Of a stretch of 39,480 nt of DNA, positions 1 to 39,480 are shown piece after piece. This DNA is from Verrucomicrobiota bacterium (GTDB lineage Bacteria; Verrucomicrobiota; Kiritimatiellia; Kiritimatiellales; Tichowtungiaceae). Each line of letters starts with the position of its first letter. Within the stretch, counting starts at the first letter, position 1. The stretch is taken from assembly GCA_030153935.1 (NCBI GenBank), contig JASKKX010000009.1:1-39480 (forward strand), given 5' to 3'. A program made the position numbers and the translations under genes. The notes under the pieces were generated by a model. The model saw only the letters and a list, made by a program, of their open reading frames with translations. It did not search any database and was not told the DNA's origin.

Positions 1-1965
1 AGTTTTTCACTCGGACTGACTCTTTACACTGTCTGCATATCAATCGGCCGACAGGAAATCACCCGGTTTCTCCCGCTTTTTGCACTGATTATGGACGGTT
101 TTGTGGCCTACGGCATTGCAACACGGCGCATTCTGGCGGTATCCGTAATATTGCAACGAGTCGTCGCGTATGCCCTGATGGCGGTATATTTGACTGCGGT
201 CTATGTTGCCTCTGAATGGGTTTTTACCGCAGCCTTCAACTATTTGGTGCCGGACACAACCTACCTTTCACATCTTCTGTCCGCGCTGGTTGTCGCGTTT
301 TCGGTTACTCCTGCGCACGGCTGGATGCAGGCGGTTTCCCACCGGCTGTTTGCTTCGGCGGATCTATTGAATATCAACGTGGTGCTGGAACGCGCCGGCC
401 AGATGTTTCAGGAGGTTTCTACCGAGGCGAATTTAATGGAGAAATTCTCCAAATTAATTGAAGAATCCTTCGGAACCACTAAGGTGATTTTGCTTCGACC
501 GGAAAAAAACGGCGCTTATCGTCAGGCGTATCCGGAAGTTGCTGACAAAAAAGAAATTTTTTTTCAATCCGACAGTCCGGTTATTCAGCTGCTGAATCAG
601 GAACACGAAGCTTTTACGGTTGAAACGCTGCACCGCATGCGGCCAACACCGCAGGTTACAGGGGCGCTGGCGGAACTGGAGAAAAACGGTGCGGCTCTGG
701 TCATCGGCAGTTTTATGCGCAAGGAAATGAAGGCGATTCTTTTATTGACCGCGAAAAAATCCGGGCGGATCTATGACCTGCGTGAACAACGTGCGTTGCA
801 GATGCTTTGCGATCAGTTTGCGGTGGCGCTGGAAAACTCCAATCTTTATACGACGATTCAGAACGGGAAAATCTATAATGAGATTCTTCTCGACTCACTC
901 ACCAGTGGAATTGTGGCGGTAGACGAAGACCGCAAAATTATCATTTTCAACCAGCGCGCGCAGAAGTTGACAGGACTTCCTGAATCAGCTGTTGTTAACA
1001 AGCCAATGACCGTCTTGCCGCCGGTACTGATCGAAGGGCTCGAAACCGTTTTGAATTCAGGCGCCGGCTTCCGGGATAAGGATCGAACGATCAGGCGTGG
1101 AGAACAGGAACTGCCTATTCGTGTAAGCGGTTCGATGTTTCGGGGATATACCGGAAACCTGCTGGGTGCATTGCTGATTTTTAATGATATGACGATTATT
1201 AAAAAAATGGAGGAACAGATTCGCCGGACCGACCGGCTGTCCAGTCTTGGAACACTGTCCGCCGGTATGGCGCATGAGATCAAAAATCCGTTGGTGACAA
1301 TTAAAACCTTCACTCAGCTCCTGCCGCATCAGTATAATAACGCGGAATTCAGGCAGACTTTTTTTGATCTGGTTGGTCAGGAGGTGACACGAATTGATAC
1401 GATTGTAAACCGCCTGCTCAATTTTGCCCGGCCGGCTCCGGCATCTCTTCAGCCTGTTTCTCTCCATAAAGTGGTTGACAATTCTTTGCGACTGATCGAA
1501 CGGCAGCTTGTTCAAAATGGAATCGTTTTAAAAAGGCATCTGGACGCAAAATACGATATGGTCGAAGCGGATGCCGAGCAGCTTAATCAGACGTTTATCA
1601 ACTTCTTCCTCAACGCGATTTATGCCATGACGGACGGGGGAACGCTGACGGTGCGGACGTCACTTGCCAACCCCCTGACGGGCACGCCGCAGGCCGGCGG
1701 GAGGGATGGTGTGCGCGGGAAGTATATTCAGCTGGATATTCAGGACGTCGGATGCGGCATTGCGCAGGACAGACTGAATAAAATATTCGATCCTTTCTTT
1801 ACTACCAGAGAGGGAGGGGTGGGATTAGGTCTCTCGGTATCGCATGGAATCATCCAGGAACATTCCGGCGTTGTGGATGTCGAGAGCAAGGAAGGACGGG
1901 GGACGGTTTTCCATGTACTGCTCCCCTTGATAAGATCGCGGCAACAGCAGGAGAATAAAGCATAA
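1..1965 (+). CDS. Membrane sensor histidine kinase (TM-GAF-PAS-HisKA-HATPase), 5' end outside the window
   Basis: Sensor kinase of a two-component system in the inner membrane. The frame is open from base 1, so the true start lies upstream; the ATG at 91 is internal to hydrophobic sequence. Visible in order: several transmembrane segments up to about base 350, a GAF-like region (about 380-860), a PAS domain (about 880-1200), a HisKA dimerisation/phosphoacceptor domain with the H-box AHEIKNP (His codon 1273-1275), and an HATPase_c domain with an N-box-like FFLNAIYAM, DVGCGI and the G-box GVGLGLSVSHG. The stop overlaps the next kinase start (TAATG at 1963-1967), so the two are translationally coupled. 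The architecture resembles the PEP-CTERM-associated kinase PrsK, and a PEP-CTERM protein lies 11 kb away, but that link is only inference. The signal sensed is unknown. Confidence 0.93.
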   Translation, partial: SFSLGLTLYTVCISIGRQEITRFLPLFALIMDGFVAYGIATRRILAVSVILQRVVAYALMAVYLTAVYVASEWVFTAAFNYLVPDTTYLSHLLSALVVAFSVTPAHGWMQAVSHRLFASADLLNINVVLERAGQMFQEVSTEANLMEKFSKLIEESFGTTKVILLRPEKNGAYRQAYPEVADKKEIFFQSDSPVIQLLNQEHEAFTVETLHRMRPTPQVTGALAELEKNGAALVIGSFMRKEMKAILLLTAKKSGRIYDLREQRALQMLCDQFAVALENSNLYTTIQNGKIYNEILLDSLTSGIVAVDEDRKIIIFNQRAQKLTGLPESAVVNKPMTVLPPVLIEGLETVLNSGAGFRDKDRTIRRGEQELPIRVSGSMFRGYTGNLLGALLIFNDMTIIKKMEEQIRRTDRLSSLGTLSAGMAHEIKNPLVTIKTFTQLLPHQYNNAEFRQTFFDLVGQEVTRIDTIVNRLLNFARPAPASLQPVSLHKVVDNSLRLIERQLVQNGIVLKRHLDAKYDMVEADAEQLNQTFINFFLNAIYAMTDGGTLTVRTSLANPLTGTPQAGGRDGVRGKYIQLDIQDVGCGIAQDRLNKIFDPFFTTREGGVGLGLSVSHGIIQEHSGVVDVESKEGRGTVFHVLLPLIRSRQQQENKA

Positions 1966-3950
1966 TGAGCGACTTGCCTGTCAGCATTGTATACACACAG
2001 GATCACGCACTGCTTCAGCGCATATGCGGATATCTCCATTCAAAATCCGATGTGCGCCATGTCGAGGAACCGTCCGAGTTGAAATTGCTCCTTCTCCAAC
2101 ATCATTCGGTTCTGCTCTTTATTGACCTCTGCGGTGCGGAGTGCTTGGTGCTTCTTTCAGAGATCAGTCGGGAATCGCCCGACACAGTCACTGTTGCGCT
2201 GGGGTCTGTCCGTTCAGAGCCCGGCCGTCAAGCGGCTCTGCTTGGAGTGTACGCGGTTGAACCCGGAGAGATCGATCGTATCCGACTGCAAACCCTGTTC
2301 AGTCAGGCACAGGCACATCTGCATCTTCAGCAGGAAAACCGTGTTCTGAAAGAAGAGCTTCAGCATTCTAATCCGCCGGTCGCTCCTTCCCGGGAAAACA
2401 GAGCGCCTTCACTTTATCATTTTTCCGGGGCATTTCGCCGTTTCGACAACGTCGGCATTATGATGGAACGTCTTGTCGAAGGAGTTGCCAGCTGCGCCCG
2501 TGTTTCACGGGTTGCTGTTTTCGCCATCACTCCTGCGGAACTTTATCTTTTCCGTGCCGGCGTCAAGTGCATGGAGGAAACCCGCTCTCTCGAGTTCAGC
2601 AGAACGCATTCATTTGTGCAATGGCTCCAACTCCATGCTCACAGTATTTCACGGTCTATGCTGCGTTACATTGAATCGGTTGATGAACGCCTGCTGCTTG
2701 AGAGAATACTTGACCTGACCGGATCCGAAGCCATTCTGCCGCTTTTCGGCCGCAAACGCCTCATCGGATGGCTTTGCCTTGGACGTTCTTCATCCGGAGT
2801 TCCTTTTGAGCCGCAGGATATCGAAGAGCTGGCTCTGCTCGCAGAACAGGTTTCCGTGACAATTGAAAACTCCCTGCTGCATGAAAGCATTGCGGTGCAG
2901 AAAGCGCTGGCTGAAAACCTGCTGCAGTCCATTCCCATTGGAATAATCGCCGCCGGTGCGGATGGCACGGTCTGCTGGTTTAACAGCGGAGCGGAAATCC
3001 TGCTTAATGTTTCTGCTGATGGCATGATCGGCCGACCGGTGGAGCGACTTTCCAGTTTTGTTGCTTCACTTCTCAACCGCTGCCTGGCCGGAGAGAGAAT
3101 TGCGGGACCGGTTGAATGGACGGAACCCCTGACTCGTCGCGATTTATCGATCCAGGCCCGCCGCCTTCAGCAGAACGGACAGTGTATGGGAGCGATGGCG
3201 GTTCTGAACGATCTGACAGAAGAGAGAATCCTGCGTGAAAAACAGAATAATCTCGAGCGCGCCAGATTCTGGACGGATCTCGCGGCGGCGATTTCTCACG
3301 AAGTGCGCAATCCGCTGGTGGCCATCAGCACCTTTTCGCAGCTGCTTCCGGAACGCTATGCCGATGAAGAGTTCCGCACTCAATTCCGCGATCTGACGAC
3401 ACAGGAAGTCGGACGGCTCAATCAGATGATCGATCAGCTGGATGAATTCGCCAATCCGCCGCTCCTGCGCTTTGCCCCGGTCAAACCTTCTGACCTCATT
3501 GAAACCGCCCTCTACAAAGTGCGTGACGACAAAAATTCCACGGTGGATGTCACGGTGGAGGCGACGGCGGATATTCCATTGATCAACGGGGATCTTAATG
3601 CGCTGTCCGACTCGATTGCCCGTCTTCTGCATAACGCTTTTACTGCGGTGGAGGGAGTTGCCCGGCCGCGCATTGTTTTCCGGATATATCCAGGTGAAAT
3701 CGGCGCCGGCCGACCCGCTGTTGTGATTGAAGTGCGGGATAACGGCCCCGGCATCTCGCCGGAGTTGCGTGAAAAAGTATTTTCTCCGTTCTGTACAACC
3801 AAATCACGCGGAGTCGGCCTGGGCCTCCCGATCGTCCGGCGCACTATGATTGACCATGGCGGCCTGGTTTTTATCGACAGCGGGGAAACCGGAACCGCCG
3901 TAAGGCTGGTGCTGCCGGTCTGGGAAAACCGCAATGGAGCCGGATCATGA
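1965..3950 (+). CDS. Cytoplasmic hybrid-like histidine kinase (degenerate receiver-GAF-PAS-HisKA-HATPase)
   Basis: Second kinase of the operon, 661 aa, with no membrane segment. The first ~125 residues look like a degenerate receiver fold (a hydrophobic strand followed by FIDLCG) and lead into a coiled-coil-like stretch. Then follow a GAF-like domain (~150-300), a PAS domain (~315-420), HisKA with ISHEVRNP (His codon 3297-3299) and HATPase_c with an N-box ending LLHNAF, DNGPGIS and GVGLGLPIVRR. The kinase halves of this protein and its neighbour are clearly alike (both read SHE/AHE..NPLV.I.TF.QLLP), which suggests an old duplication. It starts inside the stop of the upstream kinase and its own stop overlaps the next ATG (ATGA at 3947-3950). 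Its natural partner should be the response regulator that follows, but that gene is broken. Confidence 0.9.
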   Translation: MSDLPVSIVYTQDHALLQRICGYLHSKSDVRHVEEPSELKLLLLQHHSVLLFIDLCGAECLVLLSEISRESPDTVTVALGSVRSEPGRQAALLGVYAVEPGEIDRIRLQTLFSQAQAHLHLQQENRVLKEELQHSNPPVAPSRENRAPSLYHFSGAFRRFDNVGIMMERLVEGVASCARVSRVAVFAITPAELYLFRAGVKCMEETRSLEFSRTHSFVQWLQLHAHSISRSMLRYIESVDERLLLERILDLTGSEAILPLFGRKRLIGWLCLGRSSSGVPFEPQDIEELALLAEQVSVTIENSLLHESIAVQKALAENLLQSIPIGIIAAGADGTVCWFNSGAEILLNVSADGMIGRPVERLSSFVASLLNRCLAGERIAGPVEWTEPLTRRDLSIQARRLQQNGQCMGAMAVLNDLTEERILREKQNNLERARFWTDLAAAISHEVRNPLVAISTFSQLLPERYADEEFRTQFRDLTTQEVGRLNQMIDQLDEFANPPLLRFAPVKPSDLIETALYKVRDDKNSTVDVTVEATADIPLINGDLNALSDSIARLLHNAFTAVEGVARPRIVFRIYPGEIGAGRPAVVIEVRDNGPGISPELREKVFSPFCTTKSRGVGLGLPIVRRTMIDHGGLVFIDSGETGTAVRLVLPVWENRNGAGS

Positions 3951-4157
3951 AAAGGCTTCTGATCGTGGACGATGATGAATGTCTGCTGGACTCGCTGCAT
4001 GTCGTATTTGATGCCCTCGATGCGGTTCAATCGGCACTGACTGCGGAAGATGTCGGCAGAGACTGCTGGATCCGAGTAGCTTTGATGTCATGCTGCTCGA
4101 CAGCATGCTTCCCGGGATCAGCGGGATTGATTTCTTGAGCGTTGTCCTCCGGAAATA
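3947..4157 (+). pseudogene. Broken response regulator (receiver domain, frameshifted and truncated)
   Basis: The ATG overlaps the stop of the kinase. The first ~38 residues read as a receiver start (MKRLLIVDDDE, the acidic pair that binds Mg2+). The frame then runs off to a stop at 4138. In another frame, from about 4060, the expected continuation appears: DPSSFDVMLLDSMLPGISG, with the phosphoacceptor Asp at 4099-4101, ending at TAG 4155-4157. A frameshift near 4058-4063 therefore splits the domain. After that stop the same frame reads a short KKPF-containing piece, reminiscent of the end of a receiver, so about 40 residues also seem to be deleted. There is no output domain. Either a real pseudogene or a sequencing error plus a natural truncation. 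Confidence 0.75.
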
Positions 4158-4237
4158 GTTCTCATTCATCTTCCGGCAAAAGCTCCGCAAAAAACCTTTT
4201 GTCGATGCGGATTCGATTTGACGAACAATATTCAGGC

Positions 4238-4266
4238 TTGGCAAAAAGCGGCGCTTTTTGCATAAT
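4238..4266 (+). promoter_or_regulatory. Sigma70-type promoter of efp-epmA with a palindromic spacer
   Basis: TTGGCA (4238-4243), a 17-base spacer, then CATAAT (4261-4266), 29 bases before the efp start. The spacer holds a perfect inverted repeat, AAAAAGC-GGC-GCTTTTT (4243-4259), which could be an operator or the terminator of the kinase operon on the same DNA. Confidence 0.7.
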
Positions 4267-4294
4267 CTACCGCTCAATTTCTCAAGGAGTTAGA

Positions 4295-4861
4295 ATGTAC
4301 GACGTATCTGAACTGAAAAAAGGACTGAAAATAGAAATCGACGGCGATCCGTGTATTATCACTGATTTCCAGTTCTCCAAGCCAGGAAAAGGACAGGCGA
4401 TCTATCGCTGTAAAATCAAAAACCTTTCCACCGGAACCAGCTTTGACAGAAGTTACCGCTCCGGCGATAAAGTGGATAAAGCGCAGCTCGAATCCCGTAC
4501 CTTCACCTTTTCATACGAATCCGGTGACGATTTTGTTTTCTCCGATAACGAAACCTACGAAGAAGTTCACCTCAAAGCCGAACAGCTCGGCCGGAACCGG
4601 TATTTTATAATTGAAGACATGCAGGTTGATATCCTCTTTCATAATGGGAAACCGCTCGACATTACGTTGCCGAATTTCGTCGAGAAAACCATTACGGAAA
4701 CGGAGCCCGGTGCACGCGGAAACACCGCGACCAATGTCATGAAGCCTGCCAAAATCGACAACGGCTACGAATTCAATGTGCCGCTGTTCATCAATGTCGG
4801 GGATGCCATCCGTATTGACACCCGTACCGGCGAATACTACGACCGCGTTTCCAAAGGCTGA
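4295..4861 (+). CDS. efp: Translation elongation factor P
   Basis: EF-P binds ribosomes stalled on polyproline and restores peptide-bond formation. 188 aa, the usual bacterial length, with the KOW-like N-terminal domain followed by two OB domains (ends RTGEYYDRVSKG). The loop KPGKGQA near residue 33 carries the lysine that EpmA-type organisms modify, matching the E. coli type rather than the arginine (rhamnosylated) type. The open frame extends upstream, but the start at 4295 is chosen because MYDVSELKKG is the conserved N-terminus and AAGGAG lies at 4284-4289. The stop overlaps the epmA start (TGATG), so protein and modifying enzyme are made together. Confidence 0.96.
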   Translation: MYDVSELKKGLKIEIDGDPCIITDFQFSKPGKGQAIYRCKIKNLSTGTSFDRSYRSGDKVDKAQLESRTFTFSYESGDDFVFSDNETYEEVHLKAEQLGRNRYFIIEDMQVDILFHNGKPLDITLPNFVEKTITETEPGARGNTATNVMKPAKIDNGYEFNVPLFINVGDAIRIDTRTGEYYDRVSKG

Positions 4862-5703
4862 TGGACTCCATCAAGATATTGAAAATGCGCGACGTCCTGA
4901 TGCAGAGCATCCGGGCGTTTTTCCATTCTGAAGGATTTATCGAAGTTGAAACCCCAATCCGCATGAAAACGCCGTGCATGGAGCTGCACATCGATGCCGA
5001 GCCATCCGGCAGCCGCTGGCTGCGCACCTCGCCGGAGCTGTATCATAAAAAACTGCTCGCGCAGGGGGCTGATAAAATATTCGAGATCGGCAAATGCTTT
5101 CGGCACGGGGAACGCGGCGATCTGCATCATCCCGAATACACCCTGCTCGAATGGTACCGTGCCGGTGGCGATTACACTGCCATGCTCGCCGACGTTGCCA
5201 AAATTCTTCGAGCAGTCGGAATTTCCACTGCCTGGAAACGCTGGACGGTCGCCGAGACCTACGAAAAATTTGCCGGCTGGAATCCGGTCGAAAACGTCGA
5301 TGCCGACCGGTTTGATCTGGATATGGTCGAGAAAATCGAGCCGGCCCTGCCGAAAGATGCGCCGGTCATTCTGATGGACTATCCCGCCGAATGCTGCGCC
5401 CTCGCGCGGCTCAAACCAGATAATCCGACGGTTGCCGAGCGCTGGGAGCTCTATCTGAACGGCATTGAAATCGCCAATGCGTACAGCGAACTGACCGATC
5501 CCGCTGAGCAGCGCGCCCGGTTCGGAAAATGGGGTGAACAGCGAAAAACACTTGGGAAAACCGTTTATCCCATTGACGAGGAATTTATCCGGTGTCTGGA
5601 AAAGATGCCGCCTGCCGGAGGCTGTGCGCTCGGCATTGACCGGCTGTTCATGGTGTTGATCGGCGCAGAAAGCCTCGACGATATCCTGCCGTTTCGCGAC
5701 TGA
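4861..5703 (+). CDS. epmA: EF-P--(R)-beta-lysine ligase EpmA (lysyl-tRNA synthetase paralogue)
   Basis: Class II aminoacyl-tRNA-synthetase-like enzyme without an anticodon-binding domain; it activates (beta-)lysine and attaches it to the EF-P lysine. 280 aa, somewhat shorter than the ~325 aa of the E. coli protein. Seen: motif 1 region (FIEVETPIRM), TSPELYHKKLLAQG, motif 2 (CFRHGERGDLHHPEYTLLEWY), the substrate region GIEIANAYSELTDP and motif 3 (GCALGIDRLFMVLIGA). It follows efp with a TGATG overlap, which fixes the start. The partner aminomutase EpmB, which makes beta-lysine, is not in this window. The gene ends directly against the end of nfeD on the other strand. Confidence 0.94.
   Translation: MDSIKILKMRDVLMQSIRAFFHSEGFIEVETPIRMKTPCMELHIDAEPSGSRWLRTSPELYHKKLLAQGADKIFEIGKCFRHGERGDLHHPEYTLLEWYRAGGDYTAMLADVAKILRAVGISTAWKRWTVAETYEKFAGWNPVENVDADRFDLDMVEKIEPALPKDAPVILMDYPAECCALARLKPDNPTVAERWELYLNGIEIANAYSELTDPAEQRARFGKWGEQRKTLGKTVYPIDEEFIRCLEKMPPAGGCALGIDRLFMVLIGAESLDDILPFRD
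5222..5238. repeat. Dispersed palindrome TTTCCA-N5-TGGAAA (exact copy, inside epmA)
   Basis: TTTCCA-ctgcc-TGGAAA, 12 of 12 consensus bases. One of about ten copies in the window. Confidence 0.6.
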
Positions 5704-7170
5704 TCAACTCGTCTCAACCACAATCCGGCTTCCGTGGGCTTCAACGATGCGCACCGCGGTTCCCTTTTCAATGAACTCCCCGCGTGTAATCACATTGACG
5801 CGTTCATCGCCGAACAATGCACGCCCCGCCGGATGCAGATTCATTTCCGCGATTCCTTCTTTGCCGATCAGATCACTGTGGTCATGCGCCGCGGTAAAGC
5901 CTCCCTGCCTGTCTGTGCTCTGTCCGAGCACCAGCGGACGGACAACCCGTGATTTCGGCAGGTATTTTCCGGCGAAAAATCCGAGCACAACGGTACCGAC
6001 CATGGCAACCGCCAGATTGCCCAGTGCATGCTGAAAGGTTGAACCTGCTCCCGAAAAGTCCGGAATAGATTTTCCCGGAAGCTTCCAGCTCATGGCATTG
6101 ATCAATGAAATAAGAATAATCGCAAAGCCGCTGAGTCCAAGCACACCGAAGCCGGGCGTGATGAACACTTCCACAAAGAGCAGGGCGAATCCGATAATGA
6201 AAAACACAATATCTTCCATCCCTGCCAGCCCGGCAATGTGATGGCCGAAAAAGAAGAGCGCCAGCGCGGCGGCTCCGATAATCCCCGGCAGGCCGAAGCC
6301 CGGGGTTTTAATCTCCAGATAAATGCCGCCCAGTCCGATCATCATCAGGATCGGCGCAATGGCCGCGATGACGCGGGCGAGCTTTTCGGCGGGCGTGACT
6401 TCAAGAATTTTAACTTCGGCGTCCGGCAAACCGGCGGCGGCGAGCATGGCGGGCACATCCGCCACAGTGCCTTCGGAAAGAATCCCTTCCGCCTCGCTGG
6501 CAGTCAGGGTGAGCAGTTCGCCGGCTTTGCTGATGACATTGGTTCCGACAACATATTCGGCCTCCCGCCTCACCATGGCCTCCGCCAATGCGGGGTCATG
6601 GCCGCCCTGTTCCGCGGCAACCCGCACCATGGCGGCAACCCCGGATTTCATTTTCTCTTCGACATCTTCATTGAGGTCCTGCACCCCGCCTCCCGGCCCC
6701 ATTACAATCGGTGTGGCCGCGCCGATAACACTGCCGGGCGCCATGTAGATATGCGGGGTGGACAGCGCAATGATGGCCCCTGCCGAATACGCATCGCGCT
6801 CTACAAACGTATAGACCGGGGTTTTAATTTCCCTGATAATCCCGAGAATATCGCGGGTAATGTCCACCCGCCCGCCGGGGGTATCCATCACAAAAACAAT
6901 CGCATCCGCCTTTTCCTTTTCAGCTTCGGTGACGCCGCGGCGGATTACATAGAGCAACGCCGGTTCAATCTGTTCTTTAATCGGAATTTCATAGACCAGC
7001 GGTTTTTTCCAATCAGTGGAAGAAATCGGCTGTGCATTTTCAGGGCTTGGATCCGGGAGCGGTGGAAAAGGCTTCGCATTGGTGGAACAGTAACCAACGG
7101 GAATGGCGGAAATCAGGGCGGCAAGCAGAATGACAATCAGCGTATGTTGTGCTTTCATAAAGCAAACCAT
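5704..7170 (-). CDS. NfeD family long-form membrane serine protease (ClpP-class)
   Basis: 488 aa, long NfeD (NfeD1b type): signal/anchor at residues ~1-28 (MKAQHTLIVILLAAL then a Cys), a ClpP/crotonase-like protease domain (~55-240) with the nucleophile motif AYSAGAIIALS and the following APGSVIGAATPI, a membrane block of about four to five helices (~265-420), and a C-terminal OB-fold NfeDC domain (~425-488, with GKEGIAEMNLHPAG). Archaeal members cleave hydrophobic C-termini such as that of stomatin; no stomatin/SPFH gene is adjacent here, unlike many NfeD loci. The start may be the ATG at 7170 or the second Met four codons in (7158); no clear ribosome binding site decides it. Convergent with epmA with no bases between the stop codons. 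Confidence 0.9.
   Translation of the reverse strand: MVCFMKAQHTLIVILLAALISAIPVGYCSTNAKPFPPLPDPSPENAQPISSTDWKKPLVYEIPIKEQIEPALLYVIRRGVTEAEKEKADAIVFVMDTPGGRVDITRDILGIIREIKTPVYTFVERDAYSAGAIIALSTPHIYMAPGSVIGAATPIVMGPGGGVQDLNEDVEEKMKSGVAAMVRVAAEQGGHDPALAEAMVRREAEYVVGTNVISKAGELLTLTASEAEGILSEGTVADVPAMLAAAGLPDAEVKILEVTPAEKLARVIAAIAPILMMIGLGGIYLEIKTPGFGLPGIIGAAALALFFFGHHIAGLAGMEDIVFFIIGFALLFVEVFITPGFGVLGLSGFAIILISLINAMSWKLPGKSIPDFSGAGSTFQHALGNLAVAMVGTVVLGFFAGKYLPKSRVVRPLVLGQSTDRQGGFTAAHDHSDLIGKEGIAEMNLHPAGRALFGDERVNVITRGEFIEKGTAVRIVEAHGSRIVVETS
7006..7022. repeat. Dispersed palindrome (11 of 12, inside nfeD)
   Basis: TTTCCA-atcag-TGGAAG. Read on the minus strand it lies in the codons for TDWKK. Confidence 0.5.
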
Positions 7171-7187
7171 ACTGAATCTGCAGGAAA

Positions 7188-7350
7188 ATGAAAATAAAAC
7201 TCAATGAACATGCATTCGAAGCCGAAGAGGGGTTAACGCGTTTCGGATTGCGGGATGCCTCGGTTCCACCGACAGGCTTCGTCGCCCCTGGTCAGCGGCA
7301 GTTCCCTGCCATCGTCGTGCCGTTAAGAATCAACACCTCCGCCAGTGAAC
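7188..7350 (+). pseudogene. Rearranged fragment of a ThiS-like domain (second part inverted)
   Basis: Bases 7190-7257 match 8568-8635, the start of the intact ThiS-ThiF gene, at about nine of ten positions, and would encode MKIKLNEHAFEAEEG. The homology then stops on the plus strand. The minus strand of about 7350-7262 continues it: it reads AEVLILNG followed, after a one-base shift, by ELPLTRGDEACRWNRG. This matches ADVLILNG...APLAEGDEVCLIERG of the intact protein, including GGCGACGAAG-TGT/TGC at the DNA level. So this is a decayed paralogue whose second half was flipped. A 96-codon plus-strand frame runs across it (7188-7478) but makes no sensible protein after the first ~24 residues. Confidence 0.75.
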
Positions 7351-7495
7351 GCACGGTATCCGGTCAGCCGTTTTGTCTTGAACCCCCCCCTCCGCCGAAA
7401 TATAAAGACGCCGGTTTCCGGCCAAATCTGCAACGGGCGAATTTCCGTGCTGGGAAGAACAATTTTATCAGATATTGAGTAAAAAGGAGAAACAA

Positions 7496-8242
7496 ATGAC
7501 AAAATCAATTTTGATCACTGGCGCGACATCCGGGTTTGGAAAAGCCTGTGCAGAGTATTTTGCGGCGCAGGGCTGGCTGCTGATTCTGACCGGACGGCGC
7601 GTTGAGAGATTGGAGCAATTGCAAAAACAGTTAGGCGACCGCGTTCGCTGCAGTATTCCTTTGGATGTATGTGACCGGAAGCTGGTTTTTGAGAAACTCG
7701 GGTCATTGGCCGATATCGACGTATTGCTGAATAACGCCGGACTGGCTCTGGGCTTGGAGCCGTCGTGGGAAACGGATATCAACGATTGGGATACTATGGT
7801 TGATACGAATGTCAAGGGAGTGATGTACTGTACCCGAGCGGTACTTCCGCAGATGGTCAAAAACAATCGCGGGCATGTTGTCAATATCGGTTCAATCGCC
7901 GGCAGATGGCCTTATCCGGGAGGCAACGTTTATGGCAGCACCAAGGCTTTTGTTCAACAGTTCAGCCGGAATCTGCGCGCTGATTTGCTGGGAACTCAGG
8001 TGCGGGTGACTTACCTGGCCCCGGGGATGGCTGAAAGTGAATTTTCCAAGGTGAGATTTAAGGGAAATAATGAACAGGCAAGCAAGGTTTATCAGGGAAC
8101 AGAGCCTTTAATTCCGCAGGATATCGCTGAAACTGTTTTCTGGGTCGTCAATCGACCGGCGCATGTCAATATCAATGCGATCGAAATTATGCCTGTGGAT
8201 CAGGCCTGGGGGCCCCTTGCGGTTCACAGGGAAAAAGATTAG
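7496..8242 (+). CDS. ydfG: NADP-dependent 3-hydroxy acid / L-allo-threonine dehydrogenase, YdfG-type SDR
   Basis: 248 aa classical short-chain dehydrogenase, the same length as E. coli YdfG and alike throughout. Seen: nucleotide-binding TGATSGFG, TGRR (an arginine pair suiting NADP), NNAGLALGLEP, the catalytic Ser in NIGSIAGRWPYPGGN and YGSTK (Tyr-x3-Lys), then VRFKGNNEQA and the C-terminal PAHVNINAIEIMPV. Family enzymes oxidise serine, allo-threonine and 3-hydroxy acids and also reduce malonic semialdehyde. The start is set at ATG 7496 because AAGGAG sits at 7484-7489; a TTG at 7475 is in frame but unlikely. It stands alone between debris of two other genes. Confidence 0.93.
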   Translation: MTKSILITGATSGFGKACAEYFAAQGWLLILTGRRVERLEQLQKQLGDRVRCSIPLDVCDRKLVFEKLGSLADIDVLLNNAGLALGLEPSWETDINDWDTMVDTNVKGVMYCTRAVLPQMVKNNRGHVVNIGSIAGRWPYPGGNVYGSTKAFVQQFSRNLRADLLGTQVRVTYLAPGMAESEFSKVRFKGNNEQASKVYQGTEPLIPQDIAETVFWVVNRPAHVNINAIEIMPVDQAWGPLAVHREKD

Positions 8243-8389
8243 GGGTCCGTTCCGCGGTGTGCTGGAACGGATTGGCCGTAAAGCAATCCGACTCGGACGT
8301 TCAGATTTTGCAGATATATTCATACGGCGTGAGACGGCTGCATTTGGACGGTATGCCGACTCAACCCGGAGATTCCCTCCAATCTGCGG

Positions 8390-8540
8390 ATGGCCGGGAC
8401 GGGTGGCGCGCGGCGGAATTTCCGGCGCGGCGCTCGGTTCCGGAATTGTTTTTATGCTCCCGGTGATCGTGTTGAAACGTCTGTTTGCCGCGTTTATCAT
8501 TCTTACCGGCCTGCATATTCTGGTAAAATCGTTTTGGAAC
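8390..8540 (+). pseudogene. C-terminal remnant of a TauE/SafE (DUF81) anion permease
   Basis: The 320 bases between ydfG and thiF hold no intact gene. In the frame covering about 8400-8535 they read ISGAALGSGIVFMLP then LKRLFAAFIILTGL. This is the typical last two-helix segment of TauE/SafE permeases (G.LG......P...LRRLFA..LL..G). No start or N-terminal helices are recognisable upstream (8243-8390), and the frame runs on into the start of the next gene. I read it as the tail of a lost gene; the call rests on a short motif. Confidence 0.5.
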
Positions 8541-8562
8541 CTTCCGTCGAAAGGAGCACTGC

Positions 8563-9402
8563 GTGCTGAAAATAAAACTCAATGAACATGCTTTCGAAGC
8601 CGAAGAGGGGGTAACGCTTTTCGGCCTGCGCGATTTGTGCAGGCCGGGAGCCGATGTCCTGATTCTGAATGGCGCCGCGATGAATGAAGACGCACCTTTG
8701 GCGGAAGGCGACGAAGTCTGCCTGATTGAGCGCGGCACAATGCCGCCGCCGGAAGAGCTGGAGGCGCTGATGGTCGCGCGCCATACGCCCGGTGTCCATG
8801 CGAAACTGAAAGCCGCGACGGTCGGCATCGCCGGACTTGGCGGGCTCGGCTCGTCTGCCGCTGTTGCGCTGGCGCGGGTCGGGATCGGACGGCTGATCAT
8901 CGCCGATTTTGATGTCGTTGAGCCGAGCAACCTGAACCGCCAGCAGTATTTCGTCGATCAGATCGGACAGCTCAAGACGGAAGCGCTGGTTTCCAATCTT
9001 CGGAAAATCAATCCCTATGTCACGGTGGAGGCGCACACAGTGAAACTGACGCCGGAGAATCTTTTTCCGCTGTTTGGAACTGTCGATGTCATGATCGAGG
9101 CGTTTGACCGCGCGGATCAGAAGGCGATGCTCCTGCAGGCTTTTACGGCGCAGCGGCCGGATACACCGTTTATCGGCGCGTCGGGCATGGCCGGCTTCGG
9201 TTCCGGTGAGACCCTCGGAATCCGGAAAATGGGAAATGAAGTCTATATTGTCGGCGATCTGGAAACCGGCGCGCGGCCCGGCTGCGGCCTGATGGCCCCG
9301 CGCGTCGGTATTGCCGCCCACATGCAGGCCAATCTCGCTCTTCGCCGGATCGTCGAGGGCGGTTCTGCCGCAGGAGATGATCCCCGTATTTCCAACCGGT
9401 GA
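8563..9402 (+). CDS. thiF: ThiS-ThiF fusion, sulfur-carrier adenylyltransferase family (ThiF family 2)
   Basis: 279 aa. Residues ~1-62 form a ubiquitin-like ThiS domain (KIKLNEHAFEAEEG...DVLILNG...EGDEVCLIERG); ~85-275 form an E1-like ThiF/MoeB domain with the ATP-binding GLGGLGS, the Asp in IADFDVVE and the arginine motif NLNRQQYF. E1-like enzymes adenylate the C-terminal Gly-Gly of a sulfur carrier for thiamine thiazole synthesis. The fused domain has no terminal Gly-Gly, so it probably docks or mimics rather than carries sulfur; a separate ThiS is expected elsewhere. No zinc CxxC pairs are seen. The GTG start at 8563 is supported by AAGGAG at 8551-8556. A decayed paralogue of the N-terminus lies at 7188. 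Confidence 0.88.
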   Translation: MLKIKLNEHAFEAEEGVTLFGLRDLCRPGADVLILNGAAMNEDAPLAEGDEVCLIERGTMPPPEELEALMVARHTPGVHAKLKAATVGIAGLGGLGSSAAVALARVGIGRLIIADFDVVEPSNLNRQQYFVDQIGQLKTEALVSNLRKINPYVTVEAHTVKLTPENLFPLFGTVDVMIEAFDRADQKAMLLQAFTAQRPDTPFIGASGMAGFGSGETLGIRKMGNEVYIVGDLETGARPGCGLMAPRVGIAAHMQANLALRRIVEGGSAAGDDPRISNR

Positions 9403-9423
9403 ACCCTTTTGCCGGTTTTTTTT
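9394..9423 (+). terminator. Rho-independent terminator after thiF
   Basis: AACCGG (9394-9399) pairs with CCGGTT (9412-9417), followed by a T run to about 9423. The stem begins just before the thiF stop codon. Confidence 0.7.
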
Positions 9424-9430
9424 CAGAAAG

Positions 9431-9482
9431 GTGTAAAATTTACATTCTGGTTTTCCGCCAGCTGAACAGGCTGTGCTATATT
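9431..9482 (+). promoter_or_regulatory. Promoter of the symporter gene, sister of the nadA promoter
   Basis: Extended -10 TGC-TATATT (TATATT at 9477-9482). Upstream are GTGTAAAA (9431) and ATTCTGGTTTTCC (9444-9456), all at exactly the offsets found 2880 bp further on before nadA. A degenerate copy of the dispersed palindrome (TTTCCG-ccagc-TGAACA, 9452-9468) occupies the slot that holds a near-perfect copy in the nadA promoter. Confidence 0.6.
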
Positions 9483-9516
9483 CCGGAAAATGTCAGTTCT
9501 TATCAGAGAGGGTGTT

Positions 9517-10863
9517 ATGAGTTTATTGAAAGCGTATTTGAGGGTATCGCTCGTCACGCGAATCGTGGCGGGTTTTTTGCTGGGAGCTGCGATCGGCGGT
9601 ATTCTGTGGTATGTTTCGGTCACATACGGCATGAAGGATGAAATACAGCGCACAATGCGTTACTTTTCGCCTTTCGGCAGCGTGTTTATCAACATGTTGA
9701 AAATGATTGTCGTGCCGATTGTGTTTTTCTCCCTGGTGGGTGGTTCGGCCGCTCTGCCTTTGAGGAAACTGGGCAAGGCGGGGGGCAAAGTGCTGGGCTG
9801 GTATTTTGCCACGATGTGCGTTGCCGCCGTGCTGGGGATCACCCTGGCACGCTGGGTGAACCCGGGTTCAGGAGCATCGCTTGAGGGCTGGAAAGATCTG
9901 GTACAGCAGTTCGGCGCCCAGGTGCAAAGCGTATCGAGTTCGAGTGCGCCCCAGTCGCTGGTGGATATCCTGGAAAAATTGCTGCTCAACTTTTTCCAGA
10001 ATCCGTTCAGCGCCCTGTCGCAGGGTGATTTCCTCGGTATCATTGCCTTCGCTATTCTGTTCGGGATCAGCATCCGGCTGGTGATCGAATCGACAGAGGA
10101 CGTCAAGGTGCATGCTAAAATGCAGACCGTGATTGATTTTTTCGATGCCTGTATGCTGGCGATCAACAAGATCGTTGATTTTGTGATGAATTATTCACCG
10201 ATCGGCGTGTTCTTCCTTTCGATGGTGATCTTTTCGGTTTACGGCCCGATCATTATTGGACCGTATGTCACGGTATTATTCGGGGTGGCCGCCGGCATTC
10301 TTGCGTTGATCTTTATTGCCTATCCGATTCTGATTGCGCTGGCGGCGCGTAAAAATCCGTACAAGGTCATTATGGCGATACGCGAGGCGATGCTGATGGC
10401 CTTTGTGACTCGTTCGAGCGCCGCCACCCTGCCGGTGTCGATCCGGGTGTCGGAAGACAACCTTAAAGTGAATCGTGAACTGGCGAGTTTCTCGCTGCCG
10501 TTAGGTGCGACAATTAATATGGACGGTGTGTGTATTCATTTGCCGATGTTTACGATTCTGGCGGCCAATATGTTCGGCATTCACCTGAGTTTCGGCGATA
10601 TGGCACTGATGACGATCACCACGGTGCTGGCCGCGGTGGGCACGGGCGGTGTGCCGGGCGGCAGTCTGATGCTGCTGTTCATCATCCTGGGCACAATCGG
10701 TCTCGATCCGTCCCAGATTGCCGTGATCGTCGCGCTGGCGATCGGGATCAATCCGATTCTCGACATGTTTGAAACCATGTGCAACGTCACGGGGGATATT
10801 GTGTGTACCTATTCCGTGGCGACGCTGGAAGGCTTAGTGGACGGCGAAATCGAAGACAGGTAA
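9517..10863 (+). CDS. DAACS-family sodium:amino acid symporter, probably for serine or another neutral substrate
   Basis: 448 aa inner-membrane secondary transporter of the glutamate/neutral amino acid fold. Seen: eight hydrophobic segments, the HP1 serine-rich tip TRSSAATLPVS, the TM7 motif GATINMDG (sodium site), HP2 AVGTGGVPGG, and TM8 LDMFETMCNVTGD. In GltPh-type aspartate/glutamate carriers the TM8 motif is D-x-x-R-T, where the arginine binds the substrate side-chain carboxylate. Here that position is Glu (residue ~419), so an acidic substrate is unlikely. I recall SstT serine/threonine transporters also having Glu here. Serine dehydratase follows, which supports serine uptake. The start at 9517 is preferred over 9490 because GAGAGG precedes it. 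Confidence 0.9.
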   Translation: MSLLKAYLRVSLVTRIVAGFLLGAAIGGILWYVSVTYGMKDEIQRTMRYFSPFGSVFINMLKMIVVPIVFFSLVGGSAALPLRKLGKAGGKVLGWYFATMCVAAVLGITLARWVNPGSGASLEGWKDLVQQFGAQVQSVSSSSAPQSLVDILEKLLLNFFQNPFSALSQGDFLGIIAFAILFGISIRLVIESTEDVKVHAKMQTVIDFFDACMLAINKIVDFVMNYSPIGVFFLSMVIFSVYGPIIIGPYVTVLFGVAAGILALIFIAYPILIALAARKNPYKVIMAIREAMLMAFVTRSSAATLPVSIRVSEDNLKVNRELASFSLPLGATINMDGVCIHLPMFTILAANMFGIHLSFGDMALMTITTVLAAVGTGGVPGGSLMLLFIILGTIGLDPSQIAVIVALAIGINPILDMFETMCNVTGDIVCTYSVATLEGLVDGEIEDR

Positions 10864-10874
10864 GACCGAAAGAG

Positions 10875-10899
10875 CCCCTTTTCAAGAAAAAGGGGTTTT
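10875..10899 (+). terminator. Terminator-like hairpin between symporter and serine dehydratase
   Basis: CCCCTTTT (10875-10882), a five-base loop, AAAAGGGG (10888-10895), then TTTT. It would reduce or stop read-through into the dehydratase, which begins 40 bases later. Confidence 0.65.
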
Positions 10900-10939
10900 G
10901 ATGCCGGCAGTGACGTGTTTGAATGGAGATCGCGGCGGA

Positions 10940-12148
10940 ATGAAATCATTGAAAGAGCTGTATCGCATTGGATCGGGACCGTCGAGCAGTCATACCATGG
11001 GCCCGCGTTTTGCCGCGCTGGCTTTCCGGCGGCGCGCGTCGCAGGCGGTAAAGGTCCGTATCACGCTGTATGGCAGCCTGGCCGCCAGCGGCAGGGGGCA
11101 CTTGACGGATCGGGCTGTGACGGAGCCGTTCCGGCCGACCCCGGTGGAGATCGTATGGAAGCCGGCCAATGAATTGCCGTTGCATCCGAACGGACTCACC
11201 TTCGAGGCTCTGGACAGTGCCGGCCGAGTGATGGATTATTGGACAGGGTACTCAATCGGCGGCGGTGAGCTGATGGATGAACAGGGAGCTTCCACTGGCG
11301 GGCCGGAGGTCTATCCATTTGCTTCGATGCAGGAAATTCTTGAAAAATCGGATGAAGAAGGGCTCGCGATCTGGGATTATACCACGCGGTACGAAGGACC
11401 GGAAATCCGGGAATTCCTCGGCACGATCTGGTCGGCCATGAAGGCGGCAATCGAGCGGGGGCTCGATGCCGAAGGCGTGTTGCCCGGCTCGCTGCATGTC
11501 ATACGCAAAGCGTCGTCTTATCATGCCAAAGCGCTCAATATGGCCGGGTATTTCAACCAGATGGCGCTGCTGTTTTCCTATGCCCTGGCCGTCGCGGAAG
11601 AGAATGCCGGCGGCGGAGAGATTGTCACTGCGCCGACTTGCGGTTCCAGCGGAGTCCTGCCGGCGGTGCTCTATTCCCTGCAGAAACAGTTTCTTTTCTC
11701 CGACGGAAAAATTTTCCGAGCCCTGGCCACGGGCGGGCTGATCGGCAATCTGGCCAAACGCAATGCTTCTATTTCCGGCGCGGAAGTGGGTTGTCAGGGG
11801 GAAGTGGGAGTGGCCTGTGCCATGGCTGCAGGAGCTGCGGCGCAACTGCAGGGCGGCACAACCCGTCAGATTGAATATGCGGCGGAAATGGGCCTGGAGC
11901 ATCATCTGGGCCTGACCTGCGATCCGATCGGCGGCTATGTTCAGATTCCCTGCATTGAACGCAATGCGATCGCCGCCGTGCGGGCGATGGATTGCGCCGC
12001 CTATGCGCTGCTTTCCGATGGCCGCCATATCGTGTCTTTCGATGAAGTCGTGAAAACCATGCTGGAAACCGGCCGCGACATCAAATCGGGTTACCGGGAA
12101 ACTGCACTGGGCGGATTGGCCAGGATACACTTCCTGGGAAAGACCTGA
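10940..12148 (+). CDS. sdaA: L-serine dehydratase (L-serine ammonia-lyase), iron-sulfur type, single chain
   Basis: Cytosolic [4Fe-4S] enzyme converting L-serine to pyruvate and ammonia. 402 aa, with both the beta-type N-terminal domain (signature GSGPSSSHTMGPRFAA, residues ~9-24) and the alpha-type catalytic domain in one chain. Cysteines in APTCGSSGVLPAV, GCQGEVGVACAMAAGA and CDPIGGYVQIPCIERNA fit the cluster-binding set. Somewhat shorter than the ~454 aa E. coli enzymes. An upstream in-frame ATG (10898) lies in the hairpin region; the start at 10940 gives the conserved MKSLKELYRIG N-terminus with a GGCGG-like site before it. Next to a likely serine symporter and upstream of nadA; a terminator follows. 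Confidence 0.94.
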   Translation: MKSLKELYRIGSGPSSSHTMGPRFAALAFRRRASQAVKVRITLYGSLAASGRGHLTDRAVTEPFRPTPVEIVWKPANELPLHPNGLTFEALDSAGRVMDYWTGYSIGGGELMDEQGASTGGPEVYPFASMQEILEKSDEEGLAIWDYTTRYEGPEIREFLGTIWSAMKAAIERGLDAEGVLPGSLHVIRKASSYHAKALNMAGYFNQMALLFSYALAVAEENAGGGEIVTAPTCGSSGVLPAVLYSLQKQFLFSDGKIFRALATGGLIGNLAKRNASISGAEVGCQGEVGVACAMAAGAAAQLQGGTTRQIEYAAEMGLEHHLGLTCDPIGGYVQIPCIERNAIAAVRAMDCAAYALLSDGRHIVSFDEVVKTMLETGRDIKSGYRETALGGLARIHFLGKT

Positions 12149-12253
12149 TCCTTCATCAAAGGTCGAAGGGTCCTCGGCGTGCAGAACAGAATCATTGCCG
12201 AAACCGGAACCTCCGCGTACGGCGGACATTGTGCCGCCCTGCGATTCAGCGGG

Positions 12254-12302
12254 AAACGGATCTCCGTATTGCCCGGACTGCCGGAAATCGGATCCGTTTT
12301 TT
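12254..12302 (+). terminator. Terminator after serine dehydratase
   Basis: AAACGGATC (12254-12262) pairs with GATCCGTTT (12291-12299), enclosing a secondary hairpin region, followed by TTTTTT. About 105 bases beyond the stop codon. Confidence 0.55.
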
Positions 12303-12310
12303 CTGAAGAG

Positions 12311-12362
12311 GTGGAAAAGTTGAATTCTGGTTTTCCAATGCTTGGGAAAACGATGCTATATT
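12311..12362 (+). promoter_or_regulatory. nadA promoter with an embedded palindrome
   Basis: Extended -10 TGC-TATATT (12357-12362), preceded by GTGGAAAA (12311) and ATTCTGGTTTTCC (12324-12336). The palindrome at 12332-12349 fills the expected -35/spacer region, where a bound protein would block RNA polymerase. The -10 ends only eight bases before the nadA ATG, so transcription would start very near or at the start codon (a leaderless or very short leader mRNA). Confidence 0.6.
12332..12349. repeat. Dispersed palindrome (one extra G) in the nadA promoter
   Basis: TTTCCA-atgct-TGGGAAA. Adjacent Ts and As extend the symmetry to TTTTCCAA...TTGGGAAAA. Confidence 0.6.
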
Positions 12363-12370
12363 CCAGCCCT

Positions 12371-13273
12371 ATGAAATCGATCGAAGAACAGATTCTTGAG
12401 CTGAAAAAGGAACGCGGGGCGATCATTATCGCGCACAACTACCAGGTCGATGAGGTGCAGGCGATTGCCGACTTCACCGGCGATTCACTGGAACTCAGCC
12501 GCAAGGCCGCGCAGTTGACGGAGGAGGTCATTGTCTTTTGCGGGGTCCATTTTATGGCCGAAACCGCCGCCATCCTGTCGCCGGAAAAGACGATCCTGAT
12601 TCCCGATCCGCATGCCGGCTGCCCGATGGCTGATATGATTACGGCGGAAAAGGTGCGCGAGATAAAAGCCGAACATCCCGGCGCAAAGGTCGTCTGCTAT
12701 GTCAACAGCTCGGCGGAAGTGAAGGCGGAGAGCGATATCTGCTGCACGTCGTCGAACGCGGTTGATGTGGTGAAATCGCTCGGGAACGTCGAAGTGATTT
12801 TTGTTCCCGACCGCAATCTCGGTGCGTTTGTCGCCGAGCGGCTCGGGAAAAAACTGATTCTCTATAACGGATTCTGCCCGACGCACGAACGCATCCGCGA
12901 TGTCGATGTGCTGAAGCTGATGGAAAAACATCCGGACGCACCGGTGCTGGCCCATCCGGAATGCAGTGAACCGGTCCGCAATCTGGCCGATGAACTTCTC
13001 TCCACCGGCCAGATGTGCCGCCGCGCCAAAGAATCGACACATAAAGAATTTATTATCGCAACCGAGCTGGGGATTAACTACCGCCTGCGGACGGAAAATC
13101 CGGGCAAAAAATTCTATCCGGTCAACCCCGATCGGGCGGTTTGCCCGAACATGAAAAAAATCACACTGGAGAAGATTCTCTGGTCGCTTCAGGATATGAA
13201 GCATCGTGTCATCGTTCCGCCGGAAATTGCTGATCGGGCTGCGGGAGCCATTCAACGAATGCTGGCAGTCTGA
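12371..13273 (+). CDS. nadA: Quinolinate synthase NadA
   Basis: [4Fe-4S] enzyme condensing iminoaspartate with dihydroxyacetone phosphate to quinolinate, in de novo NAD synthesis. 300 aa, the usual length of the compact NadA form. Seen: AHNYQVDEVQAIADFTGDS near the N-terminus; three separated cluster cysteines in FCGVHFMAE, NGFCPTH and AVCPNMKKI; and the substrate motif NSSAEVKAESDICCTSSNA. The frame is open far upstream (to 12179), but the promoter and the conserved MKSIEEQILELKKE place the start at 12371. No strong Shine-Dalgarno sequence is visible. nadB and nadC are not in the window. Confidence 0.95.
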   Translation: MKSIEEQILELKKERGAIIIAHNYQVDEVQAIADFTGDSLELSRKAAQLTEEVIVFCGVHFMAETAAILSPEKTILIPDPHAGCPMADMITAEKVREIKAEHPGAKVVCYVNSSAEVKAESDICCTSSNAVDVVKSLGNVEVIFVPDRNLGAFVAERLGKKLILYNGFCPTHERIRDVDVLKLMEKHPDAPVLAHPECSEPVRNLADELLSTGQMCRRAKESTHKEFIIATELGINYRLRTENPGKKFYPVNPDRAVCPNMKKITLEKILWSLQDMKHRVIVPPEIADRAAGAIQRMLAV

Positions 13274-13294
13274 GAGGGAGTCGCCGAACCTGAA

Positions 13295-13329
13295 AAAAAC
13301 CGGGTACGGTTCGCCCGTTCCCGGTTTTT
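13295..13329. terminator. Bidirectional terminator between nadA and the PEP-CTERM gene
   Basis: AAAAACCGGG (13295-13304) pairs with CCCGGTTTTT (13320-13329), with an inner ACGG/CCGT stem. T runs occur on both strands, so it serves both convergent genes. Confidence 0.8.
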
Positions 13330-13358
13330 GATCACTCTTTCCGCTTTGGCTGTTCTGA

Positions 13359-14087
13359 TTACTGCCGGGAGATTCTGCGGCGCAGGACGATCAGCCCGAG
13401 TCCTCCGGCGCCGAACAGCATGGCGACTGCCGGCTCGGGAACCACCGCAAAGTTGTCAAACGACCCCGTTGCGACCGAGGAGGAGCCGAGATCAGCCAGA
13501 GTGAAGCTGACGTATAATCCGTCTCCGGCCCAGCTGCCGACATTTTCCACGGTATACAGGGGGGTTACTCCGTCAGAACTGAAATAAATCAGGTCTTCTT
13601 CGTCGTCGTATCCGACGAAAAACGTCCCGCTGTCGTTCGTGGTCGCTGCCTGGTAGAGGGGATCGGCGTTGTCGTCGTTGCTGTTAACAACCGCCCAATA
13701 CCGGCTTTCCCCCGAGCCAAGATCGATCGTTCCGTTGATAAACGAATAAGAATAGTCTCCGCTAACGTCTTCCAGATTGACACCCAGCACGGATTCTTCT
13801 GTGCAGCCGGATGAGTCAAAATCAATGGATAGGTCAAACCAGCCCGTCAGGATCTGATTGAGTTCAATGCCGGCTTCTATGTCACTCCCCGTCGAATTGC
13901 CGGTCGATGAGATTTGAAGCTTCTCGCCGGTTTCCGCGACGGTCATCGTCGCACCAGAGTCATTGTAGACACTCCAGCGGTTAGTATCGATGGAATTATC
14001 ATTGAAATTATCCTGATCGGCAACGATACCGAATGCCAGTGACGCGCACAGCAGGACAGCGCTTAGGATTGTGAATTCTTTTTTCAT
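13359..14087 (-). CDS. Secreted PEP-CTERM sorting-domain protein of unknown function
   Basis: 242 aa. An N-terminal signal peptide (MKKEFTILSAVLLCASLAFG) is followed by a beta-rich, Asp/Ser/Asn-rich, acidic body of LamG-like or carbohydrate-binding character (DNFNDNSIDTNRWSVYN near the start). The C-terminus has VPEP, a hydrophobic helix and RRR (about residues 217-240), the tripartite PEP-CTERM tail that exosortase-type enzymes process. No catalytic motif is recognised. Strong TTGACA/TAAAAT promoter and an AGGGAGG-type ribosome site upstream, suggesting high expression. Such proteins are thought to act on the cell surface or in extracellular polymer; substrate and role are unknown. Confidence 0.85.
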   Translation of the reverse strand: MKKEFTILSAVLLCASLAFGIVADQDNFNDNSIDTNRWSVYNDSGATMTVAETGEKLQISSTGNSTGSDIEAGIELNQILTGWFDLSIDFDSSGCTEESVLGVNLEDVSGDYSYSFINGTIDLGSGESRYWAVVNSNDDNADPLYQAATTNDSGTFFVGYDDEEDLIYFSSDGVTPLYTVENVGSWAGDGLYVSFTLADLGSSSVATGSFDNFAVVPEPAVAMLFGAGGLGLIVLRRRISRQ

Positions 14088-14125
14088 AAAAACTAACCCC
14101 CTCCCTCTTTCTTTTGAGCATAAGT

Positions 14126-14154
14126 ATTTTAAGGAAAAAGAAAGTTCCTGTCAA
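14126..14154 (-). promoter_or_regulatory. Consensus sigma70 promoter for the PEP-CTERM gene
   Basis: On the minus strand: TTGACA (14154-14149), a 17-base spacer, TAAAAT (14131-14126), about 39 bases before the ATG. One of the best promoters in the window. Confidence 0.8.
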
Positions 14155-14247
14155 AGATCAATAAGAATAAAAATTGCATCAGGACACAGATTTTGATTGG
14201 ATTGGAAATCCAGGTAATTTACTCGTGTTCACGAACGGAGGCTTTCC

Positions 14248-15078
14248 ATGTGGGACTATACAGAAAAGGTGACGGAGCATTTTAAAAACCCGCGCAATGT
14301 GGGGAAAATCGAAGATGCGGACGGGGTCGGCGAAGTGGGCTCCCTGGCCTGCGGCGACGCCTTGAAACTGATGTTTAAACTCGATGCGGAAGGACGAATT
14401 AAAGAGGCCAAGTTCCAGACCTTCGGATGCGCCAGTGCCATTGCCTCCTCGTCGGCGCTGACCGAGATGATCATCGGCAAAACACTGGAAGAAGCAGAGC
14501 AGATCACCAATCAGGATATTGCCGATTATCTCGGCGGGCTTCCCAACCAGAAAGTGCACTGTTCCGTGATGGGCCGCGAAGCGCTCGAGGCGGCCATTTA
14601 TAATTACCGCACCGGCAAAAAACTCGATAAAACCCTTGAAGGGGAAGTGATTTGTCACTGTTTCGGCGTGACGGACAAGGCGATTGAAAAGATCCTGCGC
14701 GAAAACGACATTCATACCGTCGAAGAGCTGACCAATGCCTGCAAGGCGGGCGGCGGTTGCGGAAACTGCCTGCCGGAGCTGAAGAAGATAGTCGATCGCT
14801 ATCTGAAAAAAACGGCGGCTCCGGAGGGGAAAGCCCCGATGACGACGCTCCAGAAAATTCATCTGATTGAAGATGTAATCGACCGCGAGATCCGCCCGGC
14901 GCTTCGACAGGACGGCGGGGACCTCGAGCTGATCGACGTAGACGGGGATACCGTCAAGGTACGCTTCTGCGGAGCCTGTTCCGGATGCATCATTTCTGAA
15001 GTCACACTCAAGGATGTGGTGGAGGCGCGGCTGAAAGAAAATGTTTCCGAAGATATCCGTGTCGAGGAGGTCAGGTAA
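14248..15078 (+). CDS. nifU: NifU-type Fe-S scaffold, full three-domain form
   Basis: 276 aa scaffold on which Fe-S clusters are assembled. Three domains are visible: an IscU-like domain (~1-125) with its three cysteines in SLACGDALK, TFGCASAIASS and HCSVMGREA; a BFD-like [2Fe-2S] domain (~130-185) with CHCFG and CKAGGGCGNC; and a C-terminal Nfu domain (~200-276) with FCGACSGC (CxxC). This is the NifU layout rather than IscU alone, commonly used for general Fe-S supply in anaerobes. ATG at 14248 with GGAGG upstream. The stop overlaps the nifS start (TAATG). No nitrogenase genes are present, so the role is probably housekeeping. Confidence 0.95.
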   Translation: MWDYTEKVTEHFKNPRNVGKIEDADGVGEVGSLACGDALKLMFKLDAEGRIKEAKFQTFGCASAIASSSALTEMIIGKTLEEAEQITNQDIADYLGGLPNQKVHCSVMGREALEAAIYNYRTGKKLDKTLEGEVICHCFGVTDKAIEKILRENDIHTVEELTNACKAGGGCGNCLPELKKIVDRYLKKTAAPEGKAPMTTLQKIHLIEDVIDREIRPALRQDGGDLELIDVDGDTVKVRFCGACSGCIISEVTLKDVVEARLKENVSEDIRVEEVR

Positions 15079-16235
15079 TGCGCACCATTTACCTCGACAA
15101 CAACGCCACGACTCAAATTGCCGATGAAGTCCGCGAAGCGATGATGCCGTTTCTGACGGATCTGTGGGGCAACCCTTCCAGTATGCACACGTTCGGCGGA
15201 CAGGTTAAAAAATATGTGGAAATCGCCCGCGAGCAGGTCGCCGCGCTGATCGGGGCGAACGATCCGCAGGAAATCACCTTTACCAGCTGCGGGTCGGAAA
15301 GCAATAATCTGGCGATTCGCGGCGGGGCCGAAGCGATGGACAAACCGCCGCACATCATCACTTCCAAGGTCGAGCATGCCGCCGTTTCCGGGCCGTGTCA
15401 CTATCTGGAAGATCGCGGATTCCGCCTGACCAAGCTGGATGTCGATGAAAAAGGCCGCCTGGATCTTGATGTGCTGCGGCGCGAGGTGAAAACCGGGAAA
15501 ACCTTGACCTCCATCATGTGGGCCAACAATGAAACCGGAGTGATTTTCCCTGTCGGATTGATCGGCGAGATCGTCCATGAATTCGGCGGGATTTTTCATG
15601 CGGATGCGGTACAGGCTGTCGGCAAAATTCCGATGAAGGTCAGCGAACTGCCGATTGATCTGCTCTCACTTTCCGGTCATAAGATTCACGCCCCGAAGGG
15701 GATCGGCGCGCTTTACATCCGGCGCGGCACCCAGGTGAAGCCGCTGATCCTTGGCGGCCATCAAGAGCGCGGACGTCGTGCGGGAACTGAAAATGTTCCC
15801 TACATCGTCGGTCTCGGCGTGGCCTGTAATCTGGCAAAGAAAAATATGGAAGAGGAAAATACACGGGTCAAAGCCCTGCGCGACCGTTTGGAAAAAGGGA
15901 TTCTCGAAACCTGTTCCGGTTCACATGTCAACGGCGACCTGACCTGCCGCCTGCCGAATACCACCAACATCAGCTTTGATTACATCGAGGGCGAAGCCAT
16001 TCTGCTGATGCTGGATGATCGCGGTATCTGTGCCTCGACCGGCTCGGCCTGTGCCTCCGGTTCGCTGGAGCCGTCGCATGTTCTGCGCGCAATGCATGTG
16101 GCCGGCGTTTCCGTGCATGGTTCCATCCGCTTCAGCCTCAGCAAGTATAATACCGAAGAGGATGTCGATGCCGTGCTGACTGAACTGCCTAAAGTTGTAA
16201 AACGCTTGCGCGAACTTTCACCCTTTGTGGCTTAA
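15078..16235 (+). CDS. nifS: Cysteine desulfurase, NifS/IscS family
   Basis: PLP enzyme that takes sulfur from cysteine and passes the persulfide to NifU. 385 aa, usual for class I desulfurases. Seen: N-terminal MRTIYLDNNATTQ, the His of SKVEHAAV, NNETGVIFP, HADAVQA, the PLP lysine in SLSGHKIHAPKGIGALYI, and the catalytic Cys in GSACASGSLEPSHVL. Starts within the nifU stop codon. purC follows after 15 bases, so a nifU-nifS-purC transcript is likely. Confidence 0.96.
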   Translation: MRTIYLDNNATTQIADEVREAMMPFLTDLWGNPSSMHTFGGQVKKYVEIAREQVAALIGANDPQEITFTSCGSESNNLAIRGGAEAMDKPPHIITSKVEHAAVSGPCHYLEDRGFRLTKLDVDEKGRLDLDVLRREVKTGKTLTSIMWANNETGVIFPVGLIGEIVHEFGGIFHADAVQAVGKIPMKVSELPIDLLSLSGHKIHAPKGIGALYIRRGTQVKPLILGGHQERGRRAGTENVPYIVGLGVACNLAKKNMEEENTRVKALRDRLEKGILETCSGSHVNGDLTCRLPNTTNISFDYIEGEAILLMLDDRGICASTGSACASGSLEPSHVLRAMHVAGVSVHGSIRFSLSKYNTEEDVDAVLTELPKVVKRLRELSPFVA

Positions 16236-16250
16236 CCTACAGGAGTCCCG

Positions 16251-17141
16251 ATGAACCAGGCTTTAACCCGGATTGAAATCGCCGGAGTCCGCGCCCCGCG
16301 CAGCGGGAAAGTGCGCGAAATCTATGACGTCGGAGATAAACTGCTGTTCGTGGCCAGTGACCGCATTTCCGCCTTCGACTGCGTTATGCCCAACGGTATT
16401 CCGCACAAAGGACAGGTGCTCAACATGATTTCAACGTTCTGGTTCGAGCGCACGGAAGGCATCGTTGCCAATCACATGCTCACCACGGATGTCAGCAAAT
16501 ACCCTGCGCCGTTCAATGAACACATGGACCCGCTCGCCGGTCGTTCCATGCTCGTCAAAAAAACGCAGGTACTGCCGATTGAATGCATTGTGCGCGGGTA
16601 TCTGATCGGCTCCGGTTGGAAAGAGTATCAGAAGAGCGGCACTATCGGCGGCATGCCGCTGCGCCCCGGCTATGAAATGGCCGGCAAACTCGACGAGCCG
16701 ATCTTTACGCCATCCACCAAGGCGGAGCAGGGGCTTCACGACGAAAACATCAGCTTCGAGCGCATGAAAGAAATCATCGGCGAAGAAAAGGCCGAAAAGC
16801 TGAAAGACATCAGCCTGAAGCTCTATCAGCAGGCTGCCGGGTACGCGTTGACAAAAGGCATCATCATTGCGGACACCAAATTTGAATTCGGTGAACTCGA
16901 CGGCGAAATCATTCTGATCGACGAAGCACTGACCCCGGACAGTTCGCGCTTCTGGCCTGCCGACAGCTATCAGGTCGGTTCTTCTCCAATGTCGTTCGAT
17001 AAGCAGTTTGTGCGCGATTATCTCGAAACACTCGATTGGGATAAAACTCCGCCCGCACCCGCATTGCCCGAAGAAATTATCAGAAAATCTCAAGCGAAGT
17101 ATCTGGAAGCGTACGAACGGCTGACTGGAAAGACGCTCTGA
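16251..17141 (+). CDS. purC: SAICAR synthetase (phosphoribosylaminoimidazole-succinocarboxamide synthase)
   Basis: Purine pathway step joining aspartate to CAIR using ATP. 296 aa, the longer PurC form. Seen: SGKVREIYDVGDKLLFVASDR (P-loop-like N-terminal strand; SGKVRxIYD is the family signature), CIVRGYLIGSGWKEYQ, the metal/substrate region IIADTKFEFG, and DEALTPDSSRFWP. AGGAG lies a few bases upstream of the ATG. It follows nifS closely though unrelated in pathway; the other purine gene here, purH, is 14 kb away. Confidence 0.96.
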   Translation: MNQALTRIEIAGVRAPRSGKVREIYDVGDKLLFVASDRISAFDCVMPNGIPHKGQVLNMISTFWFERTEGIVANHMLTTDVSKYPAPFNEHMDPLAGRSMLVKKTQVLPIECIVRGYLIGSGWKEYQKSGTIGGMPLRPGYEMAGKLDEPIFTPSTKAEQGLHDENISFERMKEIIGEEKAEKLKDISLKLYQQAAGYALTKGIIIADTKFEFGELDGEIILIDEALTPDSSRFWPADSYQVGSSPMSFDKQFVRDYLETLDWDKTPPAPALPEEIIRKSQAKYLEAYERLTGKTL

Positions 17142-17174
17142 ATATTCTAATATTTGGAACCTTTTGATGTAAGG

Positions 17175-17218
17175 TGTCGGATTTGTTTCGTGTTTCACGA
17201 TTCGGATTTCGTATTTTC
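17175..17218. repeat. Short AT-rich degenerate repeat before xerD
   Basis: Two imperfect direct copies of TCGGATTTsGT with TTTCGTGTTTC between them fill most of the 82-base gap between purC and xerD. Low-complexity strings of this kind occur between genes in several uncultured lineages; the function is unknown. Confidence 0.35.
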
Positions 17219-17223
17219 TCCTC

Positions 17224-18111
17224 ATGAGAGCTTTGCTCGCACAGTTCCTCGATTATATCTCCCTCGAAAAAGGGCTGAGTCCCAACACGCGCGCGGCATA
17301 TGCTGACGACATCAGCCGCTTCCTCGACTGGCTCGCCGAAGCGGAGGTTCATTCCATCAATGACGTGACCCGCAGACAGATTCTCGATCATCTGATGTCG
17401 GAAAAGGCCCGCGGGCTGGGTGCCAATTCCCTCTCGCGGCACCTTGTTTCACTCAAAGTGTTTTTTCGCTACCTTGCGCAGGAGGGGCTGCTCAGCATCA
17501 ATGTCGCCGAGACAATGGAGTCGCCCAAAGTCTGGAAGATGCTTCCGAGCGTTCTGACGCCGAAAGAAATTGACCGTTTATTTTCCGCGCCGGACATCAA
17601 AACGCCGCTTGGGATCCGCAACCGCGCCATCCTCGAACTCTTTTATGCTTCCGGTCTGCGTGTTTCTGAATTGGCCGGACTTCAACTGTCCGATCTGCAT
17701 TTTGATGAGCGCTTTCTGCGCTGCGTCGGGAAAGGGCGCAAAGAGCGTGTGGTGCCGGTCGGCGGAGCAGCGATCCAATGGGTGAAGCGGTACATCAGCG
17801 AGGTGCGTCCGCGGCTCACGCCCGGCCCGCAGGAGCAGACTGTTTTTTTAAGCAGGCGGAATCAGCCGCTGTCGCGCAAGACGGTGTGGGATATGATTAA
17901 AAAGTGCGCGCGCAGCGCGGGAATTACCAAGACGATTTATCCGCATACCCTGCGGCACTCCTTTGCCAGCCATTTACTGGCCAACGGCGCTGAACTGCGC
18001 ATCATTCAGGAAATGCTCGGCCACGCGGATATCGCCACCACGCAGATTTACACGCACGTCGACCCCGACCGTCTGAAAGGCGTCCACCACCGGTTCCATC
18101 CTCGCGCCTGA
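17224..18111 (+). CDS. xerD: Tyrosine recombinase XerC/XerD family, most like XerD
   Basis: 295 aa site-specific recombinase; XerC/XerD resolve chromosome dimers at dif near division. N-terminal SAM-like core-binding domain (~1-90, FLDYISLEKGLSPNTRAAY) and catalytic domain (~105-295). Catalytic residues: Arg in SGLRVSELAGL, Lys in VGKGRKERVVPV, HTLRHSFASHLL (His-x-x-Arg), the His of LGHADIATTQ and the nucleophile Tyr in IYTHV. Length and clean intergenic context fit a housekeeping Xer protein rather than an integrase: no att repeats or phage genes are nearby. XerC versus XerD cannot be settled from this window. Confidence 0.88.
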   Translation: MRALLAQFLDYISLEKGLSPNTRAAYADDISRFLDWLAEAEVHSINDVTRRQILDHLMSEKARGLGANSLSRHLVSLKVFFRYLAQEGLLSINVAETMESPKVWKMLPSVLTPKEIDRLFSAPDIKTPLGIRNRAILELFYASGLRVSELAGLQLSDLHFDERFLRCVGKGRKERVVPVGGAAIQWVKRYISEVRPRLTPGPQEQTVFLSRRNQPLSRKTVWDMIKKCARSAGITKTIYPHTLRHSFASHLLANGAELRIIQEMLGHADIATTQIYTHVDPDRLKGVHHRFHPRA

Positions 18112-18123
18112 CCGGCGGAGTTA

Positions 18124-18146
18124 AACCTGCCGGGATTCAGCAGGTT
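18124..18146. terminator. Hairpin between xerD and the convergent small gene
   Basis: AACCTGC (18124-18130), a nine-base loop, GCAGGTT (18140-18146). No long T run follows, so it is a weak or factor-assisted terminator at best. Confidence 0.4.
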
Positions 18147-18160
18147 GGAGAGGTGAAGGT

Positions 18161-20253
<2,093 letters not shown>

Positions 20254-20261
20254 TCAGACCC

Positions 20262-20291
20262 AAAAACGGCCCCCGCGCTTGCGGAGGCCGT
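20262..20291 (-). terminator. Terminator after rubredoxin
   Basis: On the minus strand, an 11-bp GC-rich stem (ACGGCCtCCGC with its complement, one mismatch) around a four-base loop, followed by TTTTT. Confidence 0.85.
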
Positions 20292-20333
20292 TGCCGGATC
20301 CGGAAGGTGCGAAACACCTGTCGGATCGATCCG

Positions 20334-20498
20334 TTAGTCGTCTGTCGGCTCGAAGTATTCTTTGGCGGCGCCGCACTCGGGACAAACCCAGTCGTCGGGA
20401 AGGTCTTCGAAAGCTGTTCCGGCCGGATATCCGTTGTCGGGATCGCCGACTGCCGGATCATAAATATAACCACAGGGTACACATGCGTATTTTTTCAT
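20334..20498 (-). CDS. Rubredoxin
   Basis: 54 aa small iron protein that carries single electrons at a Cys4 iron site. Two binding knuckles are visible: [10 protein letters not shown] at residues 6-15 and CPECGAAK at 39-46, with the conserved core aromatic pair and the acidic [20 protein letters not shown] between them. AGGAGG sits at 20503-20508, ideally spaced from the ATG. The start is 25 bases after the end of nifJ on the same strand and a terminator follows, so it is probably cotranscribed with PFOR. Usual roles are electron supply to oxygen or superoxide reductases, or acceptance from PFOR-linked reductases; none of those partners is in the window. Confidence 0.95.
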
Positions 20499-20522
20499 TG
20501 GATTCCTCCTTTGAGTTGAACT

Positions 20523-23500
20523 CTACATTATTTTGCCAAGATTTTCCATGAAAGTCATTCGGTGTTTCGCGTCTTCTTCCGCCTGCTTGAAAAGCTCCTC
20601 CGCTTCATTCGGAGCGGTCTTCAACAGAGTGGCGTAGCGACGTTCGCTGCGGATGAACTCCTGGAAATTTCCTGTCGGCGGCTTGGTTTCCCATATAAAG
20701 CGTTTGCCTTCTTCGGCCGCCGGGTTGTAGCGGTAGAGCGGCCAGTAACCGCACTCGACAGCCCGTTTTTCTTCAGTCTGAGTCTTCATCATGTTGATGC
20801 CGTGCGCAATGCATGGAGCGTAGGCGATGACGATGGACGGACCGTTGTAGGCGGCCGCTTCCATCAGCGCTTTCTGCGTCTGCATGCGGTTGGCCCCCAT
20901 GGAGATCGAAGCGACGTACACATAACCGTAGCTCATGCACATGAAGCCGAGGTTCTTTTTGCCCGTCCGTTTTCCGGCTGCGGCAAACTGTGCGACAGCC
21001 CCGATCGGTGTTGATTTAGACATCTGACCGCCGGTATTTGAATACACTTCGGTATCAAGCACCAGAATGTTGACATTCTTGCCGGAGGCGACTACGTGAT
21101 CGAGTCCGCCGTACCCGATGTCATAGGCCCAGCCGTCACCGCCGAAGATCCAGACGCTTTTGTCGACGAAGTAATCTGAAAGTTCGTTGATTTTACTCAG
21201 AACTTCTTTCAGCTCACCCGAAGCCGCTTCGAGGGCTCCCGGCAGCAGCATTTTTACCGCATTCTGTGTAATGACTGCGGCGTCGTTGGGTGTGTTGCCT
21301 TCTTCCAGCGCTTTGGTCATCGCTGCCGTCAAGTCCTTGTCGGCACCCAGCTCAGCGGCTTTTGCACTCAGGTCGCGCAGTCTCTGGCGGTTGTTGTCCA
21401 CTGCCAGGCGCATCCCGAGGCCGTATTCCGCATTGTCTTCGAACAGGGAGTTGGCCCATGAGGGTCCGCGACCGTCTTTGCTCTTAGTATAAGGAATGGC
21501 CGGGAAGGTCCCGCCGTAAATAGAGGAGCAGCCCGTTGCGTTGGCGACCACCATGTGCTCGCCGCAGATCTGGGTGACCAGTTTCACATACGGAGTTTCG
21601 CCGCAACCGGCGCAGGCGCCCGAAAACTCAAACAGCGGTTTTTTAAACTGCATCCCTTTGAGGGTGGCTTCGGCCGCGCCGTCAAGAACGTTGTCCGGCA
21701 GAGCGTCGAAGAATTCGGCGTTGGTGCGTTCGCCGGCTTCGCGTTCGCTTTCAAGCGTTTTGAATTCCAGCGCTTTGGTTTTGGCCGGGCAGGTTTCCAC
21801 ACAGACGCCGCAGCCGGTACAGTCTTCAATGTACACCTGAATTTTGTATTGCAGGTCACGATCGTTTTTGGTGGTTGATTTCAATGTGGAGAAGGTCTCC
21901 GGCTTCTTCTCAAGATCCTTCGGATCCATCTGTTTGGCGCGGATGACGGCATGCGGACAGGCCATCACACACTGGTTGCACTGAATACAGTTTTCACGGT
22001 TCCAGTGCGGAACGCGCGGAGCAATTCCGCGTTTTTCCAGTGCGCTGGTGCCGGTCGGCAGAATGCCGTCAAAGGTCATTTTAGAGACCGGAACGCTGTC
22101 GCCTTTCAGAAGGAGAACCGGTTCCATCACATCCTTGGCAAAGCAGCCGGGAGCCTCATTGATCAGCACCAGCGGTTCGAATGATTTCGTGATTTCCGCC
22201 GGGACCTTGACTTCTTCGAGTGCTTCGCAGGATTTATCCACCGCCGCGCAGTTCATCGTGATGATGTCTTCACCCTTTTTGGCGTAGGTTTTCCTGATGG
22301 CTTTTTTGATCAGCTCGATGGCCTGCTCTTCCGGCAGTACACCGGAGAGTTTAAAGAACGCGGTCATCATTACCGTATTAATCCGGTTGCCGAGGCCGGC
22401 ATCCATTGCAATCTTCAGCGCGTTAATGTTGTAGAACTTAATCTTGCGCTCAATGATGATTTCCTGCATGTCACGACTTAGATGGTCGAACACTTCCTCT
22501 GTCGGGATTTCCGAGTTCAGCAGGAACGTCCCCCCCTCCTTGATGCAGCTAAGCATGTCGTAGCGGCCGATGTAGGCCGGATTATGGCAGGCCACAAAGT
22601 TGGCGCGCTGAATCTGGTAGGGATAATTCACGGAACTTTTACCGAAGCGCAGGTGCGAGACGGTAATCCCGTAGGATTTCTTCGAGTCGTACACGAAATA
22701 ACCCTGGGCGTTCATGTCGGTGTTGTCGCCGATGATCTTAATGGAGTTCTTGTTTGCACCGACTGTACCATCAGAGCCGAGACCCCAGAACATGCAGTTA
22801 ACGACATCATCAGCTTCAATGTTAAGCTCTTTGCCGATGGTCAGCGACTTGTTGGTCACATCGTCGTTGATTCCGACGGTAAAACCGTGGAAAGCTTCGG
22901 CATCGAGATGATCATAAACCGCTTTGACCATGGCCGGAGTGAATTCCTTGGAGGAAAGACCGTAGCGGCCGCCGATGATTTTGATGTTTTTGCCCTCGAG
23001 GGCGGTCATCACGTCCATGAAGAGCGGTTCGCCGAGCGCACCGGGCTCTTTTGTGCGGTCCAGGACAGCAACTTTCTTGACCGTTTCCGGCAGGCAGCCG
23101 ACGAGGGCTTTTGCCGAGAAAGGACGGTAGAGACGAACTTTGATCAGGCCGAGTTTTTCCCCCTGGGTGTTGAGTCTTGCAATGGTCTGCTCAATCGTGT
23201 CGCAAGATGAACCCATTGCAATAATTACTTTTTCTGCATCCGGTGCGCCGACGTAATCGAAGAGATGATACTGGCGACCGATCTTTGCAGCAATCTTGTC
23301 CATATATTCCTGCACGATTTCCGGCAGGGCTTCATAATATTTGTTCACCGTTTCACGGCCCTGGAAGTAGACGTCCGGATTCTGGGCGGCAACTTTCAGT
23401 GTCGGAGTTTCGGGGCGAAGACCGCGTTTGCGGAAGCGTTCAACATATTCGGGTTCAAGGAGTTCTTTAATCGTGTCGTAGCTGACTTCTTCTACCTTCT

Positions 23501-24041
23501 GAATTTCATGTGACGTGCGGAACCCATCGAAGAAATTCAAAAACGGAACCTGACCTTTCAGCGTGGCCAGATGACTGACGATTGCCAGATCCATCGTTTC
23601 CTGAATGCTGCTGGCAGACATCATCGCAAAACCGGTGTTGCGCACGCTCATTACGTCGGAGTGATCGCCGAAGATAGAGAGCGACTGCGCCGCCAGCGAG
23701 CGGGCGGAGACGTGAAAAACGGTCGGGAGCATTTCGCCCGCGATCTTATGCATATTAGGAATCATCAGGAGCAGGCCCTGAGATGCCGTGAACGTGGTCG
23801 TCAGCGAACCGGCACTTAGTGAGCCGTGCACTGCGCCGGCGGCACCGGCCTCAGACTGCATTTCAGTCACGCTGACCACGGAACCGAAAATGTTTTTGCG
23901 ACCCTGGGCAGCCCAGCTGTCGGCATATTCACCCATATTGGATGAAGGAGTAATCGGATAAATCGCCGCAATTTCACTGAATGCATACGCTACGTGCGCT
24001 GCTGCGGTGTTCCCATCAATAGTCACCATTTTTTTGCTCAT
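20523..24041 (-). CDS. nifJ: Pyruvate:ferredoxin (flavodoxin) oxidoreductase, single-chain
   Basis: 1172 aa homodimeric enzyme type oxidising pyruvate to acetyl-CoA and CO2 with reduction of ferredoxin or flavodoxin. Oxygen-sensitive and typical of anaerobes. Domains in order: pyrimidine-binding N-terminal domain (IYPITPSSNMGEYAD), domain II/III, a 2x[4Fe-4S] ferredoxin insert with CIQCNQCVMACP (about residue 685) and CTGCGVCVETCP (about 742), then the thiamine-diphosphate domain with CAGCGETPYVKL (proximal cluster and TPP region, about 810) and GGDGWAYDIGYGGLDHV. All cluster cysteines are present. The start at 24041 is preceded by GAGGAAA. Rubredoxin follows. A separate 300-base upstream region holds its promoter. 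Confidence 0.97.
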   Translation of the reverse strand: MSKKMVTIDGNTAAAHVAYAFSEIAAIYPITPSSNMGEYADSWAAQGRKNIFGSVVSVTEMQSEAGAAGAVHGSLSAGSLTTTFTASQGLLLMIPNMHKIAGEMLPTVFHVSARSLAAQSLSIFGDHSDVMSVRNTGFAMMSASSIQETMDLAIVSHLATLKGQVPFLNFFDGFRTSHEIQKVEEVSYDTIKELLEPEYVERFRKRGLRPETPTLKVAAQNPDVYFQGRETVNKYYEALPEIVQEYMDKIAAKIGRQYHLFDYVGAPDAEKVIIAMGSSCDTIEQTIARLNTQGEKLGLIKVRLYRPFSAKALVGCLPETVKKVAVLDRTKEPGALGEPLFMDVMTALEGKNIKIIGGRYGLSSKEFTPAMVKAVYDHLDAEAFHGFTVGINDDVTNKSLTIGKELNIEADDVVNCMFWGLGSDGTVGANKNSIKIIGDNTDMNAQGYFVYDSKKSYGITVSHLRFGKSSVNYPYQIQRANFVACHNPAYIGRYDMLSCIKEGGTFLLNSEIPTEEVFDHLSRDMQEIIIERKIKFYNINALKIAMDAGLGNRINTVMMTAFFKLSGVLPEEQAIELIKKAIRKTYAKKGEDIITMNCAAVDKSCEALEEVKVPAEITKSFEPLVLINEAPGCFAKDVMEPVLLLKGDSVPVSKMTFDGILPTGTSALEKRGIAPRVPHWNRENCIQCNQCVMACPHAVIRAKQMDPKDLEKKPETFSTLKSTTKNDRDLQYKIQVYIEDCTGCGVCVETCPAKTKALEFKTLESEREAGERTNAEFFDALPDNVLDGAAEATLKGMQFKKPLFEFSGACAGCGETPYVKLVTQICGEHMVVANATGCSSIYGGTFPAIPYTKSKDGRGPSWANSLFEDNAEYGLGMRLAVDNNRQRLRDLSAKAAELGADKDLTAAMTKALEEGNTPNDAAVITQNAVKMLLPGALEAASGELKEVLSKINELSDYFVDKSVWIFGGDGWAYDIGYGGLDHVVASGKNVNILVLDTEVYSNTGGQMSKSTPIGAVAQFAAAGKRTGKKNLGFMCMSYGYVYVASISMGANRMQTQKALMEAAAYNGPSIVIAYAPCIAHGINMMKTQTEEKRAVECGYWPLYRYNPAAEEGKRFIWETKPPTGNFQEFIRSERRYATLLKTAPNEAEELFKQAEEDAKHRMTFMENLGKIM

Positions 24042-24122
24042 GCTTGTGTTTCCTCCTGAGGATTTGCACTGTTTCTGTTAAATTTTATAAAAATCACTGT
24101 CTCCAGTGTTTTCTGCTGCTCT

Positions 24123-24140
24123 TTTTACACGTTTTACACG
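24123..24140. repeat. Tandem TTTTACACG direct repeat upstream of nifJ
   Basis: Two perfect adjacent copies, TTTTACACG x2; on the nifJ strand they read CGTGTAAAA twice. Possibly a regulator site in the leader. The rest of the gap 24042-24379 is AT-rich, holds the promoter below and shows no gene. Confidence 0.4.
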
Positions 24141-24267
24141 CTAAATTCTGAAAAACCGCCTTCTCTGAAAAAGAAAATTTGTGCGTTTATTGCGTAGAAT
24201 CGTTAGAATCTCAAAAAACGTGTCGAAACAGAAGTCTTTTTTGCCGTTAAACCTGTAAAAAAACCTA

Positions 24268-24296
24268 TTTATATTGGGTCTAAGGAACCTTTTACA
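24268..24296 (-). promoter_or_regulatory. Candidate nifJ promoter
   Basis: Minus strand: TGTAAA (24296-24291), a 17-base spacer, TATAAA (24273-24268). This gives a leader of about 220 bases before the nifJ ATG. Confidence 0.45.
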
Positions 24297-24379
24297 GAGC
24301 TTGCAAATCAGTGTGCTGTCAACCCGCGTGGCGAAAACAGAGTGTCGAAGGTGAAGAGCTTGGCGCCAGAGCGGACCGA

Positions 24380-24997
24380 TCAGTCTATCATGTCAAAAAT
24401 TCGTTTGGCGCATTCAGCCTTGGTGAGGGGGCCCCATCGTTCAACTGTTTTTAAATCGATCCAGGTAAAGATTCCGTTTTCAGCACCGAGAGTGGCCGGA
24501 GTATTCAGAACGATGCCGTCCAGATTTTTTGAAACCAGTTTTTCGCGCGCGCGGACTTCTCCGTCGTGCGTCTGGAGCGCAAAGCCGACCGCTTTCTGAT
24601 CTGTCCGTTTACAGGCGCAGAGTGTCGCGGCGATATCGGGCGTCGGCTGGAGTTCAATCGAGAGGTTCTTTTCAGCCTTTGGAAGTTTTTCGGTCGATTT
24701 TTTCAACGGTTGAAAATCGGCGACGGCGGCGGCGAAAATAATGAGATCTGCGGCGGGAAACCTGTCCCGTGCGGCGGCCAGCATTTCTTCAGCTCCCGTG
24801 ACGCGACAGACGGGTCTTTCAAGATTCGGGAGATGGGGTTCAGGAACAGGACCCGAAATGAAGGTGACATCCGCCCCGCGGTCGAGCGCCTCTTCGGCGA
24901 TCGCTTTCCCCATTTTACCGGAGCTGGCGTTGCCGATGAAACGGACCGGATCGAAATATTCATGAGTCGGTCCGGAGAGAATGAGAACCTTTTTCAT
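24380..24997 (-). CDS. coaB: Phosphopantothenate--cysteine ligase (CoaB half of a split Dfp)
   Basis: Coenzyme A pathway: joins cysteine to 4'-phosphopantothenate. 205 aa, corresponding to the C-terminal half of the usual fused CoaBC/Dfp. Seen: SGPTHEYFDPVRFIGNASSGKMG (the family signature around the nucleotide site, residues ~8-30), GADVTFISGP, AAAVADFQPLKKS and PTPDIAATL then QKAVGFALQTHD. Starts within the stop of coaC (ATGA overlap at 24994-24997), so the two halves are made together as separate chains. Last gene of pyrH-frr-coaC-coaB. Confidence 0.92.
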   Translation of the reverse strand: MKKVLILSGPTHEYFDPVRFIGNASSGKMGKAIAEEALDRGADVTFISGPVPEPHLPNLERPVCRVTGAEEMLAAARDRFPAADLIIFAAAVADFQPLKKSTEKLPKAEKNLSIELQPTPDIAATLCACKRTDQKAVGFALQTHDGEVRAREKLVSKNLDGIVLNTPATLGAENGIFTWIDLKTVERWGPLTKAECAKRIFDMID

Positions 24998-25545
24998 GCG
25001 AGAGCTTTATTGATCACGTCGAGAATCTCCGCAGGTTCCGCCATGCGCCCTGTACCTTCGGTGCCGCAGGCCAGAAGACCGCTTCCGGGACCGATGCGCC
25101 GCCAGCCCTGCTTTTCCAGGGTTTGGATGTTCTTCTGCACGACGGGATTATCCCACATCTGCGTGTTCATGGCCGGACAGAAAAATTTGACACATTTTCT
25201 GCTGAGCGAAAGGGCCCCGGCGCTGACAATGTCGTCGCCGAAGCCGGCGGCCAGCTTGCCGATGATATCGGCTGTGGCCGGCAGAACGGCAAAGAGATCG
25301 GCTTCGGTGGCGGGGTAAAGGTGCGGATAAAGCTGTCCTTTATCCGATGCCGGATGTTCGGGGAAAAGTTCTGTACGCACTTCTTTCAGGGACAGTGCCG
25401 CGAAGGTCAGGGGAGTGACAAACCGGCAGGCGGCAGGAGTCATTGCCACCTGCACGTCGTGACCGGCTTGCTTCAGTGCACTGACAACGCTGGCGGTCTT
25501 ATACGCTGCAATTCCCCCGGTGACTCCTATAAGGACTCGTTTCAT
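24994..25545 (-). CDS. coaC: Phosphopantothenoylcysteine decarboxylase (CoaC half of a split Dfp)
   Basis: FMN-dependent decarboxylase giving 4'-phosphopantetheine. 183 aa HFCD-family flavoprotein. Seen: GVTGGIAAYKTASVVSAL at the N-terminus, the active-site His in YPHLYPATEADL, PAMNTQMWDNPVV (the conserved PAMNxxMW), and the substrate-clamp motif SGLLACGTEGTGRM with its catalytic Cys. One departure: the usual PATAN motif reads PATAD. Lies 47 bases downstream of frr on the same strand and overlaps coaB by four bases. Confidence 0.92.
   Translation of the reverse strand: MKRVLIGVTGGIAAYKTASVVSALKQAGHDVQVAMTPAACRFVTPLTFAALSLKEVRTELFPEHPASDKGQLYPHLYPATEADLFAVLPATADIIGKLAAGFGDDIVSAGALSLSRKCVKFFCPAMNTQMWDNPVVQKNIQTLEKQGWRRIGPGSGLLACGTEGTGRMAEPAEILDVINKALA
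25113..25129. repeat. Partial dispersed palindrome (10 of 12, inside coaC)
   Basis: TTTCCA-gggtt-TGGATG, with the same spacer as the copy at 20196. On the gene strand it encodes QTLEK. Confidence 0.35.
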
Positions 25546-25592
25546 GAAATATAAAATCCTGCAAATCCAAAGTTCATCCTGCCCCGTTTTCC

Positions 25593-26156
25593 TTAGACGT
25601 CCATCAATTCTTTTTCTTTTGCTGCGAGCAGTGCATCCATCTTCTGGATGTATTTATCAGTCAGTTTCTGAATCTCATCAAGACCCTCATCCCGATCATC
25701 TTCAGTGATTTTCCCGTTTTTCTGCAGGGCCTTGAGCTGCTCATTGGATTCCCGGCGAACGTTGCGTATCGCAACGCGTTGTTCTTCCGTGGTACGGCCG
25801 GCAACTTTCGTCAGATCTTTGCGGCGCTCTTCGCTGAGTTCCGGGATGGGTACGCGAATGAGGCGTCCGTCATTGAGCGGCGTGATGCCGATGTTGGCAG
25901 CGATAATGGCTTTTTCGATGGCTCCGAGTGATGACGGATCGAATGGACTGATGGTGATCAGCCGGGGTTCCGGGGTCGAAATGTTGCTGATGTCCCGCAG
26001 ACGACTGACGGTACCGTAGTAGTCGACAGGAATGTTTTCCACCAGACTCGGACTGGCTTTACCGGTGCGCAGTCCGCTCAGTTCCTGATGGAGAAATTCG
26101 ACCGCCTTTTCCATTTTTTCTTCGGCGGCGAGTAATATTTCTTCAGTTGATTCCAT
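25593..26156 (-). CDS. frr: Ribosome recycling factor
   Basis: Splits post-termination ribosomes together with EF-G. 187 aa, standard length. Seen: the long helix 1 (MEKAVEFLHQELSGLRTGKASPSL), VDYYGTVSRLRDISNI, ISPFDPSSLGAIEKAI, and helix 3 beginning RIPIPELSEERRKDL-like (RVPIPELSEERRKDLTK). AAGGAG precedes the ATG. Follows pyrH by 20 bases, the common bacterial pairing. Confidence 0.97.
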   Translation of the reverse strand: MESTEEILLAAEEKMEKAVEFLHQELSGLRTGKASPSLVENIPVDYYGTVSRLRDISNISTPEPRLITISPFDPSSLGAIEKAIIAANIGITPLNDGRLIRVPIPELSEERRKDLTKVAGRTTEEQRVAIRNVRRESNEQLKALQKNGKITEDDRDEGLDEIQKLTDKYIQKMDALLAAKEKELMDV

Positions 26157-26176
26157 GATTCTTCTCCTTATAGCAC

Positions 26177-26887
26177 TTAATGACTGACCAGAGTTCCGAC
26201 GTTTTCTCCGCGGAACACCCGCAGCATTTCGTCTTTCTTGAAAAAATTAAATACCACAATTGGAATATCATTTTCCATACAGAGCGAGAAGGCCGCGGCA
26301 TCCATGATCTTGAGCTGTTTGCGCAGCGCTTCAGAACAGGAGATCTTCTCATAACGGATGGCGGTCCGGTCTTCCAAGGGGTCGGCGGTATAAATTCCAT
26401 CGACTTTAGTGGCTTTCATCAGTACATCCGCTCCGATCTCGGAAGCGCGCAGGGCGGCGGCGCTGTCGGTGGTGAAGTAGGGATTGCCGGTGCCTGCGCC
26501 GAAGATGACAACCCGGCCTTTTTCGAGGTGGCGCATTGCTTTGCGGCGGATGAACGGCTCGGCAACGGCAGGCATGTTGATTGCCGTCATGACCCGTGTC
26601 TGAATATTGACATTTTCAAGAGCGGATTGCAGGGCGAGGGCATTAATGACTGTGGCGAGCATCCCCATATGATCTCCGGTGGTGCGATCGGTTCCGTTCT
26701 GTTCTCCGGCCAGGCCGCGGAAAATATTGCCGCCGCCGACGACCACGGCAATTTCGGCCCCTTCGTCAATCAGTTGTCTGAACTGCTGCCCGATGGCGGC
26801 GAGAACCTCCGGATCAATACTGAGTCCTTTTGCTTTGTTTTGCAGTGCTTCGCCGCTGAGTTTGAGCAAGATACGTTTGTATTTCAT
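26177..26887 (-). CDS. pyrH: UMP kinase
   Basis: Phosphorylates UMP to UDP; amino acid kinase family, allosterically regulated hexamer. 236 aa as expected. Seen: YKRILLKLSGEAL at the N-terminus, VVVGGGNIFRG, DHMGMLATVINALALQ, GAGTGNPYFTTDSAAALRA and KATKVDGIYTADP. The frame is open 64 codons further upstream, but MKYKRILLKLSGE with GAGAGGAAT before it fixes 26887. tsf, the usual upstream neighbour, is absent; the gene opens its operon here. Confidence 0.97.
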   Translation of the reverse strand: MKYKRILLKLSGEALQNKAKGLSIDPEVLAAIGQQFRQLIDEGAEIAVVVGGGNIFRGLAGEQNGTDRTTGDHMGMLATVINALALQSALENVNIQTRVMTAINMPAVAEPFIRRKAMRHLEKGRVVIFGAGTGNPYFTTDSAAALRASEIGADVLMKATKVDGIYTADPLEDRTAIRYEKISCSEALRKQLKIMDAAAFSLCMENDIPIVVFNFFKKDEMLRVFRGENVGTLVSH

Positions 26888-27329
26888 TAAATTCCTCTCG
26901 AATGCTTCGGCAGACTGTAAAAAATCCCCGGCGAAGTGTAAATTTCCAAACCGTGTAAAAATCACGTTGCATTCTTTCACGGTTGCCGAGTCAAATGCAA
27001 TTACAGGCCGGCGGCTGAATTCAGTGCCGCCCGCTGAAACGGTCACGGCTGTTTTTGAGCCCGGGTTATCAGGCATCATATCCGCCGCCGAACTGCGGAT
27101 TGATTACCGGCGGGATGCTCTTGTCTGCCGGTGTTTATCATCCCTGGCAGTGACGTTATGCCGTTCTGGTTTGAACTGGAGGTCGGGCGCGATATGTATC
27201 GGACGAAGAAACCCAGTTCTTGAGCTGATGTTCTTCTGTTTCCGGCATAATCATTTGACAAAGCAAAGCTCATCGCCTAAGTTTTCCGCCTTTGTAAAAA
27301 TTTTACCCGCTTAAGGGGGTGTTAAAAAT
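26888..27329. other. 442-base divergent intergenic region between pyrH and rpsU
   Basis: No convincing gene on either strand. The pyrH side has three TGTAAA-type elements: CTGTAAAAAA (26915), GTGTAAATTT (26936) and GTGTAAAAAT (26953). The rpsU side has a TTGACA at 27255-27260. The middle (about 26990-27240) shows nothing I recognise. Confidence 0.5.
27255..27283 (+). promoter_or_regulatory. Candidate rpsU-rpsT promoter
   Basis: Consensus TTGACA (27255-27260), a 17-base spacer, and a weak TAAGTT at 27278-27283, about 47 bases before rpsU. Confidence 0.4.
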
Positions 27330-27539
27330 ATGGCCAGTACAACTTGTGAAGTGAAACTCCGTCGCGGTGAACCTGTAGAAAAGGGTCTCCGCCGTCTGAA
27401 GAAACTGCTTGACCGCGAGGGGATTCTGAAAGAGATGCGCGGACGGCGGCACTTTGAGAAGCCGGGCGACAAACGCCGCAAGAAACAGGCTCGTGCCCGC
27501 TCCCGTGCAGCGCGCGACCGCCGCGAAGCATCTGATTAA
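27330..27539 (+). CDS. rpsU: Small ribosomal subunit protein bS21
   Basis: Basic 69 aa ribosomal protein that helps initiation on the 30S subunit. Seen: VKLRRGEPVEKGLRRLKKLLDREGILKEMR, the bS21 core, followed by the basic tail KPGDKRRKKQARARSRAARDR. An AAGGGGGTG site precedes the ATG. rpsT follows after 27 bases, an S21-S20 pair that is not the usual arrangement (rpsU is more often with dnaG/rpoD). Confidence 0.94.
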   Translation: MASTTCEVKLRRGEPVEKGLRRLKKLLDREGILKEMRGRRHFEKPGDKRRKKQARARSRAARDRREASD

Positions 27540-27566
27540 TTGAATTGAAAACGAGGTTTATAAACC

Positions 27567-27833
27567 ATGCCGAATATTAAAAGTGCCAAGAAAAGAATGC
27601 GCTCTTCCGAAAAGCAGCGTGTCGGCAACATGGCGGTCAAAACGAAAGTGAAAACCGCCCGCCGCAAAACGCGGGAAGCATTGGCTGCAGGTTCTGCCGA
27701 AGCCACGGTTGAGGCCGTGCGCAACTACAGCTCAACGCTCGATAAAGCCGTCAAACGCGGAGTGATCAAAAAGAACACGGCCATCCGCCGCAAAAAACGG
27801 GCCAACGAAGCTCTGCGTAAGCTGGCCGAATAG
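27567..27833 (+). CDS. rpsT: Small ribosomal subunit protein bS20
   Basis: 88 aa, a basic three-helix protein binding 16S rRNA. Seen: MPNIKSAKKRMRSSEKQRVGN (the classic N-terminus), KVKTARRKTREAL, and the C-terminal LDKAVKRGVIKKNTAIRRKKRAN. GAGG lies upstream. The stop is followed at once by a palindrome and then by a terminator. Confidence 0.97.
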   Translation: MPNIKSAKKRMRSSEKQRVGNMAVKTKVKTARRKTREALAAGSAEATVEAVRNYSSTLDKAVKRGVIKKNTAIRRKKRANEALRKLAE

Positions 27834-27835
27834 TT

Positions 27836-27853
27836 TTTCCAATCCCTTGGAAA
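27836..27853. repeat. Dispersed palindrome (N6 variant) directly after rpsT
   Basis: TTTCCA-atccct-TGGAAA, extended by further T and A to an 8-base half-site. It begins within three bases of the rpsT stop and is separate from the terminator that follows. Confidence 0.6.
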
Positions 27854-27860
27854 AAACAGA

Positions 27861-27889
27861 AAAGCCATCCTTTACCGGATGGCTTTTTT
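27861..27889 (+). terminator. Rho-independent terminator of rpsU-rpsT
   Basis: AAAGCCATCC (27861-27870), loop TTTACC, GGATGGCTTT (27877-27886), continuing as TTT. Confidence 0.92.
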
Positions 27890-27917
27890 AATTCGCGACA
27901 CAGCTCTTTTTTATGTT

Positions 27918-28421
27918 TTACCATGCCGTCACGGTCATACTGACCACTTTGCGGGCGAGATCATCCGCAGCCTCCGGCAGCCCCCCAAGCTTGGCTGTCG
28001 TCAGATCACTGGCATAGGGAAACTCGGAGTCTCCGACCACCGAGGGGACTTCGAGAATCACATCGCCGGTGGCTGCATCCGACAGAACCGCTTTGGCGGA
28101 TATAACAATACGATACTCCCGGGCCAGATCGCCCTCTACGGTGTCATAGGCCAGCGGAGTCAGTCTGTATCCGGTTAAAATGACCTTCAGCACAGCATCT
28201 GCTTCTCCCGGAGATCGGACGGCCAGGCGCCCGTCCATCTGCAGTTCAGCACGCAGTGACTTCATCACCTGCACTTCAATCGACGGTTCATCGGACTGGT
28301 TGATAATGGACAGACTGACGGTTTGAATCGCTTCGGGAAGCGAACTGCCGACCCGGTACCCCGCACAGCCGGGCAGAATAAAAACCAGCCCGGCTGTCAA
28401 AAGAGATTTTATGAATTTCAT
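27918..28421 (-). CDS. lptE: LptE-like LPS-assembly lipoprotein
   Basis: 167 aa. Signal peptide with lipobox (LVFILPGC, Cys near residue 19) followed by AGYRVGSSLP, a typical LptE/RlpB start. Then an alternating strand/helix body (VSLSIINQSDEPSIEVQVMKSLRAEL) as in LptE, which plugs LptD in the outer membrane to insert lipopolysaccharide. Sequence conservation in this family is weak, so the call rests on lipobox, length and pattern. It stands alone, convergent with rpsT; no lptD or other Lpt genes are in view. Confidence 0.75.
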   Translation of the reverse strand: MKFIKSLLTAGLVFILPGCAGYRVGSSLPEAIQTVSLSIINQSDEPSIEVQVMKSLRAELQMDGRLAVRSPGEADAVLKVILTGYRLTPLAYDTVEGDLAREYRIVISAKAVLSDAATGDVILEVPSVVGDSEFPYASDLTTAKLGGLPEAADDLARKVVSMTVTAW

Positions 28422-28544
28422 GGCGACACCTTAGAAGAGCGGCCTGTTTACGGTCAAGACGCGAAAAACAAAACCGTCTTAACTTGATTCCTGCTCTTCC
28501 TCTGACTACTTTGAGCACCTGTTCAATTTTCCCAGGGAGTTTCC

Positions 28545-30122
28545 ATGAAAAAAGTATTGATTCCGACTAAACTGGATCCCGTTGCCAAAAATCTGCTCGA
28601 AGCCAACGGGAATTATACCGTCGTGCAGGACGACAAAACCGACATTGCCACCCTGGCTTCCCAAAATCCTGACGCGTATGCATTGATTGTCCGCAGCGAG
28701 AAAGTCACCGCAGCGGTCATCGACGCGATCCCCTCCCTCAAAGTTGTTGTCCGGGCAGGGGCCGGCTACAATACCATCGACATTAAATATGCCCGGCAGA
28801 AAAAAATCGACGTCATGAACACGCCCGGCGCCAATGCCAATGCAGTCGCCGAGGAGGTGATCGCCCTCATGCTTGCCGATGCCCGCCATCTGATCCCCGC
28901 CGACGCATCCACCCGCGCCGGCAAGTGGGAAAAGAAAAAATTCATGGGCAAAGAGCTGACCGGCAAGACCGTCGGCATCGTCGGCCTCGGCGCGATAGGC
29001 CGTCTTGTCGCCAAACGGCTCAGTGGGTTTGAATGCCGCATCGTCGGGTTCGATCCGGTGCTCTCCGAAGAAGCGGCCGCCCGGATGGGCGTGAAACTCG
29101 TCAGTCTCGCCGATCTCTTCGAGCAAAGCGACTATGTTTCTCTCCACATCCCGGAAAATGAGCACACGAAAGGGCTCATCAACAGAGATCTGCTCGGACT
29201 CATGAAAAAAGGCGCTACCCTTGTTAACTGCGCCCGGGCCGGCATCCTGAATGAGAACGACCTGCGCGCCGTCAAACCGGAAAAAGGGCTGCGTTTTTTG
29301 AATGATGTCTACCCCAAAGATGTGGAAGGCGAAAAAACAGTCGCCGACATTGCCGACATCATGGTCCCGCATCTCGGCGCATCCACCCAGGAAGCCAATT
29401 TCAACGCCGCCAAACGGGCGGCGGAGCAGATCATCGATTTCGACGAAAAAGGGGTCACCTCCTACATCGTCAACCGCGACATTCCGGAAGGTCTCGACGA
29501 AGCGTACGCGGATCTGGCCTATACCATTACGACTCTGACACGTGCGATGATCGGTACCGACACCAAACTCAACAGTATCGAAGCCAGCTTTTACGGAGAA
29601 CTTCAGCAGTTCAGCAACTGGCTTGCCGTGCCGGTCGTCTGCGCTCTCAGCGAAGAGTTTGACCGTTCCATGGACGAAAAAGCCGCCATCGCCTATCTCG
29701 GGGACATGGGGATTGAATATACCAGTCGCAAGACTGATGAGAGTAAAGGCTACGGGAATTCGATCACCATTGACCTGATGGCCAACATCGATAAAGACAA
29801 CCTGCGCCGCATCAGCGTGCGCGGGACCGTCGCCGAAGGCGTGCTGATGATCTCCCGGATCGGTCACTTTGACAAGCTCTACTTCGAACCCAAGGGACAC
29901 ATTGCTCTCTTCACCTACAACGACCGTCCAGGCGTACTCAGCGAAATTGCCGGCGCCATGGCCAAAGCCGGCATCAATATCGACGACGTCCGCAACCCGC
30001 ACGACCAAAGCGGTAAGCGTTCCATCGCGATCCTCAAGGTCAGCCGGCCGGTTCCGGAAGAAGTGCTTTCAAAAATCGCTGAAAAAATCGAAGCGCTCAG
30101 TTTCTGTTCAGTCAGCTTCTGA
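28545..30122 (+). CDS. serA: D-3-phosphoglycerate dehydrogenase
   Basis: First step of serine synthesis, 3-phosphoglycerate to 3-phosphohydroxypyruvate with NAD. 525 aa, the long form. Catalytic/NAD domain residues ~1-310 with RAGAGYNTID, VGIVGLGAIGR (Rossmann loop), NCARAGIL (catalytic Arg) and VPHLGAST (catalytic His). A middle domain follows, then a C-terminal ACT domain (~450-525, IALFTYNDRPGVLSEIAGAMA) for serine feedback. Odd: the catalytic Glu usually in DVF.xE is Asp (residue ~259, DVYPKD). A long antisense frame exists but is a codon-bias shadow. GGGAG precedes the ATG. Confidence 0.93.
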   Translation: MKKVLIPTKLDPVAKNLLEANGNYTVVQDDKTDIATLASQNPDAYALIVRSEKVTAAVIDAIPSLKVVVRAGAGYNTIDIKYARQKKIDVMNTPGANANAVAEEVIALMLADARHLIPADASTRAGKWEKKKFMGKELTGKTVGIVGLGAIGRLVAKRLSGFECRIVGFDPVLSEEAAARMGVKLVSLADLFEQSDYVSLHIPENEHTKGLINRDLLGLMKKGATLVNCARAGILNENDLRAVKPEKGLRFLNDVYPKDVEGEKTVADIADIMVPHLGASTQEANFNAAKRAAEQIIDFDEKGVTSYIVNRDIPEGLDEAYADLAYTITTLTRAMIGTDTKLNSIEASFYGELQQFSNWLAVPVVCALSEEFDRSMDEKAAIAYLGDMGIEYTSRKTDESKGYGNSITIDLMANIDKDNLRRISVRGTVAEGVLMISRIGHFDKLYFEPKGHIALFTYNDRPGVLSEIAGAMAKAGINIDDVRNPHDQSGKRSIAILKVSRPVPEEVLSKIAEKIEALSFCSVSF

Positions 30123-30130
30123 CGGCAGGC

Positions 30131-30149
30131 CCGTTCGCCGGCTGAACGG
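30131..30149. other. Hairpin after serA
   Basis: CCGTTC-gccggct-GAACGG. It lies just beyond the serA stop and has no T run; possible transcript-end structure. Confidence 0.4.
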
Positions 30150-30270
30150 ACACGTTCTCCGTCGGCAGCGGGCCGCAGGGCGGAGAGAATCAACGCGTTT
30201 CCTCGGGTCGTTGCGGTTTCGTTGCGGTGTACATCCCGGTTGGTACATTCGTGGCTGAGCGTAATATGAA

Positions 30271-30421
30271 GGCTTGGCACACGCTGTATGAGTCGATCCT
30301 GCAAACCCCCGTTTTCAGGCGACGGCCATATTTGGATCCCGCCGGGCCGGGTACAGATTTTCTAAACGCAGCGTGTGCCATGCCGTGGACCGCAAAACCT
30401 GTTCAAGTGCCTCGAACAGGT
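30271..30421. repeat. Inverted-repeat structures in the serA-purH gap
   Basis: GGCTTGGCACACGCTG (30271-30286) pairs with CAGCGTGTGCCATGCC (30369-30384) with one mismatch over 16 bases. Next to it is a perfect 8-bp stem, ACCTGTTC (30397-30404) with GAACAGGT (30414-30421). They may be an end of the decayed insertion sequence or a structured RNA. No coding frame here is convincing, and 30150-30270 shows nothing else. Confidence 0.45.
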
Positions 30422-30429
30422 GTGCACTG

Positions 30430-30670
30430 ACCGGGCATAAAGAGGCGGGGAGACAAGAAGCCGCTTTCCCCGCAGCGCTCAGGACGGCATTGAGCGGATC
30501 GCCCTCGATTCCTTTGAGCCGCAGCGATCCGTTCGATGTTCGCGTTTCAGAGGTCCGATTCCCGGCTCGATGGCCGCCCGACGTTTCATCTGTCGCCGGG
30601 GGCTGCGCTCCATTGCTTCACAGTCGTGAAGCCTCGCTCGTCTCCGGCTCGGGTCATAAATAGATTTTTG
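30430..30670 (-). pseudogene. Remnant of an IS5-family transposase (C-terminal end)
   Basis: On the minus strand, one frame reads KRRAAIEPGIGPLKREHRTDR (about 30587-30525) and, after a one-base shift, the adjacent frame reads LKGIEGDPLNAVLSAAG (about 30523-30470). Together these match the conserved end of IS5-type DDE transposases (AIEP.IGHLK.DHRMDR..LKG..GDA.NA.L.AAG). The catalytic Glu region is within AIEP. Start, N-terminal domain and clear terminal repeats are missing; stops and shifts make it non-functional. The remaining bases to 30850 hold no recognisable gene. Confidence 0.72.
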
Positions 30671-30850
30671 CAAGGTTTTGAGTCCGTCTCGACTTCTTCC
30701 CGTACATTCTGTGATCCGGTCTGAAATCATTCACTCAAAGAACTTTTGCAGAACCGACCCGTTATTTTCAATGATCGGAAAAAAAGTTTTGTTGGTTTGC
30801 AGTTCATGATTTAATCCCGGTTCATATAACTGATTTGAAGGGATCCAATC

Positions 30851-32464
30851 ATGAGTAAAATTGAACGGGCGCTGCTGAGCGTTTCAGATAAAACCGGGAT
30901 TGTTGACTTTGCCAAGGCACTGACGGAGCGCGGCGTGGAATTGCTTTCCACCGGCGGAACCGCCAACGCTCTGCGCGACGCGGGAATTCCCGTCAAAGAC
31001 GTTTCCGAATTCACCGGGTTTCCGGAAATGCTCGGCGGCCGCGTCAAAACACTGACTCCGCAGATCCATGCCGGACTGCTTCACTTGCGAGACAGCGAAG
31101 AGCACACGAACACAATGAAAAAACACGGGCTGAAGCCGATCGATCTCGTTTGTGTTACCCTTTATCCTTTCGAAGCCACTGTTGCCAACCCGGAGGTTAC
31201 GCTGGCCGAAGCCATCGAGCAGATCGACATCGGCGGTCCGGCCATGATCCGCTCCGCCGCCAAAAACATGAAATTTGTCACGGTGATCACCGAGCCGGCC
31301 GACTATTCCCGCGTACTTGAGTCAATGGATGTTAACGGAGGGGACACGACGGAAGAACTCCGCTTTGAACTCGGTCAAAAAGTGTTCGCCCGCGTCGCGG
31401 AATACAACGCCGCCATCGCCGGTTATCTTGCGGAACAGATGCCCTCCGCCGCACCGCGCCCGTTCGTAAAAACCGCATCCAAGGGCGTCGAACTGCGCTA
31501 CGGCGAAAACTCGCATCAGAGAGCGTGGCTCTATACCGACGCAACGGTAACAGAAGCCTGCATTGCCCACACCGACGTGCTGCACGGCAAGGAAATGAGC
31601 TACAATAACTACGTCGACGGCGAAGGTGCGCTCGAAGCGGTAAAAGAACTCACCGGCAAGCCCGGCGTCGCCGTCATCAAACACACCAACCCGTGCGGCT
31701 ATGCCACCGGCACAACGCTGGCGGAAGCCTTCGAGGCCGCCTGGAGCGGCGATCCGGTTTCCGCCTTCGGCAGCGTGATTGCCGTCACTGAAAAAATCGA
31801 TCTGGCGACTGCTGAATGTCTGAAAGGCCGTTTCATTGAAGCGCTGATCGCGCCGGACTTCGATGCCGACGCGCTCGAACTGCTGAAGACCAGGAGCAAA
31901 AACATCCGCTTGCTCAAACTGCGCGCACCGCTGTCCAAACCCGCACCGCGCAAAATGGTCAAAGACATTAACGGCGGAATCCTTGTGCAGGATGTCGACA
32001 CCGAATTGATCACGGAATGGAAAGACGTCACCCAAACCGCATTCGACCCATCCAAACGGGCGCTGGCCGAATTCGGTATTGCCGCCGCCAAACACACCAA
32101 ATCCAACGCCATTATGATTGTGCAGGAGTATAAACCAGGACAGTTCCGCGTACTCGGCATGGGCGCAGGGCAGCCCAACCGCGTCGATTCCCTGCGCAAA
32201 CTGGCTGTTCCGAAAGCGGTTGAAAATCTCAAACTTCAGAATCCGGGAATCACCGAAGAAAAAATCGCAAAAACGATCGGCGACTGTATTTTTGTTTCCG
32301 AAGCGTTCTTTCCGTTCGCCGACAGCATCGACGAAGCACACGCCGCCGGCGCGCGCTTCATCGTCCAACCCGGCGGTTCCATTCGCGACAATGAAGTCAT
32401 CGCCGCCTGCGATAAATACGGCATCGCCATGGCCTTCACAGGAATGAGGCATTTTAAACATTAA
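30851..32464 (+). CDS. purH: Bifunctional AICAR formyltransferase / IMP cyclohydrolase
   Basis: Last two steps of IMP synthesis. 537 aa, usual length. N-terminal cyclohydrolase (MGS-like) domain with [45 protein letters not shown] and [15 protein letters not shown]-terminal transformylase with [24 protein letters not shown] (the Lys-His pair), [11 protein letters not shown] and [10 protein letters not shown]-like ([18 protein letters not shown]). GAAGGGATC lies before the ATG. It ends shortly before a phosphohexomutase. Confidence 0.96.
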
Positions 32465-32519
32465 AACCGTATGGAGTGCGGCAGCTTGCCTGCATCATCC
32501 GAAAGATCAGGAGATAAAA

Positions 32520-34037
32520 ATGGATCAAACATGGTTTAAACTGCAGAACGGCAGTGATGTGCGCGGAGTCGCACTGGACGGGGTTGTGGACGAACCGGTT
32601 ACCTTGACGCCTGAAATTGTCCGCCCGATCGGATTCGCCTTTGCGCAGTGGCTCTCAGAGAAGAAAGGGATCCCTGTGTCTGAACTGAACGTTGCGGTCG
32701 GCCACGATTCGCGTCTTTCAGCGGACAGGATCAAAACCGCGGTTTTCCAGGGGTTGGAAAAGGCAGGTTGCACAAAACTTGCCGACAGCGGGCTCTCTTC
32801 AACCCCGGCAATGTTCATGGCCACCGTGTTCGAAAATTATGCGTTCGACGGTTCGATCATGCTGACGGCAAGCCACCTGCCGTTTAACCGCAATGGGCTC
32901 AAATTCTTTACCCGTGACGGTGGACTCGAAAAACAGGACATTAAAAAGATTCTGACGATTGCAACAGAAACCGGCAGGTTCGATGCGCCGCCCGTTTCCA
33001 ATGTCCGGAGAATCAACCTGATGGACGACTATGCCGCGTCGCTGGTTGCCGCTGTTCGCAAAGGCGCGGGTCAGGGCGACACGCCGCTGGCCGGGCTCAA
33101 AATCATCGTCGATGCCGGCAACGGTGCCGGCGGCTATTTTGTCGGCAACGTTCTCCAGCCGTTAGGTGCCGATACGACCGGCAGCCAGTTCCTTGAGCCG
33201 GACGGCCGCTTCCCGAACCACATTCCCAATCCGGAAAACAAGGAGGCGATGGATGCCATCATTACTGCCGTTCAAAACAACAAAGCGGATCTTGGCATTA
33301 TTTTTGACACCGATGTGGACCGCGCCGGCGCGGTCGATCAGAACGGCAGGCCGATCAACCGCAACCGCTTTATCGCGCTGATGGCCTCCATTGTTCTTGA
33401 AGAACATCCCGGCAGTGTGATTGTGACCGACTCGGTGACTTCAACCGGCCTGAAATACTGGATTGAAGAAAAACTGGGCGGAGTCCATCACCGCTTCAAA
33501 CGCGGCTACAAAAACGTCATTAACGAATCCATTCGCCTGAACAAGGAGGGAAAAGAATCCTGGCTGGCGATGGAAACCTCCGGTCACGGTGCACTTAAAG
33601 AAAACTATTTTCTCGATGACGGCGCCTACCTGATTGCAAAAATCCTGACGAAGGCCGCGCAGCTCCATGCCGCCGGCAAAGGCGGAGTGGACCGCCTGGT
33701 GGCCGGACTGCCTGAACCTGCCGAAGCCAGGGAATATCGTGCAAAAATCAGAACAGAGGATTTCGATACATATGGCGACAACGTACTGAAAGAGTTTGAG
33801 CGATTTGTGGCGGATGAGCCGGGATGGTCGCTCACGCCGAACAACTATGAGGGCGTACACGTCACCGTCGACGCCGACCACGGCAACGGCTGGGTGCTGC
33901 TGCGCAAATCGCTGCACGATCCGGTTCTGCCGCTGAATATTGAAAGCGAAGAAACCGGCGGGGTTTCGAAAATTACGGAGCGTCTGCACACCTTCCTGTC
34001 CCGGTTCGATCAGCTTGATCTGCCGGACATGATATAG
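32520..34037 (+). CDS. Alpha-D-phosphohexomutase (phosphomannomutase/phosphoglucomutase, ManB type)
   Basis: Interconverts hexose 1- and 6-phosphates through a phosphoserine. 505 aa with four domains: the catalytic serine in LTASHLPFNRNGLKFF (residues ~120-135), the metal loop DTDVDRAG (~261-268), the sugar-binding METSGHGALKENYFLDDGAY (~344-363; usual GExSGH reads METSGH), and a C-terminal phosphate-binding region. The family cannot be resolved into glucose, mannose or glucosamine specificity from motifs alone. An in-frame copy of the dispersed palindrome lies within it (VFQGLEK). AGGAG lies just before the ATG. Confidence 0.9.
   Translation: MDQTWFKLQNGSDVRGVALDGVVDEPVTLTPEIVRPIGFAFAQWLSEKKGIPVSELNVAVGHDSRLSADRIKTAVFQGLEKAGCTKLADSGLSSTPAMFMATVFENYAFDGSIMLTASHLPFNRNGLKFFTRDGGLEKQDIKKILTIATETGRFDAPPVSNVRRINLMDDYAASLVAAVRKGAGQGDTPLAGLKIIVDAGNGAGGYFVGNVLQPLGADTTGSQFLEPDGRFPNHIPNPENKEAMDAIITAVQNNKADLGIIFDTDVDRAGAVDQNGRPINRNRFIALMASIVLEEHPGSVIVTDSVTSTGLKYWIEEKLGGVHHRFKRGYKNVINESIRLNKEGKESWLAMETSGHGALKENYFLDDGAYLIAKILTKAAQLHAAGKGGVDRLVAGLPEPAEAREYRAKIRTEDFDTYGDNVLKEFERFVADEPGWSLTPNNYEGVHVTVDADHGNGWVLLRKSLHDPVLPLNIESEETGGVSKITERLHTFLSRFDQLDLPDMI
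32744..32760. repeat. Dispersed palindrome (exact copy, in the phosphohexomutase gene)
   Basis: TTTCCA-ggggt-TGGAAA, extended by T and A on either side. Encodes FQGLEK. Confidence 0.6.
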
Positions 34038-34046
34038 CGCAGGATT

Positions 34047-34063
34047 TTTCCAGACAGTGGAAA
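34047..34063. repeat. Dispersed palindrome (exact copy) after the phosphohexomutase
   Basis: TTTCCA-gacag-TGGAAA, ten bases beyond the stop codon; extended by TT on the left. Confidence 0.6.
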
Positions 34064-34089
34064 CCGGCAAGATCCGCTTTTATAACATC

Positions 34090-34432
34090 TTTCCGTCGTT
34101 AAAGGTGATGGCATTGGAGGCGGTTTTGCCGGGACAGGGGAGGTGCCAGCAGGATAATGGAGCCCGCGGGCAGTCGCATAGGCCAGCAGCGGTATGATGA
34201 GGTATTGCGCGGCAGCGGCAGCAAAGACATCTCGCGGGCGGCGGAGCACCTGCTTGAGGTCAGCTGCCGAAAGCGTCATTCCCATGCCGAACAGGAGGAT
34301 CCCCGGCATCCAGCGAATGTCGGGCAGGATCCATCAGAAAGTGTTCAACCGCCAGAGGCTCCATCCGGCGAAAAAGAGAACGTCCAGTACAAAAAAATCG
34401 GTAAAAAGACGGCTTTTTTCAATACGGTTCAT
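34090..34432 (-). pseudogene. Degraded bile acid:sodium symporter (BASS/SBF) family gene
   Basis: On the minus strand, from ATG 34432: MNRIEKSRLFTDFFVLDVL, an in-frame stop near 34335, then GILLFGMGMTLSAADLKQVL (typical SBF helix: LFGMGLTLS..D) and QYLIIPLLAYATARGL. After a further frameshift comes CPGKTASNAITF, the family signature CPGGxASN, at about 34140-34104. The N-terminal helices and everything beyond the signature are missing. At least one stop and one frameshift make it inactive. It fills most of the 467-base gap before the SDR gene; 34433-34504 holds only the SDR leader. Confidence 0.78.
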
Positions 34433-34504
34433 GTGGCGTCGCTTGTTTTAATAACGTAAAATACACTGTGTTTTCAGAAAAATATTCAGCATAGAGGATT
34501 TTCA

Positions 34505-35188
34505 ATGAATCAAAAAGTTTTAGTGACAGGCGCTACACGCGGGATAGGGCGGGAAATAACAAAACAGCTCTGCGCGCTGGATTTCTCTGTATTTGCCACG
34601 GGGCGCGACCGGCAGCTGCTGGATCGTTTAAAAAAAGAAACAGGCTGTCAGGGGGCCGCTTGCGATCTGTCCGATGCCGAGTCGGTGATCTCGCTCTATA
34701 CACAGGCGGGCGAAGGGCTCGGCTCGATCGATGTACTCATCAATAATGCCGGTTTCAATCCCGGCAAGCGGCCGGTTGTCGAGGTGGATGCGGCGCAGCT
34801 TGATGCGTCGTATGCCGTCAATTTCCGTGCGCCTTATCTGCTCTGCCGTGAAGCGCTGAAAGAAATGGGTCAACGGGGGCGCGGGCATATTCTCAATGTG
34901 GTCAGTACGATTGCCCGGACGAGTGCGCCGAATTATTCGGCTTACTGCTCACTGAAGTACGCTCTGCACGGTTTTACTCTCTGTTTAATCAAAGAGGCAC
35001 GGCAGGTGGGTGTAAAAGTTACCGGTGTGTATCCTGGAGGTACCGATACCGACTTTCGCGCCGAGGAGCGTCCGGACTATCTGAAACCGGAATCCGCCGC
35101 GCAGATGATTGTGCAGTGCATTAATGCCCCGGACGATGTCGTGGTGCATGAACTGGTTTACCGTCCGATGGTTGAAAGCAATTTCTGA
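34505..35188 (+). CDS. Short-chain dehydrogenase/reductase of unknown substrate
   Basis: 227 aa classical SDR. Cofactor motif TGATRGIG near residue 8, TGRDRQLL (Arg suggests NADP), NNAGFNPG, catalytic Ser in NVVSTIART, and Tyr-x3-Lys in YSAYCSLKYAL; YPGGTDTDF follows. Somewhat short at the C-terminus for the family (~250 aa), lacking part of the substrate loop, so specificity cannot be guessed. AGAGGA lies before the ATG. Eight bases separate it from the peptidase gene, and the three genes SDR, M48 peptidase and Gfo/Idh oxidoreductase form one close-packed unit. Confidence 0.88.
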   Translation: MNQKVLVTGATRGIGREITKQLCALDFSVFATGRDRQLLDRLKKETGCQGAACDLSDAESVISLYTQAGEGLGSIDVLINNAGFNPGKRPVVEVDAAQLDASYAVNFRAPYLLCREALKEMGQRGRGHILNVVSTIARTSAPNYSAYCSLKYALHGFTLCLIKEARQVGVKVTGVYPGGTDTDFRAEERPDYLKPESAAQMIVQCINAPDDVVVHELVYRPMVESNF

Positions 35189-35196
35189 GAGGGCGT

Positions 35197-36015
35197 ATGA
35201 AAACAAAAACTGTTCTGTCTCTGGTTTGTCTTCTTTCAATCGCGGGGTGTACGGCCATGGATGCAGTGACGGGTCAGCAGACTCAAAATTTCTATTCACT
35301 GCAGGAGGACGTCGAACTCGGATCGGAAGTGTACAGCGAGACAATCGAGGAAATGCGTGCGCGCGGTGTACCGATCAATGCCGATCCGGCCCGTACGGCA
35401 CAGCTCCGGGAAATGGTGCAGCGAATCAGTTCGGTTTCCGACCTGCCTGAACTGCCCTACGAGGTGACGCTCATTCAGACGAACATTGTGAATGCGATGG
35501 CCGCTCCCGGCGGCAAAATCATGGTGTATGAGGGATTGTGGGACCCGGAGGACGGACTGGTTAAAGATGATGAGGAACTGGCCGCTGTGCTGGCGCATGA
35601 AATCGCGCATGTCAACTGCCGTCACTCTACCGAGTCGATGACCCGCCAGATGCTGCCGAATGCTCTGTTTCTCGGCGCGTCGATTTTCGCTCAGGCGAAG
35701 GACCGTGAAGACCTCGCGGTGGCTTTGAGCGGAGCATTTATGCTGTATAACGGAATCTGGGTGACTCGCTATTCGCGGCAGGATGAAATAGAGGCGGATT
35801 CCGTCGGTCTGATGTATATGGCCAAAGCAGGTTACGACCCGCGCGCCGCCCTGAGGATGTGGGACCGTGCCGCCCGTAACCGGAGTGGAGACGATCCGGC
35901 CGACAGTATTTTTTCCACCCATCCGGCCGACCGTGTCCGCCTGGAAAACCTGCGCACCAAACTGCCGGCCGCCTTGAATGTTTATGAAGCCGGTATCCAG
36001 AATCGCACATCATGA
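35197..36015 (+). CDS. M48-family zinc metallopeptidase lipoprotein
   Basis: 272 aa periplasmic or outer-membrane-anchored protease, related to BepA/LoiP/YcaL. Signal peptide with lipobox LSIAGC (Cys near residue 18). Peptidase domain (~70-245) with VLAHEIAHVNCRHS (HExxH; His, Glu, His) and the third ligand Glu in QDEIEADSVGLMYMAKAGYDP. The C-terminus STHPADRVRLENL is a family feature. Likely role: quality control of outer membrane proteins. GAGAGGG precedes the ATG. The stop overlaps the next ATG (ATGA at 36012-36015). Confidence 0.92.
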   Translation: MKTKTVLSLVCLLSIAGCTAMDAVTGQQTQNFYSLQEDVELGSEVYSETIEEMRARGVPINADPARTAQLREMVQRISSVSDLPELPYEVTLIQTNIVNAMAAPGGKIMVYEGLWDPEDGLVKDDEELAAVLAHEIAHVNCRHSTESMTRQMLPNALFLGASIFAQAKDREDLAVALSGAFMLYNGIWVTRYSRQDEIEADSVGLMYMAKAGYDPRAALRMWDRAARNRSGDDPADSIFSTHPADRVRLENLRTKLPAALNVYEAGIQNRTS

Positions 36016-37007
36016 AGGAAAAATTCCGCTGGGGAATAATCGGATGCGGACGGATTGCGCCGAAGTTTTTCCAGGCATTGGAAAACACGGGGGAAGGGCA
36101 TGTTGTCGCTGCGGCTTCCCGGTCGCTGCGGCGTGCCCGGAAACTTCAGGAAAAGCTTGGAGTTGAACGGATTTACGACAGCTATGCGGAAATGCTGGAT
36201 CGGGAAAAACTCGAGGCGGTTTATATTGCCACTACACATAACTTTCATGCTGAAAACACTAAACTCTGCCTGGAACACGGTCTGCCGGTACTGGTTGAGA
36301 AGTCTTTCACCCGCAATCTGCGGGAAGCCAACGAGCTGATCGCTTTAGCGCGACAAAAGAATCTGTTTCTGATGCAGGCGCTGTGGACACTGTTTAATCC
36401 GGCATCGGTAAAGGTGTGCGAATTGCTCCGTGCGGGTGCGATCGGTGAACTGAAGCATCTTCGTGCGGACTTCTGTGTCCGGATGCCGCGTTTGTCCTGG
36501 AAAATGATGCCGTGGAATCGGATGTATAATCCCTGGTTGTCTGGCGGTGCACTGCTTGATCTCGGGGTCTATCTCATTGCATTTTCCGATATGGTATTCG
36601 GCCGTCCACCGGTCCGGATCAGCGGAGGATCGGCAGAAAAAGCGATAACCGGTGTGGACAAGACATTTCAATGCAATCTGGATTATGGCCGCGGCCGCTG
36701 GGCTGAGCTGAGAGCCTCTTTTGTTGAAGGGCGTCCGCGAGATGCCGTCATTACCGGTACGAAAGGAGCCCTTCGTGTCCCTCATTTTTCAGGAACGGAC
36801 CGTATCGTTTTAACGCGGCCCGGCTGTGCCCCGGAAACAATTGAGTGCGGTCCGCCCGGGTTTGAACATGAAATCCGCGAGATGCACCGCTGCCTGCGTG
36901 AAGGACAAATTGAAAGTCCGGTGATGCCGCTCGATGAAACGCTCGAAATTATGCGGACCATGGATGCTCTGCGCGTTCAATGGGGTCTAAAGTATCCGGG
37001 CGAGTAA
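36012..37007 (+). CDS. Gfo/Idh/MocA family oxidoreductase
   Basis: 331 aa NAD(P)-dependent dehydrogenase of sugars or related alcohols, resembling the dihydrodiol/D-xylose dehydrogenase branch. Rossmann domain with WGIIGCGRIAPKFF near the N-terminus and AAASRS; VLVEKSFTRNLREANEL (the EKP-type motif reads EKS, with the catalytic Lys retained); substrate domain with GGALLDLGVYLIAF. Four-base overlap with the peptidase gene. The reason for joining a peptidase, an SDR and a sugar dehydrogenase is not evident from sequence. Contains an exact copy of the palindrome at 36068. Confidence 0.9.
   Translation: MKEKFRWGIIGCGRIAPKFFQALENTGEGHVVAAASRSLRRARKLQEKLGVERIYDSYAEMLDREKLEAVYIATTHNFHAENTKLCLEHGLPVLVEKSFTRNLREANELIALARQKNLFLMQALWTLFNPASVKVCELLRAGAIGELKHLRADFCVRMPRLSWKMMPWNRMYNPWLSGGALLDLGVYLIAFSDMVFGRPPVRISGGSAEKAITGVDKTFQCNLDYGRGRWAELRASFVEGRPRDAVITGTKGALRVPHFSGTDRIVLTRPGCAPETIECGPPGFEHEIREMHRCLREGQIESPVMPLDETLEIMRTMDALRVQWGLKYPGE
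36068..36084. repeat. Dispersed palindrome (exact copy, in the Gfo/Idh gene)
   Basis: TTTCCA-ggcat-TGGAAA, extended by TT and A. Encodes FQALEN near the N-terminus. Confidence 0.6.
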
Positions 37008-37111
37008 AAAGGTCCGCAATGATGGATTCCTGATCGTACAGAAAATGGGCGCCGGTTGATTGTTTTCCTGAAGAAAGACGCCTCCATCAGATCTTTCCGG
37101 AAGATCCCCTG

Positions 37112-38782
37112 TTAATCGGAATTGCCGGCCAGCAGATTTTTAGCGTGATCAATGGCCTGCGCAATATTTTTGTGGATCCGGTCATGTCCGATTTTTTCAA
37201 TCAGGCCGGCCTTTTTCATTGCTTCCGCCGGCTGTTTGTGAATCCCTGAGATGAGCAGCAGGGTGCCGGTCCGGCTCATGGAGTCGATCATTTCTTCAAG
37301 CGCCCGCAGTCCGGTGGCATCGATGGCCGGTACGTGGCGCATACGCAGAATCAGCAGTTTCGGCATGCGGAGTTTACGGATCTCATCCTGAAATTTGCTG
37401 GCGGCGCCGAAAAAGAAGGGTCCGTCTATTTCAAACACCTCCACATCTTCCGGGACACAGAAGTGTGACAGAGCATTCGGATCCTCTGCAATTTCCTCGT
37501 CTTCGTCATCGAGACGAATGATGCCCGCCTGCGTGACGGTTTCCATACGACGCATAAAGAGAAAGGCGGAGAGAACAACGCCGGTCTGAATGGCGACAGT
37601 CAGATCGGCAAAAACAGTCAGTAGAAAAACGGTCAGCAGAACCAGCACATCGCTGCGTGGGCTGGAGAAAAGTTTCGCAAAAAAGCGCCATTCACTCATG
37701 TTGTAGGCGACGACCAGTAGAATGGCTGCCAGGGCGGGCATGGGGATAAGCGCGGCGTAGCGACCGAAAAACAGCAGAATCAGCATCAGTGTGACGGCGT
37801 GAATGATCCCGGCCAGGGGAGTGGTGCCGCCGTTCTTGACGTTGGTGGCGGTGCGGGCAATCGCGCCGGTGGCGGGAATCCCGCCGAAGAGCGGCGAAAC
37901 GATGTTGGCGATACCCTGTGCGACCAGTTCCATGTTCGATCGGTGCCGCTGACCGGTCATTCCGTCGGCAACCACGGCGGAAAGAAGCGATTCGATCGCA
38001 GCGAGCAGCGCAATGGTCAGCGCGGGCGCAAAGAGTCCGCGCATCAGTTCAAAGCTGATGGAAGGAAAGACGATTGCCGGCAGATGATCCGGCACGCCGC
38101 CGAACCGGCTTCCGATGGTTTCGATCGGCAGCTTGCAGAGCGAAACGAGCAGTGTGGTGACGAGAATTGCGACCAGCGAACCGGGAATGCGCCGGGTAAT
38201 CCGCGGCCAGAAAATCATAATCAGCAGGGCGAGCAGTCCGGTCCCGGCAGAAAACGGGTCAATCCGATTCAAGTGGGAGCCGATGGCAGCAAGTTTGCCG
38301 ATCAATTCGCCGGGGAAATTTTCGAGCGTTATTCCGAGGAAGGAAGGGATTTGTGTCACAGCAATGATTACAGCAATGCCGGTTGTGAAACCGATAATCA
38401 GCGGATAGGGCAGATACTTGATCACCGAGCCGAGATGGCAGATTCCCATGAGCACAAGCATCACTCCCGCCATCAATGTGGCAACCGTCAGTCCGGCCAT
38501 GCCGTACTGCTGCACAATTCCGTAAACGATAACGATGAATGCGCCGGTCGGCCCGCCGATCTGAACCCGGCTGCCACTGAAGAGCGAAATCAGGAAACCC
38601 GCCACAATTGCCGTGTAAAGCCCCTGTTCAGGCTTCACGCCGGAAGCGATGGCAAATGCAATAGCCAGCGGCAGGGCGACAATGCCGGTGACGAGGCCGG
38701 CAATAAGATCATTCAGCAGGCTTTTTAACGAGTAGCCCGAACGAAAGCAGGTGACAACCTGCGGAACCAGACGCGTGTACAT
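37112..38782 (-). CDS. SulP-family anion transporter (sulfate or bicarbonate) with STAS domain
   Basis: 556 aa inner-membrane transporter. About 12-14 hydrophobic segments (residues ~20-425): family start LLNDLIAGLVTGIVALPLAIAFAIASGV and the QGLYTAIVAGFL region, then SRVQIGGPTGAF and FGGIPATGAIARTATNVKNG. The C-terminal cytoplasmic STAS domain (~445-545, EVFEIDGPFFFGAASKF, then PAIDATGLRALEEM) carries the usual DxTG loop. Bacterial members move sulfate, bicarbonate or dicarboxylates; substrate cannot be told here, and no sulfate-assimilation or carbonic anhydrase gene is adjacent. AAGGAGCACC precedes the ATG. Confidence 0.92.
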   Translation of the reverse strand: MYTRLVPQVVTCFRSGYSLKSLLNDLIAGLVTGIVALPLAIAFAIASGVKPEQGLYTAIVAGFLISLFSGSRVQIGGPTGAFIVIVYGIVQQYGMAGLTVATLMAGVMLVLMGICHLGSVIKYLPYPLIIGFTTGIAVIIAVTQIPSFLGITLENFPGELIGKLAAIGSHLNRIDPFSAGTGLLALLIMIFWPRITRRIPGSLVAILVTTLLVSLCKLPIETIGSRFGGVPDHLPAIVFPSISFELMRGLFAPALTIALLAAIESLLSAVVADGMTGQRHRSNMELVAQGIANIVSPLFGGIPATGAIARTATNVKNGGTTPLAGIIHAVTLMLILLFFGRYAALIPMPALAAILLVVAYNMSEWRFFAKLFSSPRSDVLVLLTVFLLTVFADLTVAIQTGVVLSAFLFMRRMETVTQAGIIRLDDEDEEIAEDPNALSHFCVPEDVEVFEIDGPFFFGAASKFQDEIRKLRMPKLLILRMRHVPAIDATGLRALEEMIDSMSRTGTLLLISGIHKQPAEAMKKAGLIEKIGHDRIHKNIAQAIDHAKNLLAGNSD

Positions 38783-38817
38783 GGTGCTCCTTTTTGGTCA
38801 CAAAATAAATGCGCACT

Positions 38818-38823
38818 AATATA
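38818..38823 (-). promoter_or_regulatory. Probable -10 box of the SulP gene
   Basis: TATATT on the minus strand, about 35 bases upstream of the ATG. No good -35 element is visible. The remainder of 38783-39000 has no recognisable feature. Confidence 0.35.
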
Positions 38824-39000
38824 CCCTTTCCCGGCGAATAAAAGTGAAAATGGATAAAACTTACAATTGTCCGGACAGATATCGTGAAAGTCTCTTAAGA
38901 CCGCAGCAATAAACAGCGACCGCAATCCTGACAAGTTCGATGAACGCTTTCCGTCCGATCAGTTTCTTTGTTTCTGCTGAAGGTCAGGCAAAAGCCAGAA

Positions 39001-39480
39001 TCAAACAAGATGCGCGCCGGCGGAGGGAATGACGTTGAGAATTTCAGCGTCAATCTTTTTGGTTTTGCAGATCGCTTTTATTCTTTCTCCGATTATGCCG
39101 GCGTCATTGGAGCGGACCATGGCAATTGCACTTCCGCCGAAGCCTCCTCCGGAAAGCCGGGCCCCGAGAGCACCTGCCTCGCGGGCGGCATCCACCACGA
39201 TGTCCAGCTCCGGACAGGAGTTTTCAAAGTTGTCGATGGAACTTTGGTGAGATTCGAAAAGAAGCGTCCCGAATGCCTCTGCATTCCCGTCGCGCAGCAG
39301 TTCGACCCCCTTCTCCACCCGGGCGATCTCTCCGACGATGTGTGCCGCATACTGAGCGGAGCGGGGCTCGATTCTATCTCTGTTCTGCTCGAATTCCGCC
39401 CAGGAAACATCGCGCAGGGCAATGACAGGATGAGGCAGAATCCCGGCGAATTGGACGGCGGCCTGTTCGCAGTATTCTCT
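39001..39480 (-). CDS. galK: Galactokinase, C-terminal part (start beyond the window)
   Basis: 160 codons reach the window edge in an open frame, so the gene continues upstream past 39480. GHMP-family kinase phosphorylating galactose at C1 (Leloir pathway). Seen: GILPHPVIALRDVSWAEFE, SHQSSIDNFENSCPELD and the third GHMP motif GARLSGGGFGGSAIAMV near the C-terminus. A Met at 39318 is internal, not a start. The ATP-binding PxGxxSSS and the galactose-binding N-terminus lie outside the window. Confidence 0.93.
   Translation of the reverse strand, partial: REYCEQAAVQFAGILPHPVIALRDVSWAEFEQNRDRIEPRSAQYAAHIVGEIARVEKGVELLRDGNAEAFGTLLFESHQSSIDNFENSCPELDIVVDAAREAGALGARLSGGGFGGSAIAMVRSNDAGIIGERIKAICKTKKIDAEILNVIPSAGAHLV

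Follow-up and report, generated by a model that had tools for sequence, protein, structure and literature searches.

Results

Palindromic sites in and between genes

Dispersed through the window (the whole 39,480-nt stretch of DNA analysed here), from epmA to a GFO/IDH/MocA oxidoreductase gene, are copies of the palindrome TTTCCA-N5-TGGAAA. They lie both within genes and between them, and are as follows (strand "." for every site):

5222..5238, exact site in epmA (EF-P lysine aminoacylase gene), PWM 19.3
5586..5602, 2-mismatch site in epmA, PWM 14.7
7006..7022, 1-mismatch site in an NfeD-family gene (Pfam), PWM 21.8
8990..9006, 1-mismatch site in a thiF-like gene, PWM 25.5
9064..9080, 2-mismatch site, 74 bp (7.05 turns) from 8990
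12332..12348, 1-mismatch site in nadA, PWM 24.1
20196..20212, 1-mismatch site, intergenic, 5' of pyrG (CTP synthase)
20217..20233, 1-mismatch site, 21 bp (2 turns) from 20196
24669..24685, 2-mismatch site in a coaBC-like gene (DFP domain)
24700..24716, 2-mismatch site, 31 bp (3 turns) from 24669
25113..25129, 2-mismatch site in a flavoprotein gene, PWM 14.1
26943..26959, 1-mismatch site in an amino-acid-kinase gene, PWM 16.5
27836..27853, N6-spacer form, intergenic, PWM 14.6
30765..30781, 2-mismatch site, intergenic, 5' of purH, PWM 20.2
32744..32760, exact site in a phosphoglucomutase-like gene, genus-conserved
32995..33011, 2-mismatch site, 251 bp (23.9 turns) from 32744
34047..34063, exact site, intergenic, 9 bp downstream of the phosphoglucomutase-like stop codon
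36068..36084, exact site in the GFO/IDH/MocA oxidoreductase gene, kept by some members of the genus

A scan of the window recovered the exact copies (5222, 32744, 34047 and 36068) and the 11-of-12 copies (7006, 20196 and 20217) of a preliminary description of this DNA; the N6 form at 27836 and the 10-of-12 copy at 25113 were also confirmed. The copy at 12332, described there as having one extra base, is really an N5 site with one mismatch and needs no such base, and the 11-of-12 copies at 8990 and 26943 had been overlooked.

Abundance relative to chance

It is clear that the motif is real and far above chance. Sites with up to two mismatches number 21 in the 39,480-nt window against an expectation of 2.46 ± 1.37 (100 dinucleotide shuffles, largest 6), which bears out the excess claimed earlier. 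The genome of the window holds 135 exact sites, and the reversed-pattern control gave 0. Spacer length is fixed: in the window together with the relative G081, 96 exact sites have N5, against only 0-3 at each of the lengths N0-N4 and N6-N11. The consensus palindrome is (T)TTTCCA-R-N-S-N-Y-TGGAAA(A); clear sites occur at about 450 per Mb in the genus, and each site-bearing genome has from hundreds to more than 1000 copies.

In the G081 sample 66 of 92 exact sites fall within predicted genes and in G012 only 3 of 51, counts that are approximate because genes were called with a home-made hexamer predictor. FQxLE-type peptides are common in genes and reading frame 2 holds 36 of the 66 genic sites, as might be expected if the motif were a product of chance or codon usage. 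However, 69 exact sites lie in the 620 genes predicted in the window and G081 (734 kb), against 4.2 ± 1.9 under synonymous-codon shuffling (100 shuffles, largest 9). Since synonymous shuffles fall 16-fold short of the observed number, and the reversed pattern is absent, chance or codon usage is refuted as an explanation and its probability is negligible; the excess stands under codon-preserving shuffling, and the sites are under selection at the DNA level inside genes.

Conservation and turnover

The half-sites had been described as conserved and the spacer as freer, and this is also seen among orthologues. At 32744 the half-sites are 95% and the spacer 68% identical to the window (8 distinct orthologous sequences), and at 36068 the values are 88% and 67% (6 sequences). 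For the pyrG pair the half-sites are 83% identical at both 20196 and 20217, compared to 67% and 60% for the respective spacers, with just 3 and 1 sequences aligned. Sites also turn over, some orthologous positions having lost them: the 36068 site is lost in two of its six sequences (L218 and L224), while upstream of pyrG, counting the window, the site at 20196 is retained in 8 of 13 genus sequences and that at 20217 is present in 4 of 13. The intergenic site at 34047 was not found in 11 aligned relatives, where the region is mostly unalignable. In the alignments, base substitutions account for the genic sites 32744 and 36068, and no site has been inserted.

Neighbouring sites are in helical phase

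Distances between neighbouring sites are whole helical turns (21-22, 31-32, 42, 52-53, 63 and so on to about 156 bp), the 21-22 and 31-32 bp spacings being dominant. The best period is 10.50 bp with R 0.86 (144 pairs; 0 of 2000 jittered controls). The phasing persists for pairs 36-160 bp apart (R 0.83, n=87 pairs) and for genic pairs alone (R 0.87, n=49), and other families of the class show it as well (R 0.82, 159 pairs). Almost all neighbours therefore share one face of the helix, a new observation of this analysis; a second site in the pyrG region of L469, 56 bp off (5.3 turns), is out of phase.

Three-site arrays occur in 41 of 193 class genomes (control matches 0), and intergenic tandem arrays are present in several families of the class. 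Two loci of G090 are laid out as 22-31-31-30-22, a third being similar; single linker pairs of G159 and G090 are alike. These likenesses in the sequences suggest some copying, and together with the tandem arrays they are what would be expected of REP/BIME-like extragenic palindromic repeats or the remnants of a mobile element. Overall, though, only the 17-19 bp site is conserved, the array linkers matching one another no better than column composition predicts, so that copying of whole arrays was rejected. Furthermore, the two genic sites examined have arisen by substitution, and genic sites are themselves phased, as in L100 where a genic 31-bp pair spans two reading frames. An origin from such repeats or remnants is thus very unlikely.

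Position relative to genes and chromosome

Sites are present in all types of gap; in both sets analysed they are densest within 100 bp downstream of a stop codon and sparsest in gaps between divergent genes. A palindrome that is densest just past stops could be an RNA hairpin or a transcription terminator. In G012 and G065 the spacers are mostly palindromic (inner bases symmetric in 76%), and gene ends with both a site and a terminator-like hairpin number 6 in G012 where 3.2 are expected. Against this, inner spacer complementarity is below that expected from independence both in the genus (0.16 vs 0.28) and in G090 (0.39 vs 0.58), the sites of G081 are independent of terminator-like hairpins (261 gene ends; both at 9, expected 8.8), and no Rfam family reaches threshold in the window. 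Since hairpins would also leave the phasing and the genic sites unexplained, we regard this explanation as highly improbable. In zero-site G015, a fraction of 0.15 of 13 gene ends has a weak site (PWM >=10).

The same distribution bears on the proposal that the sites are operators of an AbrB- or Lrp-style global transcription regulator, with arrays acting on promoters and genic sites being weak or decoys. Some sites do lie upstream of genes, such as pyrG, or mraZ in 4 of 17 site-bearing genomes (within 350 bp), and two weak sites with a 32-bp spacing precede mraZ in zero-site G007 as well. However, the scarcity of sites in divergent gaps, the density past stops and the mostly genic position of the G081 sites are not what a regulator of promoters would give, and they disfavour the broad regulator of the preliminary description. 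Inspected by eye on their first residues, the genes adjacent to clusters in G081 proved to be of unrelated kinds. Among the arrays examined, no neighbour family was found at three independent loci, and a recurring target or autoregulated gene was rejected, no family going beyond two. Array neighbours are related in a few pairs of loci (L105/L185, 57%; L163/L198, 71% and 51%; L182/L184, a short match).

Sites are found all round the chromosome of G081, the sole complete chromosome sampled, with no significant gradient from origin to terminus (rho -0.21, p 0.19, 41 stretches); a MatS-type layout, as had been suggested, is therefore not seen, and no chromosome-scale layout directly backs an architectural role. 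Exact sites alone looked denser by the presumed origin, with 25 in six stretches (1.2-1.7 Mb) and 67 in the other 35.

Candidate proteins

Six families, Lrp, ParB, AbrB/MazE, Rrf2, HU and MraZ, were compared across a panel of 33 genomes, 17 site-bearing and 16 with zero or near-zero sites, and none tracks the sites. AbrB/MazE (PF04014) was found in 11 of the 17 site-bearing genomes and in 7 of the 16 others; it was not detected in site-bearing G000, G081 (single-contig), G065, G095, G047 and G148, although TTCCA-N5-TGGAA fits the AbrB-type bipartite TGGNA in each half. MraZ (PF02381) is present in 17/17 and 13/16 and Rrf2 (PF02082) in 17/17 and 14/16 (G084 below cut-off); the near-zero genomes G050 and G087 encode a close counterpart of the only Rrf2 that G000 and G032 have (best match per genome). 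HU (PF00216) has 2-3 copies in all 17 site-bearing genomes and in 13 of the 16 others, with no extra paralogue. A Noc-type second ParB, the basis of another suggested role, is absent from 14 of 17 site-bearing genomes, which have exactly one ParB_N match.

Lrp/AsnC (PF01037) is present in 17/17 site-bearing and 13/16 other genomes. The placing of sites on a single face, 2 or 3 turns apart, is an Lrp-like trait, and archaeal Lrp proteins are described as binding clusters of sites with centre-to-centre distances of two or three turns (PMC2995911), in favour of a global regulator. On the other hand, the Lrp recognition helix (our own assignment; 8 of 20 rows fully readable) varies among the six readable site-bearing genomes, and zero-site G007 has a helix similar to the one in G148. 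With AbrB/MazE missing from 6 of 17 site-bearing genomes, G081 included, we consider a regulator of either style rather unlikely.

Phylogenetic spread and phages

High counts are confined to the class of the window, where 36 of 131 sampled genomes have at least 20 exact sites; in the remaining phylum 0 of 256 genomes exceed 8. The other 95 class genomes have fewer than 20, many of them 0-2, so the function is dispensable or replaceable. Contrasts exist within a genus too, near-zero G050 and G087 standing beside G035, G157 and G225 with 380-620 sites. The distribution is patchy and spacer dialects differ between genera. In five zero-site genomes (48-80 kb each) no alternative palindrome like TTTCCA-N5 in G081 and G012 was found; the best other palindrome was CGCCCC-N3 in G017, with 8 copies.

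A prophage of this genus has four phage relatives with 11-23 sites each, as compared to 0-1 in nine more distant relatives, in which a search for a substitute palindrome gave only weak 3-5-copy words and A/T runs. Phasing in the phages is weaker (R 0.60; 123 pairs, up to 3 mismatches), and in phage L273 a third site lies 19 bp from its neighbour. No Rfam family was identified in the prophage stretch L133. Among viral contigs at large, four have two closely spaced sites and at least 120 stretches have a single longer exact match; the pair in L271, an unrelated-looking phage, is 46 bp apart (4.4 turns) and is probably due to chance. The site-rich temperate phages, whose hosts we infer, seem either to become folded into this system or to be exploiting it.

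Phages that have acquired the sites, the patchy distribution and the dialects would each suit a self-recognition tag, either uptake-like or a mark for defence or repair. So would the sites per kb of genes ranked by GC3: the lowest quartile, likely foreign genes, is the poorest at 0.17 and the others have 0.39, 0.51 and 0.29, a trend that is not monotonic. Known uptake sequences are single, non-dyad words; a tag needs no dyad phased over up to 15 turns, and the uptake-like tag of the preliminary description leaves the phased palindrome unexplained. We therefore think a tag improbable.

Discussion

The preliminary description held that the motif points to a protein that binds DNA as a dimer and acts globally, and not to a transposon end. 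That reading is supported by the conserved half-sites with a freer spacer, the helical phasing and the genome-wide spread in genes and between them. Of the three roles it put forward, nucleoid organisation would fit best, while the broad promoter regulator and the uptake tag fare poorly.

We propose, with somewhat more belief than doubt, that the palindrome is the site of a putative homodimeric DNA-binding protein that assembles on one face of the helix throughout the genome and is mainly architectural. The protein would be specific to the class and probably of helix-turn-helix type, one subunit reading each half-site, the two being about 11 bp, or one turn, apart. Dimers on the same face would cooperate, with neighbours two or three turns away favoured and phase kept to about 15 turns; the latter suggests lateral cooperation or docking on a common flat scaffold, which may be a protein filament, another segment of DNA or the membrane. 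Given about 450 sites per Mb, in genes, after stops and in every type of gap, the main task is most likely to be packing, bridging or anchoring the chromosome. Local effects on transcription are possible, and some temperate phages with dense phased arrays would join or exploit the host system.

Most bacterial nucleoid proteins show little sequence specificity; MatP and Noc, which are specific, use tens of sites. It is conceivable, although we would put it at rather less than even, that these bacteria have a chromatin-like system in which a strictly sequence-specific nucleoid protein occupies sites on one face, in the chromosome and in some phages, against a common scaffold, and in which selection has set these sites at integral turns in coding and intergenic DNA alike. 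No account of the motif was found among the titles and opening lines of abstracts searched, one search being weak. Hundreds to more than 1000 strict sites with a 10.5-bp ruler would make the geometry of a protein-DNA assembly readable from sequence alone. If the proposal is correct it would add a new protein to those that organise chromosomes, allow same-face cooperation to be tested genomically over many distances and show how phages adapt to the chromatin of their hosts; the cultured Tichowtungia and Pontiella, presumably members of the clade, would allow testing.

Several known systems share features with the one proposed. REP/BIME are palindromes in arrays that are enriched after stop codons, as here, but the present sites have no conserved flanks, are abundant in the genes of the genus and are phased. 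The F plasmid sopC and other partition centromeres likewise have palindrome arrays at near-integral helical turns; there it is one locus per replicon, whereas here there are many loci. AbrB sites have the arrangement TNCCA-N4-TGGNA, as against an N5 spacer, a longer half-site (TGGAAA) and phasing over many turns here, and six site-bearing genomes, G081 among them, yielded no AbrB/MazE match. The likeness is in the half-site, TGGAA fitting TGGNA, and in number, the AbrB/Abh proteins of Bacillus subtilis being described as having many bipartite TGGNA sites across the chromosome (PMC11135676).

HIP1 of cyanobacteria occurs in and between genes; it is an 8-mer linked to orphan methyltransferases, unlike the bipartite 17-mer with its free spacer and phasing. 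It too is a high-frequency palindrome of one lineage (GCGATCGC), with a function described as unsettled (PMC4390886). Ss-LrpB and other Lrp types are described as binding clustered palindromes on one face, at two or three turns as here, and as wrapping DNA (PMC2995911). The present site is stricter (12 bases) with a C/G centre and far more numerous, and the Lrp of the class, its recognition helix unconserved, does not track it. In Noc/NBS and MatP/matS, too, dispersed palindromes are read by a dedicated chromosome-organising protein. The present system differs from Noc in generally having no second ParB and from MatP in sites that, in G081, are not confined to the terminus; it has far more sites than either, and they form phased arrays, which to our knowledge have not been described for Noc/NBS or MatP/matS.

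A palindrome of one class

The preliminary description had reported a dispersed palindrome, TTTCCA-N5-TGGAAA, with a proposed global role; the positions of its four exact (12 of 12 half-site bases) and near-exact copies were borne out, and with up to two mismatches 21 sites are present on both strands of the window where 2.46 are expected. The excess extends to the whole genome (2.04 Mb, 100 contigs), where 135 exact sites stand against 0 matches to the reversed control, and to its relatives. Among 387 sampled genomes of the phylum, 131 from the window's class (its own genome included) and 256 from outside, high counts are restricted to the class: none of the 256 exceeds 8 exact sites, and at least 20 occur in 36 of the 131. 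These comprise all 6 sampled genomes of the genus (75-508 sites), 7 of 10 from the remainder of the order (26-620) and 23 of 115 from other orders (24-1363). The distribution in the class is patchy, many families having 0-2 sites. Verrucomicrobiota bacterium CSMAG_2814, a relative reached via the window's pyruvate:ferredoxin oxidoreductase, has 116. Six genomes labelled Lentisphaerae (3), Lentisphaeria (2) or Victivallales (1) have only 0-2, and the other eight genomes searched 0-5; the genome with 5, a Candidatus Aminicenantes, also matches the control once.

G081, of the window's genus, consists of one contig of 3,882,676 bp (GC 53.0% in the sampled fifth); the order's second family includes genomes of 4.4, 8.7 and 7.4 Mb. 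Four genomes of one family (G038, G171, G074 and G264) have 8-11 exact sites, and G230 has 19 against 193-252 in three genus mates; these five are possibly losing the system and, if so, would help to find the protein.

Selection on the DNA

In the window and G081, 620 predicted genes (734 kb) contain 69 exact sites, whereas 100 shuffles of synonymous codons within genes gave 4.2 ± 1.9 (maximum 9), so that the claimed excess stands well above codon-preserving shuffles. The site at 32744 encodes FQGLEK; among genus orthologues (8 distinct sequences) its half-sites are 95% and its spacer 68% identical, and the leucine is encoded in 7 of the 8, in 6 of those 7 by TTG, which makes up 12% of leucine codons in G081. 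At 36068 the site or a one-mismatch form is found in 4 of 6 distinct orthologues and lost in 2. Upstream of pyrG (20196/20217), compared in 13 of the 14 genus genomes (G478 left out), the first site occurs in 8 sequences, including the window, one in which it is displaced by an insertion (L473) and one in which it is weak (L472); the second, 21-22 bp further on, is present in 4, and no site was detected in 5. In the pyrG locus L469 a second site lies 56 bp away, off phase. The half-site conservation between relatives expected from the preliminary description is seen, in excess of that of the spacer, at 32744, with losses at 36068. Since sites are retained at some orthologous places and lost at others, they are kept but with turnover, like transcription-factor sites.

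Structure of the site

A PWM was derived from 260 sites carrying no more than one mismatch and scanned over about 888 kb of the genus, giving 400 sites at scores of at least 10 (8 in reversed sequence) and 445 at scores of at least 8 (23 in reversed sequence), a density of around 450 per Mb. Enrichment is limited to a spacer of 5, with 96 sites where every other length tried gave 0-3. At the centre, 96% of sites have C or G; in the genus, 98% begin the spacer with A or G, and T precedes the site in 63%. Spacer dialects differ between genera (AAGSCTT in G012 and G065, AATSATT in G090, pyrimidine-first forms, for example CGGTG or TGCCG, in G222 and G230), and the TTTCCA/TGGAAA halves are constant across them. 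The two outer spacer bases are mutually independent; complementarity of the inner spacer is below the expectation for independence in the genus (0.16 vs 0.28) and G090 (0.39 vs 0.58), and equal to it in G012 and G065 (0.76 vs 0.76), which favours a protein dyad over a hairpin. The half-sites lie 11 bp apart centre to centre, one turn, and such a separation is the usual geometry of dimeric helix-turn-helix proteins.

Sites are spaced at whole helical turns

The main new result is that neighbouring sites lie at whole turns of B-DNA. In the genus set (the window, G081 and three short stretches of genome G032) the distances are 21-22, 31 (33 pairs), 32, 41-42, 52-53, 62-63, 72-75, 82-84, 94-95 and so on up to 156 bp, where chance would give 0.2 pairs per base pair of distance. 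For the 144 pairs 18-160 bp apart the mean vector length R at a period of 10.5 is 0.86, and a period of 10.50 best fits the 87 pairs more than 36 bp apart (R 0.83). Although pairs from the same array depend on each other, the jittered controls preserve array structure, and none of 2000 reached the observed value (largest 0.24). Window pairs at 21, 31, 74 and 251 bp correspond to 2.0, 2.95, 7.05 and 23.9 turns; of three others within 400 bp, that at 378 bp is integral (36.0 turns) and those at 339 and 364 bp are not.

Pairs with both sites genic are equally phased (R 0.87, n=49), and a genic pair 31 bp apart, such as 537/568 of stretch L100, occupies two reading frames; constraint on protein sequence therefore does not account for the phasing.

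Phasing extends to other families of the class, where three turns is strongly preferred (R 0.82, 159 pairs). Triplets of exact sites spaced 30-33 bp occur in 41 of 193 class genomes (reversed control 0); the window's genome has none, and 3 of 11 genus genomes have one each. Array linkers are unconserved, their ends tending to A/T and their middle to G/C. Three intergenic arrays of G090 are near-symmetric (22-31-31-30-22 in L165 and L169, 22-30-31-31-31-22 in L096) and more regular in layout than those of other families.

Genomic setting

Predicted genes contain 66 of the 92 exact sites in G081, yet site density is 3.6-fold greater in intergenic DNA (1.22 vs 0.34 per kb). The genic share is low in G012 (3/51), G065 (1/12) and G159 (0/7), and is 6/23 in G090, 3/7 in G032 and 4/4 in 20 kb of G056. 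Intergenic density is greatest within 100 bp after stop codons and least in divergent gaps, in G081 with the window as well as in the other genomes taken together. Terminator-like hairpins are independent of sites at G081 gene ends, 9 of which have both against an expected 8.8; in G012 the figures are 6 and 3.2. No neighbour-gene family compared at the array loci recurs at three independent loci. The genes of lowest GC3 carry the fewest sites (0.17 per kb, against 0.39, 0.51 and 0.29 in the other quartiles), opposite to what a xenogeneic silencer would show. The layout along the chromosome was followed in G081, where GC skew suggests an origin at about 1.4 Mb and a terminus at about 3.45 Mb; site numbers are strongly over-dispersed between stretches, and no origin-terminus trend is significant (rho -0.21, p 0.19).

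Three features of the window itself were also noted:
20334-20498, minus strand: 54-aa rubredoxin-like reading frame (by reading of the sequence), adjoining the pyruvate:ferredoxin oxidoreductase gene and matched in several genus genomes
7188-7250 and 8568-8640: duplicated start of a ThiS/ThiF-like gene, the first copy apparently truncated
4295-5703: reading frame that looks like EF-P, with epmA directly after

Sites in phages

A prophage contains the largest array of the G081 sample, with nine sites spaced 22, 41, 31, 31, 32, 31, 31 and 22 bp:
L133:3580-3837 (G081, about 0.703 Mb): prophage array

It sits within 2.2 kb lacking a confident gene, across which a second prediction run placed a weak reading frame. 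The prophage has DNA polymerase and primase-like genes, as well as genes resembling the terminase, portal and protease genes of an IMG/VR contig that has an 8-site array at the corresponding place, upstream of the terminase gene; arrays of 8-11 phased sites are so placed in L133 and the viral loci L394 and L395. A 21-bp site pair near the start of the examined stretch is common to the four viral contigs L394, L395, L396 and L397. Thirteen viral contigs with a related portal protein were compared. The four nearest (portal identity 78-100%) carry between 11 and 23 sites apiece (1-3 for the reversed control); long phased arrays (8 and 11 sites) are present in two of these and absent from the other two, and the remaining nine contigs (54-66%) carry 0-1. 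In this phage type, members close to the genus prophage have gained, and not avoided, sites. Two more viral contigs, with Mu-type transposition genes, have three neighbouring sites each, spaced 31 and 31 bp (L272) or 31 and 19 bp (L273). Phasing is weaker in phages than in hosts (R 0.60).

Candidate proteins

Six families were compared in 17 site-bearing genomes of the class and in 16 with zero or nearly zero sites, and no family separates the two groups. Lrp is found in 17/17 and 13/16 respectively, its recognition helix varying among six readable site-bearing rows; Rrf2 in 17/17 and 14/16; MraZ in 17/17 and 13/16, with sites near mraZ in 4/17; and AbrB/MazE in 11/17 and 7/16, being missing from G081 and five more site-bearing genomes. 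ParB, single-copy in 14 of the 17, and HU are in all 33. Genome G136 has ten HU-family matches against 1-4 in the other 32. Lrp, MraZ, Rrf2, HU and ParB, each present in every site-bearing genome, may serve if specificity changed elsewhere. Within one genus, G050 and G087 have 5 sites each and G035, G157 and G225 have 380-620, and yet, by eye, the sequences of MraZ and of the sole Rrf2 of genomes G000 and G032 differ little between the contrasted genomes; on this comparison both are unlikely to be the site-binding protein.

Discussion

Protein contact at two or three turns accounts for the commonest spacings. Phase kept over 4-15 turns needs weak sites in between, bridges of stiff protein, or one surface on which many bound dimers dock; such a surface might be a filament, a second DNA segment or the membrane. 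We infer an architectural role, because the sites are many, lie within genes, are sparser in divergent gaps and occur in phages.

Literature on this motif was sought outside subscription journals and preprints, and none was found. Noc and MatP sites are dispersed chromosomal palindromes, and in this the present sites are alike. The site arrays of Lrp-type proteins are similar in geometry (PMC2995911), and the TGGNA core of AbrB resembles the present half-site (PMC11135676). Each of these four has, however, a tested defining feature that the present system fails. Among palindromes iterated across a whole lineage, HIP1 of cyanobacteria (PMC4390886) comes nearest; it is without the bipartite form of the present site.
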